A DNA stretch of 64,000 bases from Thiohalorhabdus sp. Cl-TMA. Its GTDB lineage: Bacteria; Pseudomonadota; Gammaproteobacteria; Thiohalorhabdales; Thiohalorhabdaceae. Numbering within the stretch: the first letter of the stretch is position 1; each line of letters starts with the position of its first letter. This document shows, one piece after another, positions 1-64,000 of the stretch. Both the position numbers and the translations under genes were made by a program. The stretch is from positions 124,001-188,000 of the forward strand of contig NZ_JBGUAW010000004.1 of assembly GCF_041821045.1 (NCBI RefSeq), read 5' to 3'. The notes under the pieces are model-generated. The model was not told the origin of the DNA. It searched no databases and was given only the letters and a program-made list of their open reading frames with translations.

Positions 1-1419
1 GCCCGGGTGGCGACCGCCATCAAGGGCGAGGCCGAGGGCGAGACGGAGCTCCCCGCACTTCCCGGGGGACCGCGGGAGATCGAGGACCTGACCAATGCCT
101 TCGGCACCATGCGCCAGGAGGTGCGGTCCCGGGAGTCCGAGCTGCAGCACCAGGCTTTCCACGATCCCCTGACCGACCTGCCCAATCGGACTCTCTTGGA
201 GGACCGACTGAGCCAGGCCGTCCGCAAAAGCCGAAGGCAGGGCACCAGCGGGGCCCTGGTCATGCTGGACCTGGATTTCTTCAAGGAGATCAACGACACC
301 TTCGGCCACCCCACTGGCGACAAGGTACTGGTGGAAGTGGCCCAACGGCTCCGCGAGGTCCTGCGGGAGACCGATACCGCGGCCCGCTTCGGAGGCGACG
401 AATTCGGCATCCTGCTGCCGGACACGGACGGCGACGCCGCCAAGCACGTTGCCGGAAAGCTGTTGTCCCGTCTGCAGGCCCCCCTGCGTTCGGGCAACGG
501 CGACCTGCATATCGGCGGCAGCATGGGTATCGCACTGTTCCCCGAGCACGGGGAGGACCCCGAGACGCTCATCCGCCGGGCCGATCTCGCCATGTACGAG
601 GCCAAAAGGCTCCGGCAGGGGTTCGTGGAATTCCATTCGGACCACCTCCCGGACACCGTGGAGCGCCTCACGCGGGTTGGCGACCTCTACGCGGATATCC
701 TCCACGACCGGGTGGAGCTGCATTTCCAACCGCAGGTGGATCTGGCCACCAGCCGGGTGGTTGGCGCGGAGGCGCTGCTTCGCTGGGGGCCGCCCGGCAC
801 AAATCCCCTGCCCCCGCCCGACGTGTTCGGCATGGCCGAGCGGGCGGGGGTCTTCCATGCGCTCACCCAGCGCGTGTTCAACGCCGCCGTGCGGGAATGC
901 GCCGGCTGGAGGAATACCGGCAAGGACCTGCGGATCGCCATCAACCTCACGGTGAACGACCTCCAGGCCGGCGGGCTGGTGGACGATATCCGGACCCATC
1001 TGACGGCCTGGGACCTGCCCGCTTCGCGCCTGGAGCTGGAGATCACCGAGAACGCCGTGGTGGCCGATACCGAACGGGCCAAGCGAACCCTGGGCGAGCT
1101 CCGGGATCTGGGTATTCGGGTAGCCGTAGATGACTACGGCACAGGGTACTCGTCGCTGGGCTATCTGAAGGAGCTTCCTGTGGACATCCTGAAGATCGAC
1201 AAGTCCTTCATGACCGGGCTTTCCGAAGAGCCCAGAAACCAGGCCATCGTCCGATCCACCATCGATCTCGGCCACAGCCTGGACCTGCAGGTAGTGGCAG
1301 AGGGCGTGGAATCTCCGCGGGCCCTGGACCTGCTCCTGGGCTGGAATTGCGACCGCGCCCAGGGCTTCCACCTCGGGGAGCCCTGCTCCGGGGTGGACTG
1401 GCGCGAGCGCTTCGCCTGA
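1..1419 (+). CDS. GGDEF-EAL cyclic-di-GMP signalling protein, 5' end missing
   Basis: This is the C-terminal part of a membrane-associated protein that makes and/or degrades the second messenger c-di-GMP. The reading frame is open to the left edge, so the true start lies outside the window. The first ~45 residues look like the end of a HAMP linker. A GGDEF domain follows, with an intact RFGGDEFG active site (bases 391-405) and an RETD inhibitory site exactly five residues upstream. The EAL domain begins at EALLRW (base 769) and keeps the INLTVND, LELEITE, DDYGTGYSSLGYLK, LKIDKSF and VAEGVES motifs. Both catalytic motifs look intact, so either or both activities are possible. A PilZ c-di-GMP receptor lies about 5.5 kb away at 6877-7506. 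Confidence 0.93.
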   Translation, partial: ARVATAIKGEAEGETELPALPGGPREIEDLTNAFGTMRQEVRSRESELQHQAFHDPLTDLPNRTLLEDRLSQAVRKSRRQGTSGALVMLDLDFFKEINDTFGHPTGDKVLVEVAQRLREVLRETDTAARFGGDEFGILLPDTDGDAAKHVAGKLLSRLQAPLRSGNGDLHIGGSMGIALFPEHGEDPETLIRRADLAMYEAKRLRQGFVEFHSDHLPDTVERLTRVGDLYADILHDRVELHFQPQVDLATSRVVGAEALLRWGPPGTNPLPPPDVFGMAERAGVFHALTQRVFNAAVRECAGWRNTGKDLRIAINLTVNDLQAGGLVDDIRTHLTAWDLPASRLELEITENAVVADTERAKRTLGELRDLGIRVAVDDYGTGYSSLGYLKELPVDILKIDKSFMTGLSEEPRNQAIVRSTIDLGHSLDLQVVAEGVESPRALDLLLGWNCDRAQGFHLGEPCSGVDWRERFA

Positions 1420-1511
1420 TCCCGGCAGGCCACGTTCCGCCCGGTTTGTTTCCCGGCGGACGGGGCGCCATGATGGAGGCTCCGACCCGGAACGGCCCAG
1501 CGGAGCGCCCC

Positions 1512-1757
1512 ATGGATTGGATGCAGGCGGCGGGCCAGACCCAGGACTGGCTCCATACCATCGTCGGACCCCACAACCGGGCCATCACCTGGTGGCAGAT
1601 GATCAACCGGGCCGTGATCATCTTTCTTTTCACGGTGCTGCTGGTCCGTCTGGGCGGGAAGCGCTTCGGGAGGACGCCGGCTCCGACGACCTGAGCCGGG
1701 CGCGGGGCGCCTATCTGGAGCGTAACGGCAATTTCAGCTTCATCCACCGGGAATATG
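1512..1757 (+). pseudogene. Broken DUF421 (YetF/YcaP-like) membrane protein remnant
   Basis: The frame from ATG 1512 gives an N-terminal segment with a tryptophan-rich lead and one membrane helix (MINRAVIIFLFTVLLVRLGG), as in the first helix of DUF421 proteins, then stops at 1694. The typical DUF421 C-terminus (DLSRARGAYLERNGNFSFI) appears immediately downstream in a different frame, from about base 1682. The middle of the protein (remaining helices and most of the cytoplasmic domain) is missing. This fits an internal deletion that also shifted the frame, with the junction near 1670-1680. The remnant runs up to the next gene. The family identification is from memory of the conserved ends and is fairly secure; function is presumably lost. 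Confidence 0.65.
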
Positions 1758-1775
1758 GCTTCGGGAGGTCCGCCG

Positions 1776-2786
1776 ATGCGCCCCACCTTCCATCCGACCC
1801 TGGTGAACGGCCCCTTCGGGGACCCGGCCCTGTACGTGGAATTCCTGGACCGGCGGCCGGCCCTTATGTTCGACCTGGGCGAGATCTCCGACCTCGCACC
1901 GCGAAAGATCCTGCGCCTGACGCACGTCTTCGTCTCCCATGCCCACATGGACCATTTCGCCGGATTCGACCGGTTGCTGCGCATCTGCCTAGGGCGGGAT
2001 ATGTTCCTGCGGCTATTCGGTCCGCCCGGCTTCATCGACCGGGTGGCAAGCAAGCTCGGCGGCTATACCTGGAATCTGGTGGGAAACTACACCAACGACC
2101 TGACCCTGGAGGTGGCGGAATACGCCCACACGAGCCCGTGGCGCCACGCCCAGTTCCGCGTGCGGACCGGATTCCGGCGGGAGGAGCTGGACCCGCCCGC
2201 CTTCCCCGACGGGATACTGGTGGACGAGCCCGCGTTCCGCGTGCGGACCGCCGAGCTGGATCACCGCACGCCCTGCCTGGCCTTCAGCCTGGAGGAGCCC
2301 GAGCACCTCAATGTCTGGCGGAACCGGCTGGCGGAGCGTGGTCTGAAACCGGGGCCCTGGCTGTCCGCGCTCAAGGCGGCGGTGCGCCGGGGCGATCCGG
2401 CCCACACCCCCATCCGGGTAGTCTGGTCCGCGCCCCAAGGCCGGCCGGCCACCCTGCCCCTCGGCGACCTCCGGGACACCGTGCTCTCCCGGGAGCGGGG
2501 TCAGAAGGTGGGCTACGTGGTGGATGCGGTGCACAGCCCCGCCAATGCCGACCGCATCATTGCGCTGGTGCGCGGCGCGGATCGACTGTACATCGAGGCG
2601 CCCTTCCGGAACCGGGAGGCGGAACGGGCGGCGGCCACCCGCCACCTGACCGCCGGGCAGGCGGGCGGCCTCGGCGCCCGGGCGGGGGTCCGGGAGATTG
2701 TCCCCTTCCATTTCTCCTCCCGCCACGAGGGGGAGATCGATGCCCTCCGCGGGGAGGCATTGGCTGCCTTCCGGCAGGAGCGCTGA
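1776..2786 (+). CDS. Metallo-beta-lactamase-fold hydrolase, RNase Z-like
   Basis: A 336-residue metal-dependent hydrolase of the RNase Z/ElaC branch of the metallo-beta-lactamase fold. The zinc-binding motif VSHAHMDHFAGFDR (HxHxDH) is near residue 55. Later ligands appear as ELDHRTPC, VVDAVHSPAN, HLTAGQAG and VPFHFSSRH. RNase Z enzymes trim tRNA 3' ends, but this subfamily is divergent and the substrate is unknown. ATG 1776 is preferred over ATG 1755 because GGGAGG lies seven bases upstream and the conserved text starts there. It immediately follows the DUF421 remnant, in the same direction. Confidence 0.8.
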   Translation: MRPTFHPTLVNGPFGDPALYVEFLDRRPALMFDLGEISDLAPRKILRLTHVFVSHAHMDHFAGFDRLLRICLGRDMFLRLFGPPGFIDRVASKLGGYTWNLVGNYTNDLTLEVAEYAHTSPWRHAQFRVRTGFRREELDPPAFPDGILVDEPAFRVRTAELDHRTPCLAFSLEEPEHLNVWRNRLAERGLKPGPWLSALKAAVRRGDPAHTPIRVVWSAPQGRPATLPLGDLRDTVLSRERGQKVGYVVDAVHSPANADRIIALVRGADRLYIEAPFRNREAERAAATRHLTAGQAGGLGARAGVREIVPFHFSSRHEGEIDALRGEALAAFRQER

Positions 2787-3101
2787 TCTCCCCCGCGCCG
2801 CCACCGGATCTACCCCGTTTAGAATAGTTTCCGGACTCCGGACTGGAAATCATTCTCGAATTGCCTTTTCTCTCAGTGGCTCCACCTATGGATTACGGCA
2901 ATCCGGAGCTGTCAACACGCCATTTCTCTTGGGGTTTTTATTGTCCGTACTGTAAAATCGGAACCGTTCTAACAATATATATTTTTCATTTTTATGGAAA
3001 CATCCGGCGATTAGCTTTCAAAGACCTCCTTTCGCAGGTTTTTGAGAACACGGGGGGGGACGCCGCGACCGGGCCGAGGCCCGAAGACGGGGAAAAGACG
3101 A
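2787..3101. other. AT-rich intergenic region upstream of the chemoreceptor
   Basis: About 315 bases without a gene. The stretch around 2925-3010 is strikingly A/T-rich for this genome (ATATATTTTTCATTTTTATG at 2978-2997) and probably holds the chemoreceptor promoter. I could not assign convincing -35 and -10 boxes or a flagellar sigma-28 site. Confidence 0.4.
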
Positions 3102-4781
3102 GTGGCGTACCTAGGGGAACGATTCAATTCTATCGGCGCCCGGGCGAGCCTGCTTTCCGGGGGCATTCTGGTGGTATTCGCGGCGGTGCTGTTCACCGCC
3201 TACGCATTCACCCAGCAGCAGACGGCCACCCGGGGCGCGGTGGAGAAGGCCCGTGCCCTGGTGCTCATGGCCGAGTCCGTGCGGGAGCGCGTGGCCAAGA
3301 AATGGGACTACGGCGTCTACACCACGGACAAGCTCCTCCGGTGGGCCCAGGAGGCGGACAGCGAAGAGGCGCGGAAAAAGCGGATCCTCGATGCCGTGCC
3401 GGTATTCAACGCCTGGTCCACCGCCCAGGCCAAGGCCGAGGAGGGCGGCTTCCAGTTCACGCCCATTCGCGAGGATCCGCGCGAGCCCGAGCACAAGGCC
3501 GATGCCAAGGGTATGCGTGCCATTCAGTACTTCCGGAACAATCCGGAGGCCGAGGAATTCCATTTCGTGGACGAGCAGGCCAACGCCGTCCGGTACTTCC
3601 GTCCGGTGCGTCTCGGCGAGACCTGCCTGGTCTGTCACGGCGACCCGGCCCGCTCGGAAGAGCTCTGGGGCCGGAGCGACGGCAAGGACATCACCGGGCA
3701 CCGCATGGAGAACAAGGAAACGGGCGACCTGCACGGCGCCTTCCAGGTGACGCTGCCGCTGGATAAGGCCGATGCCCACGCCGCCAAGGCCCTGTGGACA
3801 GGCGGCGGCCTGGGGCTGTTCATGCTGCTGGCCGGACTCGGCATCATCCTCTGGGCCATGCGCCGAAGCATCGACCAGCCGCTGCAGACCGCCGTGGCCT
3901 CCATGAACGAAGTGGTGGACCGGGGCGACCTCACCGTCCGGATGAAGGAGGACGGCTGGGGCGGCGCCGCCGAGCTCGGCCGCGGCTTCAACCGCTTCAT
4001 GGAGCAGCTTGCGGATCTGTTCCGGGGGTGGCGGGAGGAAAGCGGACAGCTAGCCTCCGCCAGCGAGGAGCTATCCGCCACCGGTCACGAGCTCAACAAC
4101 AACACCCGTGCCTCTTCCCAGCGCGTGGAGGATGTCACCCAGTCGGCGCGGGAGGTGAACAATGTGGTCCAGGACGTGGCCAACAACATCACCGCCGTCT
4201 CCGATTCCGCCTCGCGCACCAAAAGCACCACGCAGACGGGCAACGAGGCCGTCGAGCAGGCCTCAGGCCAGATCCGGGAGCTTTCCCAGTCCGGGCAGCG
4301 CGTCGGCGAGGTGATGGATTCCATCCAGGCCATCGCCAAGAAGACCGACCTGCTGGCCCTCAACGCCGCCATCGAAGCCGCCAACGCCGGCGAGCAGGGC
4401 AAGGGCTTCGCCGTGGTGGCCGACGAGGTCCGCAAGCTGGCCGAGCAGACCTCCCAGGCCACCGAGCAGGTAAACGGCATCGTGGCGGAGCTGGGAAGCA
4501 AGTCGGAGGCCTCGGTGCAGGCCATGAACCAGGTGCACACGCACATGGAAGAGATCCTGGAGATGATCGAGCACACCGATCAGACCGCCAACCAGATCGC
4601 CGCGGCGGCCGAGGAGCTCGCCGCCACCATGAACGAGACCACGGACAACATGGACGAGATCTCCGGCAACGTGGAATCGGTGGCGGGAAGCGCCGGGCAG
4701 ATCGAGCAGGCGGCCGATCAGCTCGGGACCATGGCCAACCACCTGCGGGAAGCGCTGGAGAAATTCCAGACGGACCGCTGA
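3102..4781 (+). CDS. Methyl-accepting chemotaxis protein with Tll0287-like heme sensor domain
   Basis: A transmembrane chemoreceptor of about 559 residues. Order: first membrane helix (~residues 14-34); a periplasmic domain of the DUF3365/Tll0287-like type carrying one CLVCHGDP heme motif (Cys ~175); second membrane helix (~230-253); HAMP domain; and a methyl-accepting signalling domain whose hairpin tip includes [20 protein letters not shown] and [13 protein letters not shown]. The covalent heme site suggests sensing of redox state or a diatomic gas, relayed to CheW/CheA. GTG 3102 is chosen because a purine-rich GGGGAAAAG precedes it and the upstream in-frame text looks non-coding. No other chemotaxis gene is in the window, so it is an orphan receptor. 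Confidence 0.9.
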
Positions 4782-4797
4782 ACGCGGGAAGGTGCCG

Positions 4798-4841
4798 AGC
4801 GAGAACGGCCCGCTCCGTAGGGGGAGCGGGCCGTTCTCGTT
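4798..4841. terminator. Perfect 16-bp hairpin between convergent genes
   Basis: GAGAACGGCCCGCTCC at 4801-4816 and its exact complement at 4823-4838 flank the loop GTAGGG. The hairpin sits between the convergent chemoreceptor and HupH-like genes and could stop transcription in both directions. There is no long T-run on either side, so it is not a textbook intrinsic terminator. Confidence 0.65.
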
Positions 4842-4881
4842 ACGGCGGGCGAAACATTGGGAGCGAAGCTGGGTTCCGGGC

Positions 4882-5325
4882 CTAGTCGTCCCGCCAGCTG
4901 ATGGAGGGGGGCGCGGTATCCTCCGGCGCCCCGGAACCGTCCGGAAGCTGCGCCACCAGCGCATGCAGGCCGGCGCTGATATCCGGGCTCTGGGCCACCA
5001 GGATATCCGGCACCCGGGCCACCTCGATGCGCTCCGCCGCCCGCGCGCCATCCCGGTCCTGATAGCGCACCCACCATACGCCGGGCAGGCCCGTCTCCTG
5101 GACCACCGTCTTTCCCAGGGATTCCACGGTGGCCTGTACCTCCCCCACTTCGAGCACCTGCCGGAGCCGTTCCAGGTCTTCCCGGGTCAGGGCGGACAGA
5201 CCGCGCAGATCGACCGCCCCGCCCACCCCTTCCCGGACCAGACGATCCAGGTGCACCGCGATTTCCTGAAGCAGGGTAACCACGGGCGCGGGAAGCCCCT
5301 CGCAATGCAGCTCCGGTGCGCTCAT
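4882..5325 (-). CDS. Stand-alone HupH/HyaF C-terminal-domain protein
   Basis: A 147-residue soluble protein matching the C-terminal domain of hydrogenase expression proteins HupH/HyaF. The match is strongest in ETGLPGVWWVRYQDRDG followed by ERIEVARVPDIL. In [NiFe]-hydrogenase systems these proteins help mature the small-subunit iron-sulfur clusters. Here the domain is alone, shorter than full HupH or HyaF, and no hydrogenase gene is nearby. It lies just downstream of glutathione reductase on the same strand, with a gap of about 67 bases, so the two may be co-transcribed. Its role outside hydrogenase maturation is unknown. Confidence 0.7.
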   Translation of the reverse strand: MSAPELHCEGLPAPVVTLLQEIAVHLDRLVREGVGGAVDLRGLSALTREDLERLRQVLEVGEVQATVESLGKTVVQETGLPGVWWVRYQDRDGARAAERIEVARVPDILVAQSPDISAGLHALVAQLPDGSGAPEDTAPPSISWRDD

Positions 5326-5392
5326 GCCGGACCTCTCACTCTTACCCCATTGAACCCGCCCGGCGGGATCCTATCCCCCGGACGCCGGTCCT

Positions 5393-6742
5393 TCAGCCGA
5401 TCAGCACCAGCTCCTCGGAGGCGGTTGGATGGATGGGCACGGTGTTGCGCAGATCCTGCAGGGTACCGCCGGCCTTCAGGGCCACCGCGAAGCCCTGGAT
5501 CATCTCGTCCGCGCCCCGGCCGATGACGTGAATCCCCACCAGCTTCTCATGGGGGCCCACCGTGAGCACCTTCATGGCGGAGGGGACCTTCCGTTCCAGC
5601 GGGGCGTAGTACATGTCCTTGAAGGTGGTGGTATGGCACTGGTACCCGCCCTGCCCGTAGCGCTCCTCCACTTCCTCCTCGGTCAGGCCCACGGTGCCTA
5701 TGGGGGGGTGGCTGAAGACCACCGAGGGGACGTCCTCGTAGTCCATCCGGGCTTCCGGCCGCCCACCGAACAGCCGGTCGGCCAGCCGGCGGCCGGCGGC
5801 GATGGCCACCGGAGTGAGGGGCGTACGCCCGGTAACGTCGCCCACCGCGTAGATACCGGACACATTGGTGTTCTGCAGCGCATCGACGGGAACGATACCC
5901 TCCGGACCGGTCTCCACCCCGACGGTCTCCAGGCCCAGATCCGCCGTGCTGGCCTCGCGGCCCACGGCCCAGATGACCTGATCGAACGCACCGCTCTGCT
6001 GGCCGTCCTGCGAGGACAGCAGATAGCCGCCGGCCGTACGCTCCACGGAATCCATGTGAACGCCGGTGAGGAAATTCACGCCCGCGGTGCTCATGGCGTC
6101 CATGAGGGATTCCCGAACCAGGGAGTCGAAGCTGCCAAGCAGGTGCTCCCGCCGCAGCAGCATGGTCACCTCCGTGCCCAGCGCGTTCAGCACACCCGCC
6201 AGCTCCACCGCGATGTAGCCGGAGCCGATGATGGCCACCCGCCCGGGCTGCTCGGTCAGCTCGAAGAATCCGTCGGAGGTAATGCCGTGCTCGGCGCCGG
6301 GGATATCCGGTATCCGGGGCCGTCCACCGGTGGCGATAAGGATGTGGTCGGCGGTTACGGTATCCCCATTCACCGCCACCTTGCCCGGCTCCAGGAACCG
6401 ACCCTTCCCCTGGATGTGCTCCACCTCCGCCACCTCCAGGTTCCGGCGGTGGATGCCGTTCAACCGCTCCACGTAGGCCGCGCGGGCGGCGCGCAGGCTG
6501 CCCCAATCGAAGCTCGTCCCCTCGACCCCGAATCCGTACCCGGGGGCATCCTCCAGGGATTCGGCGATCTCGGCGGCATTCCACATGACCTTCTTCGGCA
6601 CGCAGCCGACATTGACGCACGTGCCGCCCAGGGGATTCGGCTCCACCAGGGCGGTCCGGGCTCCGTGCGCCGAGGCCTGCTTGGCCGCCGCCAAGCCGCC
6701 GCTTCCGCCGCCGAGGACCAGGAAATCGTAATGCTGGGCCAT
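5393..6742 (-). CDS. gor: Glutathione-disulfide reductase
   Basis: A 449-residue FAD- and NADPH-dependent enzyme that regenerates reduced glutathione. The N-terminal FAD fold has GGGSGGLAAAK. The redox disulfide is C42/C47 in GGTCVNVGCVPKK. The NADPH-binding segment IGSGYIAVELAGVLNALG is followed by LLRREHLL, whose arginines suit NADPH. The second FAD motif is NVSGIYAVGDVTG. The C-terminal VPIHPTASEE supplies the catalytic His-Glu pair. ATG 6742 gives the expected N-terminus and has GGAG eight bases upstream; the extra 17 upstream residues look non-coding. Cytoplasmic thiol redox maintenance is the expected role. Confidence 0.93.
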   Translation of the reverse strand: MAQHYDFLVLGGGSGGLAAAKQASAHGARTALVEPNPLGGTCVNVGCVPKKVMWNAAEIAESLEDAPGYGFGVEGTSFDWGSLRAARAAYVERLNGIHRRNLEVAEVEHIQGKGRFLEPGKVAVNGDTVTADHILIATGGRPRIPDIPGAEHGITSDGFFELTEQPGRVAIIGSGYIAVELAGVLNALGTEVTMLLRREHLLGSFDSLVRESLMDAMSTAGVNFLTGVHMDSVERTAGGYLLSSQDGQQSGAFDQVIWAVGREASTADLGLETVGVETGPEGIVPVDALQNTNVSGIYAVGDVTGRTPLTPVAIAAGRRLADRLFGGRPEARMDYEDVPSVVFSHPPIGTVGLTEEEVEERYGQGGYQCHTTTFKDMYYAPLERKVPSAMKVLTVGPHEKLVGIHVIGRGADEMIQGFAVALKAGGTLQDLRNTVPIHPTASEELVLIG

Positions 6743-6876
6743 TTTCTCGCGCTCCGATTCTGGGTTCGTGGATAGTCGTTCCGGAGGGACCATTCCGGGA
6801 GACGATTCTACAACGCGGCACCGAGGAGCGTCCGCCCCTCCCGGGAGAGTGGTGATGCCCGGAGATTCCGTATGAA

Positions 6877-7506
6877 TCAGGGGAAGAAACGGTTCCTGCG
6901 GCGCGGCCGGGCCTGAAGCCGGGCATGGCGGGCGGACGTCTCGGCGGACTCCAGGCGTGCCAGCCTCCGGGCCATGTCACCACCCTCCTCGGCACCGGCG
7001 CCGTGGAGCTTGCTGCGCCGCCGCTGCCGGCCGACGGTTACCACGAACCCTGCGAGACGACGCCGCATGGGCTCGGGAAGGTCCTTGAACGTCAAGGCCG
7101 GGAAAATGGCCCAGGGAAGGCTATCCACCCGGACCAGTCGGGCGGGCAGGCCGAATACCGCCCGGCCCTTGTCCTCCGGGAATTCCAGCAGCACCAGCAG
7201 CTCGCGGGGCCGAACCGCCTTGCCGTCCCCTAGAGCCGTCCTGTCCGTGACCTGACCCGGGAGCCGGACACGCATTCCCCCTTCGCTGAGGTTGATGGTC
7301 CGGCGCGGCACCTCCTCCAGCAGGGAGCGGGCCTGATGCAGGGTCTTGTCGTCGGGCCGGTGAAGGAACGGCGCGGGACCCGGCTCGAGATGGAGCCAGG
7401 GACGATCGGACAGGCTGGCGGGCAGGAAACGGAAGCGCAAGCGGGTGGTTACCCGGTAGAAATTGCGCCGATCCTTGCCCGACTGCGATTGCTGGTCTTC
7501 GCTCAT
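6877..7506 (-). CDS. PilZ-domain c-di-GMP-binding protein
   Basis: A 209-residue cytoplasmic protein with the PilZ signature: RRNFYR (RxxxR) at about residues 13-18 and a later NLSEGGM (D/NxSxxG), the two motifs that clasp c-di-GMP. The ~50 residues between the motifs are longer than usual and include a proline-rich stretch, so this is an atypical PilZ. The C-terminus is very basic and arginine-rich. It probably links c-di-GMP to motility or surface polysaccharide, but no target gene is adjacent. Confidence 0.8.
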   Translation of the reverse strand: MSEDQQSQSGKDRRNFYRVTTRLRFRFLPASLSDRPWLHLEPGPAPFLHRPDDKTLHQARSLLEEVPRRTINLSEGGMRVRLPGQVTDRTALGDGKAVRPRELLVLLEFPEDKGRAVFGLPARLVRVDSLPWAIFPALTFKDLPEPMRRRLAGFVVTVGRQRRRSKLHGAGAEEGGDMARRLARLESAETSARHARLQARPRRRNRFFP

Positions 7507-7573
7507 GGCTCACCCCCCGCATCGATATCCCGCCACTATGACACGGACCGACGGACAGCGCACGCGCACGCTA

Positions 7574-8200
7574 TCACACGCCGAACGCGCCGCTGATACC
7601 GTCCACCACGAACTGAACGGCGATGGCGGCCAGCATGAGGCCCAGCAGCCGGTCGATGACGTTGGTGCCGGTCTCGCCGAGCACCTGCATGATGCGGGCG
7701 GTCAGCAGCAAACTGGCGAGGGTCACCCCCAGCACCACCACGATGATGCCGAACCGGACCAGGTACGCCGCCCAGCTTCCCCCATGTGAGGCCATGAGCA
7801 GGACCGTGGTGATAGCGCCCGGTCCGGCAATCAAGGGGAAGGCGAGCGGGAACACGGAGATGTCCTCCCGCTCCTGCGCCTCCTCCCGCTCGCTCGCCGT
7901 GGCGCCGCGCAGCCCCGATTGACGGGCGAAGACCATGTCGATGGCCACCAGGAACAGCAGCACGCCTCCCGCGATGCGGAAGGCCGGCACACCGATGCCC
8001 AGGGCGGAAAGCAGGCCGTTGCCCACCAGGAAAAACACCAGCAGGATGGCGGCGGACAGCGTGATCCCCTTCACGGCGAGGGCCCGGCGCTCCGCCTCGC
8101 TCGCCCCGCGAGTCAGCGCCGCGAATATGGGGGCGTTGCCGATCGGGTCTACCACGACGAACAGGACCACGAAGGAATTGAGCAGGACATCGATGGACAC
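7574..8200 (-). CDS. MarC-family integral membrane protein
   Basis: A 208-residue inner-membrane protein with about six hydrophobic helices, matching the MarC (UPF0056) family in length and sequence. Typical segments are FVVLFVVVDPIGNAPIF near the N-terminus and PLAFPLIAGPGAITTVLL in the middle. The function of the family is not established; the old link to multiple antibiotic resistance was not supported. It lies between the PilZ gene and a divergent GIY-YIG gene. Confidence 0.9.
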   Translation of the reverse strand: MSIDVLLNSFVVLFVVVDPIGNAPIFAALTRGASEAERRALAVKGITLSAAILLVFFLVGNGLLSALGIGVPAFRIAGGVLLFLVAIDMVFARQSGLRGATASEREEAQEREDISVFPLAFPLIAGPGAITTVLLMASHGGSWAAYLVRFGIIVVVLGVTLASLLLTARIMQVLGETGTNVIDRLLGLMLAAIAVQFVVDGISGAFGV

Positions 8201-8257
8201 GGTGGTGCTGCAGCCTTTCTATCCGCCATGGCGCATTCCGGGAAACGGGGCGGACCC

Positions 8258-8686
8258 ATGACTCCCGGGTGCACCACGTATCAGCTCTGGATGTGGCTGG
8301 AACGGCCCGGGGAGATCCCGGTGGGGCGTTTGGGAAGCTGCGCCTTCCCGCGGGGCTGGTACGTCTATACCGGAAGCGCCCGCCGCAACATGGCCGCGCG
8401 GCTGCGGCGACATTGCCGCAGCGACGCCGATAAGCGCCTGCGCTGGCACATCGATTACTTTCTGGCCTTGGCCGCCTGCCGGATCCTGTATATCTCCGGC
8501 TCCCAGGTCCCGGAGTGCAACCTCAACGCCGCCACCGGCGGGCGAATCGTATGCGCCGGGCTGGGTGCCTCCGATTGCCGATCGGGATGCGGCAGCCATC
8601 TGCGCTATCTGGGCGCTGCATTTTCCCTGGAGGACCTGCTTGAAGCGCGGACTCCGCAGGGACTCGATCCGGAAATCCGCACCTAG
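8258..8686 (+). CDS. DUF123 GIY-YIG-like nuclease-superfamily protein
   Basis: A 142-residue protein of the DUF123 family, in the GIY-YIG nuclease superfamily and sometimes found fused to endonuclease III. Diagnostic text is TYQLWMWLERP, VGRLGSCAFPRGWYVYTGSA, LRWHIDYFLA and the C-terminal GLGASDCRSGCGSHL. The YVYTGSA segment corresponds to the GIY-YIG core. No substrate or activity is established for the stand-alone form. ATG 8258 is preferred over ATG 8228 because GGGGCGG precedes it and it starts close to the conserved region. Its 3' end faces the convergent methyltransferase gene 12 bases away. Confidence 0.83.
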   Translation: MTPGCTTYQLWMWLERPGEIPVGRLGSCAFPRGWYVYTGSARRNMAARLRRHCRSDADKRLRWHIDYFLALAACRILYISGSQVPECNLNAATGGRIVCAGLGASDCRSGCGSHLRYLGAAFSLEDLLEARTPQGLDPEIRT

Positions 8687-8698
8687 CTGGCCCGCCCC

Positions 8699-9271
8699 CT
8701 AGCCGGGCTTGTGGGCCACCAGCTGCGCCTCGTCCCGGAACCCCCGGGCGCGATCCCCTACCCGCCCCTCTTCCCGGTACACCAGGATCCGCAGGGCATC
8801 GAACATGTGCAGGAGCTCGTTGTCGGCGAGCCGGAACCGGTCCGTGCCGGGCCCGCGATCGCTGACCCGGGTTCGGGTGAAGGTCTGATAGAAAAGTAGC
8901 CCGTCCGGGCACAGGGCATCCATGAGCGCGCCGGCTAGAGGCCGCTCCAGAAAGTGGCCGACCACGATCACATCGAACCGTTCCGGCTCCGGGGGCCAGG
9001 CCGCCACATCCCGAACCTCGGCGGTAATGGGCAGGAGGTTCTCGCGGCTCCATGCCTGCAGCTTCTCCACGGCCACCGGGGAGCTGTCCCAGGCGAACGT
9101 CTTCAGCCCCTGCTGAGCGAGGAGCACAGCGTTGGCTCCCAGCCCGGAGGCCAGGTCCAGGGCCATGCCGCCCTGCGGAAGCAGGTGCTGATTCTCGCTG
9201 AGAACGGCGACGGGTGCGCTTTCCGCGACGCTCCGATCCCGGTAGCGGGCATCCCAATCCGGTGCGCTCAT
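8699..9271 (-). CDS. Class I SAM-dependent methyltransferase
   Basis: A 190-residue cytoplasmic protein with a Rossmann methyltransferase fold. SAM-binding motif I is ALDLASGLGANAVLLA (~residues 37-52). An acidic strand end, TFAWDSSPVAVEKL, follows. FDVIVVGHFLERPL is motif IV and CPDGLLFYQTFT is the motif VI strand. It resembles small TehB-like or thiopurine-type methyltransferases, but the substrate cannot be deduced. Confidence 0.8.
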   Translation of the reverse strand: MSAPDWDARYRDRSVAESAPVAVLSENQHLLPQGGMALDLASGLGANAVLLAQQGLKTFAWDSSPVAVEKLQAWSRENLLPITAEVRDVAAWPPEPERFDVIVVGHFLERPLAGALMDALCPDGLLFYQTFTRTRVSDRGPGTDRFRLADNELLHMFDALRILVYREEGRVGDRARGFRDEAQLVAHKPG

Positions 9272-9396
9272 GGCAACCTCATCGGCCGGCTCCTCCCGGA
9301 AACCCTACCGCCGGGGCCTTCGCACGACAACAGCCGGGATTGCCTTACCGCCCCCACTGCGGACGGTCCGCTCTCAGCCGAACTTGATGGCACGGC

Positions 9397-9428
9397 GCAA
9401 AAAGGCCCACCCGGTAGCCGGGTGGGCC
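9397..9428 (-). terminator. Intrinsic terminator of the desaturase gene
   Basis: Read on the minus strand, GGCCCACCCGG and its exact complement CCGGGTGGGCC (9404-9414 and 9418-9428) flank a three-base loop and are followed by TTTTT. It lies 27 bases past the desaturase stop codon. Confidence 0.9.
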
Positions 9429-9454
9429 TGGTACGGGCAGCGCCGCGGGCCGCT

Positions 9455-10228
9455 CTAGGTCTCCGCCTCCGAGGGCTTGTATTTCGGCGCCACGAACCGG
9501 ACCTTGGCCAGCCGGAGCCAGGACAGGATCCGGATATAGATCCAGCCGATATCGATCTCCCAGGAGCGGGACGCGAAGCGGGCCGAGGACAAATAGCGGT
9601 GATGGTTGTTGTGCAGCTCCTCGCCGCCGATGAACAGCCCCCAGGGAACGAGGTTGCGGCTGTTGTCCTTGACCTTGTAATTGGCGTAGCCGATGTAGTG
9701 CGCCGCGCCGTTGATGACGCCCGCCGCCCAGAAGGGGATCCAGGCCATCTGCACGGCCCAGATGGCGACGCCGATACCGAGCCCGAACATGGCCACGTCC
9801 AGAACCAGCATGAGGACCACGCCCAGGTTCTTGAAGCGCGAATACAGGTTCCGCTCGATCCAGTCGTCGGGGCAATGCTTGCCGTACTTCTCCAGCATGG
9901 CCTCATCCTTGGTCGCCTTGGTGTAGACCCAGGCGCCGAGGAACAGCATCCGCCAGATGCCCTCTTGGAGCGGGCTGTGGGGGTCGCCTTCGCGATCGGC
10001 GTAGGCATGGTGCTTACGGTGCGTGGCCACCCATTCCTTGGTATTCATTCCGGTGGTGAGCCAGAGCCAGAACCGCATGAAATGACTGACCACCGGATGC
10101 AGGGTGACCGATCCATGGGACATGGCCCGATGGAGGTACAGGGTCACGCAGGCGATGGTGATCTGGGTCGCTACCAGTGTGAAGAGAACGTATCCCCACC
10201 AAGGCAGTTCAAACAAGTGTGGAAACAT
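9455..10228 (-). CDS. Membrane acyl-lipid/acyl-CoA delta-9-type fatty acid desaturase
   Basis: A 257-residue integral membrane di-iron enzyme that introduces a cis double bond into fatty acyl chains using oxygen. The three histidine boxes are present: HRAMSH (residues 33-38), HRKHH (70-74) and HNNHH (about 205-212). Hydrophobic helices lie between them. The start at ATG 10228 gives the usual N-terminus directly before the first helix. Unsaturation would adjust membrane fluidity with temperature or salinity. It has its own terminator and appears monocistronic. Confidence 0.88.
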   Translation of the reverse strand: MFPHLFELPWWGYVLFTLVATQITIACVTLYLHRAMSHGSVTLHPVVSHFMRFWLWLTTGMNTKEWVATHRKHHAYADREGDPHSPLQEGIWRMLFLGAWVYTKATKDEAMLEKYGKHCPDDWIERNLYSRFKNLGVVLMLVLDVAMFGLGIGVAIWAVQMAWIPFWAAGVINGAAHYIGYANYKVKDNSRNLVPWGLFIGGEELHNNHHRYLSSARFASRSWEIDIGWIYIRILSWLRLAKVRFVAPKYKPSEAET

Positions 10229-10417
10229 GCCCGTCCTTTCCCGATTAGGCACAATACTTCGAAAGCTTACCCGCCCATTATTGCAGGCTGATAACGGATA
10301 CCTTGCGCACTCCGTTTTGCGAGGCGCGGACAGATGTGTCCCTGCCCCGGGGATCCCCGAACGGATGGACCCGTAGACAATTATACGCAGCATGACACGG
10401 AGGAAAAGCCCAGCTAT

Positions 10418-10843
10418 TCAGATGGTATTAACCACCTCGCTTACTCCCGGTACACGCTGTTTCACCTTGCGCTCCACGATGGTCTTCAGATCCATGGTGG
10501 AGCTGGGGCAGCCGGAGCAGGCCCCGAGCATGCGGACACGTACCCGGGAGCCATCGATCCCCACCAGTTCCAGATCGCCGCCGTCGCCGCGCAGAAGCTG
10601 GGCGGCCTCCTCCAGCGCGGCCCGCACCCGCTCCGGATCGATGGTCAGATCCTCGTCAGCGGCGGGACGCTGCCCCGGCTGCAGTCCGTACTGCTCGGCC
10701 AGGGACTGCGCCCGCGCCAGCTCATAGGCCCGGTCGGGATCCGTTTCCTCGATCTCGTCGAGCTCTTCCTCGGTGTAGAACCGCTCCAGCTCCGCCACCT
10801 GCTGGAGCAGCTGGATTTCCTTGGTCCGTGTGGGAATGGCCAT
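10418..10843 (-). CDS. NifU-like C-terminal domain (Nfu) iron-sulfur carrier
   Basis: A 141-residue cytoplasmic protein. Residues 68-141 form an Nfu domain: LLRGDGGDLELVGIDG leads into VRMLGACSGCPSSTMDLK, with C109 and C112 as the CxxC that holds a bridging [4Fe-4S] cluster between two subunits. The N-terminal 65 residues are acidic and helical and not recognised. Such carriers deliver clusters to apoproteins. It is upstream of and co-oriented with the desaturase, separated by about 190 bases. Confidence 0.87.
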   Translation of the reverse strand: MAIPTRTKEIQLLQQVAELERFYTEEELDEIEETDPDRAYELARAQSLAEQYGLQPGQRPAADEDLTIDPERVRAALEEAAQLLRGDGGDLELVGIDGSRVRVRMLGACSGCPSSTMDLKTIVERKVKQRVPGVSEVVNTI

Positions 10844-10886
10844 GGACCTCTCCGATCAAATTGCCTCGACCGTAAAGCGGGGGACA

Positions 10887-10926
10887 AGAAAAAAATTTCG
10901 ACATCCGGCCCCGCCCCAGCGGGACC
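10887..10926 (-). terminator. Possible terminator downstream of purL
   Basis: On the minus strand GGTCCCGC and GCGGGGCC (10919-10926 and 10907-10914, one G-U pair) form a hairpin, followed about ten bases later by a run of seven T residues near 10890-10896. The distance to the T-run makes it imperfect. It lies between purL and the Nfu gene. Confidence 0.4.
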
Positions 10927-11037
10927 GGACGGGAAAATCCCGGACGCGCCGCCCGGAATCGCACCGGTGCCGGCGGGAGCTCCCCGGATTCCGGATGCCC
11001 GTTGTCCGGGGGTTGGACCACAAGGATCCGGGAAAGC

Positions 11038-14000
11038 TCAGCCCAGCCAGCTGCGGGCGTTGCAGAACAGACGCAGCCAGGGGCCGTCCTCGGGCCAGTC
11101 TTCGGGATGCCAGGAATACTGTACGGTCCGGAACAGACGCTCGGGATGGGGCATGAGCACCGTGAACCGGCCGTCCGGAGTGGTCATACCGGCGATGCCG
11201 TCGGGCGCCCCGTTGGGATTGGCCGGATACGTCGTGGCGGTACGTCCCCGATTGTCCACGTAGCGCAAGGCCACGGTGCCGGATTCCCGGGCCGTTTCCA
11301 ATCCGCCCGGGGCGAACTGCGGACGGCCCTCACCGTGAGCCACCGCGATGGGGATCCGGGAACCGGCCATGCCCCGGAACAGGAGGGAGGGACTTTCCGG
11401 CACCTCCGCCATAACCAGGCGACCCTCGAACTGCTCCGAGCGGTTGCGCCGAAAGGCGGGCCAGTGCTCCGCGCCCGGGATCAGCTCGGAGAGCTGACTC
11501 AGCATCTGGCAGCCGTTACAGACCCCCAGGGCCAGGGTATCCCCGCGCTCGAAGAAGGCGGCGAACTGCTCGCGGAGGGTGGAATCGGCAAGGATGGATT
11601 TCGCCCAGCCACCGCCGGCGCCCAGCACGTCGCCGTAGGAAAAGCCGCCACAGGCCACCAGCCCCTGGAAGCCGGAAAGCGTAGCGTCGCCCCCCTGCAG
11701 GTCGGTCATGTGCACGTCCACCGCCTCGAATCCGGCGCGGTGGAAGGCGGCCGCCATCTCCACCTGGCCGTTCACGCCCTGCTCGCGCAGGACCGCCATG
11801 CGCGGCGCCGCGCCGGTGCCCACATACGGTGCGGCCACGTCCTCGGCGGGATCGAAGGTCAGCTCGGCGTGCAGGCCGGGATCCTCGCGGTCCAGCAGCC
11901 GGTCGTACTCCTCGCGGGCGCAGTCGGGGTCGTCGCGCAGCGCCTGCATGCGGTGACTGGTCTCCGACCAGGCCCGGTGCAGATCTACCCGGTCGGCATC
12001 CAGCAGGACCCGCTCCCCCGCCGTGAGCACCAAGCGATCATCCGTGCGCGGCCGCCCCAGAACATGACACATGCCGCCGATGCCGGCCTCCCCGAGGAGC
12101 TTCAGCACCCGTTCCCGCGCACCCGCCGGGATCTGGAGCACGGCGCCCAGCTCCTCGGCGAACAGGGCGGCCAAGGGGTCGCCCTCTCCCGCCGGACCCG
12201 CCAGATCCGCCTCCACACCGCAATGGCCGGCAAACGCCATCTCGGCGACGGTAGCCAGCAGGCCTCCATCGGAGCGGTCGTGGTAGGCGAGCAGGAGGCC
12301 CTCCTTCGCCAGCCGCTGGACGGCGTCGAAAAAACCGGCGAGGAGGGCCGGGTCCTCCACATCGGGTGCCGCCTCCCCCAGGCGGTTGTGCACCTGGGCC
12401 AGCACCGAACCGCCCAACCGATTGCGCCCCCCGCCGAGGTCCACCAGCAGCAGCTCGCTTTCCCCGGCGTCGGTGCGAAGCTGCGGGGTAAGGGTCCCGC
12501 GGGCGTCGCGCACCGGGGCGAAGGCGGAGACCACCAGGGACACGGGGGAGGTCATGGCCTTCCGGCCTTCGCCGTCGGCCCACACCGCCTTCATGGAAAG
12601 CGAATCCTTACCCACGGGGATGGCGATGTTGAGGGCGGTGCAGAAGTCGGAGACCGCCTCCACGGTATCGAACAGGGCGGCGTCCTCGCCGGGATGGCCC
12701 GAGGCGGCCATCCAGTTGGCCGACAACTTCACCTCTTCCAGCCGGCCGATGCGCGCCGCGGCGATGTTGGTGACCGCTTCGCCCACCGCCATGCGCCCGC
12801 TCGCCGGTGCGTCCAGCAGGGCCACCGGGGGGCGCTCGCCCATGGCCATGGCCTCGCCTCGATAGGTATCGAGCCCGGCGGTGGTCACGCCCACGTCCGC
12901 CACGGGCACCTGCCAGGGCCCCACCATCTGGTCACGGGCCACCTGCCCGGTGATGGTGCGGTCACCGATGGTGATCAGGAAGGTCTTGTCGGCCACCGCG
13001 GGGAATTGCAGGACCCGGCGGGCGGCCTCGGCCACGTCGAGGCCGCCCGTTTCCAGGGGGTCGCCCCGGCGCCGGTAGCGGCGCGCGTCCATGGTCTTCT
13101 TGGGCGGCTTGCCGAGCAGCAGCTCCAGATCCATGTCCACGGCCACCTGCCCGCTTTCCGAATCGGCAACGTACAGATGCGTTTCCTCGGTGGCCTCTCC
13201 CACCACGGCGTAGGGGCAGCGCTCCCGCTCGCACAGCGCCTGGAAGCGCTCCAGGAAGTGGGGGTAGACGGCCAGCACGTAGCGCTCCTGCGCCTCGTTG
13301 GACCACAGCTCGGCGGGCGACAGGCTGGTGTCCAGGCGCGGCACCCTGGCCAGATCGAAGCGGCCGCCCCGCTCCGCGTCGTCCACCAGCTCCGGCAGGG
13401 CGTTGGAGAGGCCACCCGCACCCACGTCGTGGATGGAAAGGATGGGGTTCTCCTCACCGAGGGCCCAGCAGGCGTCGATCACCTCCTGGGCGCGCCGCTG
13501 CATTTCCGGGTTGGCGCGCTGCACGGAGGCGTAGTCCAGCTCGGCATCGGCGGTTCCCCCCGTCTGGCTGGAGGCGGCGCCGCCGCCGAGGCCAATGCGC
13601 AGGGCCGGCCCGCCCAGTACCACCACGGGAGTATCGGGCCGGACATAGGCCTTGTTGGCCTTGATGGCGTGGCGCCGGCGCACGTTGCCGAGACCGCCGG
13701 CAAGCATGAGCGGCTTGTGGTAGCCGCGCAGCTCCCGACCCTCGGGCCCCTCCACCTCCTCCTGGAAGGTGCGGAAATAGCCGGCGATGCCCGGACGCCC
13801 GTACTCGTTGTTGAAGCGCGCCGCCCCGATGGGGCCCTCCAGCATGATGTCGAGCGCCGAGGCGAAGCGCTCCGGCCGGCCGTCGTACCGCTCCCAGTCC
13901 CGCTCGGCGCCGGGGATGCGCAGGTTGGAAGTGGTGAAGCCCGTCAGACCCGCCTTGGGCTTGGCGCCCCGCCCGGTGGCCGCCTCGTCGCGGATCTCCC

Positions 14001-14952
14001 CGCCGGAGCCGGTGGCGGCGCCCGGGAACGGAGCGATGGCGGTGGGGTGGTTGTGGGTCTCCACTTTCATGACGATGGGCAGCGCTTCGTCCCGGTGGTA
14101 GTCGTAGCGGCGCTGCTCGGGGTCCGGGAAGAAGCGGCCGGTCCAGGCACCCTCGATGACCGCACCGTTGTCCTTGTAGGCGGAGAGGGTGCGGCGGGGA
14201 TTGTTCTCATGGGTGCGGCGGATCATGGCGAACAGGGAATCGTCCTGGGGCTCGCCGTCCACCACCCAGTCGGCGTTGAAGATCTTGTGCCGGCAGTGCT
14301 CACTGTTCGCCTGGGCGAACATCATTACTTCCACGTCCGTGGGATTGCGCTCCAGCCCGGTGAAGCCTTCCACCAGATAGTCGATCTCGTCCGGGGAGAG
14401 CGCCAGCCCCAGCCGGCTGTCCGCCTCCTCGAGCGCCGCCCGCCCCTTCCCCAGGATATCCAGCCCCTCCAGGGGTCCGGGCTTCGGGTGGTCGAACAGG
14501 GTATCAGCCGCATCCAGCGTCGCCAGGACCGTCTCCGTCATGCGGTCATGCAGGAAAGCGGCGGCCGCTTCGCGGTCGGCCTCCGTCAGGCCGGCACCCT
14601 CCCCGGTCACCAGGCAAACGGCCATGCCGCGCTCCAGCCGCCGGACCCCCGACAGGCCGCAGCGCTGGGCGATCTCCGTGGCCCGGGAGGACCAGGCGGA
14701 CACGGTTCCGGGCCGCGGCACCACCACCAGATCGGGATTGGAGAGGGCCCGATCGTTCCCCGGCGCCTCGCCGTAATCCAGCAGACGCTGCAGTCCGGCC
14801 CGGTCCCCATTCGTCAATGCCCCTTCGGGCTCGACGAAATGGACGAAGGCCGTCCCCAGATCGCGGATCACGGGAACCTGCGCGCGAATGCGCTCCAGCA
14901 GGCCGGCGCGGCGGAATTCGGAAAAGACGGCGGGTCCGGGGAAAAGCTCCAT
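11038..14952 (-). CDS. purL: Phosphoribosylformylglycinamidine synthase (single-chain)
   Basis: A 1304-residue enzyme of step four of purine synthesis, converting FGAR, glutamine and ATP to FGAM. The length matches the large proteobacterial form in which PurS-like, two ATP-binding synthetase halves and a glutaminase are fused. Visible landmarks are [46 protein letters not shown] and, in the C-terminal amidotransferase, [15 protein letters not shown] with the nucleophilic Cys and later AHGEGR and [16 protein letters not shown] lies about ten bases before ATG 14952. It is followed at a distance by purC on the same strand, another purine enzyme. Confidence 0.97.
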
Positions 14953-14989
14953 GACCGACGGTTTCCTTTTATCTATAGGAGGACGCGAG

Positions 14990-15015
14990 CGCCCCGGCGA
15001 GGAAGGGCCGGGGCG
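14990..15015. other. GC-rich hairpin between purC and purL
   Basis: CGCCCCGGC at 14990-14998 and its complement GCCGGGGCG at 15007-15015 flank an eight-base loop. No T-run follows on the minus strand, so it may attenuate or protect mRNA ends rather than terminate efficiently. Confidence 0.4.
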
Positions 15016-15070
15016 AAGGGGATTTTCAATGATTCACGCTTGGCCGAGCTTATTCCCGGATTACGCCCGA

Positions 15071-15781
15071 CTAAAGCTCCACCCCGAGACGGCGGCCGAT
15101 CTCGCGATAGCCTTCCAGCACATCGCCCAGATCGCGGCGGAAGCGGTCCTTGTCCAGCTTCTCCCCGGAGCTCAGATCCCAAAGCCGGCAGCCATCCGGG
15201 GTAAACTCGTCCCCTACCACCAGGCCGCCCTCAAAGCGCCCGAATTCCAGCTTGTAGTCCACGAGCTGCATGCCGCCCGCCTTGAAAAGCGGGACCAGCA
15301 CGTCGTTGACCCGGAAGGAGAGCTCGATCATGCGATCCACCTCTTCCCGGCTGGCCCAGCCAAAGGCGAGGATGTGGAACTGGTTGACCATGGGGTCGCC
15401 GAGCTCGTCGCTCTTGTAAAAGAACTCGAACACCGGCCGCTCCAGCGCGGTGCCTTCCTCCATGCCGAGACGCCGAGCCAGGCTGCCGGCCACCACGTTC
15501 CGCACCACGGCCTCGACAGGGACCATATCGAGGGCCTTCACCGCGCTCTCCGTTTCCGAGAGCATGCGGCGATGGTGGACGGGGATGCCCGCGGCGGCCA
15601 GCTTTTCCATGAGGAAAGCGTTGATCCGGTTGTTGATGCGCCCCTTGGCGTCCAGCTCCTCCCGCTTCTTGCCGTCGAAGGCGGTGGCGGTGTCCTTGAA
15701 CTCCAGGATCAAGCTCTGCGGGTCTTCCGTGCGATAGACCCGTTTGCCCTTTCCCTCATACAGCAGCGCGCCCTTCTCCAT
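15071..15781 (-). CDS. purC: SAICAR synthase
   Basis: A 236-residue enzyme that joins aspartate to CAIR in purine synthesis. It matches PurC throughout: KGALLYEGKGKRVYRTEDP at the N-terminus, KGRINNRINAFLMEKL, VPVEAVVRNVVAGSLARR and the C-terminal LSSGEKLDKDRFRRDLG. ATG 15781 is chosen because AGGAGG lies ten bases upstream; ATG 15790, which overlaps the preceding stop as ATGA, has its AGGAGG too close. The overlap still suggests translational coupling to the MscS-like gene. The order dapA...bamC...purC is conserved in gammaproteobacteria. Confidence 0.95.
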   Translation of the reverse strand: MEKGALLYEGKGKRVYRTEDPQSLILEFKDTATAFDGKKREELDAKGRINNRINAFLMEKLAAAGIPVHHRRMLSETESAVKALDMVPVEAVVRNVVAGSLARRLGMEEGTALERPVFEFFYKSDELGDPMVNQFHILAFGWASREEVDRMIELSFRVNDVLVPLFKAGGMQLVDYKLEFGRFEGGLVVGDEFTPDGCRLWDLSSGEKLDKDRFRRDLGDVLEGYREIGRRLGVEL

Positions 15782-15786
15782 GGGGC

Positions 15787-16503
15787 TCATCCCTCCTGTT
15801 CGGCGTCCTGCACCAAGGCGGCCCCCAGGGCCCGGGTGTTGGACACGTAACCGCGCCCTTCGTGCGTTTCCAGCGCGATGGCCGCGGGGGAGATTTCCAA
15901 CAGCTTACCCGAGAACTCCCCGATGATGATCCGCATCCCGGGCCGCCAGCCCGCGCTTCGGATCAGGTCCAGGCCGGCATTCAGCTCCTGCAGCGCTGGC
16001 TGCACGGCCAGAGCGCCAACCAGCCCCACGGTCAGGAAGACGGCCCCCACCAGCAACGGGTCCGCCCCGAGCACGGCCAGGCCAAAGGCGGTGCCGGCCA
16101 GGGCCACGAGCGTTCCCACCATGCGCTGGAAGCGCGTCTCGAAGGCCCGGACCATCTCCCGGCCCCGTTCCTCGTGGGGGTCGGCGAAGAAGGTGAAAGC
16201 CGCGCTGGCCGCCTCGAAGGCCAGCACCGAGGTGGTAAAGACCACCCCCAGCAGGAGAACCGTGGCCACCACGGCCCCGATCAGGCCCTCCAACAGGAGT
16301 ACTTCCCAGGCCAGCCAGAGGCCCACCGCCATCACCACCCGGCCCGTGGCGCCGTCGAGCTCGGCCACCAGATGATCATCCAGGCGGGTGGCGGTCTTGC
16401 CGGCCAGCCGGCCCACCCACCCGCCAAGCACCACCGGCATGGAGCGGGATAAGGACCAGAAAACCAACAGCACCACCAGGGCCAGCACGATGTTGCCGAT
16501 CAT
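15787..16503 (-). CDS. Putative truncated MscS-like membrane protein
   Basis: A 238-residue inner-membrane protein with four to five hydrophobic helices. The part from about residue 160 (GLVGALAVQPALQELNAGLD followed by RPGMRIIIGEFSGKLLEIS and an ALETHEGRGYVSNTRAL tail) resembles the pore helix and beta domain of MscS mechanosensitive channels. The usual alpha/beta C-terminal cage is absent. It could be a minimal or degenerate mechanosensitive channel, or another membrane protein with a convergent pattern. It lies between bamC and purC, 19 bases after bamC and overlapping the purC start region. Confidence 0.5.
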   Translation of the reverse strand: MIGNIVLALVVLLVFWSLSRSMPVVLGGWVGRLAGKTATRLDDHLVAELDGATGRVVMAVGLWLAWEVLLLEGLIGAVVATVLLLGVVFTTSVLAFEAASAAFTFFADPHEERGREMVRAFETRFQRMVGTLVALAGTAFGLAVLGADPLLVGAVFLTVGLVGALAVQPALQELNAGLDLIRSAGWRPGMRIIIGEFSGKLLEISPAAIALETHEGRGYVSNTRALGAALVQDAEQEG

Positions 16504-16522
16504 GGGGCTCCCCCTTTTCTCG

Positions 16523-17140
16523 TCAGCGACGCTTGCCGAAGGCGGGCTGCACCGCCCGCAGGAATTCCTGCAGGACCTTGTCCGCGACCGCCCGTACGTT
16601 GTCATCCTCGCGATGGGCGCCCTGGACCACCACCCGGGACCCACCCCCCGAAAGCCCGCGACTCTTGACGGTGAAGCGGATGTTTCCGGACTCCGGCGCG
16701 GGAACACCCAGGCTTCCTAGCGCCTCGCTTCCCAGCCAAGCGGTGCGCAGAACCCCGGTGCGCTCCTCGGCGATGGCCGCGCCCTGCATCAGCAGCGCGG
16801 CGCGGACAGTACCCAGAGCCCAGCCCGCGGGTACCCCGGTATTCAGCGTATTGCCGTTCACCTGGGCCGCCCATTGCCCCTCCCGCTCGGCGGGCCTCGG
16901 TCCCGGACGGAACTGGCTGATATCCGGGAGATTCGGATAGGGGTTCTGGGCCGCCAGGGGCTCCGCCGCGAGATCCGGCGGAATGGCCAAGGCCTCGCGC
17001 TCCACGGGATCGGCACCGTACTCCGGGCCGCGATTGGGGCCGCAGCCGGCCAGGAGCAGCGCGCTCAGCACCAGCGGTACGACGGCGGGGGAAAAAGCGT
17101 CGAGTCGCGGATGGATGCAGCCATTGCGGATCGACTTCAT
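16523..17140 (-). CDS. bamC: BamC-like outer-membrane assembly lipoprotein
   Basis: A 205-residue lipoprotein with a signal peptide and lipobox (LSALLLAGC). The mature start contains YGADPVEREALAIPPDLA, the segment by which BamC contacts BamD. A C-terminal domain with VRAALLMQGAAIAEE and GGGSRVVVQG resembles one helix-grip domain, so it is shorter than E. coli BamC, which has two. Position downstream of dapA and upstream of purC, as in E. coli, supports the call. Its product would belong to the complex that inserts beta-barrels in the outer membrane. A paralogue lies at 22248-22934. Confidence 0.75.
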   Translation of the reverse strand: MKSIRNGCIHPRLDAFSPAVVPLVLSALLLAGCGPNRGPEYGADPVEREALAIPPDLAAEPLAAQNPYPNLPDISQFRPGPRPAEREGQWAAQVNGNTLNTGVPAGWALGTVRAALLMQGAAIAEERTGVLRTAWLGSEALGSLGVPAPESGNIRFTVKSRGLSGGGSRVVVQGAHREDDNVRAVADKVLQEFLRAVQPAFGKRR

Positions 17141-17298
17141 GGGGGTGGCCACCCTTTCAAATGAAGGCGGCCCGATGCCTCCGTGTCCTGTCGGGGCTTG
17201 GCTGCCTTCGACAGGGCACGCGGCCCGGGCCGTCCAGAATAACCGGTCGAGCGCAGGACTTTAGCACGGCGGCGAAAACAGCGGCAACGCGGCTCCGG

Positions 17299-17694
17299 TC
17301 AATTGCGCTCCTGGAGGAATTCGATGACGCGCTCGCGCACCGCGGGATCGGCGTAACCGGGGAAACGGCTGCTGGTCCGGGGCGCCATGGCCCTTGGGTT
17401 GGCCAGCCAGCGCTGAAGGCTTTCGGCGGTCCAGCGCTCCACCTCCACCCCTTCAACGGAGGGTGACCGATCCATGACATTCCACAGGGGCGGCGCGGCG
17501 TCGGTCCCCTGCCGGCCCGCCCGATCGATGGTGTGGCAACCGAGGCAGACGTGCACCTCCGGGGGAATGAAGGATTCCTCCTGCCCCTGTTCTTTCCCCT
17601 CGCCGTCGCCGCTCTGGGCCCGGACGGGGGAGGCCAGCATGGCGGCGCACAGCAGGAGCGCCCCCGTCCTGAGCCGTCCTCTGCCGATGATCAA
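17299..17694 (-). CDS. Secreted monoheme cytochrome c
   Basis: A 131-residue periplasmic electron carrier. The N-terminus is a signal peptide (GALLLCAAMLASPVRAQS). The single heme site is CLGCHTID (C50, C53, H54); a methionine in NPRAMAPRT is the likely distal ligand. The best start is TTG 17694, with AGGAAG six bases upstream; no ATG fits. It lies 10 bases after the pseudoazurin gene on the same strand, so the two are probably co-expressed and may exchange electrons. Confidence 0.8.
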   Translation of the reverse strand: MIIGRGRLRTGALLLCAAMLASPVRAQSGDGEGKEQGQEESFIPPEVHVCLGCHTIDRAGRQGTDAAPPLWNVMDRSPSVEGVEVERWTAESLQRWLANPRAMAPRTSSRFPGYADPAVRERVIEFLQERN

Positions 17695-17704
17695 GGCACT
17701 CTTC

Positions 17705-18187
17705 CTAGTTCCCCAGCTGGTCGTGGAGGGCACGGAAGCGGACCTTGGCGCGATCCGGGAGGTCGGCCCGCTCCACGGCCTCCAGGCCCGGCCCCTTGCC
17801 TGCGTCGCCAACCGCGATGATGCCCACCATGCCCATGCCCTCATGGGGCAGGCAGAAGTAATGGTGGGCCCCCTCGGTTTCCAGAGTGACCTCGAAAGTG
17901 TCGCCGGGCTGTTTGAAACCGCTGTCCCACACCTTGGCGCCGCTCGGCACCAGCGCCGGCTTGCCGCGGTTGTCCGGGTGGTAGGTAGCGGCATTGTGGC
18001 CCATATCCTTCCATACGAAGCGCACGGTATCGCCGGGCGCCGCCTCCACCAGGGCGGGCTCGAACACCATGCGCTTGCCGTCGCTGCCCAGGTTGCGGAC
18101 CTCCACCTCATGGGTTTCCGCCCAGGCGGAACCGGCAGCCACCATCAGCATGCACAGAACGGCAACCTTCCAGATCGGAGACTTCAT
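17705..18187 (-). CDS. Pseudoazurin-like blue copper protein
   Basis: A 160-residue secreted cupredoxin. The signal peptide (VAVLCMLMVAAGSAWA) is followed by a plastocyanin-type fold. Copper ligands are visible: His in KDMGHNAATYHP, and Cys, His and Met in YFCLPHEGMGMVG. Pseudoazurins carry electrons in the periplasm, often to nitrite or nitrous oxide reductases or cytochrome peroxidases. Neighbouring cytochrome c on the same strand suggests a short electron relay. The pair is inserted between dapA and bamC. Confidence 0.88.
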   Translation of the reverse strand: MKSPIWKVAVLCMLMVAAGSAWAETHEVEVRNLGSDGKRMVFEPALVEAAPGDTVRFVWKDMGHNAATYHPDNRGKPALVPSGAKVWDSGFKQPGDTFEVTLETEGAHHYFCLPHEGMGMVGIIAVGDAGKGPGLEAVERADLPDRAKVRFRALHDQLGN

Positions 18188-18223
18188 GGCCACTCCTATT
18201 GCGAATACGGGCTCCAGCGGAGC

Positions 18224-19105
18224 TCAGGCCCCGAGCAGGCCCAGGCGCTCCAGCGCCTGGCGGAGCTCCACACGGTGCACCTCGGAAAGCGGGGTCAACG
18301 GCAACCGGATCCCGGGGCCCATCCAGCCCATCTCATGCAGGGCCCACTTCACGGGAATGGGGTTGGCTTCCAAGAACAGGGCTTTGTGCAGCGGCGCCAG
18401 GTCGTCGTCCAGGGCCCGTGCCTGCGCCACGTCCCCGCTTAGTGCGGCCTGGCACATGGCCGCCATCTCGGCAGGGGCCGCGTTGGCGGTCACGGAGATC
18501 ACCCCCTTGCCGCCGGACAGGATGAAGGGCAGCACGATCCCGTCCTCGCCGGAAAGTACGTCCATGCGAGCGCCGCAGCTCCGGACCAGGGCCTGGGCGC
18601 GGCCGATGTCCCCGGTAGCATCCTTGATGGCGACCACGGTGGACAGGTGAGACAGCCGCTCCACGGTTTCCAGGGCGATCTGGCAACCGGTGCGGCCGGG
18701 CACGTTGTAGAGGATCTGCGGGATGTGGACCTCTTCGGCCACCTGGCGGAAATGCTGGTACAGGCCCTCCTGGGTGGGCTTGTTGTAGTACGGCGCCACC
18801 AGCAGGGCCGCATCGGCGCCCACCTCCCGGGCATGGCGGGTCAGCTCCAGGGTCTCCCGGGTGGAGTTGGAGCCGGTGCCGGCGATCACGGGGATCCGAT
18901 TGTGAACCCGATCCACCACGAAGCGGATCACCTGGCGGTGCTCGTCGTAATCCAGCGTCGCGGATTCACCGGTGGTGCCCACCGCGACGATGGCGTCGGT
19001 GCCCTGGTCGAGGTGGAAATCCACCAGATTGCCCAGGGCGTCCCAGTCGACGGCCCCGTCTTCCAGCATGGGGGTCACCAGGGCCACAATGCTTCCGTGG
19101 AACAT
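18224..19105 (-). CDS. dapA: 4-hydroxy-tetrahydrodipicolinate synthase
   Basis: A 293-residue TIM-barrel enzyme that condenses pyruvate and aspartate semialdehyde in the lysine and diaminopimelate pathway. Landmarks are VGTTGESATLDYDEH, APYYNKPTQEGLYQHF, ILYNVPGRTG with the catalytic Tyr, and VVAIKDATGDIGR with the Schiff-base Lys. Length is normal. It heads the minus-strand group pseudoazurin, cytochrome c, bamC, MscS-like and purC. Confidence 0.96.
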   Translation of the reverse strand: MFHGSIVALVTPMLEDGAVDWDALGNLVDFHLDQGTDAIVAVGTTGESATLDYDEHRQVIRFVVDRVHNRIPVIAGTGSNSTRETLELTRHAREVGADAALLVAPYYNKPTQEGLYQHFRQVAEEVHIPQILYNVPGRTGCQIALETVERLSHLSTVVAIKDATGDIGRAQALVRSCGARMDVLSGEDGIVLPFILSGGKGVISVTANAAPAEMAAMCQAALSGDVAQARALDDDLAPLHKALFLEANPIPVKWALHEMGWMGPGIRLPLTPLSEVHRVELRQALERLGLLGA

Positions 19106-19290
19106 GACTGTCCTCTTGGCCTGTACCTGTTCGTTATCTTCCCGACCCGCGAACGGATCGGCTCATACTAGCCGCCACCGGCGCATTCGGGCAACCTGCC
19201 CTGTGAGCGGGAATTCTGCGCAGGTATCATGGATACTGACGCGGCTTGTTGGGTCTAATTTACGTCCCTTGCGGCCATAAGGCGGAGTTG

Positions 19291-20709
19291 ATGCCCGAAA
19301 CCAAACGGCTGTTCGTACTCGACACCAACGTGCTGATGCACGATCCCAGCTGCCTCTTCCGTTTCGAGGAGCACGATCTCTACCTGCCCATGGTGGTCCT
19401 CGAGGAGCTCGATGCCGGCAAGAAGGGCATGTCGGAGGTGGCGCGCAACGTACGGCAGGTTTCCCGGTACCTCGACGGTCTGTGTGAAGGGGTTACCGAC
19501 TTCTCCAGCGGCATTCCGCTGCCCGGAACGGACGGCCACCTATTCTTCCAGATGGACGCCATCGAGCATCCCCTGCCCTACGACCTCTCCCAGGGCAAGG
19601 CGGACAACCAGATCCTCGGCGTGGTGCTGGGCCTGGAGCATCGCTTTCCCGAGCGGCAGGTCTCCCTCATCACCAACGATATCAACCTCCGCATCAAGGG
19701 TCGCGCCTTCGGCCTCCACATTGAGGACTACACCAGCGACCATACGGTGGAGGATCCGGATCTCCTGTATACCGGGCACAATCCGGTGGCCAACGACTTC
19801 TGGGAGAACCATCCCCTGACCATCGCCGACTACGAGGCGGAGGAAGGCCGGACCATCTACCGGCTTGAAGAAGTGGAGCGCAACTGGTGGCCCAACGAAT
19901 TCGTCTACTCCGAGGGGCACGGCGAGGACGAAGGGCTCTCCTACCGGGTGCGCCGCCGCCTGGACCCCGCCACCTACTTCATCGAGCCGATCCGGGACTA
20001 CTCCAAGCCCAATAACGCCGTCTGGGGCATCAACGCCCTGAACCGCGAGCAGAACTACGCCCTGAACCTCCTCATGGATCCGGAGGTGGACTTCGTGACC
20101 CTGCTTGGCCTGGCCGGCACCGGGAAGACCCTGCTGACCCTGGCGGCCACCCTGCACCAAGTCATCGAGGAGCGGCGCTTCTCCGAGGCCATCGTCACCC
20201 GGGCCACCGTCCCCGTGGGCGAGGACATCGGCTTCCTGCCGGGCACCGAGGAGGAGAAGATGGCGCCCTGGATGGGCGCGGTGGAGGACAACCTGGAGCT
20301 GCTAACCGGCTCCAACAACGGCGGCGGCAAGGGCGGCAAGGGCGGCAACGGCTCGGAGGGCGGCACCTGGGCCGCCCAGGTCAGCCAGGACCTCCTGCGC
20401 CACCGCATCCGCATCAAGTCGCTGAACTTCATGCGCGGACGCACCTTCCTCAACCGTCTGATCATCTTGGACGAGGCCCAGAACCTCTCGCCCAAGCAGA
20501 TGAAGACCCTGATCACCCGCGCCGGACCGGGCACCAAGATGGTGTGCCTCGGCAACATCAACCAGATCGACACGCCCTACCTAACCGAGGCCAACTCCGG
20601 GCTCACCTACGTGGTGGACAGCTTCAAGGAGTGGGAGCACGCCGGCCACATCACGCTGATCCAGGGCGAGCGGTCCAGGCTGGCGGATTTCGCCAATCAG
20701 GCGCTGTAG
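19291..20709 (+). CDS. PIN-domain/PhoH-like ATPase (YlaK type)
   Basis: A 472-residue two-domain cytoplasmic protein. The N-terminal PIN domain (FVLDTNVLMHDP, VVLEELDAGKKG, later TNDINLRIKG) is an RNase fold with acidic metal ligands. The C-terminal PhoH-like ATPase has the Walker A motif GLAGTGKTLLTLA and Walker B LIILDEAQNLS, with NINQIDTPYL. Such fusions are thought to act as toxin-like RNA helicase-nucleases. A glycine/lysine-rich insertion (GGGKGGKGGNGSEGG) separates two ATPase segments and looks like a flexible surface loop. Start ATG 19291 has GGCGGAG upstream. Confidence 0.92.
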   Translation: MPETKRLFVLDTNVLMHDPSCLFRFEEHDLYLPMVVLEELDAGKKGMSEVARNVRQVSRYLDGLCEGVTDFSSGIPLPGTDGHLFFQMDAIEHPLPYDLSQGKADNQILGVVLGLEHRFPERQVSLITNDINLRIKGRAFGLHIEDYTSDHTVEDPDLLYTGHNPVANDFWENHPLTIADYEAEEGRTIYRLEEVERNWWPNEFVYSEGHGEDEGLSYRVRRRLDPATYFIEPIRDYSKPNNAVWGINALNREQNYALNLLMDPEVDFVTLLGLAGTGKTLLTLAATLHQVIEERRFSEAIVTRATVPVGEDIGFLPGTEEEKMAPWMGAVEDNLELLTGSNNGGGKGGKGGNGSEGGTWAAQVSQDLLRHRIRIKSLNFMRGRTFLNRLIILDEAQNLSPKQMKTLITRAGPGTKMVCLGNINQIDTPYLTEANSGLTYVVDSFKEWEHAGHITLIQGERSRLADFANQAL

Positions 20710-20853
20710 GGAGGGCGCCCCCGGTGCCGGAAGCATGCCCTGCGGGAAGCCCTCCGAACCGGGCCGCTGCCTTGCCGGCGTACCCGGAACAGGCGGGAGC
20801 GGGTCGTTGGTCCAGGCAATACCCCGTATCCCCGGAAGACTCCGGGGCTGGAA

Positions 20854-22017
20854 TCACTCGGCTTCGAGGTTCCCTTCCAGCCCTTTGACGTCCCGCCGCG
20901 CTTCGGGATCCACTTCACAGATCCCGAAAGCCGCCAAATATTCCCGGGCTATCGCTTCGGCACCCATATGGGCTACCGCCTCGTTGAGCGATTCCGGACT
21001 ATGCGGGTCATCAAGGACCGAGATCATTCCCGCGGCCAGGGCTTCCGGATCATCCATGGCCACGAGCGGGCCCCAGCGGCCGGATTCCAGAACCTCACCG
21101 GGCCCATGAGGACAGTCGGTGGACACCACCGGCACCCCCAATACCATGGCTTCGATCAGCACGTTGCCCAGGCCTTCCCAGGAAGAAGAGAGCACAACGG
21201 CGTCACTCGCCGCCATAATATTGAACGGATTCAACCTGGACCCCATGAAGAGGATGTCCTCCGCAAAGGGGGATTCCTCCGCCATTTCCTCGAGCTGCTC
21301 ACGATTCTTGCCATCGCCGACGATAACCAGCTGCGCCATCCGGTTCCTGCGCAGAAGGGCGAAAGCCTCGAGCAACAGCGGGATATTCTTCTGCGGCACC
21401 AAGCGGGCCACGGTGGCCAGAAGGGGAACGCCGGGCTTCCTGAACGCATGAAGCTCGGGGTCCGGCTTCCTGGAAAGCGCCTGAAGATGCGAAAAATCTA
21501 CCGGATTGTATATAACCCGGTAGCAGGAATCCCGGATGTGCGTCACTTCCCTGAAGTCGGATTCTACCCCCTCCGAGACGGGAATGATTCCGTCACACAC
21601 CGGGTAACTGCGCTTGATCGCCTTGAGCCTGCTTTTCGCCTTCTTCGAAGACAGCTCCCCGAGGGCCCGGCTGAGGGTATTATGAATATTCACGAAGATT
21701 CGGGTCCGGCTACGGATCAAGGCCCGTGCCCGAACAGCCGTTACGGTGTGCCGGGTGCTGGTCGTCAACAGCACATCGGGCTTGCTTCTGAACAGGTAAT
21801 AAGCCAACGCCGGAACACCGGTAATGGAATTCGTTGTGCCGAGCGGAACCTTGACCACCTCCGGCGGAAGCTGGCCAACGAACGTGCCCGAGAAATCCTG
21901 AAGCAGCACTTCCACATCGACGCCGAACCGGACCCACTGGCGGGCCAGATTCAGCATATTCCTTCCTATACCCCCTCCCATGGATGGGGCCATCAGGGCG
22001 ATTTTAGGGGCACTCAA
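20854..22017 (-). CDS. GT4-type glycosyltransferase
   Basis: A 387-residue GT-B fold glycosyltransferase. The acceptor half starts with IALMAPSMGGGIGRNMLNLA, a glycine-rich loop. The donor half has ATVARLVPQKNIPLLLEAF, the GDGKNREQLEEMA segment and the signature SSSWEGLGNVLIEAMVLGVP with its conserved Glu pair. Sugar and acceptor cannot be told. It lies at the left end of the glycan locus; the C-terminus has a ~25-residue charged tail that its paralogues lack. Confidence 0.85.
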   Translation of the reverse strand: MSAPKIALMAPSMGGGIGRNMLNLARQWVRFGVDVEVLLQDFSGTFVGQLPPEVVKVPLGTTNSITGVPALAYYLFRSKPDVLLTTSTRHTVTAVRARALIRSRTRIFVNIHNTLSRALGELSSKKAKSRLKAIKRSYPVCDGIIPVSEGVESDFREVTHIRDSCYRVIYNPVDFSHLQALSRKPDPELHAFRKPGVPLLATVARLVPQKNIPLLLEAFALLRRNRMAQLVIVGDGKNREQLEEMAEESPFAEDILFMGSRLNPFNIMAASDAVVLSSSWEGLGNVLIEAMVLGVPVVSTDCPHGPGEVLESGRWGPLVAMDDPEALAAGMISVLDDPHSPESLNEAVAHMGAEAIAREYLAAFGICEVDPEARRDVKGLEGNLEAE

Positions 22018-22247
22018 AAATTCGTCCTTTCGCGAATTTCATACCAGGAAACAGCCCGTCAAACCTCAAGTACTCACCATGCACAAGCTATGGATCCGGG
22101 GGCCGAACAAGGATAATACCGCGGGACAAATCCGCACCCTAAAGGTTTCGGATTGGAATAGAGGAGCCCCGAACACCCAAATATTGAAAATTCGCTTCTT
22201 CCCGAAAAAAATACCTCCATGCAGCCCCCCTTTCCGGCAATAACCAC
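22018..22247. other. AT-rich intergenic region
   Basis: About 230 bases of lower GC content, probably including the promoter of the glycosyltransferase to its left. No gene, repeat or RNA structure was recognised. Confidence 0.4.
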
Positions 22248-22934
22248 TCATTCCCCGAAGGCTTTCTGCAGGCCACTCAGATAGTTGCGGGTTATCTCGG
22301 GATCCGGCTCATCCGCCGGCACCCAATCCCCCACGTCCTGCCGCTCGTTGCCTTCGATAATCTGACGGTGCTGCCGTACCTCCACACGGCTCCCACCGTT
22401 TGCAAGGTCCTGGACCGCGACCTCGAACCGGTAGCGGGCGTTCTTGCCGAAGCCCTTGGTAAGCACCCGCATGAACAGCCCCAGTCCCGATTCGCTCTCC
22501 GGATGCCAAGCCCAGTAGGCTTGCTCGGTCACGAAGCGGTGCGCGCCGAAGCGCTCTTTTGCCAGGGTCAGGCCCTGCATGAGCGTAGAGGCCCGCACAC
22601 CCGCATAGGTGGTGGGCACCTCGAAAGGCACCTCGAGCCAGAACCGGCCGTCCTCCTCATGGATCTCGGCCACCCACTCCCGGCCCCCGACGGAGGTCTC
22701 GTCGGCCTCCATGAACTGCCCCACCGACTCGTCCTTCTTCGCCGGGGCCGGCTTTTGGTTGTCCGACGACTCGGGCGCTTGGCGACCCTCCGGGCCGTTT
22801 GCCTGGGGATCATAGACCACCGTGTCCCCGACCGTGTGCTTCGCCCCGCACCCTACGAGGAGCGCGGCGGCCAAAAGGAGACCCAGCCAGGTCCAGGCCC
22901 TATTCTGCCGATTCGGCATTCGCGCTTCAGTCAT
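22248..22934 (-). CDS. BamC-like lipoprotein, second copy
   Basis: A 228-residue lipoprotein with signal peptide and lipobox (LLAAALLVGC). Its C-terminal domain resembles that of the BamC-like protein at 16523-17140: VRASTLMQGLTLAKE versus VRAALLMQGAAIAEE, NGGSRVEVR versus GGGSRVVVQ, and a shared LQKAFG/VQPAFG end. The ALAIPPDL contact motif is absent. It overlaps the start of hldE's 3' end by eight bases on the same strand, so it is co-transcribed with a heptose gene. It may serve LPS or outer-membrane assembly; the function is not known. Confidence 0.65.
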   Translation of the reverse strand: MTEARMPNRQNRAWTWLGLLLAAALLVGCGAKHTVGDTVVYDPQANGPEGRQAPESSDNQKPAPAKKDESVGQFMEADETSVGGREWVAEIHEEDGRFWLEVPFEVPTTYAGVRASTLMQGLTLAKERFGAHRFVTEQAYWAWHPESESGLGLFMRVLTKGFGKNARYRFEVAVQDLANGGSRVEVRQHRQIIEGNERQDVGDWVPADEPDPEITRNYLSGLQKAFGE

Positions 22935-24378
22935 GGCCCCCCTCGTCCAGCCCGCCCTTGCGGATGGCCTCCATCATCGCGGAGCTGGAGCAGCCCTCCC
23001 GAAAGGAAAGCACCACCACCTCGCCGCCGGCCCCGGTTACGGCCTCGTACCCGGCGATATCCTCGGGGCGATAATCCCCGCCCTTCACCAGACAATCCGG
23101 CAGAACCCGTTCCATGAGACGGGCAGGGGTATCCTCGCTGAACGGTACCACCCAATCCACCGAGGCCAATCCGGCCAGTACCGCCATGCGCTGGGCCAAC
23201 GTATTGATGGGCCGCCCTTCACCCTTCAGCCGGCGAACCGAATCGTCATCGTTCACCGCCACCACCAGCCTATCCCCACGCTCAGCCGCCTCTTCCAGGT
23301 AGGCCACATGGCCGGCGTGCAGCAAGTCGAAACAGCCATTGGTCATCACCACCCGCTCGCCGTGGGAGCGGGCATCCTCCACCAGGGTGTACAGCTCCTC
23401 CTCCGCAACCACCCGCTGTCCGCCGTGATCTTCGTGCAAGCGGGCACGTCGCAAATCCGCCGGAGATGCCACCGCCGTACCAAGGCGGCCCACCACCACG
23501 CCGGCGGCCAGATTGGCCATGGAGACCGCCTCCTCCCAGGGCTCCCCCGAGGCCAACGCCGCGCTCAGTGTGGCGATCACGGTGTCTCCGGCCCCGGTGA
23601 CATCGAAAACGTCCCGGGCCCGAGTCGGGAAATGGGCAGGCGGTTTACCCGCCCGGACGAGGGTCATTCCCTGCTCCCCCCGGGTCACCAGAATCGCCTC
23701 CAGCTCGAGGTCCCGGCGCAGGGCTTCCGCCCGATCACCCAATTCCGCCTCGGTCTGGCAGACCCCGACCACCGCCTCGAACTCGCCACGGTTGGGGGTG
23801 ATGGCGGTTGCGCCCCGGTACCGCGTGAATTCCCGTCCTTTGGGGTCCACAAGGACGGGCTTGCCCGCCTCCCGGGCCATCCCGATCAGGGTCGCGACCT
23901 CGGCGAGCGTGCCCTTGCCGTAATCGGAGAGCACTACCGCATCGACATCGGCGCTGGCCTGACGGAACCGGTCCAGCAGGTCTTCGCTGTCACACCCGTG
24001 GAAGCCGTCCTCGAAATCCAGCCGAATGAGCTGCTGATGCCTGCTAACGATACGCAGCTTGACCAGCGTGGCAATGCCGGTATCCCGGACCAGGTGACAG
24101 GTCACCCCGGAGTCCCGCAACCGGGCTTCCAGGGAATCGGCCTCCGTATCCGTGCCGGTGAAGCCCAGGACGGACACCCTAGAGCCCAGGGCGGCTGCAT
24201 TGAGGGCCACGTTGGCGGCCCCGCCGGGGCGAAGCTCCTCGCCCTCGATGCGGACCACCGGTACCGGTGCCTCCGGGGATATACGACCGGTATCCCCGGA
24301 CCAGTATCGGTCCAGCATCAAGTCTCCAGCAACCAGGAGACGGGCTTTATGAAATCTTTCCAGGTGCATAAAAGGCAT
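22927..24378 (-). CDS. hldE: Bifunctional heptose 7-phosphate kinase / heptose 1-phosphate adenylyltransferase
   Basis: A 483-residue enzyme making ADP-heptose for the LPS inner core. The N-terminal ribokinase-type domain (GDLMLDRYWSGDTGRISPEAP, RPGGAANVALNAAALG, TGAGDTVIATLSAALA) phosphorylates heptose 7-phosphate. The C-terminal nucleotidyltransferase has TNGCFDLLHAGHVAYL with the HxGH motif and VKGGDY. Both active sites look complete. ATG 24378 aligns with the family start. The next gene, a BamC-like lipoprotein, overlaps its end. Together with waaA and a heptosyltransferase it shows that this is a heptose-containing LPS core locus. Confidence 0.96.
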   Translation of the reverse strand: MPFMHLERFHKARLLVAGDLMLDRYWSGDTGRISPEAPVPVVRIEGEELRPGGAANVALNAAALGSRVSVLGFTGTDTEADSLEARLRDSGVTCHLVRDTGIATLVKLRIVSRHQQLIRLDFEDGFHGCDSEDLLDRFRQASADVDAVVLSDYGKGTLAEVATLIGMAREAGKPVLVDPKGREFTRYRGATAITPNRGEFEAVVGVCQTEAELGDRAEALRRDLELEAILVTRGEQGMTLVRAGKPPAHFPTRARDVFDVTGAGDTVIATLSAALASGEPWEEAVSMANLAAGVVVGRLGTAVASPADLRRARLHEDHGGQRVVAEEELYTLVEDARSHGERVVMTNGCFDLLHAGHVAYLEEAAERGDRLVVAVNDDDSVRRLKGEGRPINTLAQRMAVLAGLASVDWVVPFSEDTPARLMERVLPDCLVKGGDYRPEDIAGYEAVTGAGGEVVVLSFREGCSSSAMMEAIRKGGLDEGGHD

Positions 24379-24473
24379 GGTTCCATCGGCGGGAATCGCA
24401 GGGTAGGCTATCACAGTTATCCTGGCCCTTCCGCAGAGCGCACACTACGGGGATTGACCGTCTGCGCACCCTT

Positions 24474-25589
24474 TCAGGGAAAGGGATCCAGGCCCATTTC
24501 CTCCAGATACCGGCTGGTCGCCGCCTCGATCTCGAATTCGCGAACTGCTTCCTGCAGCTGTTCAGCGGGTAATGGATCTTGCAGCGTACCCCGAAGGGCC
24601 TCGGCCAGCCCTTGCCAGTCCCCTACTTCCACAAGGGGTCCGTACCGCCCCTCTCCCAGGGTTTCCCTGGGACCGCTGGGACAGTCCGTGGACACCACCG
24701 GCGTTCCCAGGGCCATGGCCTCGATCAGTACGAAGCCCAGGCCCTCCCAACGGGAGGTCAAGGCCAGAACGTGGGAATATGCCATGAAGGCATACGGATT
24801 CGACTGAAACCCCAAGAAAGCCACATCTTCCGCCACCCCCAGCTCCTCCGCCAGAGTGCTCAAGACCTCCCTTTGCCGCCCCTTCCCGACGAGGACCAAT
24901 CTGCACTCCACCCGACGGCGTAGCCGCGCAAAAGCGCGAACCAGAGTCTGGAAATCCTTGCGGACCGAGAGCTCCCCCACGCCGAGAACAACCGGGGGGG
25001 CCCCGGGCTGAAACCAAGGATGCTCCGGTCTTGGCGGAGCTTGGCGGAAAAATTCCTCGGGAATTACGGGCGTGGGCACCACGCGCACCTTTTCCGCAGG
25101 CACGCCGAACGCCTCATGCAAATCCGCGGCGACCCCCCTTGAAGGCACCAGAACGCGGTCAACAAGGGGGTACAGATGACGGAAGGACCAACGCTGCAGA
25201 ATCCGCTCCTTTAGCGGGCGCCCGGAAAGCGCTGTTGAGGCAGTGGTCCCGAACCGGAAAATCTGACGGACGGGCACTCGCGCGACTTTTCTGGCAAGGA
25301 ACGCGGTCCGGTTGATGCGATCCTTTCCGGAAACCAGGACCGACGGGGCTTCCCTGCGCAGATAGCGCACCAGTCCGGGGAAGGCCGTCCAGGCATGACG
25401 GCCCCCGAGATCCACCACCCGAACGCCATTCGGCCCATCATCCAATTGCGGCCCGTGTCCCCGCACCCGGAGGACATCAACGGAGTAGCCCCGCCGCGCG
25501 ATGGCTGGAACGAGATTCCGCAGCAGCCTATCCACTCCGCTATGCCCCGAAGTCGCGAACAAAAAAGCAATTCGCGTATCATCCGCCAT
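24474..25589 (-). CDS. GT4-type glycosyltransferase
   Basis: A 371-residue GT-B glycosyltransferase. Features are FATSGHSGVDRLLRNLVPA at the N-terminus, VLGVGELSVRKDFQTLVRAF in the donor domain, and LTSRWEGLGFVLIEAMALG followed by STDCPSGPRETL. The last motif is shared nearly word for word with the glycosyltransferases at 31136, 32847 and 34850, suggesting they arose by duplication. Probably acts at the cytoplasmic membrane face in LPS or O-chain synthesis. Confidence 0.85.
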   Translation of the reverse strand: MADDTRIAFLFATSGHSGVDRLLRNLVPAIARRGYSVDVLRVRGHGPQLDDGPNGVRVVDLGGRHAWTAFPGLVRYLRREAPSVLVSGKDRINRTAFLARKVARVPVRQIFRFGTTASTALSGRPLKERILQRWSFRHLYPLVDRVLVPSRGVAADLHEAFGVPAEKVRVVPTPVIPEEFFRQAPPRPEHPWFQPGAPPVVLGVGELSVRKDFQTLVRAFARLRRRVECRLVLVGKGRQREVLSTLAEELGVAEDVAFLGFQSNPYAFMAYSHVLALTSRWEGLGFVLIEAMALGTPVVSTDCPSGPRETLGEGRYGPLVEVGDWQGLAEALRGTLQDPLPAEQLQEAVREFEIEAATSRYLEEMGLDPFP

Positions 25590-25849
25590 CTAGCAGTCCA
25601 GCCAATTCAGAACCTCCCGCACAGCCCCCGGCAATTCCCGATCCGGCCTTTTTCCCGTTCATCCCAGCCCGTTTTCCGAAGTCCCGCCATTCAAACTGCC
25701 ACAGACCTAGACTTCACTTCCCGTTGGGAGGCGGGTTTCAGGGGGGCGCAAGCCCTGATAGACTCGGTCCCGCTTTCGCTGACCCCTTCCGCCAAACAAC
25801 CTTACCGACATGGCATCCGGTCAAGAACCCTCTCTCCTGGACGGGCAAG

Positions 25850-26668
25850 ATGCTCAAGAAACTAAAGAAACAATTACGCCGCTCCTGGCTCCACCACAGC
25901 TGCGATACCCATATCATTTCGTTTCCCAAATGCGGCCGAACCTGGCTCGTCCTCATGATCTCCAAGGCCATCGAGGAGCATTATGGGGTGAAGGGATCCG
26001 ACCCGCTTCGGCCACACCGTTACAAGCGGAAATTACGGCGTCTTCCCAAAATTCTGCCGCATCACGACGGGGGACCGGAGTTCCTTGAGCCCGAGGAGCT
26101 GGAAACCGACAAATCCGCCTATTCAAAGAAAAAGGTGATCTTCCTCGTTCGGGATCCGCGGGACGTAACCGTTTCCGCCTATTTTCAGAAAACCAAACGC
26201 AACCCCAACTTCCATGGGACCCTCGAAGAGTACGTTTATGAACCGAGAGGCTCCATAGAAAGCAATATTGCTTTCTACAATATCTGGGCCCGTAATCGGC
26301 AGGTGCCCAGGGACTTTCTACTGCTTACCTACGAGAACATGCAGGAAAATGCCCACCAGGAGCTTCGCCGGGTCATGGATTTCATGGGGCTGAGCGAAGT
26401 CTCCAATGAAGCCCTGGAAATGGCGGTGGAATTCTGCAGGTTCGAAAACATGCGGAAAATGGAGTCCTCGAACAGCCTGGACAGCAAACGGCTTACGCCT
26501 AGGGACTCCTCCGACGAAACCACCTACAAGACACGGGAAGGCCGGTCCGGCGGTTATGTCGACTATCTAGACGCCCCGGAAATCGGCCACATCAACCGCC
26601 TGATAGCGGAGCGCCTCGATCCGTATTTCTCCTTTTATTATGGAGAGCCGAATACCTTCCACTCCTGA
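25850..26668 (+). CDS. Sulfotransferase-domain protein
   Basis: A 272-residue cytosolic-type sulfotransferase. The PAPS 5'-phosphosulfate loop is SFPKCGRTWLVLMI near the N-terminus. The 3'-phosphate site is IFLVRDPRDVTVSAYF, with the Arg and Ser expected. LLTYENMQENAHQELRRVMDFMG is also typical. It would transfer sulfate from PAPS to a hydroxyl, here presumably on a sugar because of the surrounding glycosyltransferases. ATG 25850 starts just before the basic N-terminal helix. It lies in a noticeably lower-GC segment. Confidence 0.85.
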   Translation: MLKKLKKQLRRSWLHHSCDTHIISFPKCGRTWLVLMISKAIEEHYGVKGSDPLRPHRYKRKLRRLPKILPHHDGGPEFLEPEELETDKSAYSKKKVIFLVRDPRDVTVSAYFQKTKRNPNFHGTLEEYVYEPRGSIESNIAFYNIWARNRQVPRDFLLLTYENMQENAHQELRRVMDFMGLSEVSNEALEMAVEFCRFENMRKMESSNSLDSKRLTPRDSSDETTYKTREGRSGGYVDYLDAPEIGHINRLIAERLDPYFSFYYGEPNTFHS

Positions 26669-26784
26669 TCTCGGGCCCGCTTCTGCCCACCCTGCTTCCG
26701 GTTTCCTCGCCGTTTGTTTTCCCTTTCCCGGCACAGGGAATGCCATACGGCGCAGGCGAGATCCCAGCAATTCCTCGGAGCCGA

Positions 26785-27552
26785 TCAGGCCGGGCTCTCC
26801 TCCTCCGGTGTAAATCCCAACAGCCGGATCTCTCGGGCGAAACAGATCTCTACAAGCTCACGGGTCTGCGCGTCGTAATAACCGTCGGTGCCCCGCTTGG
26901 GACGATATCCCCCCTTGGCCGACAGGGCTTGCATGGTATCCCCGACGTTTTCCGGCAGCCCGAGCTGCTCGGAAACCTCGCCCAGCTCCTGGTACAGGCG
27001 GTCATAGCGGATCACCCGGTCCATTGCCACCCGACCATTAACGGTATAGCGCTCGAAACTGCTCTTCAGAGGCCTTCCGGAAAGGACATAATCCTTGAAG
27101 GAAAGGGCTTCCTCGTTCTCCGCCCCCTTGAGCCCCCAGTAATAGGCAGAGACCACTTTGTCCCAGGGATTACGCTCCACGGTGAACTTGTAATAGCGGT
27201 CCCAGATTTCAGTGCCGATCCGGTCCCGAATCTCGGCGGCGGACATATGATTCCAATACCGCTTGGGGAACTGGCACGTGGCCAGGGCCCGTTTCTCTTC
27301 CGCGCCTGCCATCGTGCGGATCCTCGCTTGCGCCCAGCGCGGAAGCTCCGACGGGTGCAGCTGCGAAAGGGATTTCTGGAAGTTCTGGGCCGTACGGTAG
27401 CCCCGCCGGAATCGGTCGCGCTCATCGTCTCCGGAAATCGGCGTAATGATGTCCTCGGGACCCAGAAACCGGGACAGAGCCATTTCCAGGGACGTTCCGC
27501 CAACCTTTCCGGTCTTCACAAAGATAAAACCGAATTTATGGGAGATGATCAT
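26785..27552 (-). CDS. Sulfotransferase family 2-like protein
   Basis: A 255-residue protein with the carbohydrate sulfotransferase pattern: FGFIFVKTGKVGGTSLEMAL as the PAPS loop (K-T-xx-GGTS) and FTVERNPWDKVVSAYYW as the 3'-phosphate site. It is a close tandem relative of the next gene (27564-28343), with 11 bases between them. A sugar substrate is inferred from the glycan context. Confidence 0.82.
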   Translation of the reverse strand: MIISHKFGFIFVKTGKVGGTSLEMALSRFLGPEDIITPISGDDERDRFRRGYRTAQNFQKSLSQLHPSELPRWAQARIRTMAGAEEKRALATCQFPKRYWNHMSAAEIRDRIGTEIWDRYYKFTVERNPWDKVVSAYYWGLKGAENEEALSFKDYVLSGRPLKSSFERYTVNGRVAMDRVIRYDRLYQELGEVSEQLGLPENVGDTMQALSAKGGYRPKRGTDGYYDAQTRELVEICFAREIRLLGFTPEEESPA

Positions 27553-27563
27553 CTACCGGCCCC

Positions 27564-28343
27564 TTATTCGCCGCCCAGCGCGGGGTGCCCGTGGGAAACC
27601 GCCCTGGACTCCTCCGGCAGGAACCCATATGCGAAGGCCTCGATCTCCCTGTGGCATACGCGCTCGATATGTGCCTGGTCGGAAAGGCTGAGAACCTGAT
27701 CATATTCTCGCTGGTCCTTCCTGTATCCGCTCTTTGCCCGCTGCTTCGGCAATTGCAGTTTGTCCCCCAGCCCAAGCTCCCTTCCCAGCGCTGCCAGTCC
27801 CTCGCTCAGGTTTTCATAGAACAGAACACGGTCCACGGCGATCTCCCCGTCGATCGTGTAGTGCCCCCAATTGCTGAGCCAGTGCGGCTTGTTCCGCTCC
27901 AGCCAGATCAGGTACTCGCTCAGGGAAGGGAAGCCCGTACGACCTTTTTCCTCCCAGCGCTTCCGCTGCCACCAGTAGCGAGACAGGGCCCTGTCCCAAG
28001 GATTCCGTTCAATCGTGAACTTGAAATATCGGGACCAGATCCGTTGGCCCACCAATTTGCGAATTTCCGGGGCCGTCATATGCTCCCCGAAACTGGTCCG
28101 TTGCCGCCTGCCCAGTAATCGCCGCCATTCCTTGAACCCCCGGTGCTCAAGAACCGGTTTGAGGTGGTTAGCGGGTCCGTACCCACCCTCCCTCCGGCGC
28201 AGCTCCTCCTCGCCACGGCTGGCACTAAGCGGAGTGACCACATCCCCTTCGCCGCAAACCCGGGATAGGGCAATCTCCACGCTGCTTCCGGCCGTCTTGC
28301 GGGTTTTGATGAATATGAATCGGTGCGTATGGCAGATGATCAT
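27564..28343 (-). CDS. Sulfotransferase family 2-like protein, tandem paralogue
   Basis: A 259-residue homologue of the neighbour at 26785-27552. It has HRFIFIKTRKTAGSSVEIAL and FTIERNPWDRALSRYWW at the equivalent PAPS-contact positions and a matching GYRKDQREY near the C-terminus. The first loop has AGSS rather than GGTS. Transcribed with its paralogue and the upstream glycosyltransferase and ligase genes. Confidence 0.82.
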   Translation of the reverse strand: MIICHTHRFIFIKTRKTAGSSVEIALSRVCGEGDVVTPLSASRGEEELRRREGGYGPANHLKPVLEHRGFKEWRRLLGRRQRTSFGEHMTAPEIRKLVGQRIWSRYFKFTIERNPWDRALSRYWWQRKRWEEKGRTGFPSLSEYLIWLERNKPHWLSNWGHYTIDGEIAVDRVLFYENLSEGLAALGRELGLGDKLQLPKQRAKSGYRKDQREYDQVLSLSDQAHIERVCHREIEAFAYGFLPEESRAVSHGHPALGGE

Positions 28344-28352
28344 GCGCCGGAC

Positions 28353-29564
28353 CTAGCTGGGATAGGGTTGATCGATCTCATGGACGAAACGGTCCCAGCA
28401 GGAAAAGGTTTCCTCCCTCAGGCGCTCGTAACGTTTCCTGCCCTCTTCGGATTTGGCATTCCGGAGCTCGGGGTCCGCCAGCAGCTGCAGAAGCCGGTTG
28501 GCCATCTCCGTGGGCTGGAGGGGATCGGCCAGCATGGCCGCACCTCCGACCACCTCCGGGACGGAGGTAACGGCGGAGGCAAGGACCGGCGTTCCCCACT
28601 TGAAGGCCTCCACGGGCGGAATGCCGTAACCTTCGGACAGGGTAGGAAAGGCCATAATGCGGGCGTTGCGTATGAAGTCCTGCAGCTGTTCGGATTGAAC
28701 GTATGGGTGAAACCGGAGATTCAGGACATTTCCAAATCGACGCCGCAGGCGACGACGGCAGGCCTCGTCCGCGCCCACGAGATCAATTCCTTCTCGGTTG
28801 GCGGCCTGCCGGGACGGCTCGTGTCGGGCGATTCCTTCCAGGAACCGTTCGGCATTCTTGACCAAGCGGTTGGCCGAAAGCAGCAGAATGCCCCCCCGAT
28901 CATTGTCTCGGTCGGGACCACCATCCGGGACGAATGGCGTCAGCGGCGGGAGCAGACCCACTTCGTCACGAAAACGCTCTTCACGCCCCGGCACCAGCGA
29001 CCCAAGATCCAGGTACAGGGCATACTGGGAATGCCGGGAAGGGCAAACCACCCGATCACCGTCCTTCAAGGCCTCGAAACGGCGACGAACCCTGGACATG
29101 GCGTGCCGAAGCCGTTTCTTGCGCAGATAGACAGAATAGGTGCAAAGCACCCCCTTCCAGAACCCTCTGCCCAGGAGGGGATGACAGAGATGGTCACTGA
29201 TGCTGTACGCCTTATCCTGATACCGGAACCCGTGCTCCACTACCACCAGCCGCGCCCGGGTCCGCCCCCCCTGGCCTTCTAGAAAATTCGCGCCAAGCGC
29301 CAGGAACAGGATGTTGCCGGAATGATCGAGATCCTCCGGCAATTGCCGCAAGGGACCATCCCCCACCTCACGCAGCGGCACTTCGGGGCCGAGCTCCTCC
29401 TGCGCAGACTCTCGATCCCCGGACCGGATCAAGGCCAGCACATCGAATGCTTGCAGCCGTTCGGCCAAGAAGCGGGCGGCATCCTTTCCGTATTCACCAC
29501 CGCCATGGGAAAGGGTCTGCCCTTTCCCGAAGCACATCGTAAGGTCAATCAGGAGCTTAGCCAT
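28353..29564 (-). CDS. GT4-type glycosyltransferase (mannosyltransferase-like)
   Basis: A 403-residue GT-B enzyme. It starts LLIDLTMCFGKGQTLSHGGG; the donor half has ILLLSANRLVKNAERFLEGI, NLRFHPYVQSEQLQDFIRNA and FPTLSEGYGIPPVEAFKWGTPVLAS-type text (the E-x7-E region). The pattern FPTLSEGYGIPPVEA is different from that of the other GT4 proteins of the locus and closer to mannosyltransferases. ATG 29564 overlaps the end of the ligase-like gene by 16 bases. Confidence 0.82.
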   Translation of the reverse strand: MAKLLIDLTMCFGKGQTLSHGGGEYGKDAARFLAERLQAFDVLALIRSGDRESAQEELGPEVPLREVGDGPLRQLPEDLDHSGNILFLALGANFLEGQGGRTRARLVVVEHGFRYQDKAYSISDHLCHPLLGRGFWKGVLCTYSVYLRKKRLRHAMSRVRRRFEALKDGDRVVCPSRHSQYALYLDLGSLVPGREERFRDEVGLLPPLTPFVPDGGPDRDNDRGGILLLSANRLVKNAERFLEGIARHEPSRQAANREGIDLVGADEACRRRLRRRFGNVLNLRFHPYVQSEQLQDFIRNARIMAFPTLSEGYGIPPVEAFKWGTPVLASAVTSVPEVVGGAAMLADPLQPTEMANRLLQLLADPELRNAKSEEGRKRYERLREETFSCWDRFVHEIDQPYPS

Positions 29565-30958
29565 CTCGGCCTCAACGGAATAGAGCCAAAAGTCCGCGCT
29601 TTGGAACCGGTCACCTTTTCGGTGCCGCGAGAGATCCAATGAGCGGGCCGTTCCTGGCGTAAACGCTCGAGCTGTACCCCCATTGCAACGGCCCCGAGCA
29701 GAGTGAGCAGGAAGCGGACTTCCTTGTCATGCATGGGAAAATCGAATAGGCCCTCCACCGCCAGGAAAACCAGGGCCCCCAGCCAGAAGATGCCCCACTC
29801 CAAGGGTAATCTCCCTGTTCCGATGGCCTTGAATACCTCTCGGGAAGAGATCAGGACCATACCGAAAAACAGGAAAAAACCGACGCCACCAAGCGCTACG
29901 GCGATCTGCAGGGGCATATTGTGTAAATGTTTATAGTGAAAGGGTGTACGCGCCTCGATTAATCCCTTCACCCCACCTGGGGACCAACCAGAAACCGGAC
30001 GCTCGGGGAAAGCGGAAATTCCGGTTTCCCACAACAGGATCCGGTTTCCGATGGATCCCCGGGGCAGCTCGGAAAAATCAAAGCTGAGCAGCTTCCTGAT
30101 GGTATGGCTTTCCTTAAAGACCCGGTATTCCACTAAACCCCATTGGGAATAAATCAAGCCCCCCCCAATCAGCAGAGCCCCACCTAGAACCCCTGAGGTG
30201 ATCCAGCCCCGGTTGCGCCACCCCTCCCCCTGCACCCAGAGGGTCACGAGAATTACAAACGGCAAGGTCACCGCCGTGGCCAGCCAGCTTGCCCGGGATT
30301 GCGAGAGGAGCAGCCCGGCGGTCAGTAGTCCCATGACGACCATCAGCACAACGCCATAGGCCAGTGTCCGAGGCCAAGGAAATTTCGCTTTCGTGCCCCG
30401 GAGCCAACGGACCCCCAGGGCGACTGTACCCAGCAACAGGATTCCGCAAATGTAGCCGAAGGAGTTGGGCCCCATTTGAAAACCGGGCCGACTATTCAAG
30501 AGCTGGCTGAAGCTGATCCCGTTCGAGTGCACCAGAAGCTCCAGCAATACCTGGATAAACAGGCTCACCAGCACCAGTGCAAAGGCCCGATCGAGCCGCT
30601 TCTGTCTCCAAGAACCGATCAGCCACGGAAGCAGGAATACGGATAAAAGCCCACCAAAGCCGATGAAGGCCCAGCCAAACCGTAGCTGCCAGGAAAGGCT
30701 GCCCGGATCCGCCCAATAACCTGCCGCGGCACGCAGCGCCACGTAGCCTGAATAGCAAAGGGCCAGCCAGAACAGGGAGCTGGCTCGGATCAACCGCCAG
30801 TTGGGTGCAATCCAGTAGAGGAAAAAGAGGAATATCAGCCCGAGCGCGACCAGATGACCGTCTTGTCCCCAGAACCCGGTGAGCAGGAACCAGTAAAAGC
30901 CGATCCCTCCCACCCAGCCCAGGAACCGTTCATTCAAAATATTCCAGTGCGGTATCAA
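29549..30958 (-). CDS. O-antigen ligase/polymerase-family membrane protein
   Basis: A 469-residue protein with around ten to twelve hydrophobic helices and one large periplasmic loop. The loop contains GNRILLWETGISAFPERPV and HYKHLHNMPLQIAVALGG, the Wzy_C/WaaL-type region with arginine and histidine residues. It could be the O-antigen ligase attaching polymer to lipid A-core or the polymerase (Wzy); sequence reading cannot decide. It is the only such protein in the locus. Confidence 0.82.
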   Translation of the reverse strand: MIPHWNILNERFLGWVGGIGFYWFLLTGFWGQDGHLVALGLIFLFFLYWIAPNWRLIRASSLFWLALCYSGYVALRAAAGYWADPGSLSWQLRFGWAFIGFGGLLSVFLLPWLIGSWRQKRLDRAFALVLVSLFIQVLLELLVHSNGISFSQLLNSRPGFQMGPNSFGYICGILLLGTVALGVRWLRGTKAKFPWPRTLAYGVVLMVVMGLLTAGLLLSQSRASWLATAVTLPFVILVTLWVQGEGWRNRGWITSGVLGGALLIGGGLIYSQWGLVEYRVFKESHTIRKLLSFDFSELPRGSIGNRILLWETGISAFPERPVSGWSPGGVKGLIEARTPFHYKHLHNMPLQIAVALGGVGFFLFFGMVLISSREVFKAIGTGRLPLEWGIFWLGALVFLAVEGLFDFPMHDKEVRFLLTLLGAVAMGVQLERLRQERPAHWISRGTEKVTGSKARTFGSIPLRPRWLSS

Positions 30959-31135
30959 AGGAGTCCCCGGGCACAGGAAGGCTCCTCAGGCATCCATTTC
31001 CGCCCCAGCCATATCTCCTCTCCGGATTCCATTTCAGACACACGAACCTCCCGTGTTAAAAAAGTCCTATCCCTGTTTAGAAAACGGGATTCTGGGAACC
31101 GAATGAAGCATCAGGCCAGGATCTGGGCTGCGCGT

Positions 31136-32257
31136 TCATGCCGGCCTTTCTTTCCCGGGAAGCAGCACATCCAGGTACCGGGGCGCCGCATGCTCTACGG
31201 TATACGGTCGAGTGGCCTCATCACGATCAAAATCCAGAGGATGGTCCAGGGAGCGACATATGGCCTCTGCCAACGCACTACTGTCGCCCACCGGAACCAA
31301 ACGGCCGTAGCGGCCGTTTTCAAGGATTTCCGCGGGCCCGCTGGGGCAGTCGGTGGATACAACGGGCGTTCCCAACGCCAGGGCCTCGATCAAGACATTC
31401 GGGGAGCCCTCCCACGCCGAAGAGAGGGCCAATAGATCGGCACGAGCCATCCAGGCATACGGGTTGGAAACATGGCCGGGCATGGCCACTACCTCCTCGA
31501 GCCCCAACCTGCGCACTTCCTGCTGAATGGCCTCTTTCTCGGGGCCCTTGCCCAGCATGATGAGCCGAAGCGGCCTGCTCTGCCTGGCCTTGGCCACCGC
31601 CTTCAGGAGGGTAGGCAGATCCTTTTGGGGGGCAAAGCGGGCGACACTGAGCACTACCGGAGTGGCACCTTCCTGGAGCCAGGGGTGGTCGACGGCTTCC
31701 TGACCTTGCTCGAAGAGGCTCGGAGTGATCGTGGTATTGGGAATGGAGTAGCCAGGAAGCTCCCAGAGCTTTGCCGCCTCCCGCAGGTCCCGGGCCACTC
31801 CTTGCGAGGCCCCGATAAGCGCATCCGCCCAAGGGTAGAAGCGGCGGATCTGTGCCATCTTTTTCCGCTGTTTCCCTTTCCCGCCTCGCACGGAGGCCAC
31901 ATAGTTGTTCCTGGCCTCGACGACAATGCGGGAATGCACCCCCGGGAGCCTGCCAGCGGCCGCGATCAGCACGTTATCGGCGTGATGTCTGGCCAGCACC
32001 GCCTTCGGCTGGACTTTCCGGAGATACCGCCAGAGCCGGAACAGTGTGGGCAAACGCTCTCTGGTGCCCAGATGGAGAAAGCCTAGCGAATCCGGAAATT
32101 CTTCGGGGTGGAAAAGCTGGGCATCCCGGTAGCCCAAGATCTGGACTTTGATCCCTAACCGGTCCCAGACGGGAATCAGGTTCGCGACACAGCGCCCCTT
32201 CCCTCCACCGATCTTCAAGTTCCCGAAGAGCACAATGTCCGGTTGCGCTTGTATCAC
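31136..32257 (-). CDS. GT4-type glycosyltransferase
   Basis: A 373-residue GT-B enzyme. Features include GNLKIGGGKGRCVANLIPV at the start, VLSVARFAPQKDLPTLLKAV, NPYAWMARADLLALSSAWEG and PNVLIEALALGTPVVSTDCP. A GTG start at 32257 is chosen because AGGAGAGG lies upstream; the longer frame back to 32365 looks non-coding. Close in sequence to the proteins at 24474, 32847 and 34850. Confidence 0.83.
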   Translation of the reverse strand: MIQAQPDIVLFGNLKIGGGKGRCVANLIPVWDRLGIKVQILGYRDAQLFHPEEFPDSLGFLHLGTRERLPTLFRLWRYLRKVQPKAVLARHHADNVLIAAAGRLPGVHSRIVVEARNNYVASVRGGKGKQRKKMAQIRRFYPWADALIGASQGVARDLREAAKLWELPGYSIPNTTITPSLFEQGQEAVDHPWLQEGATPVVLSVARFAPQKDLPTLLKAVAKARQSRPLRLIMLGKGPEKEAIQQEVRRLGLEEVVAMPGHVSNPYAWMARADLLALSSAWEGSPNVLIEALALGTPVVSTDCPSGPAEILENGRYGRLVPVGDSSALAEAICRSLDHPLDFDRDEATRPYTVEHAAPRYLDVLLPGKERPA

Positions 32258-32846
32258 GCCCGTTCTTTTCCTCTCCTTGTGCGGCTCACCGTTCCTACCC
32301 CGTTCAAACCGTCTTGTAGTCAAGTGCCGGGACACCAGAGGAAGAACTCTGCCGGATCGCCACATGACCGGCGAGGTTCGAAGTCTACATGGGCCGCTGA
32401 ACGAGGCGCAACCGCGCCCATAGTGACCCAGGCCACCTCTCCACCCCTAGCCGAAGGGAAGGTCGCCCTTCCTGCCGTGACCGCCTCCAGGGGGAAAGGG
32501 TGAGAATCAGCTAACGCCCGTTGGATCGGCCTTTCTTCACACATACCCCCACAACGTATGGGCAATCCTCTCCAAACCCCTTATCATCTAGCTTCCGATT
32601 GAAGCTTGATGGCACAAGGTGGGATTACGGCCTCAGAAGTGGCAAAACATCCCCTAAAATGGAGCTGCCGAGCCTGTCTGACCGGCAAGCATATTCTGAT
32701 GGCACTTTGGGAGCTGGAAGGCACCATACGGGGCCGATACTTGACCCTTTGAGGTACAAGCTTTTCGGGAAAGCCCCCCTGTTTTCAGAACATCCAACCT
32801 TAACCTCATACAACGCTTTGTCCTGGCCGGACCCGGATACCCCAAG
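32258..32846. other. Gene-free divergent intergenic region
   Basis: About 590 bases between divergent glycosyltransferases. I see no convincing gene, tRNA or terminator. It is less GC-rich than the right flank and must contain promoters for both directions, but no boxes stand out. Confidence 0.5.
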
Positions 32847-33992
32847 ATGAGCCCAATCACCCATGTCGCATTCCTCATGCCCTCTGCCGGCTGGGGCGGT
32901 ATCGAGCGCAAGAACGTCCATTTCGCCAATGAGCTCGCCAGGCGCGGAATCCGGGTGGACATGCTTCTATCCCGTTCGGAGACCCCGCCCTACCAGGACT
33001 ATCTGAACGAATCGGTCCACGTCCGTCCCCTGGGGGCCAGGCATAAGTATTCCGCCGTACCCAAGGTCAAAGCCTATCTCGACTCGGAGCAGCCGGACGT
33101 ACTGATCACCGCCAAGGATCATGGGGCCAAAGTCGGCATCGTGGCGGGAAGGCTTTCCCGGGCCCATACCAAGATCGTCCTGGGAATCGGCAACACCCTG
33201 GGCACTTCGGAGACCAAGCTTGGCCGGCGCCTCGGGGTACGCCTCCTCTATCGGCTCGCCGACCGGATTATCGCGAACTCTCAAGGCGTGGCCGACGATC
33301 TCGTGGAATCCTTCGGCCTGCCCGGGAAGAAGGTCCGCGTGGTATTCAATCCGGTGGTGACGGACAATCTGCTCGATCGATGCCGGGAGCCGGTGGACCA
33401 TCCCTGGCTCCAGGGCGGCCGCGACTTCACAACGGTGCTCGGATGCGGACGCCTGAGCCCTCAAAAGGACTTCCCCACCCTGCTTCGCGCCCTGGCCGAA
33501 GTCCGCATGCACCGGGATTGCCGCCTCGTGGTGCTCGGCGAGGGCCCAGAGCGGGGAAACTTGCGGGCTCTGGCCGAACGGCTGGGCATCACGGACGCGG
33601 TGGATTTCCCCGGATTCGTCGACAATTCCTACGCCTATATGGCCAGGACCGACCTGTTCGTACTTTCCTCGCGCTGGGAAGGCCTGCCGAACGTGCTGAT
33701 CGAAGCCCTGGCCTGCGGCGCACCCTGCGTGGCCACGGACTGCCCCAGCGGGCCCCGGGAGATCCTCCGGGAAGGCCAATACGGCCGCCTCGTTCCCATG
33801 GGGGATGCCCAGGAAATGGCCACGGCAATCGGGGAAGGCCTGGACAGCCCTACTCCCCCCGCGATACTCCGAGAGGCCGCGGACCGCTTCAAGGCGGAGG
33901 CCGCCACCGACCATCTCCTTGAGGTCCTCGGCGAGGTAGCCGCTCCCGCCTCTCCTGCAACCGTTTCTTCCCGCACTTCTGCCGACGAATAG
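32847..33992 (+). CDS. GT4-type glycosyltransferase
   Basis: A 381-residue GT-B enzyme starting FLMPSAGWGGIERKNVHFA. Donor-domain motifs are GCGRLSPQKDFPTLLRALA and SSRWEGLPNVLIEALACGAP, then ATDCPSGPREIL. It opens a plus-strand group (glycosyltransferase, sulfotransferase, glycosyltransferase, sulfotransferase) in which genes are only 6 bases apart or overlap, so it is probably an operon. The GC content rises sharply here compared with the left neighbour. Confidence 0.85.
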   Translation: MSPITHVAFLMPSAGWGGIERKNVHFANELARRGIRVDMLLSRSETPPYQDYLNESVHVRPLGARHKYSAVPKVKAYLDSEQPDVLITAKDHGAKVGIVAGRLSRAHTKIVLGIGNTLGTSETKLGRRLGVRLLYRLADRIIANSQGVADDLVESFGLPGKKVRVVFNPVVTDNLLDRCREPVDHPWLQGGRDFTTVLGCGRLSPQKDFPTLLRALAEVRMHRDCRLVVLGEGPERGNLRALAERLGITDAVDFPGFVDNSYAYMARTDLFVLSSRWEGLPNVLIEALACGAPCVATDCPSGPREILREGQYGRLVPMGDAQEMATAIGEGLDSPTPPAILREAADRFKAEAATDHLLEVLGEVAAPASPATVSSRTSADE

Positions 33993-33998
33993 GCTTTC

Positions 33999-34853
33999 AT
34001 GCTCCCTTCCAGGCCCATAATCGTAATCGGCATGCACCGCTCCGGAACCAGCATGCTGGCCGGACTCCTCCGGAAGGCCGGGGTGTACATCGGCCGCAAT
34101 CTGGGCAAGAACGAGGAGGCGCTCTACTTCCGGACCCTGAACCGGTGGCTCCTGGCCCAGGCCGGGGGCTCCTGGACGCATCCCCAGCCGATCCATGAGC
34201 TCCTGGAGGACGAACCGTCCCGGCAGCTTGCCCGCGAATACCTGAAAGCCAGCCTCCAAGGCCCCCGGTCCCTGGGCTACTGGGGCGCGACCGGGATCCT
34301 ACCCTTCCAACCGGCCGGAAAGCGCCTCTGGGGCTGGAAGGATCCCCGCAGCACCTTCACCCTCCCCTTGTGGCTGGACCTGTTCCCCGAAGCGCGGGTG
34401 ATCCACATGGAGCGGCACGGGGTGGATATCGCCGAAAGCCTGGCGGTACGCCGCGCCCGATCGCAGAAGCGCACCCAGGAGCACTTCCGCCGGCGCCGAT
34501 TCCTGTACCGGTTCGTTTCCAAGAAGACGGACCTGCTCGACACCCCCCGGCTGGCCAGCCGGGAGCGCGCCTTCGAGCTGTGGGAGGAATACCTCGCTGA
34601 GGGCCGGGCGCAGATGGCCAGCCTGGGGGTCCAGGGCCTGTCCCTGGTCTACGAATCCTTCCTCCAGGATCCTGTCCGTGAATTCGCCCGGGTTGCCGAA
34701 TTCTGCGGACTGGAGGCCGGGGAGGACCGGATACGCGCAATCACCGGCCACCTGGATCCAGAGCGTGCCTTCGCCTACCGCTCCTCGCCGGAGCTGCGGG
34801 CCTTCGCGGAGGCCCGGTCCGACCGGCTCCAGGCATTCGGCTACGCGCCGTGA
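33999..34853 (+). CDS. Sulfotransferase-like protein
   Basis: A 284-residue protein with PAPS loop IIVIGMHRSGTSMLAGLLRK, typical of sulfotransferase family 3-like bacterial proteins. WGWKDPRSTFTLPLWLDLFP and VIHMERHGVDIAESL supply the second, 3'-phosphate-side region. It starts six bases after the upstream glycosyltransferase and its TGA overlaps the GTG of the next one (GTGA), which implies coupled translation and a joint pathway step. Confidence 0.82.
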   Translation: MLPSRPIIVIGMHRSGTSMLAGLLRKAGVYIGRNLGKNEEALYFRTLNRWLLAQAGGSWTHPQPIHELLEDEPSRQLAREYLKASLQGPRSLGYWGATGILPFQPAGKRLWGWKDPRSTFTLPLWLDLFPEARVIHMERHGVDIAESLAVRRARSQKRTQEHFRRRRFLYRFVSKKTDLLDTPRLASRERAFELWEEYLAEGRAQMASLGVQGLSLVYESFLQDPVREFARVAEFCGLEAGEDRIRAITGHLDPERAFAYRSSPELRAFAEARSDRLQAFGYAP

Positions 34854-35980
34854 GCGGAGCCCCGTCCCGACGCATCGCTATCTTCCTGTCCTTTTCCGGG
34901 GACGGCGGAGTCGAGCACATGATGGTTAACCTCGCCGGCGCCATCGCCCGACTGGGTTTCCCCGTGGACCTGGTCAGGATCCGCGTCGAGGGCGGCCACG
35001 CCACCCGGATACCGGAGGGCGTGCGCGTGGTGGACCTCAAAGCCCGGCATACCTGGTCCAGCCTCCCGGCGCTGGTGCGCTACCTGCGCCGGGAGCGCCC
35101 GGCGGCCCTCTTGGCCGCCAAGGACCGGGCGAACCGGATCGCCCTTCGGGCGCGCCGCATTGCCGGCGTATCCACCCGGATCGCGGTGCGCCTGGGCAAC
35201 AACCTCTCCCGCTCCCTGGAGGGACGCTCCCGGTTGCGCAAGTGGGCACGCACGGTGCCCATGCGCCGGGCCTACCACAAGGCGGATGCGGTGATCGCCG
35301 TCTCCGCGGGCGTGGCCGAGGACACTGCGGCCATAACCGGGCTTCCCCGCCGAGCCATCCAGGTGCTGCCCAACCCGGTGGTTACACCAGACCTAGAGGA
35401 GCGCGCCCGCCCCATCCCGGAGCACCCGTGGCTCCGGGACCAGGGCGAGAAGGATCCCCCGCTCATCCTGGGCGTTGGCCGGTTGAGCCGGCAGAAGGAT
35501 TTCCCGACACTGCTCCGGGCCTTCGCCCGGCTCACGGAGGAGCAGTCCGCCCGGCTGGTGGTGCTGGGAGAGGGCCGGGACCGGGCCGAGCTGGAGGGGA
35601 TGGCGGCCCGGCTCGGCATCTCCGGGCTGGTGGACTTTCCCGGCTTCGCGGCCAATCCGTATCCGTATATGCAGCGCGCCGACCTCTTCGCCCTCTCCTC
35701 TGCCTGGGAGGGCTCCCCCAATGCCCTTACCGAGGCGCTGGCCCTGGGTACCCCGGTGGTGGCCACGGACTGCCCCAGCGGGCCCCGGGAGATCCTCGAG
35801 GAGGGGCGTTACGGGGCTCTGGTTCCGGTCGGGGATGCGCCGGCGCTGGCGGAGGCCATGGCCGAGACGCTGCGGGCACCCCTTTCCCCGGAATTCCTGC
35901 GCAGCGGAGGCGACCGGTACCGGGATACGGAAAGCGCCCGTCGCTACCTCGAGGTGCTGGGCGTCCCGGACGCGGGCTGA
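34850..35980 (+). CDS. GT4-type glycosyltransferase
   Basis: A 376-residue GT-B enzyme. FLSFSGDGGVEHMMVNLAG is the N-terminal loop; GVGRLSRQKDFPTLLRAFA, SSAWEGSPNALTEALALGTP and ATDCPSGPREIL are donor-domain motifs. GTG start, overlapping the upstream stop by four bases. Alignment by eye with the 32847 protein is good along the C-terminal half, supporting duplication. Confidence 0.85.
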   Translation: MSGAPSRRIAIFLSFSGDGGVEHMMVNLAGAIARLGFPVDLVRIRVEGGHATRIPEGVRVVDLKARHTWSSLPALVRYLRRERPAALLAAKDRANRIALRARRIAGVSTRIAVRLGNNLSRSLEGRSRLRKWARTVPMRRAYHKADAVIAVSAGVAEDTAAITGLPRRAIQVLPNPVVTPDLEERARPIPEHPWLRDQGEKDPPLILGVGRLSRQKDFPTLLRAFARLTEEQSARLVVLGEGRDRAELEGMAARLGISGLVDFPGFAANPYPYMQRADLFALSSAWEGSPNALTEALALGTPVVATDCPSGPREILEEGRYGALVPVGDAPALAEAMAETLRAPLSPEFLRSGGDRYRDTESARRYLEVLGVPDAG

Positions 35981-36069
35981 AGACCGGGCCCGGGCATGGT
36001 AGGCTCACCGCTTTCCGGCCGGACAGCACGCTTGGCCATTCGGGCACCGCACCAAGGAGACCGCCCGCC

Positions 36070-36729
36070 ATGCTGTACTCGTACCGCTACCGTTTCCTGT
36101 TCGTCCACCTCGCCAAGACGGGCGGCACCAGTGTCCGTACCGCTCTGGACGGCTACCGGTGGCGGGACCCCTATTTCTATCCCCAGTTTCTCTGCCGCAA
36201 GCTGAGCGGACTCACCAAGCGGCGCATCGGCGTCCGCATACCCCGCCACGCAAAGGCCATCACCGCCCAGGAGATGCTGCCCAAGGACATCTTCGAGTCC
36301 CTGTTCAAGTTCGCCTTCGTGCGCAACCCCTGGGACCTGCAGGTAAGCTCCTGGTACCACATCAGCCGCGAGCGCCCGCACCTGCTCGAGGGCATCGACG
36401 ACTTCGACGCCTTCCTCTATTGGAAGCTGGAAGATCCGAAGCGGCCCTACCACTACATCGTTGACGCTTCCACGGAGCCGCAATGGCACTCGCTCATGGA
36501 CTTCAACGGCAACCAGATCGTGGACTTCCTGGGGCGGTACGAGAACCTGGGGGAAGACTACTACGAGGCGTGCCGGCGCATCGGGCTGCCCAAGATCCCG
36601 GAGCTGCCCCACAAGCGCCAGGCCAAGAACCGCACCGACTACCGGACCTACTACACCGATTACGCGTACGGCCTCATCGATAAGCACTTTCGGCCCGACA
36701 TCGACAACCTGGGCTATACCTTCGATTGA
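36070..36729 (+). CDS. Sulfotransferase family 2-like protein
   Basis: A 219-residue protein with YRFLFVHLAKTGGTSVRTAL as the PAPS loop and FKFAFVRNPWDLQVSSWYH as the second site. It is shorter than but clearly related to the tandem pair at 26785-28343. ATG 36070 follows AAGGAGA. It closes the plus-strand group, about 90 bases after the glycosyltransferase. Confidence 0.83.
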   Translation: MLYSYRYRFLFVHLAKTGGTSVRTALDGYRWRDPYFYPQFLCRKLSGLTKRRIGVRIPRHAKAITAQEMLPKDIFESLFKFAFVRNPWDLQVSSWYHISRERPHLLEGIDDFDAFLYWKLEDPKRPYHYIVDASTEPQWHSLMDFNGNQIVDFLGRYENLGEDYYEACRRIGLPKIPELPHKRQAKNRTDYRTYYTDYAYGLIDKHFRPDIDNLGYTFD

Positions 36730-36817
36730 AGAGGCGGGAATGGGCACTTTAGGCAGCGGGACTGTGGCTTCCGCCCAGTAGGGGGTTAGCCTTCATCCGG
36801 GGGTACGCCCCCCCGAT

Positions 36818-36841
36818 GTCGCGGCCGGAGGCCGCTCCCAC
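36818..36841 (-). repeat. REP-like palindromic repeat, copy 1
   Basis: A 24-base sequence, on the minus strand beginning GTGGGAGCGGCC and ending GGCCGCGAC, that folds as GCGGCC/GGCCGC and is found identically at 54575-54598. It resembles REP elements dispersed by RAYT transposases in Pseudomonas and relatives. It lies in the gene-free stretch 36730-36994. Confidence 0.65.
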
Positions 36842-36994
36842 GATTCCCGCTGAGCAACATTGGAGGGGTATTCGGGATAACCGGTGTCTCTTGATTCGGT
36901 CTGTTGTGAAGATCCGCCCCGACGGATGCCGAGTCTGCAGTAGTCCCAGCTACATACCACCCTTCTGCAACAGACTCCTGGCCCCCAATAAAGG

Positions 36995-37861
36995 TCAGGC
37001 GGAGGAGGCGCCTTTCGTTACCCCCCGCCAGCGCCGCTCCTTGAGCCAGTTCAGTACCCGCCCGGGCACCGCCAGCAGGTCGATGCCCAGCCGACTGCCC
37101 CGACCCAGATCCTCCTGCCAGGTCTCCCGCAGGGCGATCTCGCTGCTTTGGGCGGTACGCACCCCGTTTCCGGCCAGATTATGGTTGTCCTGGCTGGCCC
37201 AGTCGCTGACCTGCGCGGGCTCGAACGCCAGCCCCAGGTATTCCATTATCCGCCGCATCTCGGCCTCGGGCTCGCTGGCCAGCCGCTCATAGCGCACCAC
37301 CAGGTGGGGCCGATCGAAAAGGAGACCGAATAGCCGCAGGGAGCGGTAGGAGTACTGGAAGGTCGGCCTGAAAACCTGCCCCTTGCGCCGCCGCACCGAA
37401 TTGGCCCGGCCCTTGGGGTTCCGCATCACGTGAATGGGCAATACTTCCAGGTCGGGGTGCTTGAGCAGGTGGCGCAGGCGGGTAACCCGCTTGGAGGAAT
37501 CCACCACGTAGTCCACATCCTTGGAGGCGGCCACCGCGGAGAACAGCTCCAGATTGTCCCGCCGGAACGTTTCCGCATCGGCGGCTTCCAGATCCAGATC
37601 GTCCAGCTTCCGGCCGTACCGCTTTTCCAGCTCGGTGTTGACCGCCGTCCAAAAGGGACATTGCCAGATGTCCTCCGCGCCGCACGCGCAGGAATTGCCG
37701 ATCCGGTCCGTGCTCTGCGGATTCTTCTGACGCTGCAGCCTGGCAAACTTGCGGAGCTTGTGGACCTCTCCAACCCCGGCCATGCCGCTGTGGGCGTTGA
37801 GCAGGACGTCCAGCAGCGTGGTCCCGCTCCGCCCGAGCCCGGTAACATACACCACCTTCAT
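36995..37861 (-). CDS. Sulfotransferase-like protein
   Basis: A 288-residue protein starting VVYVTGLGRSGTTLLDVLLN, the PAPS loop of sulfotransferase family 3-like proteins. VDYVVDSSKRVTRLRHLL and VLPIHVMRNPKGRANSV are the usual following segments. Two CxC/CxxC-like cysteines (NSCACGAEDIWQCPFW) precede, as in other bacterial members. ATG 37861 follows AAGGGG; an alternative ATG at 37882 would overlap the heptosyltransferase stop. The two genes are co-transcribed. Confidence 0.82.
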   Translation of the reverse strand: MKVVYVTGLGRSGTTLLDVLLNAHSGMAGVGEVHKLRKFARLQRQKNPQSTDRIGNSCACGAEDIWQCPFWTAVNTELEKRYGRKLDDLDLEAADAETFRRDNLELFSAVAASKDVDYVVDSSKRVTRLRHLLKHPDLEVLPIHVMRNPKGRANSVRRRKGQVFRPTFQYSYRSLRLFGLLFDRPHLVVRYERLASEPEAEMRRIMEYLGLAFEPAQVSDWASQDNHNLAGNGVRTAQSSEIALRETWQEDLGRGSRLGIDLLAVPGRVLNWLKERRWRGVTKGASSA

Positions 37862-37874
37862 CGATTCCGACCCC

Positions 37875-39002
37875 TTACTCATTCTCCCGCGCGGCGGAGC
37901 TGCCCGGCCCACAGGCCGGCTGCACCGCCCCTTCCCCGGAATGCGCCATGACCGCATCCAGCTTGGCGGTCACATCCGTCACCTCGATCGCTCCCATCGC
38001 CTCGGCATGCCGCACCCGCTGCCCCCAGGCGGCCTGCTCCACGCTGGTGTCCGCGAACCGGGCCAGGTTCTCGGGATACCGGTTCACCGCCCATTGCTGA
38101 CTGAGATACGGACCGGTCCGGTACGGATTGGAGGTACCGAACAGACCGATCACCGGGATCCCGGCGGCCGTTCCCATGTGCGCCGGACCAGTATCGGGGG
38201 CCACGAGCGCCCGGGAGCGCTCCAGCACGGCCAGCAGCTGCTTAAGCGAGGTGCGGCCCACCAGATTGACGGGCTGATGGGCCATGGCGTCGGCCACGGA
38301 CTGGCCGTAGGCCTGCTCCTGGGGCGACGGTCCGCCGGTGAGCACCACCTGCATGCCGTGCTCCCGGACCGCGTAGTCGGCCACCGCCGCGTACCGTTCC
38401 GGATACCAGTTCCGCCAGTTCCGGGGCCGCACGCTGGAGCAGGGGTTGATGGCCAGCACCGGCGCCGTCCCCGGAAGGTGCTCCGCGGCGAAGGCACGCG
38501 CCTCCTCGGGCACGGGGATCTCCCACCGCAGGTCCCGTTCCCGGATCCCCATTGCCCGCAGGAAATCGAAGAGCCCGTCCAGCACGTGGCGCCGGGGATT
38601 GGGCGCGATGCGGCGGTTGACGAACAGGCCGTGCCCGTTCCTGGAGCGCCCCGGATCGTAGCCGAGCCGGGTATCCGCGCGGACACCCAGCCCGGCCACA
38701 TTGGCCCGCAGCGCCGTCTGCATCTGGAGCAGCAAATCGAAGCGGCGGTCGCTCAAGCGGCTGCGCAGCCTGCGTAGCTCGCGGAGCCCGCCCCCCTTCT
38801 CGTAGGGAACCACCTCCACGCCGGGGAGGTCGCCCACCAGGCCGGCTTCCACCTTGCCCACCACCCACGTCAGGGCCGTTTCGGGCCAGTAATGCTGAAG
38901 GGTGCGGATTACGGGTACCACATGAGTGACATCGCCGATTGCCGAAAGGCGGACGATGCAGAGGCTCCGCGGCGGGGAAGAGACGGTGTGGCTATTGGTC
39001 AT
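37875..39002 (-). CDS. Glycosyltransferase family 9 (heptosyltransferase)
   Basis: A 375-residue GT-B enzyme of the LPS heptosyltransferase family. The N-terminus is LCIVRLSAIGDVTHVVPVIR, the canonical GT9 pattern with RLSxIGD. AINPCSSVRPRNWRNWYPERYA and the ADP-heptose-binding VAPDTGPAHMGTAAGIPVIGLFG are present. It is close to WaaC-type heptosyltransferase I in pattern. It fits with hldE, which makes ADP-heptose, and waaA in the same locus. Confidence 0.92.
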   Translation of the reverse strand: MTNSHTVSSPPRSLCIVRLSAIGDVTHVVPVIRTLQHYWPETALTWVVGKVEAGLVGDLPGVEVVPYEKGGGLRELRRLRSRLSDRRFDLLLQMQTALRANVAGLGVRADTRLGYDPGRSRNGHGLFVNRRIAPNPRRHVLDGLFDFLRAMGIRERDLRWEIPVPEEARAFAAEHLPGTAPVLAINPCSSVRPRNWRNWYPERYAAVADYAVREHGMQVVLTGGPSPQEQAYGQSVADAMAHQPVNLVGRTSLKQLLAVLERSRALVAPDTGPAHMGTAAGIPVIGLFGTSNPYRTGPYLSQQWAVNRYPENLARFADTSVEQAAWGQRVRHAEAMGAIEVTDVTAKLDAVMAHSGEGAVQPACGPGSSAARENE

Positions 39003-39180
39003 GGGCCTGGAGGTAGTCAGGAGATGGACTTTCCATGAAAAGGATCAAGCCTTGGCTGCCCGGAATTATAAAGGCCCTGGCCCCATGGGGCATCCTCGAA
39101 TGTAGGGGAAATCCCTTGCGGCTCCTTTCGGATTCCGGGAAAATCCGGTGCTTCGCCTTACGTTATCGGAGAGAAGACCC

Positions 39181-39789
39181 TTGCAGGAGAGTCCCGAGCG
39201 CATTCTGATTACCGGCCACCCCAGGTCGGGGACCAAGTTCACCGCCAAGATGCTGAAGCGGATGGGGTATCCCACCAGCTACGAAGGACACAGCCTGGGC
39301 CGCAAGACCCGCTTCGTTTCCTCCTGGAAGCACGCCATGCCTGGGGTCTTCGAATACCGGTACTTCCGCAAGATGAAGCTGGACCAGGATTTCGCGAAGG
39401 TCATCCATCAGGTCCGCCATCCGCTGAAGGTCATCGCCTCCTCCACCACGCTCTTCGATCTGACCATCGATCACATCAAGAAGCACGTGGATATTCCCGA
39501 GGAGACCGTGCACAAGAATCAGCCCCTGAAGCTGTGCATGCGGTCGTGGATCGGCTGGAACAAGCTGATCGAGGAAAAAGCGGACTGGCGATACCAGCTC
39601 GAGGAGCTGCGCGACATCTTCCCGGAGTTCTGCCGGCAGATCGGCATCCCCGAGCAGCCCATACCCAACATGGGCAAGCGCAACACCCGCCGGCACGGGG
39701 ATTTCACCTGGGACGACCTCTACCGGGAAGACGAGGCCCTGGCCCAGGAGATCCGGGAGATGGCCCAGCGATACGGCTACGAGGACTGA
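39181..39789 (+). CDS. Sulfotransferase-like protein
   Basis: A 202-residue protein with ILITGHPRSGTKFTAKMLKR as the phosphosulfate loop and VIHQVRHPLKVIASSTT as the second PAPS region. It is divergent from the other six and short. TTG 39181 is the best start, seven bases after GGAGAG; GTG 39148 is a weaker alternative. Its end overlaps the convergent waaA end by 13 bases. Confidence 0.75.
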   Translation: MQESPERILITGHPRSGTKFTAKMLKRMGYPTSYEGHSLGRKTRFVSSWKHAMPGVFEYRYFRKMKLDQDFAKVIHQVRHPLKVIASSTTLFDLTIDHIKKHVDIPEETVHKNQPLKLCMRSWIGWNKLIEEKADWRYQLEELRDIFPEFCRQIGIPEQPIPNMGKRNTRRHGDFTWDDLYREDEALAQEIREMAQRYGYED

Positions 39790-41027
39790 CCGATCGTCTC
39801 CCGGGAGCCCGTGACCGCCGCCACGTAATCGGCCAGGACGCCGGAATTGGCCGTTACCGTCGCCCGGGCGGCCCCACCGATCCGCTCCCGGGCCTCCGGG
39901 CTGGCAAGCAGCCTGTCCAGAGCGACCTCCAGCTCGGCCTCGTCGGCCACCTGAACCGCACCCCCCCCCTCGAGCAGCAGCCGGGTCTCCTCGGCGAAAT
40001 TCTCCATATACGGTCCCACGACCACCAACTTGCCCAGCGCCGCGGGCTCCAGGAGATTGTGCCCGCCCTTCGGCACCAGAGAGCCGCCCAGGAACACCAG
40101 ATCCGCATGCGCCATGAAACCGGTGAGCTCACCGAGCGTATCGGCCAGATAGACCTCGGTATCGCGGGCAACCGGTTCGCCCCGACTGCGCACCGCCACC
40201 TTTTCCGTCACCTCCGCGAGCTCCCGCAGAATCGCCTCCCGGCGTTCCGGGTGGCGGGGGGCGATAACCAGCAGCCGCTCCGCATCCCCGACCCGCTTCC
40301 ATAGCCGGGAAAGCATCGCTTCCTCGCCCTCCCGGGTGGACCCGGCCAGCACATAGGGCCGTTCCAGCAGGCGATCCACCTCGGCCTCCCGCTGCAGATC
40401 CGCCATCTGGGCGAATTTAAGGTTCCCCAGCACCCGGATCCGCTGGTCCGGCATCCCCAGCCCCCGGAACCGCTCGGCGTCCTCCTCCGAACGGGCCAGG
40501 CATTCCGCAACGGACCGGAGCGCCGTACGGTAGGCCCGACGAAGCCAGGCGGGCGCCTCCATGGTCCGCGGGGAAAGGCGTCCGTTCACGATCGTCAGGG
40601 GGATTCCGCGCCGCTCGCAGGCGGCGAACAGGTTCGGCCAGAGCTCCGTCTCCACCACCAAAGCCTGGCGGGGGCAGGCCTGATCCAGAAAGCGCCGAAC
40701 ACCGCCGGGGAGGTCCAGGGGCAGATAGGCATGGACCACGCCCTCCGGGAACGCCTTCTCGGCCGCATCCGCGCCGGTGGGCGTGGCCGTGGAGACCAGG
40801 AGGCTTGCCGTTCCTTCCGCCAGTGCCCGTACCAGGGGCGCCGCCGCCCGCACCTCCCCCACGGAAGCGCAATGCAGCCAGTAATCGAAGGGCCCCTCGG
40901 GTGCATCCCGGCCAAGGCGCTGCCGAAAATACCGGCCACCGCCGTCCCGGTTCGCCCGCCACAGGGTATAACCGACCGCCGGCAGCGCCGCCAGCCGTAC
41001 CAATACATTGTAAGCGCTTACTTTCAT
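39777..41027 (-). CDS. waaA: 3-deoxy-D-manno-octulosonic acid transferase
   Basis: A 416-residue inner-membrane-anchored GT30 enzyme that adds Kdo to lipid A precursor, starting the LPS core. Features are the N-terminal anchor, WLHCASVGEVRAAAPLV, VVETELWPNLFAACERRGI, NGRLSPRTM, LVIAPRHPERREAI and VFLGGSLVPKGGHNLLEPAALG. ATG 41027 begins with a membrane segment as expected. It marks the right end of the glycan locus. Confidence 0.95.
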   Translation of the reverse strand: MKVSAYNVLVRLAALPAVGYTLWRANRDGGGRYFRQRLGRDAPEGPFDYWLHCASVGEVRAAAPLVRALAEGTASLLVSTATPTGADAAEKAFPEGVVHAYLPLDLPGGVRRFLDQACPRQALVVETELWPNLFAACERRGIPLTIVNGRLSPRTMEAPAWLRRAYRTALRSVAECLARSEEDAERFRGLGMPDQRIRVLGNLKFAQMADLQREAEVDRLLERPYVLAGSTREGEEAMLSRLWKRVGDAERLLVIAPRHPERREAILRELAEVTEKVAVRSRGEPVARDTEVYLADTLGELTGFMAHADLVFLGGSLVPKGGHNLLEPAALGKLVVVGPYMENFAEETRLLLEGGGAVQVADEAELEVALDRLLASPEARERIGGAARATVTANSGVLADYVAAVTGSRETIGQSS

Positions 41028-41341
41028 TAAAAAGGATGCTTTCCCGGACCGAGGACCGACAATCCTGCCAGATCGGTGGCCACTTGTCCCCATCATTTGC
41101 GACGCAATTGACTGGCCGGAGCGCCTCGACCGGTCCGGACAAAACCATAGCCAAAGGAGTGAAAATCAGGCGGGTTACGCGGTGCGTTCAAACGGGAAGC
41201 GACACGGCGGAAGGCTTAGGACAAAGGCTAGTCATGGAATGAATGAGAAAAACTTGTTTGCGAGCCGGTTCCCATCCTACCAGTCCTGGCGGAGGGAAAA
41301 GCGGGCTAATCGTGAAATCCACCCACGGACCAGCCAACAGA

Positions 41342-41369
41342 AAAGGCCGGCCCCGCAGGGCCGGCCTTT
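41342..41369 (-). terminator. Intrinsic terminator of the porin gene
   Basis: A perfect 12-bp stem (AAAGGCCGGCCC / GGGCCGGCCTTT) with loop CGCA, followed on the minus strand by TTTTCT. It lies 27 bases past the porin stop codon. Confidence 0.9.
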
Positions 41370-41395
41370 CTCATTCCAACGCTTACTAAGCGGAC

Positions 41396-42526
41396 TTAGA
41401 AGCTGGTCTGGAACATGGCCCAGATAGCACCATCATAATCACCGTCGTCGGCGTTGTACTGGGCACCCTTGATGCGGTGGAAATCACCTGCAGAGTTTCC
41501 GCCACCGTAGTCCGAATCCTTGGTGTCGCCGCCTGCCATGGCGTAGAACAGCTGGATCCGGGCCTCGTGATGCACTTCCGGATTCAGGAAGAAGTTGGCG
41601 CCGATCCAGGTTTCGCTCACGGTGGAGGAGCTTCCGGAAGCGGGGTCATGCTCGGAGTTATAGTGCCGGACCACACCCTCGACCATCGGGGTGAACTCAT
41701 AACCGGCATGGGCAAACCACACAGTCTGGTCGCGGCTGTCCACGTTATCCACGTTAGAGGCATCCAAGTACTCGGCCTTCAGGGTCAAGCCGGGCATCGG
41801 CATGGACTTCACGCCGATGTCGAAGACGCTGTAGTCCTCGGCATTATTAACCGTATCGGTAGCTGCGCTCATCCCATAGGAGATCTCAGCATACAGCAGC
41901 TTGCCCATGCTGTAGTCCAGGCGACCACCATAGGAATTAGTCTCGCCGAAGTTGCCCGCATCGTTTACGGACCGGTCTTCATCCACAGCCCCACTACGGG
42001 TGGCCGGATTCCCGATAAAGGCGGCGTAACCGACCCCCGAAGCATTACCGAAAACATAAGCGCCATTGGTACGCTCAAGGACATAGTCCTTCTCCATACC
42101 GCGCTTGATGATGTCCAGTTTCTTGCCGGAGGTATTGAAGTCCATGCCGATGGGGGTCTTGCGCATACCCACCTGGACATTGGCGGGACCGAAGTCGTAG
42201 CCCACCACTGCGTCCTTGATGATGTTGGGCAGCTGATTGGTGTTCGAAATCGAGTCCCCAGGCGAAATATTATCGTTATCAACACCGGTAGAATTGAAAT
42301 CTACCTGCAGCTTAGAAAAGGCCCCGGAATCGAACTTGGCCTTGTAGCCGATACGGATGCGATCAGCACCGAACTGCAGGCCCCCACCATCACCCTGGGC
42401 GTCGGCACCTCCAGTGTTGGCGGTAATCTGATTGAAGCCGAACCAGTTCACTTCGGCTTCGGCCTGGGCGCCGGCGGGGACAGCCACCAGACCGGCAATT
42501 GCGGCAGCAACAAGCTTGTTGCGCAT
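41396..42526 (-). CDS. Outer-membrane porin
   Basis: A 376-residue protein with a signal peptide (LVAAAIAGLVAVPAGAQAEAE) and alternating beta strands, ending in WAMFQTSF with the C-terminal Phe recognised by the BAM complex. The pattern (GADRIRIGYKAKFD, DFNSTG, ATDTVNNAEDYSVFDIGVKSMP) suggests a phosphate-selective OprO/P-like or generic porin fold, but the substrate cannot be told. The mature part is acidic. GGGAGGAAG precedes ATG 42526. It has its own terminator. Confidence 0.85.
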   Translation of the reverse strand: MRNKLVAAAIAGLVAVPAGAQAEAEVNWFGFNQITANTGGADAQGDGGGLQFGADRIRIGYKAKFDSGAFSKLQVDFNSTGVDNDNISPGDSISNTNQLPNIIKDAVVGYDFGPANVQVGMRKTPIGMDFNTSGKKLDIIKRGMEKDYVLERTNGAYVFGNASGVGYAAFIGNPATRSGAVDEDRSVNDAGNFGETNSYGGRLDYSMGKLLYAEISYGMSAATDTVNNAEDYSVFDIGVKSMPMPGLTLKAEYLDASNVDNVDSRDQTVWFAHAGYEFTPMVEGVVRHYNSEHDPASGSSSTVSETWIGANFFLNPEVHHEARIQLFYAMAGGDTKDSDYGGGNSAGDFHRIKGAQYNADDGDYDGAIWAMFQTSF

Positions 42527-42760
42527 GTTCTTCCTCCCTCTAGAGGTCTTGGGCAATGCGAATAAGGAGTTTGTAGCACAGCCCTGACACCCACGCAACA
42601 CCACCGGACTGCGTTTTTCACGTGTCCAAGGGCCTTTTCCCGCCGAGTGTTTCATTTTTACAACGCTACCATTTTTGTATCCCCGGATTGCGCGCAGGCT
42701 ATCGAGATTTGTCAAAAGGGGGATAAACTGCCGCTCCGGGCTGCCGGATGGGAGGAGAAC

Positions 42761-43843
42761 ATGCGAATATTTCAAGCTTGCGCGGGAATCGCCCTTGCCG
42801 CCTGTCTCCAAATAGCGACGCCTTCCCTATTTGCCGGGGAGGAAAGCCGACCGGGGGATCATCCGCCGGTCCGAGTGGACATTCAGCCCCCGGCCGTCCA
42901 GGAGGCCCTGGAAGCCAGAAAACCGGATGCCGTGCTGACGCCCAGGGATACATTGCGGGAGGTGGCCCCGGACGTGTACCTCACCCACGGGGTGATCGGG
43001 ACCGTCGACGAATTCAACCGGGGCTTCAACGGCAATGCGGGCTTCGTGGTGACCCGGGAAGGGGTGGTGGTCATCGATTCCCTCGGTAGTCCCCGCCTGG
43101 GCCGGCGGTGGATCGATACCATCCGGTCGGTAACGGACAAGCCCATCCGATACCTCATCCTCACCCACAACCACCCGGACCACTCCTACGGCGCCGTCGC
43201 CTTCCGGAGAAAGACGGAGGCCAAGATCATCGCCCACCCCGGCACCCGGCACTACCTCAATTCCAGCCAGTTCGAGGCTAGCGTGGCCTATCGGAAGGAG
43301 CTCCTGGGATCGGACTTCGAGGGCTTCAAGGGTGTCCATGCGGACAGGGTCGTGGAGCCCGCCTTCGGGGGCCCCCTGGAGCTACAGCTCGGCGGAGAGG
43401 TGTTTCACGTCTACAACGTGGGTGGCCACCACAGCTTCGGCGACCTGCTGGTCCACATGCCGAAACGGGGCATCACATGGGCCGGCGACCTGTACTTTCA
43501 GAACCGCACCACCTACATGCTGGACGGCGACCTGGACGATTACTTCAAGGCGCACGACCTTGCCCGGGAGCTGGGTACCAGGCTGCTGATCCCCGGGCAC
43601 GGAGTGGCCCAGGAGGGACCCCCCTTCCCCATGCGCCGCAGGACGGTTTCCTATGTAACCCGGCTGCGGAACATGATGCGGGAGGCGGTGCGGAACATGT
43701 CTCCCCTGTCCAGGGCCGTGGACAAGGCCGATGAGGCCTTCCCGGAATGGGAGGAAACGGCCCTGTTCGAGGAGAACCACCGCAAGAACGCCAACTTCGT
43801 CTACACGGAGATGGAAAAGAAGATTCTGTTCGGGGAGGACTGA
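42761..43843 (+). CDS. Secreted metallo-beta-lactamase-fold hydrolase
   Basis: A 360-residue zinc-dependent hydrolase with a signal peptide (GIALAACLQIATPSLFAGEE). The metal motif is YLILTHNHPDHSYGAVAF, followed by VGGHHSFGDLLV, GITWAGDLYFQN and LLIPGHG. The overall form is like the quinoprotein relay-system hydrolases and similar periplasmic MBL proteins. Substrate unknown. GGAGGAG precedes ATG 42761. Divergent from the porin. Confidence 0.82.
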   Translation: MRIFQACAGIALAACLQIATPSLFAGEESRPGDHPPVRVDIQPPAVQEALEARKPDAVLTPRDTLREVAPDVYLTHGVIGTVDEFNRGFNGNAGFVVTREGVVVIDSLGSPRLGRRWIDTIRSVTDKPIRYLILTHNHPDHSYGAVAFRRKTEAKIIAHPGTRHYLNSSQFEASVAYRKELLGSDFEGFKGVHADRVVEPAFGGPLELQLGGEVFHVYNVGGHHSFGDLLVHMPKRGITWAGDLYFQNRTTYMLDGDLDDYFKAHDLARELGTRLLIPGHGVAQEGPPFPMRRRTVSYVTRLRNMMREAVRNMSPLSRAVDKADEAFPEWEETALFEENHRKNANFVYTEMEKKILFGED

Positions 43844-43847
43844 AGGC

Positions 43848-45554
43848 TCAGCCGCCCCCGTCGGCCGCGGCCCCCTCCTGCCGCTTCTCCCGGTGGGCGC
43901 GCACCATGGAGACCCCTTCCAGCACCACCCAGAGGGCGAGCAGCAGGATGATGCCGCCCACGATGGTCAGCGCCCAATTGCCCTTGGCGATGTAATCGGC
44001 GAGGTTATAGACCATGGCCGTCACCGTGGCCACCAGCACCAGCACCATGGGAACCACGGTGTAGACCACCGGCCGCCGCATATGGAAGAGGTAGGCGGAA
44101 ACCGCCAGAAGCGTGAGCGCCGCCAGGATCTGGTTGGTGGTGCCGAACAGCGCCCACAGGTGGAGGCCCGCCGGTTTGCCGTCCACCTTGAAGAAGGCGA
44201 AGAAACCGATGGCCGCCACGGCGAACAGGGTGGCCACCCAGCGGTTCTCCAGGGCGCGAAGCCCAAAGGTGGCGCCGATCTCGTTGAGGTTGTAGCGCAA
44301 CAACCGGGTCCCGGAGTCCACGGAGGTGAGGGCGTAGGCCACTACCACCACGGAGACGAAGGCCTCGGCCAGCTTCTGGGGCACACCCCAGGAGTGGATG
44401 AACAGTCCGGTGCCGTGGATGAAAGCGCCCAGCTTGGCCGCGAGGCCGGAGCCCGCCTCCCAGGTGGCGTAGTGGTCCGCCCACGCGGCGTAGCTGGAGA
44501 ATCCGGCGGTTGTGGCCAGCACCGCGATCAAGGCCAGCAGGCTCTCGCCGATCATGCCCCCGTAGCCCACCAGCCGGGCATCCGGCTCCTTGTCCAGCTG
44601 CCGGGCGGTGGTGCCGCTGGCCACCACGCCGTGGAAGCCGCTGATGGCGCCGCAGGCGATGATGATGAACAGGAAAGGCAGCATGGCCGGCGCGCCCTCG
44701 GGACTCGGGTTGAAGGCCGGGGCGGCGAACTCCGGATTGAGCAGGAACAGACCCGCCAGAATGGCGGCCAGGGCCAGGTACAGCAGCAGGGAGTTCAGGA
44801 AATCCCGGGGCTGCAGCAGCAGCCACACCGGGAGCAGCGAGGCCACCAGCGCATAGGCGAGCAGCGCCCACCGCCACAGGGAAGCGTCCACCCCGATGAC
44901 CGGGAACTGCAGCCCGCCGAACGTGAGTGCCAGCACGCCGAGGAAAGCCGCGGCCGTCAGCGGACCCAGCCGCCAGCCGCGCCGGTAGTGGAGGAAGCCC
45001 ACCACCATGGCCAGCGCCATCAGCGAGAAGGTGGGCATCACCGCCTCGGGATGCTGCACCACCGTCTCCGGGCCACTGGCGGGGGAGGCGAACAGGGAGC
45101 CCACCACCAGCACGAACACCCCCATGGCCAGGGCCACCAGGAAGAAGATGATGAGCAGGAACAGCACCTTGGCCCGCGGGGTGATCACCCGCTCGGCGAT
45201 CCGGCCCACGGAATGGCCATTGTTGCGGACGGACAGGGAGAGGGCGGAGAAATCGTGTACCGCCCCGATCAGCAGCGCCCCCAGCACCACCCACAGCAGG
45301 GCCGGAACCCAGCCCCAGATCACCGCGATGGCGGGCCCGAGCATGGGCGCCAGGCCGGCCACGGAGGCGTAGTGGTGACCGAACAGGACGTACTTGTTGG
45401 TGGGAACGAAATCCAGCTCGTCGCGGTGGGCGTGCGCGGGAGTAACCGCCCCGGGATCAAGCCGCCAGACCCGCTCCGCCAGAAAGCGGCTGTAGTAGCG
45501 GTAGAAGACCAGATAGAAGGCTATGGCTATGGCGGCGACTGCTGCTGGACTCAT
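43848..45554 (-). CDS. cstA: CstA-family carbon starvation/peptide-pyruvate transporter
   Basis: A 568-residue membrane protein with around 15 hydrophobic helices. Signatures are YVLFGHHYASVAGLAPMLGP, LLIGAVHDFSALSLSVRNNG and GAISGFHGVVASGTTARQLD. The family imports pyruvate or peptides during carbon limitation. Its C-terminus is short compared with E. coli CstA (701 aa). It faces the upstream MBL hydrolase convergently, five bases apart. Confidence 0.9.
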   Translation of the reverse strand: MSPAAVAAIAIAFYLVFYRYYSRFLAERVWRLDPGAVTPAHAHRDELDFVPTNKYVLFGHHYASVAGLAPMLGPAIAVIWGWVPALLWVVLGALLIGAVHDFSALSLSVRNNGHSVGRIAERVITPRAKVLFLLIIFFLVALAMGVFVLVVGSLFASPASGPETVVQHPEAVMPTFSLMALAMVVGFLHYRRGWRLGPLTAAAFLGVLALTFGGLQFPVIGVDASLWRWALLAYALVASLLPVWLLLQPRDFLNSLLLYLALAAILAGLFLLNPEFAAPAFNPSPEGAPAMLPFLFIIIACGAISGFHGVVASGTTARQLDKEPDARLVGYGGMIGESLLALIAVLATTAGFSSYAAWADHYATWEAGSGLAAKLGAFIHGTGLFIHSWGVPQKLAEAFVSVVVVAYALTSVDSGTRLLRYNLNEIGATFGLRALENRWVATLFAVAAIGFFAFFKVDGKPAGLHLWALFGTTNQILAALTLLAVSAYLFHMRRPVVYTVVPMVLVLVATVTAMVYNLADYIAKGNWALTIVGGIILLLALWVVLEGVSMVRAHREKRQEGAAADGGG

Positions 45555-45645
45555 CCCCGGATCCCCGTCGGCTTGGCTTTGAAATATCCCGGGGAATCTA
45601 GCATAAAGGGATGCCTGCCCTAAGGCAGGCCCGCCCGGAACCGTC

Positions 45646-45674
45646 TTGACCCATCAACAGCCCCTCCTTATACT
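45646..45674 (+). promoter_or_regulatory. Sigma-70 promoter of tRNA-Gln
   Basis: TTGACC (45646-45651) and TATACT (45669-45674) are separated by exactly 17 bases and lie 13 bases before the tRNA. This is a near-consensus promoter and the best in the window. Confidence 0.85.
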
Positions 45675-45687
45675 TGTCGGTCTCGCT

Positions 45688-45761
45688 TGGGGGATCGTCT
45701 AGTGGTAGGACAGCGGATTCTGGTTCCGTTAACCCAGGTTCGAATCCTGGTCCCCCAGCCA
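45688..45761 (+). tRNA. tRNA-Gln (anticodon CTG)
   Basis: A 74-base cloverleaf. The acceptor stem TGGGGGA pairs with TCCCCCA; CCA is encoded at the end. The anticodon arm GCGGA-TTCTGGT-TCCGT places CTG in the loop, and GGTTCGAATCC is the T-arm. Reads CAG glutamine codons. Confidence 0.95.
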
Positions 45762-45797
45762 TAGACGGGCCTGATCCACCCTTTTGGGAAATCAGGC

Positions 45798-45836
45798 AAA
45801 AAACCCCGCCCGGGTATCCACCGGGCGGGGTTTTTT
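45798..45836 (+). terminator. Strong intrinsic terminator of tRNA-Gln
   Basis: A 16-base stem, ACCCCGCCCGG with its flanking A-run, and the complement CCGGGCGGGGTTTTTT around a seven-base loop, ending in six T residues. It is symmetrical and may also work on the minus strand. Confidence 0.92.
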
Positions 45837-46169
45837 GCGTCGTCCCGAGCAATTCCCGTCGCTGGACACCACCGGCCACCGCATACCTTCCCGTCCACTC
45901 CCCCTCCGCCCTGCCTCGTGCATCTCCTGCGGTTCCCGGCGAACGATTCCAAACGCCCCCCTGTCGGGACCATGAACTGGCACCGAAAGGGGCAGCTTCG
46001 CTGCGAGCTCCGGATCCGATTTTTCCGGACCATATACCGCATTTGGGTGAGTCTTTCCGTTTCAGCTTGCTGTAAAAGGACAACTGAAAAGGGAGGGAAA
46101 ACACGTTCGCACCGGGACACCGGGAATCGACGACCTGCGGCCATCGGGCGCTACATCTGGAGAAAGGGC
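45837..46169. other. Gene-free leader region before the outer-membrane protein
   Basis: About 330 bases after the tRNA terminator. No gene, repeat or clear promoter was identified; it should carry the promoter for the plus-strand gene at 46170. Confidence 0.4.
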
Positions 46170-47102
46170 ATGGAAATGGGACCCATCGGACGCTTGAAGG
46201 CGGTCACCAAAGTGCTGGCGGGAGTGGCGGTATTGCTGGCCTCGGATTCCGCGCTCGCGGGGGGATACCTGGGGGTGGGCGCCTGGGACAGCCAGTTCTT
46301 GGGGGAGGAGCACGACCGGAAATACGAATCGGATACCAACCGCATAAAATCCCTGCGTTTCGGTTGGCAAAGCAGAGACCTCGCTGGAATCTTCGGGGAT
46401 GTGAATTTCGACGACCGGAACCGGGTCCGGGATCTGGCCGTGGGCCTGGTCTTTGATGACTACACCGTCCATGTGGAGCGGGGGGAGGTCTCCGGGGATA
46501 TCGTTTCCACCAACGGATCAGGGGGCACCAAGATCGGCGAATTCGAGAGCCCGTACCTGGGCATCAATCTCGTATCCAAAGTCAGCACTGACGGTGCGTT
46601 TTACTTGGGCGTCGGCTATCAACAATTCGCCATGCCGATCCTTTTCGAATACGGAACCGGGGGGGATTTCAATGACCACATCCAGGACGACAACGTAAAA
46701 TTCCAGCATCTCGGACTCGGTGTGTATTACGACCCGATCCGGGACTACCTTATGAGTGACCGAACGGACGACGTGAATACCTGGTACTTTTCGACCAATG
46801 GGGTTTGGGGAATCTCCAAAGCAGTCACTAGTGACGCTCCGGAAATGCAACAGCACGGGGTCGATGGCCAGGAGTACTACCTTTTCGGGCAGTCCGGCTC
46901 CTACGAGCTGGGCTGGTTTTTCGGTAGCCGCGGGGAGCATTGGGGAATTACGGCCAATATCGGCTACCACCTGCGTGCAATAACCATGGTCGATTTTTCC
47001 CGGTTCCCGGATTTTCCCGAACCGGAGGAAGGCGAGATCCTCCCGCCGGAAGCGCAGTTCATCCTGCACGGCCCGCGGGCGGGGATCCGGGCCGTTTTCT
47101 AG
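46170..47102 (+). CDS. Putative outer-membrane beta-barrel protein, unknown function
   Basis: A 310-residue secreted protein. A signal peptide (AGVAVLLASDSALAG) is followed by YLGVGAWDSQFLGEE and alternating strands such as VRDLAVGLVFDDYTVHVERG, YLGINLVSK and LGVGYQQFAMP, ending GPRAGIRAVF with a terminal Phe. These are hallmarks of an outer-membrane barrel of about 12 strands. The family was not recognised. GAGAAAGGG lies before ATG 46170. Confidence 0.65.
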   Translation: MEMGPIGRLKAVTKVLAGVAVLLASDSALAGGYLGVGAWDSQFLGEEHDRKYESDTNRIKSLRFGWQSRDLAGIFGDVNFDDRNRVRDLAVGLVFDDYTVHVERGEVSGDIVSTNGSGGTKIGEFESPYLGINLVSKVSTDGAFYLGVGYQQFAMPILFEYGTGGDFNDHIQDDNVKFQHLGLGVYYDPIRDYLMSDRTDDVNTWYFSTNGVWGISKAVTSDAPEMQQHGVDGQEYYLFGQSGSYELGWFFGSRGEHWGITANIGYHLRAITMVDFSRFPDFPEPEEGEILPPEAQFILHGPRAGIRAVF

Positions 47103-47156
47103 GCCGGTACCCGTTCCGCTCCCGGTGCGAGAGATCGCGAGCGCTCCGAACGAAAA

Positions 47157-47181
47157 CGGCCCCATGCCGGACATGGGGCCG
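47157..47181. terminator. Bidirectional terminator between outer-membrane protein and protease genes
   Basis: A ten-base perfect stem CGGCCCCATG / CATGGGGCCG with a five-base loop. On the minus strand it is followed by TTTTCG. It lies between the two convergent genes. Confidence 0.75.
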
Positions 47182-47227
47182 AAAGAAAGGCTCAGGTCTC
47201 CGGGCCTACTCGAGGCCCGGGACGCCC

Positions 47228-48703
47228 TTACGGGATCCGCAAGGGCACGTACAGCATCTGCTGCTTGCGCTGCACCAGCACGGGGACGCGGGCGCCCTCC
47301 TCGACCCGGTCCAGCAGCTTGTCGATGGTCCCGGGATTCTTCACGCGCACATCCCCGAACTTGAGGATGATGTCGCCGGGGCGAATACCCGCATCCCGGG
47401 CCGGGCCGGGCTCGATTCCCTTGACCAGGGCGCCACTTTGCTCCGGCAGGGAGCGCTGCTGACGAAGCTGATCCGGAACGGGCGCCAGCTGCATGCCCAG
47501 GGCCGTGGCGGGCTCCGCTTCGCCGTTGGCCCCGCCGCGGGCCTCCGCCAGGGAGCCGAGGGTGACGGTCTTCTCGATCCGCTCCTCGCTGCGCAGGATG
47601 GTGAGGGTTACCTCGGTGCCCGGGTCCAGACGCCCGATCTTGGGCGGAATGTCGCCGGCCTTGGCCACCGGCTCGCCATCCACGGCCAGGATGATGTCCC
47701 CGGACTGCAGGCCGGCCTCGGCGGCCGGGCTATCCGGCTTGACGTCGGCGATCAGGCCGCCCCGGGGCTTGTCGAGCCCCATGGACTGGGCGAGCTCCCG
47801 ATTGAGCCGCTGGACACCCACGCCCAGGTAGCCGTGGCGGACCTCGCCGTGCTCCTTGATCTCGGCCACAACATCCCGGGCCATACGGGTAGGAATGGCG
47901 AAGGACAGCCCCATATAGCCCCCGGAGCGGGAGTAGATCTGGGCATTGATGCCCACCACCTCCCCGGCCAGGTTGAACAGAGGTCCGCCGGAGCTGCCCG
48001 GATTGATGGCCACGTCGGTCTGCAGGAAAGGCACGTAGCTTCCCGCCTTGCCGGGGATGCTGCGGCCCTTGGCGCTGACGATGCCCGCCGTTGCGCTCTG
48101 CTCGAAGCCGAAAGGCGAGCCCATGGCCAGCACCCAGTCGCCCACTTCCAGCTTGTCGCCGCTGCTCCACGCCACCGTCGGCAGGCCGGAGGCATCCACC
48201 TTGAGCAGGGCAACGTCCGTGGCGCGGTCGGTTCCCAGCAGCTCCGCCTCGAGCTGGCGCCGGTCCGAGAGCTGCACCACGATCTCGCTGGCGCCTTTGA
48301 CCACGTGGGCATTGGTAACGATGTGGCCATCGGAGGAAACGATGAAGCCGGAGCCGAGGGAGCTCACCTCGCGCTTCTGCCCCCCGCCGTCGGGGCCACC
48401 GAAGAACCGACGGAAGAATCGCTCGAAGGGCGTACCCTTGAACCGCTCGGGGATCTGCGGACCGCCGCCGCCCACCTCGCGGGTGGTGCTGATATTCACC
48501 ACCGCTTTCTGGTTGGCCTGGATGATTTGCGTGAAGTCGGGCAGCCGGGAGGCATTATCGACGGGCTTCTCAGCGGTGCTGGCCGCCTCCTGCGCCTCGG
48601 GCTCGGACGTGCTCGTGGCGGGGTCGGCACAGGCGGTGGCCACCAGGCTGAGGCTCAGCAGCACCGCCAGCCCCGGCAACAACCGCGGGATTTGGAATGA
48701 CAT
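47228..48703 (-). CDS. DegP/MucD-type periplasmic serine protease with two PDZ domains
   Basis: A 491-residue HtrA-family protease and chaperone. A signal sequence ends LSLVATAC, possibly a lipobox, although the residue at -3 (Ala) is unusual. The trypsin-like domain has His in TNAHVVKG, Asp in TDVALLKVD and Ser in NPGSSGGPLFN. Two PDZ domains follow, with YLGVGVQRL and RPGDIILKFGD. It handles misfolded envelope proteins. Start ATG 48703. Located next to a secreted coiled-coil protein of unknown function. Confidence 0.93.
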   Translation of the reverse strand: MSFQIPRLLPGLAVLLSLSLVATACADPATSTSEPEAQEAASTAEKPVDNASRLPDFTQIIQANQKAVVNISTTREVGGGGPQIPERFKGTPFERFFRRFFGGPDGGGQKREVSSLGSGFIVSSDGHIVTNAHVVKGASEIVVQLSDRRQLEAELLGTDRATDVALLKVDASGLPTVAWSSGDKLEVGDWVLAMGSPFGFEQSATAGIVSAKGRSIPGKAGSYVPFLQTDVAINPGSSGGPLFNLAGEVVGINAQIYSRSGGYMGLSFAIPTRMARDVVAEIKEHGEVRHGYLGVGVQRLNRELAQSMGLDKPRGGLIADVKPDSPAAEAGLQSGDIILAVDGEPVAKAGDIPPKIGRLDPGTEVTLTILRSEERIEKTVTLGSLAEARGGANGEAEPATALGMQLAPVPDQLRQQRSLPEQSGALVKGIEPGPARDAGIRPGDIILKFGDVRVKNPGTIDKLLDRVEEGARVPVLVQRKQQMLYVPLRIP

Positions 48704-48823
48704 ACGTTCCTTTCTTGCGTGCGGTAAGAAGGGGGCCAGGAGTGGATCGCCGGCAGACGGAGCGGATTCGGCGGCCCACTCCTGGACCATGAGGGGTTTG
48801 GCGCTCAGGTCGTGAAAGACCCG

Positions 48824-49420
48824 CTAGGATCCGTTCGCGGCCCCCTTCTTCTGCATCATCTGGCGCACCTCCTGGGCCTTCTTGCGCAGCTTGTCGAGCA
48901 TCGCCTGCGTATCGGGGTTCTCATCCTTCATGGCGACCAGCAGGTCCTCCTGGAAGGATTTGCGCGCCTTCTGCAGCTCGGGGCTCTGCATGGCCGCCTT
49001 ACGGGCCTGCTGGCGCGACTTCATGAGCTTCTGCAGCTCCTGCATCTCCTCCTTCGGAAAGGATTGGCCCTGCTGCCCCGCGGAACGGGCCTTGGCCATC
49101 TTGCCGCGCAGCTCCTGGAAACGCTTGCGGTCCTTGGCGGCGAATCCCTCCTTGGCCATCCGCTCCTTAAGCCGGTTCTGAAGCTCCTTCTGGCGCTCCT
49201 GCAGGTCGGGATTGTTCTTGAGGGTCTTCCGCTGGATGGTGCGGATCTGTTGCTGCAGCTTCATGGCTTCCTTGCGGGCCTGCTGGAAATCGGACTGCTG
49301 GCCGCCCGAAACAGCCGGGCCGGACGCCCCTCCACCGCTCTGGGCGAGCGCCAGTGGCGAAGCGAGCAGCCCGAAGGCCAGCAAACCGATCATTCCCAAA
49401 CGGCCGGAAGTACGAAACAT
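48824..49420 (-). CDS. Secreted coiled-coil protein, unknown function
   Basis: A 198-residue protein with a clear signal peptide (GLLAFGLLASPLALAQ). The mature part is highly charged, rich in Lys, Arg, Glu and Gln, with long heptad-like stretches (KEAMKLQQQIRTIQRKTLKNN and further), and no cysteine. It is predicted to be a periplasmic extended coiled coil. Its direction and spacing allow co-transcription with the DegP-like gene (about 120 bases), suggesting an envelope-stress or chaperone role. No family recognised. Confidence 0.6.
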   Translation of the reverse strand: MFRTSGRLGMIGLLAFGLLASPLALAQSGGGASGPAVSGGQQSDFQQARKEAMKLQQQIRTIQRKTLKNNPDLQERQKELQNRLKERMAKEGFAAKDRKRFQELRGKMAKARSAGQQGQSFPKEEMQELQKLMKSRQQARKAAMQSPELQKARKSFQEDLLVAMKDENPDTQAMLDKLRKKAQEVRQMMQKKGAANGS

Positions 49421-49626
49421 GGAAACTCCTCAAGGTTTTGAAAATTTTACGGAATAATGCGCCGTTCAAGGATTGGTCAACAACCCGCGCGGGAGAGTTC
49501 ACACCAACATAAAGATTTTTTTTGATTTTTCCGCGCGGGGTGGCCAGGCCCGGGGGAGGGCATGTTAAGAATGCGCGCCGCTGGCAAGTCAACGGACCGA
49601 CCTACCGAACCGAATGGAGGGACCTT

Positions 49627-49878
49627 ATGCGCATGCTGACCTGGCTGGCCGCCACGCTCCTTCTGGCCGTAGCCACCCCGGTTCTGGGGGCCTCCGACTC
49701 CGGCAAGCAGTCGGGTGCCAACCTTCCGAAATTCCAGAAAGTGGACGAGAACGGCGACAGCAAGCTCACCTACCAGGAGGTGAAGGACCAGGGCGTGAAG
49801 AAGGAGCGCTTCAAGGAAGAAGACCTGAACAATGACGGCAAGCTCACCAAATACGACTACAAGTACGGTTTGAAATAG
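49627..49878 (+). CDS. Small secreted EF-hand protein
   Basis: An 83-residue secreted protein. The signal peptide is TWLAATLLLAVATPVLGAS. Two EF-hand loops are visible: DENGDSKLTYQE and DLNNDGKLTKYD, each with Asp/Asn at the calcium positions. GGAGGG precedes ATG 49627. It may bind calcium in the periplasm; function unknown. Confidence 0.7.
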   Translation: MRMLTWLAATLLLAVATPVLGASDSGKQSGANLPKFQKVDENGDSKLTYQEVKDQGVKKERFKEEDLNNDGKLTKYDYKYGLK

Positions 49879-49960
49879 GAAACCGGGCTACCGTCTCGCG
49901 CAGAAGCCGGGGTACAATCCCCGGCTCGATTTTTTCCTCCCCGGACCCTGCGCGCCCGCC

Positions 49961-50479
49961 ATGGCCATGCATCGATTCTTTCGCCGGCAACTGCCCTCCG
50001 AGGCCCGCGTGCGCGCCTGGCTGGGAAATCATCCTCTGATCAGCCGCTTTCTGGCGCGCTCGGGCTTCTTCGGCCTGCATCGCCGCACGCTGGCGCGCGG
50101 GGTGGGCGTAGGGCTTTTCGTCGGCCTCACCCCGACGGTGGGCATCCAGATCTTCCTCATGGCCGTGATCTGCCTCCTCCTGCGGGCCAGCTTCCCCGCC
50201 GCTTTCCTCGTCTCCTGGGTGAGCAACCCGCTGACCGCGCCCGCGCTGTATTTCGCCTTCAACCGCCTGGGAGAGGCGGTATTCGGCGATCTAGTCCGAG
50301 CCACCCTCACCGCCTCCGGGATGGCGGGAAAGGCAGCGATGCACACCGCTTACGTCGGGCTGGGCAGCCTGCTCATCGCCGTACCCACCGCCCTTTTGGG
50401 CTACACCCTGTTCCTCGGCACCTGGCGGCTGTCGGTGCTGCGCAAATGGCGGTCGCGGGGCGACGACGGCCCCAACTGA
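49961..50479 (+). CDS. DUF2062 membrane protein
   Basis: A 172-residue inner-membrane protein with three hydrophobic helices and a basic N-terminus. ARGVGVGLFVGLTPTVGIQIFL and LVSWVSNPLTAPALYF match the DUF2062 family, which has no established function and often lies near polysaccharide or membrane genes. The start could also be ATG 49967. Confidence 0.82.
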   Translation: MAMHRFFRRQLPSEARVRAWLGNHPLISRFLARSGFFGLHRRTLARGVGVGLFVGLTPTVGIQIFLMAVICLLLRASFPAAFLVSWVSNPLTAPALYFAFNRLGEAVFGDLVRATLTASGMAGKAAMHTAYVGLGSLLIAVPTALLGYTLFLGTWRLSVLRKWRSRGDDGPN

Positions 50480-50494
50480 GCGGACATCGACCGC

Positions 50495-52315
50495 TCAGGC
50501 CTGTCGGGCGGGGCGCAGGAGCAGGAAGACCAGCCAGAGCAGGAAGCCCCAGACCAGCACGTTCAGGACCGTGTCCAGGACGCGCTCGAAGGCCGCTCCT
50601 CCGGTCCGGGTCTCTCCGCCCGACAGGGACCACGGAGAGGGCAGCACGGGATCCGGCAGCTCCTTGACCGTGCTCGCGGCCACCAGCCCGTCCACCTCCG
50701 CCTCGGAGAGCGGTAGGCCGGCGGTGCGCAGAGCCGCCGCGGGCCCGCCCACCCGGGCGGCGCCGCCGTCCTGGGGCGCCGGTCCCGCTACCACCACCTG
50801 GGAGCCCACCGTCTCCACCGGATCGGGCTGATGCGGATAACTGCCCGCCGGAATCCGGGTGGCTCGCAAATAAGGCAGTACCATTCCGCGCCGCCCCCCG
50901 GGCCGGTCGTCCAGCGCCTGGAAGTGCAGGTCCGGAAACCGGGCCAGGGCCTCCGCAAATTCGGGATCCGGGACTTCCGTGAGCACCAGCACCCCGTCCA
51001 GCCGCCCTTCCCGAAGGCCCCGGAGCAGCTCCCGGGGCTGCCCGTGCCGGGCGGGCTTCTTCCCGGCCAGCTCCAGGATGTCCGTCGCCACCCGCGCCGC
51101 GCCGCTTCCCGACGGTAGGACGCCGATTCGCCCCGCGAGCGGCTGGGCATCATGCCGTTGCCTGCGCACCAGATGGATGGTCCGCGTGCCCACCACGGCC
51201 ACCGCCTCGGCACGCTGATCGCGCTCGGGGCTTTCCCCGCCGCCGGTGAAGAACCGCTCACCGCCGAGCACGGCCAGCCGCGCCCCGCCATCGGCCAGCA
51301 GGCCGATGGGATCCGCGCCCTCCACCACGGTCACCGAGCGCTGCGGAAAGGCCTGACGCACGGCCCGTAATGCCCGGTTGGTCTCGGCGCTCAGGCGGTC
51401 CCCCTCGTGGGCGGCCAGAAAGAGCTCCGCCTCCCGGGCGGTTTCGCCGCCTTCCTTGATGAGGCCGGCGGTGCGCAGGAAATCGGCGGCCACGGCGGCG
51501 GGCGCCTGCCCCTCCATCTGCGCCCGGCCGTTCAGACGCCGCATGGTGGCGGTATCCAGCCGGTCCTGGAGCTTGGCCACCAGCCCTTCCAGCTGCGGAT
51601 AGCGGGAGACGGCGTCCGCCCGGGCCACTACCCCGCCCTGATAGGGCGGGAAGAAATCCAGGGGGTCCTCCAGGGCACGGAGCCGCCGGCCCGCCAGGGC
51701 CCCGTCGGTGGCGTAGGCCACGGCGGCGTCCGCCCGGCCGGTCAGCACCGCCTCGTAGCGCTCCGCCGGCTGATCGAACAGCAAGGGCGGCTCCGCCAGC
51801 CGTAGCCCGTAGCGGCGCAGCAGGGGGAACAGCCCGTCCCCGGGCCGGCGGGCGTACACCGAGGGCGTGGCGATGCGCAGACCGCCTTCCAGCCGGCTCA
51901 GGTCACTGATGGCGCGCAAGTCCAGGGAGGCCGCCCGGGCGGTGGGGACCACCATCTCGTAGGAATTGTCGAAGCCCAGATCGCCCAGCCAGCGCATGCC
52001 CAGGCCCTCGTACAGCGCACGCTGGTCCCCGGGCGCATCACCGGCCGCCGCCAACCCCCCGAGCACCGAGGCGGTCCCCGAGTACTCCACCATCACATCC
52101 ACCTGCCCCCGCCGCATGGCCTGCTGGCAGCCGTAGGTGTCCTGGCACTCCACCAGAATGGCGCGCATGCCTTCGCTCCGCGCCAGCTCGGCCAGCATGT
52201 GGGCAAGGATCAGCTGCTCCTCGAAATCCTTGGCGCCTACGCGCAACGGGCCCTGGGGGCCGCTGCAGCCGACACCCAGGATGACGACCAGAAAAGCGGC
52301 GATCAGGCCTCGCAT
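50495..52315 (-). CDS. Lipoprotein with fused OpuAC- and TAXI-like binding domains and C-terminal membrane helix
   Basis: A 606-residue protein. Its signal peptide ends in a lipobox (LVVILGVGC). Residues ~25-290 match the OpuAC/ProX/OpuCC betaine-choline binding family: VGAKDFEEQLILAHMLAEL, VMVEYSGTA, DGLFPLLRRYGL and MRRLNGRAQMEGQAPAAVAADFL. Residues ~310-560 look like a TAXI-type TRAP solute receptor: LAGRIGVLPSGSGAARVATDILELAG, LREGRLDGVLVLTEVP and TRIPAGSYPHQPDPVETVGSQVV. A single hydrophobic helix (VLVWGFLLWLVFLLL) ends the protein. Its ATG overlaps the BCCT carrier's stop by one base (TGATG), so translation is coupled. No ABC or TRAP permease is nearby. Each domain is fairly secure; the fusion and partner are unusual. 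Confidence 0.75.
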   Translation of the reverse strand: MRGLIAAFLVVILGVGCSGPQGPLRVGAKDFEEQLILAHMLAELARSEGMRAILVECQDTYGCQQAMRRGQVDVMVEYSGTASVLGGLAAAGDAPGDQRALYEGLGMRWLGDLGFDNSYEMVVPTARAASLDLRAISDLSRLEGGLRIATPSVYARRPGDGLFPLLRRYGLRLAEPPLLFDQPAERYEAVLTGRADAAVAYATDGALAGRRLRALEDPLDFFPPYQGGVVARADAVSRYPQLEGLVAKLQDRLDTATMRRLNGRAQMEGQAPAAVAADFLRTAGLIKEGGETAREAELFLAAHEGDRLSAETNRALRAVRQAFPQRSVTVVEGADPIGLLADGGARLAVLGGERFFTGGGESPERDQRAEAVAVVGTRTIHLVRRQRHDAQPLAGRIGVLPSGSGAARVATDILELAGKKPARHGQPRELLRGLREGRLDGVLVLTEVPDPEFAEALARFPDLHFQALDDRPGGRRGMVLPYLRATRIPAGSYPHQPDPVETVGSQVVVAGPAPQDGGAARVGGPAAALRTAGLPLSEAEVDGLVAASTVKELPDPVLPSPWSLSGGETRTGGAAFERVLDTVLNVLVWGFLLWLVFLLLRPARQA

Positions 52316-53877
52316 CAGGCGCCCTCCTCCGGAATGGCGCTCCCATCTGGCGGCCCGCTCTCCGGCAGCCCCCTGCGCGGGAATTCGATGGCCAGACCCC
52401 GCACCAGGGCCACTACCTGCAGGAGCAGGATGAGGATGAAGGGAATGGCGCCGCTGATGGAAACGGCCCGCAAGGCGTGCACGTTGCCGGACAGCAGCAG
52501 CGCGGCGCCCAATGCCCCGAGGCCGAAGCCCCAGGCCAGCTGACGCCGGATGGAGGGGTCCGGGCTGCCGCCGCTGGTGAGCATGCCGAGCACGAAGGTG
52601 GCGCTGTTAAGGCTGGTCACCAGGAAGATGAAGGCCAGGAGCACCGCCGTCACCCCAAGCAGGGTGGGCGCCGGCAACCGGTCGAAGAGGGCGAACAGGG
52701 CCGCGGTTACGTCCTCGCGCACCAGCCGCTCCATGCCCCCGGCGCCGTACAGCTCCTCGTGGATGGCGGTGCCGCCGAACACCACGAACCACAGCAGCGA
52801 GAACACCGCGGGCACGAAGAGGACGCCGAGAACGAACTCGCGGATGGTGCGTCCCTTGCTGACCCGGGCGATGAACACGCCCACGAAGGGGGCCCAGGCG
52901 ATCCACCAGACGAAGTTGGTGAGCGTCCAGGTCTCCAGCCACTGGCTCGGCCATTCACCGGGCTTCTCGTAGGGGAAAAGCTGCAGGGAGAGGGTCACGA
53001 GGCTGCTCAGGTAGTCGCCCACGGCGGTGAACAGACCCCGGAGCAGGAAGGCCGTGGGCCCCACCACCAGCAGGAACAGCACCAGGGCCACGGCCACCAG
53101 CATGTTGAGGTTGGACAGCCACTTGATGCCCTTGTCGAGCCCGGTGATGGCCGAGGAGAGGTAGGTGACCACCAGGACACCGAGTATGGCGAAGGCCCAG
53201 GCGGCGGAATGCAGCGGCACCCCCGCCACCGCGTGCAGCCCGGCCTGGAGCTGCATGACCCCGGTGCCGGTGGACCCCGCCACGCCGAAGGCTACCGCCA
53301 GCACCGCCACCAGATCGGCCATCCAGGCTACCGGCCCCACCCAGCGGCCACGGAATATATGCCGGATGGGCGTACCGGCCAGATGGGGCGCACCGAACCG
53401 GAAACCGAAATAGGCCAGCACCAGGCCGCTCAGACAATAGACGCCCCAGGCATGCAGGCCCCAGTGGAACAGGGTGTAGACGGTGGCCCGCCGGGCGGCC
53501 TCGCCGGTTCCACCCTCCCCCAGCGGCGGCGCGGAGAAGTGGTTCACCGGCTCGGCCACCCCCCAGAAAAGCAGCCCGACGCCCATGCCGGCGGCGAAGA
53601 GCATGGAAAGCCAGGACGCCGTGGAGAACTCCGGCTCGTCGTTCCCCCGGCCCAGCTTCACCGAGCCGTAGCGGCCGAATCCCAGCCACAGAGAGAGCAG
53701 CACGAAGCCGGAGGTGGTGGCCAGAAAGAACCAGTCCAGCCCCCGGAAGGCAGTGCTCACCAAATACCTGGCCCAGGCCTCGAGCAGGGTCGGGGACACC
53801 AGGCCCAGCACCGCCACCAGGGCACACAGCGGCAGGGCAACGTAAAAGAGGTCGGGACGCGGGAAGCGGGCGCGCAT
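52315..53877 (-). CDS. BCCT-family betaine/carnitine/choline transporter
   Basis: A 520-residue secondary carrier with 12 membrane helices. Motifs are GMGVGLLFWGVAEPVNHF, the WTLTNFVWWIAWAPFVGVFIARVSKGRTIREF segment (the last ~25 residues contain the conserved tryptophan box) and LNMLVAVALVLFLLVVGP. It probably imports betaine with sodium or protons as an osmoprotectant. It shares a coupled operon with the double binding-domain lipoprotein downstream. The C-terminus lacks a long regulatory tail. Confidence 0.93.
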   Translation of the reverse strand: MRARFPRPDLFYVALPLCALVAVLGLVSPTLLEAWARYLVSTAFRGLDWFFLATTSGFVLLSLWLGFGRYGSVKLGRGNDEPEFSTASWLSMLFAAGMGVGLLFWGVAEPVNHFSAPPLGEGGTGEAARRATVYTLFHWGLHAWGVYCLSGLVLAYFGFRFGAPHLAGTPIRHIFRGRWVGPVAWMADLVAVLAVAFGVAGSTGTGVMQLQAGLHAVAGVPLHSAAWAFAILGVLVVTYLSSAITGLDKGIKWLSNLNMLVAVALVLFLLVVGPTAFLLRGLFTAVGDYLSSLVTLSLQLFPYEKPGEWPSQWLETWTLTNFVWWIAWAPFVGVFIARVSKGRTIREFVLGVLFVPAVFSLLWFVVFGGTAIHEELYGAGGMERLVREDVTAALFALFDRLPAPTLLGVTAVLLAFIFLVTSLNSATFVLGMLTSGGSPDPSIRRQLAWGFGLGALGAALLLSGNVHALRAVSISGAIPFILILLLQVVALVRGLAIEFPRRGLPESGPPDGSAIPEEGA

Positions 53878-53967
53878 GGGCCGGTTTTCTCCAGGCGGTG
53901 GGCGGTGCGGCTACAAGCTAGCCCATGCGACAGGGACGGGACAATCCCATTAAGGACTTCAGGACAA

Positions 53968-54468
53968 TCAGTGCCGCTCGCTCAGCCGATCCATCACCGC
54001 GAACAGCACCCCGGAGACCACGAACGTCAGGTGAATGGCCACCTTCCAGGCGAGCTGCTCGTTGGTCAGGCTGCCCACCTTGACGAAGGACTTGAGCAGC
54101 TCGATGGCGGAGATGGCGACGATGGAGCCGATCACCTTCAGCTTGAGATCGGAGAAATCCACGTGGCCCATCCATTCCGGGCGATCCTCGTGGGACCCGG
54201 TATCCATCTTGGAGACGAAGTTCTCATAGCCGCTGAAAATGATGATCAGCAGCAGGCTCGCCACCAGGGACAGGTCGATCAGGGACAGGATGCCGACGAT
54301 CAGCTCGCCCGTGCCGGCGTTCGGCAGGTCCAGGACCAAGTACAGGAGCTCCTCGCCGAACTTGCCGAGCAGCAGCACCATGCCGATGACCAGCCCGATG
54401 TAGAAAGGCGCCAGCAGCCACCGGCTGTGGAATATGAGCGTTTCAAGCGTCTTCTCCGCGCTCACCAT
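53968..54468 (-). CDS. YqhA-family (UPF0114) inner-membrane protein
   Basis: A 166-residue protein with three to four hydrophobic helices. SRWLLAPFYIGLVIGMVLLL, IFSGYENFVSKMD and LKLKVIGSIVAISAIELLKSF match E. coli YqhA. Function is not established. ATG 54468 gives the family start. About 90 bases from the BCCT gene. Confidence 0.9.
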   Translation of the reverse strand: MVSAEKTLETLIFHSRWLLAPFYIGLVIGMVLLLGKFGEELLYLVLDLPNAGTGELIVGILSLIDLSLVASLLLIIIFSGYENFVSKMDTGSHEDRPEWMGHVDFSDLKLKVIGSIVAISAIELLKSFVKVGSLTNEQLAWKVAIHLTFVVSGVLFAVMDRLSERH

Positions 54469-54574
54469 GCGCCTCGCTTGGTTGTCGAAAGGGAATACGC
54501 ACCGGCCCAAGTCTGCTGCGAGGAAGGGGCCCTGCGGACCGGCTCCCGGGCGCAGCCTTCGGGGCAGCCAGTCC

Positions 54575-54598
54575 GTCGCGGCCGGAGGCCGCTCCCAC
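54575..54598 (-). repeat. REP-like palindromic repeat, copy 2
   Basis: Identical over 24 bases to 36818-36841. It lies in the gene-free stretch between YqhA and the tRNA-Ala terminator. As with the first copy, GCGGCC and GGCCGC can pair. Confidence 0.65.
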
Positions 54599-54633
54599 AA
54601 GACCCCTTCAGGTGGCCGGCGCGGTCAGGACAT

Positions 54634-54662
54634 AAAAAAGCCCCGCCGGATGGCGGGGCTTT
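54634..54662 (-). terminator. Intrinsic terminator of tRNA-Ala
   Basis: On the minus strand GCCCCGCC and GGCGGGGC form a perfect eight-base stem (54640-54647 and 54652-54659) with loop ATCC and are followed by TTTTTT. It lies just beyond the tRNA 3' end. Confidence 0.9.
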
Positions 54663-54669
54663 CGGGGTT

Positions 54670-54745
54670 TGGTGGAGCCGGCCGGGTTCGAACCGGCGAC
54701 CTCGTGAATGCCATTCACGCGCTCTCCCAACTGAGCTACGGCCCC
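54670..54745 (-). tRNA. tRNA-Ala (anticodon GGC)
   Basis: A 76-base cloverleaf on the minus strand. Acceptor GGGGCCG pairs with CGGCTCC; CCA is encoded. The anticodon arm CGTGA-ATGGCAT-TCACG places GGC in the loop; GGTTCGAACCC is the T-arm. It follows gltX directly, as in other gammaproteobacteria. Confidence 0.95.
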
Positions 54746-54793
54746 GAAAAGAAGTGTTGGATTCTAGGACTCTCCGGATGCCCTGTCAAGGAG

Positions 54794-56209
54794 CTATTCG
54801 GCCTGTGCGGCGCGCTCCCGGATGTAGACCAGAGCCCGATCCAAGCGTTCAATGGTAGTGGACTGACCGAGCAGTTGCAAGGTCACGTCGATGGGCGGCG
54901 ATACGGCGCCGCCGGAGACGGCCACCCGGATGGGCTGCGCCACCTTGCCGAACTTCATCTCGCGGGCGTCCACCACGTCCTGGATCACCTGGTGCACCGC
55001 CTCGCCGCTCCATGCATCCAGCGCCGCCAGGCCGTCACGCACCGCCTGCAGCGGCTCCTCCACCGCCGGCTTGAGATTCTTCTTGGCCGCCTTCTCGTCG
55101 AGCTCCTCGAAATCCCGGAAGAAGAACAGCCCCGTGTCCGCCATCTCGGCGATGGTCTTGGACCGCTCCTGCAGACTCTCGATGACCGGTATGAGATCCG
55201 TCACCGCCTCGGGGTCCCCTCCTCGCTTGCGGAGCTGATCCTTGAACGGCTCCACCAGATCCGCCGGTTCCCGCTCGCGGATGTAGTGGCCGTTCAGCCA
55301 GACGAGCTTCTCCTGGTTGAACACCGACGCGGTCTTGCCCACCGACTCCACGGCGAACAGCCGCAGCAGGTCGTCCCGGGCGAAGATCTCGTCGTCACCG
55401 TGGGACCAGCCCAACCGGGCCAGGCCATTGACCAGGGCCTCGGGCAGGAAGCCGTCCTCCTTGTACTGCAGGACACTCACCGCGCCGTGGCGCTTGGAGA
55501 GCCGCTTCTTGTCCTCGCCGAGAATCATGGGCACGTGCGCGTAGCGCGGCGGCTCCGCGCCGAGCGCCTGCAGGATCTGCATCTGGCGCGGGGTGTTGTT
55601 GAGATGGTCGTCGCCGCGGATGACGTCCGTGATGCCCATGTCCCAATCGTCCACCACCACCGTCAGGTTATAGGTGGGGCTGCCGTCGGAGCGGGCAATG
55701 ATCAGATCGTCGAGCTCCCGGTTGTCGAAGGCCACCGTGCCGTGGATCCGATCCTCCACCACGGTCTTGCCGCGCTCCGGGGCCTTGAAGCGCACCACGG
55801 GGCTCACCCCCTCGCGGGGCTCGGTGCGCTGGCGGCAGCGCCCGTCGTACATGGGCTTTTTGCCCTGTGCGCGCTGCTCCTCGCGCATGGTGTCCAGCTC
55901 TTCCTTGGTGCAATAGCAGTGATAGGCCTGACCGCCCTCGAATAGCTGGTGGATGACTTCCCGATATCTTTCCGTGCGCTGGCTCTGGAAGAACGGGCCC
56001 TCGTCCCAGTCGAGGCCGAGCCAGGAAAGCCCGTCGAGAATGGCCTGCACCGCCTCGGGCGTGGACCGCTCGGCGTCGGTATCCTCGATGCGAAGGACGA
56101 AGGCCCCCTGGTTCTGCCGGGCATGCAGCCAGGAAAACAGGGCGGTACGGGCGCCACCGATATGGAGATAGCCGGTGGGGCTGGGTGCGAAGCGGGTTCG
56201 TACGGTCAT
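54794..56209 (-). CDS. gltX: Glutamyl-tRNA synthetase
   Basis: A 471-residue class I aminoacyl-tRNA synthetase. The HIGH motif appears as TRFAPSPTGYLHIGGARTAL and the KMSKS equivalent as KKRLSKRHGAVSV. CYCTKEELD is the zinc-binding insertion region. It charges tRNA-Glu and possibly also tRNA-Gln in organisms without GlnRS. The tRNA-Ala gene lies 48 bases downstream. Confidence 0.96.
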   Translation of the reverse strand: MTVRTRFAPSPTGYLHIGGARTALFSWLHARQNQGAFVLRIEDTDAERSTPEAVQAILDGLSWLGLDWDEGPFFQSQRTERYREVIHQLFEGGQAYHCYCTKEELDTMREEQRAQGKKPMYDGRCRQRTEPREGVSPVVRFKAPERGKTVVEDRIHGTVAFDNRELDDLIIARSDGSPTYNLTVVVDDWDMGITDVIRGDDHLNNTPRQMQILQALGAEPPRYAHVPMILGEDKKRLSKRHGAVSVLQYKEDGFLPEALVNGLARLGWSHGDDEIFARDDLLRLFAVESVGKTASVFNQEKLVWLNGHYIREREPADLVEPFKDQLRKRGGDPEAVTDLIPVIESLQERSKTIAEMADTGLFFFRDFEELDEKAAKKNLKPAVEEPLQAVRDGLAALDAWSGEAVHQVIQDVVDAREMKFGKVAQPIRVAVSGGAVSPPIDVTLQLLGQSTTIERLDRALVYIRERAAQAE

Positions 56210-56398
56210 TTAGGGCTCGGTTCCTCGTGGTCGGACACCGTGTCCAAAGATGTTACTCTGACGGCTCTGCGCGACGTCCCCCAAAAAGGGGCCGGAATCT
56301 TATCATCGTTGCGGCCGCCACTGAACGGCGGCTGGGGACGGTCGGGGCGGGCCGCTGGCGGCGGCGCCGACCCCGAACGCACAGGAGAGCAATACTCG

Positions 56399-58093
56399 AT
56401 GCGCACTCTGGCATTCATCGGCATTTCCCTGTTCATGACGGGCTGTGCCCAGATGCACGGCACCGCCGCCGATACCTCCACCTCCGCCGATACCGCCGAC
56501 GCTGCCGACACACGCGCCGACAAGACGGCTGGTGGCACCGACCAAGAGCAGACGGGGAAGGCCGATTCGAAGCCGGCCCTGGCCATGCGCCTCCCCAGCC
56601 TCATAGAGGACGACATCGCCTTCCGCCCGCAGGCATCCGGGGACGCCATTCGGACGGCCGCCGAACAGATCGCGGAAGACAAGGAGCCCGCGGAGGAATT
56701 CTGGGGCTACTTCCTGCCGCGCCTGCAGCTGGAAACCACCGAGCACCATCAGGTCCAGGCGTTCATCCGCTTCTACCGGACGCACGAGAATTACCTGAAC
56801 CGGGTCTTCAACCGCGGCAAGCCCTTCCTGCCCCATATCCTGGGACGCCTGGAAGAGGAGGACATGCCCCTGGACCTGGCCCTTCTGCCGGTAGTGGAGA
56901 GCGCCTTCCGGCCCTTCGCCTATTCGTCGGGGCGCGCGGCGGGCATCTGGCAGTTCACCCCGGCCACGGGACGCCATTTCGACCTGGAGCAGAACTGGTG
57001 GTACGACGGCCGCCGGGACATCCTGGCGGCCACGGACGCCGCCGTGGAATACCTGAAGCGCCTGAACGACCGCTTCGACAGCTGGCTCCTGGCCCTGGCC
57101 GCCTACAACTCCGGCCCGGGCACGGTGAGCCGCGCCATCCGCGAGAACGAGCGGCGCGGCCAGCCCACCGACTTCTGGCACCTCGACCTGCCGCGGGAGA
57201 CCCGCGGCTACGTGCCCAAGCTGCTCGCCCTTTCGCACGTGGTGCGCAACACCGACGAGTACGGGATCAACCTTCCTGACATCCCCATGAAGCCCGGGTT
57301 CCAGGTGGTGAACCTGGATAAGCCCATCGACCTGGCCCGGGCCGCCGACCTCAGCGGCTCCGAAGTGGAGACCCTGTACCGCCTGAACCCCGGCCTCAAT
57401 CAGTGGTGCACACCGCCGGACGGCCCCGGCCGCCTGGTCCTGCCGCTGGGCACCAAGGAGCAGTTCAAGGAGGCGCTGGCCGAGCTGGATCCCTCGGAGC
57501 GGGTGCGGTGGGCGCGCCACCGCATCGACCGGGGGGAAACCCTCTCGGAGATCGCCTCCGAATACCGTACCACCGTCTCCGTGCTGAAGCGGGTCAACAA
57601 CCTGTCGGGCTCACGGATTACCGCGGGCAAGCACCTGGTGATCCCCACCGCCTCCGGCTCCGAGCAGAAATACGCCCTGAGCCGCTCCCAGCGCCTGGCC
57701 GCCATCCGCAGCGACGGTCCGAGCGGCCGCTCCAAGGTCATTCACCGGGTGCGCCGCGGCGAGTCCCTCTGGGAAATCTCGCGCCGCTTCAACGTGAAGA
57801 TGAACCTCCTGGCGAAGTGGAACGGCATGGCCCCCGGGGATACCCTCCGGGAAGGCCAGAAGCTCGCCGTCTGGGTCTCGGGGGGTGACGTCAGCAGTAG
57901 CAACAGCCGCTCCGCCCGGTTACGCTACCGGGTGCGGCAGGGCGATTCCCTGTGGTCCATCTCCCGCAAGTTCAACGTGGCGCTGCACCGGCTCCGCAAC
58001 TGGAACGACCTGGCGCAGGACGAGCTCATTCACCCCGGCGACAAACTGACCATCTACGTGGATCCGACGAAGCTCGCCGAGCACCGAGGCTGA
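56399..58093 (+). CDS. mltD: Membrane-bound lytic murein transglycosylase D
   Basis: A 564-residue lipoprotein enzyme that cleaves peptidoglycan. The lipobox is SLFMTGC. After a threonine/aspartate/alanine-rich linker, the lysozyme-like SLT domain has the catalytic Glu in LLPVVESAFRPFAYSSGRAAG, then WQFTPATGR and LAAYNSGPGTVSRAI. Three LysM repeats follow (starting HRIDRGETLSEIAS, HRVRRGESLWEISR, YRVRQGDSLWSISR). ATG 56399 follows AGGAGA; upstream in-frame text overlaps gltX and looks non-coding. Confidence 0.95.
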   Translation: MRTLAFIGISLFMTGCAQMHGTAADTSTSADTADAADTRADKTAGGTDQEQTGKADSKPALAMRLPSLIEDDIAFRPQASGDAIRTAAEQIAEDKEPAEEFWGYFLPRLQLETTEHHQVQAFIRFYRTHENYLNRVFNRGKPFLPHILGRLEEEDMPLDLALLPVVESAFRPFAYSSGRAAGIWQFTPATGRHFDLEQNWWYDGRRDILAATDAAVEYLKRLNDRFDSWLLALAAYNSGPGTVSRAIRENERRGQPTDFWHLDLPRETRGYVPKLLALSHVVRNTDEYGINLPDIPMKPGFQVVNLDKPIDLARAADLSGSEVETLYRLNPGLNQWCTPPDGPGRLVLPLGTKEQFKEALAELDPSERVRWARHRIDRGETLSEIASEYRTTVSVLKRVNNLSGSRITAGKHLVIPTASGSEQKYALSRSQRLAAIRSDGPSGRSKVIHRVRRGESLWEISRRFNVKMNLLAKWNGMAPGDTLREGQKLAVWVSGGDVSSSNSRSARLRYRVRQGDSLWSISRKFNVALHRLRNWNDLAQDELIHPGDKLTIYVDPTKLAEHRG

Positions 58094-58099
58094 TTCTAC

Positions 58100-59740
58100 T
58101 TGGCTGAAACCGCCCCGCCATTTGCCATCAGGCGCTGGATCCTGGGGGGGCTCGCCCTCGCCCTTTCAGGGCTCGCCGGCGCGGCGGTCCCGGACCGGGA
58201 AGGAGCCCCCGCCCATGGCGGCGAGCGCATGGTGGCCGTCGCCGCCGAGGCCTCCAACCTGATCCCGTTCATGGCGGGGGATTCCGCCTCCAGCGCCGTG
58301 GGCGGGCTCATCCACGCCACGCTGCTGCGCTACGACAAGAACCTCGAGCTCACCGCCGCCCTCGCCAAGCGCTGGTCCGTGAGCGAGGATGGCAAGAAGC
58401 TCACCTTCCACCTGCGCGAGGGCGTGCGGTTCCCCGACGGCCACCCCTTCACCAGCGAGGACGTGGCCTTCACCTGGCGCACCGTCGTTGATCCGGAAAC
58501 ACGCACCCCCTACGGGCAGCAGTACCGGCGGGTGAGCCGCATCGAGACCCCCGACAGGCACACCTTCATCGCCCACTACGACGAGCCCTACGCCCCGGCG
58601 CTCTCCACCTGGGCCTCCCTCTCGATCCTGCCGGCGCACCTTCTGCGGGACGAGAACATCAATACCACGGACTTCGCCCGCGACCCCATCGGCCTGGGCC
58701 CCTACGGGCTGGAGCGCTGGATGGCGGGGCAATCCCTCCATCTGCGCGCCAACGACGCCTACTACCGGGGCCGTCCGTACATCGGCCGGGTATCCTTCCG
58801 CATCATCCCGGACACCACCACCCAGTTCCTGGAGCTGGAGGCGGGCCACATCGACCAGATGAGCCCCTCCCCCACCCTGTTCAAGCGGACCTTCCCGAAG
58901 CGGGAGGACCTGCGCGAGCGGATCGCCACTTACAGCTATCTGGGCAGCAACTACACCTACCTGGGCTTCAACCTGCGCCGCAAGCCCTTCACCGATATCC
59001 GGGTGCGGCGCGCCATCGCCCACGCCATCGACCGCACCGAGCTCATGAAGGGCGTCACCCTGGGACTGGCGGAGCGCATCTCCGCGCCCTACAAGCCGGG
59101 AACGCGCTGGTATCCCGACGACATCGACCCCTATGAGTATGATCCCGCCCAGGCGCGGCGCATGCTGACCGAGGCCGGCTGGAAGGACGCCGACGGCGAC
59201 GGCGTGCGGGAGAAGAAAGGCCGGGAGCTGGCCTTCGAGATCATCACCAACAATGACAACAAGGAACGGCAGATCGCCGCCACGCTGATCCAACGGCGCC
59301 TCCGCCAGGTGGGTATCGACATCACCGTGCGCCTGGTGGAGTGGGCCACCTTCATCAGCCAGTACATCAACAAGCACGACTTCGACGCGGTGATTCTGGG
59401 CTGGAGCCTGTCTCCGGACCCCGACCAGTACAGCATCTGGCACTCCAGCCAGCAGAAGCCGGGCCAGTTCAACTTCGTCGGCCTGGAGGATCCGGAGGTG
59501 GACCGGCTCCTGGAGGAAGGCCTGCGGGTGTTCAAGCCGCGCAAGCGCGCCGAGATCTATCACGAGCTCGCCCGCGAGCTTTTGGAGGCCTGCCCCATCG
59601 TGTACCTGTACGCACCCTATTCCCTGTCCGCCATCGACCGCCGCATCCGCAACATCGAGCCGGCGCCGGCGGGTATCGAGTACAACGTGGAAGAGTGGTA
59701 CATACCGGAGCCACTGCAGCGAATCGAGATTCAGCGCTAA
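58100..59740 (+). CDS. Dpp/Opp-type ABC transporter substrate-binding protein
   Basis: A 546-residue SBP family 5 protein. The signal peptide (WILGGLALALSGLAGAAV) is followed by VAVAAEASNLIPFM, LAKRWSVSEDGKKLTFHLREG, FPDGHPFTSEDVAFTW and FTDIRVRRAIAHAIDR. It likely binds peptides or similar compounds. The best start is TTG 58100. It starts six bases after mltD, suggesting recovery of murein peptides released by MltD. Two permease genes follow. Confidence 0.87.
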   Translation: MAETAPPFAIRRWILGGLALALSGLAGAAVPDREGAPAHGGERMVAVAAEASNLIPFMAGDSASSAVGGLIHATLLRYDKNLELTAALAKRWSVSEDGKKLTFHLREGVRFPDGHPFTSEDVAFTWRTVVDPETRTPYGQQYRRVSRIETPDRHTFIAHYDEPYAPALSTWASLSILPAHLLRDENINTTDFARDPIGLGPYGLERWMAGQSLHLRANDAYYRGRPYIGRVSFRIIPDTTTQFLELEAGHIDQMSPSPTLFKRTFPKREDLRERIATYSYLGSNYTYLGFNLRRKPFTDIRVRRAIAHAIDRTELMKGVTLGLAERISAPYKPGTRWYPDDIDPYEYDPAQARRMLTEAGWKDADGDGVREKKGRELAFEIITNNDNKERQIAATLIQRRLRQVGIDITVRLVEWATFISQYINKHDFDAVILGWSLSPDPDQYSIWHSSQQKPGQFNFVGLEDPEVDRLLEEGLRVFKPRKRAEIYHELARELLEACPIVYLYAPYSLSAIDRRIRNIEPAPAGIEYNVEEWYIPEPLQRIEIQR

Positions 59741-59872
59741 ATAAGCTCCCCGCCGGGGAGCCGAAAGCCAGTGCCCGCGCGGGCCCGGTATCCGGGAGCG
59801 CGCTGGCGTTCCGCCCCTCCGCTGTGGCGTTATGAGCGGAGGACGTTCCCCCAACCCCGCAGAGTCGCCCAA

Positions 59873-60859
59873 TTGCTGATCTACCTGGTGAAACGGCTCT
59901 TCTGGATGGTCCCGGTGCTGTTGGGCATCACCATCATCTCCTTCGGGGTGATGCATCTGGCGCCGGGCGACATCACCACCCTGGAGACCAGCCTCAATCC
60001 GCGCAGCGGCATGGAGGCGCGGGAGAAGCTGCGGGAGGCCTACAACCTCGACGAGCCGCTGCACGTGCAGTACTGGCTGTGGCTGAAGCGCGTCGCGGTG
60101 CTCGACTTCGGCCAGTCATTCAGCTCCGATAACCGCCCGGTGCTCACCAAGATCGGCGAGCGGCTTCCCGTGACCCTGGCCATCAACATCGCCTCCCTGC
60201 TGGTGATCCTGGCCGTGGCCCTGCCGGTGGGCGTGATCTCGGCGGTGCGCCAGAACAGCCTGCTGGACCGCAGCCTCACCGTGATCGTCTTCCTCGCCTT
60301 CGCCATTCCCGGGTTCTGGCTGGCCCTGCTGCTCATGGTGCTGTTCGGCGTCCAGCTGGGCTGGCTGCCGGTTTCCGGAATCCACGGCTTCGATTACGAG
60401 CAGCTCGGCTTCTGGGGCAAGCTGGGGGACCTGGCGGAGCACCTGGTGCTCCCGGTGGTGGTGTCCGCCTTCGCCGGCATCGCCGCTTTCTCCCGCTACG
60501 TGCGCTCCAACATGCTGGAGGTGATCCGCCAGGACTACGTGCTCACCGCCCGGGCCAAGGGGCTCGCCGAGCGCACGGTCATCTACCGCCACGCTCTGCG
60601 CAACGCCCTGCTGCCGGTGATCACCCTGCTGGGGCTGTCCGTGCCCGGCCTCATCGGCGGCTCGGTGATCTTCGAGACCATCTTCGGCATACCGGGCATG
60701 GGCCAGCTGTTCTTCAACGCGGTCCTGATGCGCGATTATCCGGTGGTCATGGGCATCCTGGTGATCGGCGCCATCCTCACCCTGCTCGGCAACCTGCTGG
60801 CGGACCTGGCCTACGCGTGGGCGGACCCGCGGGTTCGCCGGGGGCTGGCCTCCTCATGA
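59873..60859 (+). CDS. Dpp/Opp-type ABC transporter permease (DppB-like)
   Basis: A 328-residue permease with six hydrophobic helices. [20 protein letters not shown] is the standard N-terminus and [20 protein letters not shown] is the EAA loop that contacts the ATPase. No ATG fits: TTG 59873 is likely but its ribosome-binding site is weak. Stop overlaps the next start by four bases (ATGA). Confidence 0.9.
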
Positions 60860-61695
60860 GCCCCGCCGTCCGCCGTCTCTTGCGCAATCCGTTGGCCGTG
60901 GCCGGCGGGGTGATCGTCGGCTGTATGGCCCTGGCCGCCATCTTCGCCCCCTGGCTGGCGCCGTATAACCCTTACGCCATTAACGTGGACCACATCCTGG
61001 AGGGCCCCTCCGCCGCCCACTGGATGGGCACCGACCGCCTGGGCCGCGACGTCTTCAGCCGCATCCTCTACGGGGCCCGGGTATCGCTGTCCGTGGGCTT
61101 CGTGGCCGTGGGCATCGCCACGCTCATCGGCGTGCTGCTCGGCAGCCTGGCGGGCTATTACGGCAAGTGGGCGGACAGCCTGATCATGCGCCTGGTGGAC
61201 ATCATGCTGGCGGTGCCCACCTTCTTCCTGGTGCTGGCGGTGATCGCCTTCCTGGAGCCCAATATCTTCAACGTCATGGCGGTCATCGGGCTCACCTCCT
61301 GGATGGGCGTCTCGCGGCTGGTGCGGGCGGAGCTGCTCTCCCTGCGCTCCCGGGAGTTCGTGCTCGCCGCCCGCGCCCTGGGCGCCGGGGACGGCCGGCT
61401 CATCGGCCTGCACCTGCTGCCCAACGGCATGGCGCCCGTGCTGGTGGCCGCCATCCTCGGCGTGGCCGAGGCCATCCTGGTGGAATCGGCGCTCTCCTTC
61501 CTGGGGCTCGGCGTCCAGCCGCCCTTCGCCTCGTGGGGCAACATCCTGGCCGAGGGCAAGGACCACATCGAGTTCGCCTGGTGGCTCTCCCTGTTCCCCG
61601 GGCTGGCCATCTGGGTGACCGTGCTCGGCTTCAACCTGTTCGGCGAAGGCCTCCGGGACGCCTTCGACCCCCGTCAGGCGGGCGAGGTGGAGTAA
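60856..61695 (+). CDS. Dpp/Opp-type ABC transporter permease (DppC-like)
   Basis: A 279-residue permease. [19 protein letters not shown] is the first helix, [20 protein letters not shown] is a diagnostic motif, and [18 protein letters not shown] is the EAA loop. Translation is coupled to the upstream permease by ATGA overlap. No ATPase gene follows; fabI is next after about 98 bases. Confidence 0.92.
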
Positions 61696-61793
61696 CCCCG
61701 GCACACTTCTTTTCAGCCGGGTCCCGAGCCTATAAACTTGCCCGACGCAACCGCCTCCTCAGGCATTTCAACCAGTCAGGAGCCGCATAGCCC

Positions 61794-62570
61794 ATGGGTT
61801 TTCTCACCGGCAAAAAGGGCATCATCTTCGGCATCGCCAATAAGAACTCCATCGCCTGGGGCATCGCTCAGGCCATGGCGGCGCAAGGTGCCGAGCTGGC
61901 CCTCACCTACCAGAACGAAGGCTTCCTCAAGCGCGTGCAGCCCCTCGCGGAAGAGCTGGGCGCCGAGATGGTGCTTCCCTGCGACGTCACCGACGACGGG
62001 CAGGTGGACGAGGTCTTCAAGGAGCTGGAAAGCCGATGGGGCGGCCTCGACGTCCTGGTGCACTCCCTCGCCTTCGCGCCCAAGGAGGAGCTGCGGGGCA
62101 GCTATATGGAGTCCACCACGCGGGACGGCTTCATGACGGCCCATGACATCAGCAGCTGGAGCCTCACCCGCCTCGCCCAGGGCGCCCATCCGCTCATGAA
62201 GGACCGGGAGGACGCCGCCATCCTGACCCTGAGCTACCTGGGCGCCGAGCGCACCTTCCCGCACTACAACGTCATGGGCGTGGCCAAGGCCAGCCTGGAG
62301 GCGAGCGTCCGCTACCTGGCCGCCAGCATGGGTCCGGAAGGCGTCCGCGTGAACGCGGTGAGTGCCGGCCCCATAAAGACCCTGGCCGCCAGCGGCATCG
62401 GCGACATGCGCACCATCCTCCAGCACAACGAGGAGCGCGCGCCCTTGCGCCGCAACACCACCATCGAGGAAGTGGGCAACACCGCCGCCTTCCTGGCGAG
62501 CCCGCTGGCTTCCGGCATCACCGGCGAGGTGCTGCACGTGGACAGCGGCTACCACAGCATCGCCATGTAG
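61794..62570 (+). CDS. fabI: Enoyl-[acyl-carrier-protein] reductase (NADH)
   Basis: A 258-residue enzyme for the last reduction step of fatty acid elongation. KGIIFGIANKNSIAWGIAQA binds NAD. The active site is YNVMGVAK (Tyr-x6-Lys), and VNAVSAGPIKTLAASGI completes the pocket. A possible -10 (TATAAA at 61731-61736) lies upstream; the -35 is poor. Confidence 0.96.
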   Translation: MGFLTGKKGIIFGIANKNSIAWGIAQAMAAQGAELALTYQNEGFLKRVQPLAEELGAEMVLPCDVTDDGQVDEVFKELESRWGGLDVLVHSLAFAPKEELRGSYMESTTRDGFMTAHDISSWSLTRLAQGAHPLMKDREDAAILTLSYLGAERTFPHYNVMGVAKASLEASVRYLAASMGPEGVRVNAVSAGPIKTLAASGIGDMRTILQHNEERAPLRRNTTIEEVGNTAAFLASPLASGITGEVLHVDSGYHSIAM

Positions 62571-62616
62571 CGGCCCCGGCAAAAGGGTAGCCGCACCCCG
62601 CAAGGCGGTACCAAGC

Positions 62617-62643
62617 AAAGAGCCCCCGATCGGGGGCTCTTTT
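62617..62643 (+). terminator. Intrinsic terminator of fabI
   Basis: GAGCCCCC and GGGGGCTC (62620-62627 and 62632-62639) flank loop GATC and are followed by TTTT. Reverse complement also has AAAG/CTTT edges, so it may terminate the minus-strand methyltransferase gene too. Confidence 0.92.
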
Positions 62644-62665
62644 GCGTCCGGCAGTCCGAAGCGGG

Positions 62666-63490
62666 CTACTTGTCGGCCACGTAGTAGACCCAGCCGATGC
62701 GGTTGGCCCGGGCCTGATCCACCCAGAACCGCAGGGCATCGGAGGTGGCATCCACCACCTCCCGGCCCACCCGGTCCTCGAATTCCGCCCGCCGCCGTTC
62801 CAGCTCCTCGCGGACCCAGCCGTAGGACAGGGCCACGTTCTCCGACCAGTCCTGGTGGCTGCGGATGGTGAAGCCGAGATCGGCCAGGGCCTCGAGGTAA
62901 TCGCCGTCGTCCCACATCTCGGGGGCGCCGACGCGCTCATAGATCCGCGCCCGGATGTCCTCGGGAGTCCCGCCGCGTACCAGCAGCTCCGAGAACACCA
63001 GCCGGCCGCCGGGCCGCAGGACCCGGTGGGCCTCCTCCAGCACCCGGCGCTTGTCGGCGGCGTGCAGAAAGGCCTCCTGGGACCAGTACACGTGGAAGCG
63101 GTTGGCGCGGTAGGGCAGCTCGTGGAAATCCGCCCACTCGAAGGCCACGCGGTGGCTCATGCCCGCCTGGCTGGTGAGCCGGCGTCCCCGCTCCAGCTCT
63201 TTTTCGGAGATGTTGGTGGCGAGCACCTGGCAGCCGTAATGCTCCGCCAGGAAGCGCGCCAGGGCGCCGTATCCGCATCCCACGTCCAGCACCTCCTGGG
63301 CGGGGGTGAGGCCCACATTGCGGCTCATGATCTCGTTGGTGCGGGCCATGGCCGTGGGCAGGTCCTCGTCGGGCGACTCGAACAACCCCATGTGGATGTT
63401 CTCGCCCCAGATATCCTTGTAGATCTCGTTGGCCGCGCCGTCGTAGTAGCTCCGCGCTTCCGAGACCACGTCGCTAATGGCATCGCGCAT
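62666..63490 (-). CDS. Sarcosine/dimethylglycine N-methyltransferase
   Basis: A 274-residue SAM-dependent enzyme that adds the second and third methyl groups to make glycine betaine, a compatible solute. Features are SYYDGAANEIYKDIWGENIH with the DIWGENIHMGL text typical of the family, the SAM motif VLDVGCGYGALARFLAE, and WSQEAFLHAADKRRVLEE. It lies 63 bases after the glycine/sarcosine methyltransferase on the same strand, so the two form the betaine synthesis operon of halophiles. Confidence 0.9.
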   Translation of the reverse strand: MRDAISDVVSEARSYYDGAANEIYKDIWGENIHMGLFESPDEDLPTAMARTNEIMSRNVGLTPAQEVLDVGCGYGALARFLAEHYGCQVLATNISEKELERGRRLTSQAGMSHRVAFEWADFHELPYRANRFHVYWSQEAFLHAADKRRVLEEAHRVLRPGGRLVFSELLVRGGTPEDIRARIYERVGAPEMWDDGDYLEALADLGFTIRSHQDWSENVALSYGWVREELERRRAEFEDRVGREVVDATSDALRFWVDQARANRIGWVYYVADK

Positions 63491-63553
63491 GTCTGCTCCT
63501 CCCCGGCATCCCGCGCCCGCGTACGCGGCGGGCGCCGGGATGTCTCGGCCGCT

Positions 63554-64000
63554 TCAGGCCTTGGGCTTGTAGGCCACCTGCTGGATGAAATCCACGTTCT
63601 CGCGGTCGTAGGGCTTCTCGAAGTCGCCGTAGCGCTCGACGTTGATGAAGCCGGCATCCTCGAACAGGTGGGAGACATAATCCTGCCGCAGCGGATACAT
63701 GTTGAGCTGGAACTGGGCCCCGTCCGTGAACTTGTACTCGAAGCGCGCCAGATAGCGGGTCAGCTCCGCGGGATAGGCGTCCACGCCCTTGCCGGTGTAG
63801 TAGTGCTGATGCTTGGAGCTGTAGCCGTGATCCAGCATGGAGTCGTAGTTGCGGTGATCGACGATCACCATGCCGCCGGGCCGCACCACCTTGAAGAAGG
63901 CCTCCATGGCGTCCCGCCGGGCTTCATGCTCGAACAGGTGGGTGAAGGAGTTACCCAGGCAGACCAGGGCATCGAACCGCTCCGCGCCCAGCTCCTTGTC
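63554..64000 (-). CDS. Glycine/sarcosine N-methyltransferase, C-terminal part
   Basis: The last ~148 residues of the enzyme that performs the first methylation steps from glycine. The frame is open to the right edge (N-terminus and SAM motif outside). Visible text is CLGNSFTHLFEHEARRDAME, VVRPGGMVIVDHRNYD and KHQHYYTGKGVDAYP, as in the halophile family. Together with the next gene it gives de novo betaine from glycine. Confidence 0.88.
   Translation of the reverse strand, partial: DKELGAERFDALVCLGNSFTHLFEHEARRDAMEAFFKVVRPGGMVIVDHRNYDSMLDHGYSSKHQHYYTGKGVDAYPAELTRYLARFEYKFTDGAQFQLNMYPLRQDYVSHLFEDAGFINVERYGDFEKPYDRENVDFIQQVAYKPKA

Follow-up and report, generated by a model that had tools for sequence, protein, structure and literature searches.

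What would seven sulfotransferase (ST) genes be doing among the genes for an LPS core? The question is raised by a locus in the window, the 64,000-nucleotide stretch of Thiohalorhabdus sp. Cl-TMA DNA analyzed here, for which an earlier note had listed seven ST-like genes. All seven are present as open frames at 25850, 26785, 27564, 33999, 36070, 36995, and 39181. Interspersed with them are six GT4 transferase genes, hldE, waaA, a GT9 heptosyltransferase gene, and a single Wzy_C gene, as borne out by Pfam, BLAST, and a tree; several of the ST genes lie directly beside a GT4 gene. The features are as follows:

20854..22017, minus strand: g01, GT4 glycosyltransferase (Pfam Glycos_transf_1, 3.6e-34)
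22927..24414, minus strand: g03, HldE, ADP-heptose synthesis (Pfam PfkB and CTP_transf_like; 70% identical in the sister genome)
24474..25589, minus strand: g04, GT4 glycosyltransferase (orthologous genes in the sister genome and at further loci; in the starred clade of the GT4 tree)
25850..26668, plus strand: g05, Sulfotransfer_1-type ST (PF00685, 6.1e-24)
26785..27552, minus strand: g06, Sulfotransfer_2-like protein (18.9 bits, below the Pfam cut-off of 22)
27564..28343, minus strand: g07, Sulfotransfer_2-type ST (PF03567, 28.6 bits, cut-off 22)
28353..29639, minus strand: g08, GT4-type glycosyltransferase (Glycos_transf_1, 2.8e-18); of the start candidates, the ATG at 29564 is probably the start
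29549..30958, minus strand: g09, Wzy_C family membrane protein, O-antigen ligase or polymerase (PF04932, 4.9e-14)
31136..32365, minus strand: g10, GT4 glycosyltransferase (clade with GT4s of genomes G345 and G139)
32847..33992, plus strand: g11, GT4 glycosyltransferase (clade with GT4s of G001, G139, G079, and G345)
33999..34853, plus strand: g12, Sulfotransfer_3-type ST (PF13469, 5.2e-17), directly downstream of g11 and overlapping g13 by 4 bp
34850..35980, plus strand: g13, GT4 glycosyltransferase, partner of g14 (Glyco_trans_1_4, 1.3e-33; groups in the tree with the GT4s that precede g14-type STs)
36070..36729, plus strand: g14, Sulfotransfer_2-type ST (PF03567, 6e-8, 33.5 bits)
36995..37957, minus strand: g15, Sulfotransfer_3-type ST (PF13469, 3e-14); of the start candidates, the ATG at 37861 is the likely start
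37875..39002, minus strand: g16, GT9 heptosyltransferase (PF01075, 1.1e-39 on 38000-39002)
39181..39789, plus strand: g17, ST-like protein, the weakest confirmed (PF17784, Sulfotransfer_4, 23.8 bits, cut-off 22.8)
39777..41096, minus strand: g18, WaaA, Kdo transferase (Glycos_transf_N, 1.2e-57)

Pfam domain matches back g01, g08, and g13 as GT4 enzymes, along with the GT9, WaaA, HldE, and Wzy_C proteins; g04, g10, and g11 (24474, 31136, and 32847) were assigned to GT4 by BLAST and the tree only.

Six of the seven ST genes pass a curated Pfam sulfotransferase cut-off. The exception, g06, is 35% identical to its neighbor g07, which is over the cut-off; the Sulfotransfer_3 score of g17 (26.1) is under that family's cut-off of 27. 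The earlier note had assigned PAPS-loop and 3'-phosphate motifs to all seven, and a regular expression found both in six of them and in 0 of 12 other proteins. The pattern was too strict for g17, in which GHPRSGTK and RHPLKVIAS were recognized by eye. Searches against solved structures covered g05, g07, g12, g14, g15, and g17: g05 matched solved SULTs at 7e-12 (phmmer), and the matches listed included none for g17 or g07. In NCBIfam, g15 weakly matched NodProtNoeE, and in PHROGs the Sulfotransfer_2 members matched a phage "Galactose-3-O-sulfotransferase" family; the two collections gave no further functional name for the STs. The Pfam matches listed for the seven proteins, taken to E 1, did not include Stf0. 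A g17 AF2 model built without an alignment had an uninformative pLDDT of 39.6, and none of the ST proteins from the other loci matched g17, so that no orthologue was seen. The family and motif results support the reading of these genes as true sulfotransferases of the PAPS type within an LPS-core locus.

Among the seven, the fold is shown for g14 only. Its AF2 model (pLDDT 91.4) has a sulfotransferase fold, and every one of the 50 rows in the VIA list for the model is a sulfotransferase or retinol dehydratase, a related enzyme. The top structural matches, and the nearest solved folds, are heparan sulfate 6-O-, 2-O-, and N-sulfotransferases (5t03, 4ndz, and 9f6z; Z 9.3 to 9.8, the best, 9.8, being a 6-O-ST), while the best Foldseek match, at 3.2e-3, missed the threshold of E <= 0.001. 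Heparan sulfate sulfotransferases are animal Golgi enzymes; they have glycan acceptors and a PAPS site, but they are just 10 to 18% identical to g14, which is only 219 residues long. All 41 g14-family sequences compared keep the PAPS-site motifs K16-TGGTS and R85-NPWDLQVSS unchanged. Full-length relatives, approximately 60% identical, occur across Gammaproteobacteria and Desulfobacterota among the best 80 of 552, which are the closest relatives because only these 80 were kept. A heptose or core gene lies at 38 of these best 80 loci, and none of the tested glycan genes lies at 29; many of the latter are in Chromatiaceae, where the gene stands alone near dapF/xerC, and a few are on short contigs.

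waaA, an ADP-heptose gene, and a heptosyltransferase are all there, which identifies an LPS core locus. The earlier note had proposed a sulfated "LPS or capsule"; hldE, waaA, and the heptosyltransferase, which this locus and its orthologues carry, favor its first half, specifically an LPS core or outer core, and a capsule is unlikely given that no kps-type, capsule, or O-unit export genes were seen among the ORFs scanned or read at 20854-41096. Across 20,000 trials that randomly placed 17 STs on 3.74 Mb, no 14-kb stretch received more than 4, which rules out chance clustering; because glycan genes cluster in any case, the test rejects random placement only.

A new point, drawn from sequence comparison, is that the locus is not idiosyncratic: predicted ST-rich LPS-core loci recur, either in synteny or with orthologous genes. 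The comparison with close relatives suggested in the earlier note turned up the same kind of locus in the sister species (G001), where it has four STs and lies in a syntenic position between phoH and a porin. Two genomes from other families have counterparts: G079 has an LPS-core locus with five clear STs and two ST-like genes, and G345 has five STs among four GT4s, with most junctions overlapping by 4 to 7 bp, followed by hldE. ST counts are floors because the profiles used on the 100 loci, built from few seeds, failed to detect either ST-like gene in G079; the 100 loci contain some genomes twice (e.g., the closely matching L096 and L133). Orthologous ST sets occur in the LPS-core loci of G001, G079, G139, and G345, and for five of the seven STs an orthologue lies in a locus of this kind, such as those of g05 (55% in G345 and 52% in G079), g07 (63% in G345, 55% in G079, and 40% in G001), and g12 (40 to 45% in G139, G079, G345, and G001). 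A 63% identical copy of g15 lies after Hep on contig C3.

The clearest GT4-ST pair, judged from the GT4 tree, is g13-g14. One clade of 41 rows (support 100/98) holds 34 of the 35 GT4s directly upstream of g14-type STs plus seven others, and it is separate from the remaining GT4s in those loci. Mapped onto the tree, the label "upstream of a g14-type ST" required 6 changes, compared to 28.9 in shuffles, with 0 of 500 as low. For this tree, rows of <300 residues were left out and frames of >430 residues were trimmed to the last 400. Similarity is the weaker argument because g13 is often the best match of non-adjacent GT4s too: it is so for 29 of 30 GT4s adjacent to a g14-type ST and for 31 of 50 non-adjacent ones. 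Similarity alone is thus too weak to define the adjacent GT4 as the g13 type, which is why the tree was used. A second pair is likely g11-g12.

The recurrence of the same GT4-ST pairs in distant bacteria makes a sulfated LPS likely, and we consider it probable that the putative GT4-ST pairs build a sulfated LPS core or outer core. The Kdo-heptose inner core would be the work of WaaA, HldE, and the GT9 heptosyltransferase, with GT4 enzymes adding further sugars in the cytoplasm. The STs, several of them each tied to one GT4 gene, would then transfer sulfate from PAPS to the newly added sugar. The analysis shows the gene families, the PAPS-site motifs, the g14 fold, the conserved pairing, and the APS kinase; from these we infer that the enzymes are active, which sugars would be acceptors, that sulfate is present, and that its carrier is the LPS core rather than the O-chain. 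The PAPS source would be a fused ATP sulfurylase-APS kinase: the earlier note had suggested looking for PAPS supply elsewhere in the genome, and a Sat-CysC fusion lies on another contig (APS_kinase, 1.6e-59), so that PAPS can be made. APS kinase was found in the source genome, the sister genome, and G079; no match to APS kinase was obtained in G345, whose locus has five STs. The PAPS reductase family had no match in the sister genome or G079 (control 14/14). CysH of the source genome carries a CC...CxxC pattern, which we take to be of the APS-reductase type.

An O-antigen could be the acceptor instead, in which case the STs would sulfate a polymer that the Wzy_C protein polymerizes or ligates, as in the sulfated O-polysaccharides of marine bacteria. 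The loci of the window and of G079 each encode one Wzy_C protein, G001 has a 23%-identical relative, and sulfated O-polysaccharides are cited for Cobetia in an excerpt of PMC11766843. We nevertheless regard this reading as unlikely, given that no flippase, O-unit initiator, or nucleotide-sugar genes were found among the ORFs read in the locus, that the GT4-ST array of G345 runs directly into hldE, and that no Wzy_C-like ORF was noticed beside that array when its ORFs were read by eye. It is quite improbable that some STs are degenerate or act on peptides or small molecules, leaving the glycan lightly sulfated or unsulfated. The ST families are broad, long ST frames (697 and 1363 aa) lie elsewhere in the genome, and g06 and g17 are weak in Pfam, but the motifs are kept (six by pattern, the seventh by eye) and orthologues of five STs sit in the same kind of locus. 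Action on a capsule or exopolysaccharide, with an incidental LPS neighborhood, has precedent in Vibrio and Cobetia clusters that hold PAPS and ST genes (PMC11641403 and PMC11766843, in excerpt), but we set it aside as highly improbable because, in other families, orthologous STs are neighbors of hldE, waaA, and Hep genes, and the kps export genes of those clusters were not seen here.

The earlier note had called sulfated LPS rare in free-living gammaproteobacteria, which is not supported. Sulfotransfer_3 genes occur in 139 of 232 sampled Gammaproteobacteria (genomes with >12 candidates had 12 scored) and Sulfotransfer_2 genes in 55 of 232, and publications already describe sulfated O-polysaccharides and capsules from marine members of this class (excerpts of PMC11766843 and PMC11641403). 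ST density is likewise not unique to the locus: several Sulfotransfer_3 genes, mostly long frames, also lie close together in other sampled genomes (e.g., G103:C35 and G210:C16). Salt adaptation, which the earlier note had thought plausible, found no support: the long ORFs of the window, with shadow ORFs partly remaining, have a median pI of 7.0 and no acidic-proteome signal. Anionic LPS groups have been proposed to help against salinity (PMC5532643, in part), and "sulfate" occurs 0 times in the available portions of two halophile LPS papers (PMC5923411 and PMC5532643).

The nearest published systems, as far as the available excerpts describe them, differ from this locus. In the gene clusters for their sulfated capsules, Vibrio sp. 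KMM 8419 and Cobetia marina KMM 1449, likewise Gammaproteobacteria, combine PAPS supply, ST, and glycosyltransferase genes (PMC11641403 and PMC11766843), and one Vibrio ST has been proposed for the O-antigen (PMC11641403). Those clusters are for capsules, encode ABC (kps) export, and include PAPS genes of their own, whereas here the PAPS gene is elsewhere and the STs form GT4-ST pairs; Vibrio has three ST genes across approximately 80 genes, compared to seven in approximately 14 kb by hldE/waaA. LpsS of Sinorhizobium meliloti also modifies LPS, but it is an Stf0-family enzyme according to the text seen of PMC12445080, whereas the genes here match Sulfotransfer_1, 2, 3, and 4. NodH and other Sulfotransfer_3 glycolipid STs sulfate bacterial sugars and share a Pfam family with g12 and g15, but the NodH product is a sulfated nodulation glycolipid, and the excerpt of PMC11625862 describes no LPS-core context. 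We found no description of sulfotransferases in a waaA/hldE locus in the literature searched, with subscription journals mostly, and bioRxiv, outside its scope.

We tentatively put forward a broader proposal, which may or may not hold: an unrecognized class of sulfated LPS cores, in which each GT4 would add a sugar that a co-inherited ST sulfates and LPS charge would come largely from sulfate. The g13-g14 pair would be an ancient module found in both Gammaproteobacteria and Desulfobacterota, and the array would have grown to five to seven STs in some lineages. If correct, LPS sulfation would extend beyond rhizobial LPS and a few marine O-chains to a conserved core modification in several lineages. 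Gene order would show which transferase makes the acceptor for which ST, making acceptor assignment of uncharacterized bacterial STs directly testable, and such loci would be a source of new carbohydrate sulfotransferases; phage adsorption and outer-membrane charge may also be affected. Methylococcus capsulatus, Thiocapsa, Luminiphilus, and Desulfacinum carry g14 homologues and are possible test organisms; g14 alone is found in approximately one-tenth of the sampled Gammaproteobacteria.

The window spans positions 124001-188000 on contig C4 in a 3.74-Mb draft genome (99.2% complete), and its run of surface-glycan genes is flanked by a PhoH-like gene and a porin. The earlier note's description of seven sulfotransferase (ST)-like genes interleaved with glycan genes was borne out, with six passing Pfam thresholds and one matching below threshold:

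25850 (g05), Sulfotransfer_1, Pfam
26785 (g06), Sulfotransfer_2, Pfam, sub-threshold
27564 (g07), Sulfotransfer_2, Pfam
33999 (g12), Sulfotransfer_3, Pfam
36070 (g14), Sulfotransfer_2, Pfam
36995 (g15), Sulfotransfer_3, Pfam
39181 (g17), Sulfotransfer_4, Pfam, narrow pass

Both motifs of the site for PAPS, the sulfate donor, were found in six of the seven by pattern search and in the seventh by eye; the same pattern found the pair in 0 of the 12 other locus proteins. Pfam also confirmed WaaA, GT9 (heptosyltransferase), HldE, Wzy_C, and GT4 domains. Three family searches located approximately 17 ST places genome-wide; seven within 14 kb depart strongly from what random placement would give, and no PF03567 match in the genome falls outside this locus.

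The comparison with close relatives that the earlier note proposed yielded a corresponding locus in the sister species. There, the same phoH-to-porin interval contains genes for a lipoprotein, WaaA, HldE, an asparagine-synthase-like protein, four STs, a Wzy-like protein (23% identical to the window's Wzy_C protein), GT4s, and a GT9 protein. Gene order and content are partly reshuffled relative to the window, with g14 (69%), its upstream GT4 gene g13 (68%), g12 (40%), and a g07 relative (40%) kept. In a class-wide search of 369 genomes, relatives of g05 above 50% occurred, besides the window's genome itself, in G345 and G079 alone; both belong to other families and have ST-rich LPS-core loci. 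Their gene orders, and that of G139 (genus of G345), are as follows (ST1 to ST3, Sulfotransfer_1 to _3; Hep, heptosyltransferase; g04, a window GT4).

G079, first part: Hep, Kdo-kinase family gene, GT4-ST2 (g13-g14 type), ST-like gene, ST3 (g12 type)
G079, next part: GT4-ST1 (g04, g05 types), ST2 (g07 type), two genes (one matches GT2)
G079, last part: second ST-like gene (without Pfam match), Wzy_C, GT4-ST3
G345, one strand: ST1, ST2, GT4, GT4, ST2, GT4, ST3, GT4, ST2, HldE
G345, opposite strand, after HldE: Hep, WaaA
G139: three GT4s, ST3, GT4, ST2, HldE, then Hep, WaaA

Most placeable junctions of the G345 array are overlaps of 4 or 7 bp. Clean ST orthologue groups comprised g05, g07, g12, g14, and g15, each with best matches of 40 to 69% among the compared loci. 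The gene g07 has a paralogue in g06, and g17 had no orthologue among the STs of those loci. More than one ST was detected in 4 of 100 neighbourhoods scanned with profiles built here from few seeds, a count that is a floor; dense arrays are thus a minority form.

The pairing of g13 with g14 extends well beyond these genomes. Among 552 relatives of g14, the best 80 are 55 to 63% identical, nearly all full-length, and distributed in Gammaproteobacteria and Desulfobacterota; of the 232 Gammaproteobacteria sampled, 22 carry g14, both members of the window's own genus among them. A same-strand GT4 gene lies directly upstream of the g14-type ST in 29 of the 75 loci with sufficient upstream DNA. In a tree, 34 of 35 rows for GT4s in that position fall in one 41-row clade that includes g13, the seven remaining rows also coming from g14 loci but at other positions; the remaining window GT4s included in the tree group elsewhere, each in a clade with supported relatives from other loci. 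For the best 80 relatives, a heptose or core gene occurs in 38 loci and any tested glycan gene in 51, leaving 29 with none, many of which are Chromatiaceae with the ST gene alone. In such Chromatiaceae loci (e.g., L063, L065, and L069), the lone g14-type ST lies away from the glycan genes tested, beside what we take to be dapF/DUF484/xerC-like genes.

The predicted model of g14 (alignment of 41 sequences; pLDDT 91.4, pTM 0.87) matched STs or retinol dehydratase, an ST relative, in all 50 rows of its VIA list. The best match, to heparan sulfate 6-O-sulfotransferase, had a Z of 9.8 and 4.4 A across 180 residues. Foldseek gave weak E-values (best 3.2e-3).

PAPS supply elsewhere in the genome, which the earlier note suggested looking for, is present as a 570-aa fusion with the sole APS kinase C-terminal to ATP sulfurylase. 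APS kinase also occurs in the sister species and in G079, and neither genome matched the PAPS/APS reductase family in a search whose control was positive in 14 of 14 genomes. CysH of the window's genome carries CC...CxxC, presumably marking the APS-reductase type. Together, this pattern and the lack of reductase matches in those two genomes leave PAPS without an obvious reductive use, which is consistent with sulfation as its use. Counting against the PAPS-supply argument, APS kinase was not matched in G345 (99% complete, 200 contigs), which has an ST array.

The simplest account, supported by the gene pairing and overlaps, the adjacency to hldE and waaA, and the PAPS supply, is that the GT4s would extend the heptose core and that an ST co-inherited with a GT4 would sulfate the sugar that this GT4 has just added; the acceptors and the sulfate are what we infer. 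Capsules and O-polysaccharides that carry sulfate have been published for marine Gammaproteobacteria (PMC11641403, PMC11766843), and LpsS is a known LPS sulfotransferase of the Stf0 family (PMC12445080), so sulfated surface glycans are already known in kind. The LPS-core GT4-ST array is a variant of that kind, and the literature searched contained no description of it.

Contig C3 of the window's genome contains a second WaaA-Hep-ST3 trio (59, 48, and 63% identical to the window's) at 347285-350642, adjoining genes named by eye as a Sel1-type repeat protein and a large mechanosensitive-channel-like protein. On contig C1 (174406-177087), two Sulfotransfer_3 domains lie 2 kb apart, each in a 1363-aa open frame, and probably constitute a single protein with two ST domains; no LPS locus was seen around them. 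A weak, sub-cut-off Sulfotransfer_3 match (17.9 bits, 262-aa frame) lies 1.2 kb past the window, at 189160-189219 of contig C4. Within the window, third-position GC is approximately 0.68 to 0.74 in the left glycan genes (24474-32365) versus 0.84 to 0.89 in the right (33999-39789), a contrast which suggests that the glycan genes are of mosaic origin. A 1400-aa open frame at 11002-15204 overlaps one of 1304 aa that runs on the other strand at 11038-14952, and it is likely that a single one of them is a gene.

Follow-up and report, generated by a model that had tools for sequence, protein, structure and literature searches.

A BCCT carrier gene consistently paired with a gene for an OpuAC-TAXI fusion lipoprotein, a candidate binding-protein-assisted osmolyte transporter

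To our knowledge, the BCCT carriers characterised so far work without a binding protein, and the locus described here raises the question of why the gene for a member of this family overlaps the gene for a large, membrane-anchored binding lipoprotein. The locus lies within a 64-kb stretch of DNA that was analysed as a whole and is referred to below as the window. An ORF of 520 aa on the minus strand (52315..53877) encodes a BCCT-family carrier, and directly after it, on the same strand, an ORF of 606 aa (50495..52315) encodes a lipid-anchored fusion of an OpuAC domain, a TAXI domain, and a transmembrane helix. The two ORFs overlap, as a preliminary description of this DNA had reported, and do so by 1 nt; in the sequence TGATG a single base is common to the BCCT stop codon and the fusion start codon, and a GGAGG lies just upstream. 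The G+C content of the pair is 70.8%, as compared to 65.6% for its flanks. Homologues of ABC permeases or ATPases were not found within the 64-kb window, and a search of the whole genome with PF06808 gave no match to a TRAP DctM gene. The earlier statement that no ABC or TRAP permease is nearby therefore extends, for DctM, to the entire genome, which excludes a TRAP partner for the fusion protein.

The fusion protein carries anchors at both of its ends. At the N terminus, a signal peptide with a lipobox (LGVG-C17; codons 1-17 and part of 18, 52263..52315, minus strand) was recognised from the sequence, and Cys17 is invariant among the aligned family members. At the other end, a predicted membrane helix (residues ∼572-601, 50513..50602, minus strand) is followed by a short Arg-containing tail. 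The AlphaFold2 model of the full fusion (mean pLDDT 80) consists of two globular domains followed by a helix at the C terminus (residues 572-600). The Kyte-Doolittle maximum (2.4, at residues 582-600) marks the most hydrophobic stretch of the protein and falls inside this model helix. The helix is kept in full-length family members, and W594, L598, and R601 in its region are conserved.

Between the two anchors, both of the binding domains named in the preliminary description were recovered by profile searches. The first, an OpuAC/ProX betaine-binding domain (residues ∼23-281, 51472..52249, minus strand), matches PF04069 with an E value of 7e-42 at residues 23-281, covering profile positions 2-256 of 257, and the corresponding Pfam match is present in 11/11 scanned family members. 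When the modelled first domain was submitted to Foldseek, the best matches were OpuAC-type proteins (E 1e-25, TM-score to target 0.88), consistent with the profile result. A Pfam LysR_substrate match below the cut-off was rejected as a shared-fold echo of OpuAC.

The second domain (residues ∼289-563, 50627..51451, minus strand) is of the TAXI, or NMT1_3, type. The NCBIfam model TRAP_TAXI (TIGR02122) matches the window protein at residues 366-510 with an E value of 4e-7, at a score of 29.3 that lies below the model cut-off of 84.35; it also matches 7 of 11 family members, the best with an E value of 8e-17, and Pfam NMT1_3 reaches 3e-14 in other members. The assignment is firm because a profile built from the TAXI part of 10 family members matches the solved TAXI proteins 1us4 and 8u79 at E 2e-14. 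The domain modelled alone (pLDDT 83, pTM 0.81) points the same way, as VIA-align ranked six TAXI structures highest (Z 17-20), with the next best at 12. With phmmer, residues 379-496 weakly matched a phosphatase group (2p9z, E about 0.003-0.03); these matches were rejected, since both profile and fold indicate TAXI.

The ligand site of the OpuAC domain was mapped by alignment to OpuCC and AfProX. We take the betaine contacts of AfProX to be K13, Y63, T66, Y111, R149, Y190, and Y214, of which K13, T66, and R149 hold the ligand carboxylate; the list reportedly goes back to Schiefner et al. 2004. All seven positions are kept in the window protein. Y78, Y119, Y201, and Y225 align with the four cage tyrosines, and K29, T81, and R157 with K13, T66, and R149, respectively. 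Among 12 members, K29, Y78, T81, Y119, R157, and Y225 are invariant, and the position of Y201 is occupied by Tyr, Phe, or Leu. The predicted betaine pocket of the OpuAC domain is, by this alignment, intact and suited to the class of solute predicted for the carrier.

The pocket of the TAXI domain is different. The glutamate-contact residues of VcGluP are Y45, Q93, and E125 (PMC11574862). By alignment to 1us4, the counterparts of Q93 and E125 in the window domain are Gly and Arg and are variable in relatives, and no YYP motif was seen at the start of the domain. Relatives show near-complete conservation of a GS pair, a His, a Tyr, and a Pro-Leu-Arg segment. Because the glutamate-contact residues are not kept, the TAXI domain would either bind something else or serve as a structural dock; it keeps the fold and may not act as a second receptor for betaine.

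The carrier itself matches PF02028 (E 2e-159) over profile positions 1-482 of 485, and its closest solved relatives are TmaT, BetT, and BetP. We take the aromatic box of BetP to be W189/W194/Y197/W373/W374/W377, and counterparts of these residues are kept in the window BCCT. The motifs HWGLHAWGVY, WWIAW, and GMGVG preserve the aromatic box, the TM8 WWxxW, and the GMGxG, and the box and the WWxxW are kept in nearly all BCCTs linked to a fusion gene. An aromatic box together with GMGxG is typical of Na+/betaine carriers, and ion-coupled uptake of a quaternary ammonium compound is predicted. BetP carries its own sensor in its C-terminal tail; the window BCCT has short N- and C-terminal tails, the latter not strongly basic.

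The preliminary description had called for a survey of genomes for recurrence of the pair. A scan of genome contigs with the single window protein recovered no relatives, and a five-member alignment was needed before the contig scan did so. The fusion was absent from the same-genus genomes searched, and among 369 sampled genomes of the class only the window's own fusion was found, so the family is rare. A sample of the phylum yielded a full-length relative of 33% identity in a different class, whose gene lies directly between a BCCT gene upstream and a Usp gene downstream. In all, 15 further non-redundant fusion loci were collected from Alpha- and Gammaproteobacteria, 14 of them full-length and one truncated where its contig ends. 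They include plasmids of Martelella and Paracoccus, Roseovarius, several assemblies of Hyphomicrobiales and Rhodobacteraceae, and the gammaproteobacterium Thiohalocapsa halophila. A BCCT gene lies immediately upstream on the same strand in 15/15 of these loci, and thus in 16/16 with the window, always in the same order and at a spacing of -4 to about +47 nt. None of the 15 contains an ABC permease, and nowhere was the fusion paired with an ABC or TRAP permease. As a control, 70 ordinary OpuAC loci from the same scan were inspected; ABC permease and ATPase genes flank the OpuAC gene in 70/70 and a BCCT gene in 0/70 (Fisher 6e-17 for fusion loci versus ordinary OpuAC loci, relatedness not corrected). 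Annotations list the fusion-type binding protein as part of an ABC system.

A Usp gene lies immediately downstream of the fusion gene in 10 of the 15 further loci (L033, L034, L035, L036, L038, L039, L040, L045, L046, and L047; confirmed with Pfam for three) and is absent from this position in the window itself, which suggests that Usp is an optional regulatory third member. Two loci have peculiarities of their own. On plasmid IV of Paracoccus aminovorans (L038, 6395-7971), the BCCT before an intact fusion is split over two frames and is missing from the gene table. An alphaproteobacterial-type BCCT-fusion-Usp operon occurs in a contig labelled as the Gram-positive Oceanobacillus (L041, WNWL01000005.1); the contig matches contig C727 of genome G750, so the label or the assembly looks mixed.

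The histories of the two genes are also consistent with a unit. In a tree of 34 BCCTs, all linked ones fall in one subclade with 100/100 support, in which the window BCCT joins that of L043 on long branches. Pairwise distances of BCCTs and fusions are correlated (Mantel r 0.92, p 0.0001, n 12), as shared vertical descent would likewise produce. The subclade also holds three BCCTs with no adjacent fusion (L128, L129, and L137). In the TM8 region of these three, VVSA stands where (A/S)DSG is usual, a change that may affect ion coupling. The genes on either side of the pair, one DUF2062-like and one YqhA-like, are 79 bp apart in the same-genus genome G001 (L156, 3627-3706), with tRNA-Ala and gltX beyond them, and exactly the BCCT and fusion genes are missing. 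The pair was probably gained as a unit, with loss in G001 as the alternative.

We are highly confident that the carrier and the fusion protein form a functional unit, a conclusion accepted by both of the roles that the preliminary description had offered for the fusion, namely assistance of uptake or gating of the carrier. The pairing was borne out by the 16 loci, and neither of the results that would have refuted the preliminary reading, a single binding domain or a usual pairing with ABC or TRAP permeases, was obtained. Of the two roles, our current hypothesis leans toward uptake. According to this hypothesis, which we hold to be slightly better than an even bet, the pair is a binding-protein-assisted Na+/betaine symporter, in which the OpuAC domain would capture the solute, the BCCT would receive it, and the TAXI domain and helix would hold the receptor on the carrier. 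The solute imported by the two proteins would be glycine betaine itself or another, related zwitterionic osmolyte of the quaternary ammonium or sulfonium kind. With the N-terminal lipid and the C-terminal helix tethering the lipoprotein to the membrane, its OpuAC domain would catch solute beside the opening that the co-expressed BCCT presents to the periplasm. The TAXI-like domain would be nearest the membrane helix, and its most likely role is to dock on the carrier or to sense a second ligand. We infer that the proteins are in contact and that substrate is handed over, after which the Na+-type BCCT would import it by the usual LeuT-fold alternating access. In many relatives, the cytoplasmic Usp encoded by the third gene probably tunes the carrier. 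Assisted uptake is favored because the predicted OpuAC pocket is intact and matches the substrate class of the carrier. The independence of characterised BCCT carriers from binding proteins, the absence of the glutamate contacts from the TAXI domain, the hint of regulation given by Usp, and the three BCCTs of the subclade that lack a fusion count against delivery.

A less probable alternative, though one that deserves serious consideration, is that the fusion is a sensor in the periplasm and acts through its membrane helix to open or close the BCCT, with no hand-over of substrate. The OpuAC domain would then sense external betaine, the TAXI domain a second signal, and Usp would add an intracellular input. 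A doubly anchored chain with two different receptor domains would suit such a device, as would the conservation of the C-terminal membrane helix in full-length members, and the short, not strongly basic tail of the linked BCCT may mean that it lacks a BetP-type sensor of its own. The recurrence of Usp as third gene in 10 loci fits as well, since TeaD, also a Usp, is a reported regulator of TeaABC; the title of Schweikhard et al. 2010 (cited in PMC9453808) states that TeaD regulates this ectoine transporter. However, the fusion has no signalling domain, its cytoplasmic part amounts to only a few residues, and an intact betaine cage of the carrier's substrate class is what delivery would need.

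It is improbable that the fusion instead serves another permease in trans, such as a ProVWX-type ABC system encoded elsewhere, with its adjacency to the BCCT reflecting co-regulation only. The genome does hold an ordinary ATPase-permease-OpuAC operon with a BCCT gene downstream on contig C1, but that system already has its own OpuAC protein. Because this is the only other OpuAC protein of the genome and it sits in a complete ABC operon, an ABC partner in trans is unlikely; the invariant BCCT pairing, the overlapping or nearly overlapping genes, the co-diversification, and the empty site speak against it as well. The contig C1 locus (70000-84000, L150) was considered as a second case of an OpuAC gene beside a BCCT gene and rejected, as it is a ProVWX-type ABC betaine operon behind which lies another, unrelated BCCT gene. 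The latter matches the profile in two pieces (76324-77361 and 77411-77761), so this gene may be interrupted. Finally, that two unrelated osmolyte genes merely travel together, as the G+C content of a cassette that looks horizontally acquired might suggest, is refuted for all practical purposes by the locus survey, in which order and strand are shared over two classes and ordinary OpuAC loci differ so sharply, and we give it next to no weight.

Each part of the pair resembles components of known systems. OpuBC, OpuCC, and AfProX share the fold and ligand-contact residues of the window OpuAC domain but serve ABC permeases, whereas the fusion has none near it and carries an extra domain and a membrane helix. 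The TAXI-TRAP binding proteins VcGluP and TtGluBP share the fold of the window TAXI domain; however, the window genome lacks a TRAP membrane component and the VcGluP Q93 and E125 positions are not kept. BetP, BetT, and TmaT have the carrier family, aromatic box, and GMGxG in common with the window BCCT but act alone, whereas the latter is coupled to a binding lipoprotein. The TeaABC-TeaD ectoine TRAP system combines an osmolyte carrier, a binding protein, and a Usp gene alongside, as do the Usp-bearing relatives; it relies on TRAP membrane parts where a BCCT is found here, and the window has no Usp downstream.

A search of the literature, mostly open-access, found no description of a BCCT with a TAXI protein, an OpuAC protein, Usp, or a binding protein. 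The closest precedent is TAXI-GltS of Bordetella pertussis (BP0403/BP0402; Jaques et al. 2025, PMC12344293), proposed as a new binding-protein-dependent secondary transporter. Both systems have a lipid-anchored, enlarged TAXI protein whose gene overlaps that of a Na+ symporter, in TAXI-GltS with translational coupling, and both lack a TRAP membrane part. The window fusion adds an OpuAC domain and a C-terminal membrane helix, its TAXI domain is without the key glutamate residues, and its likely substrate is betaine. The carriers differ too, GltS being a member of the ESS family that is modelled as an elevator and the BCCT having the LeuT fold. Until TAXI-GltS was described, soluble binding proteins were known among secondary transporters only for the TRAP and TTT types, all accepted binding-protein-dependent secondary transporters are, or are modelled as, elevators, and further classes would test the need for that mechanism (PMC12344293). 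BCCTs move by a bundle-hash rock (PMC10862720), and this difference from the accepted carriers counts against delivery. That the pair is the first binding-protein-dependent transporter whose carrier has the LeuT fold and a rocking bundle, and that an elevator is not required, is a tentative proposal to which we assign a little less than an even chance. If delivery is correct, the pair adds an unrecognised, predicted high-affinity route of osmolyte uptake in marine and halophilic Proteobacteria. The genes for carrier and binding protein are coupled in a conserved manner here, as a unit of BCCT and binding protein, and next to TAXI-GltS this unit provides a direct test case for the elevator requirement.
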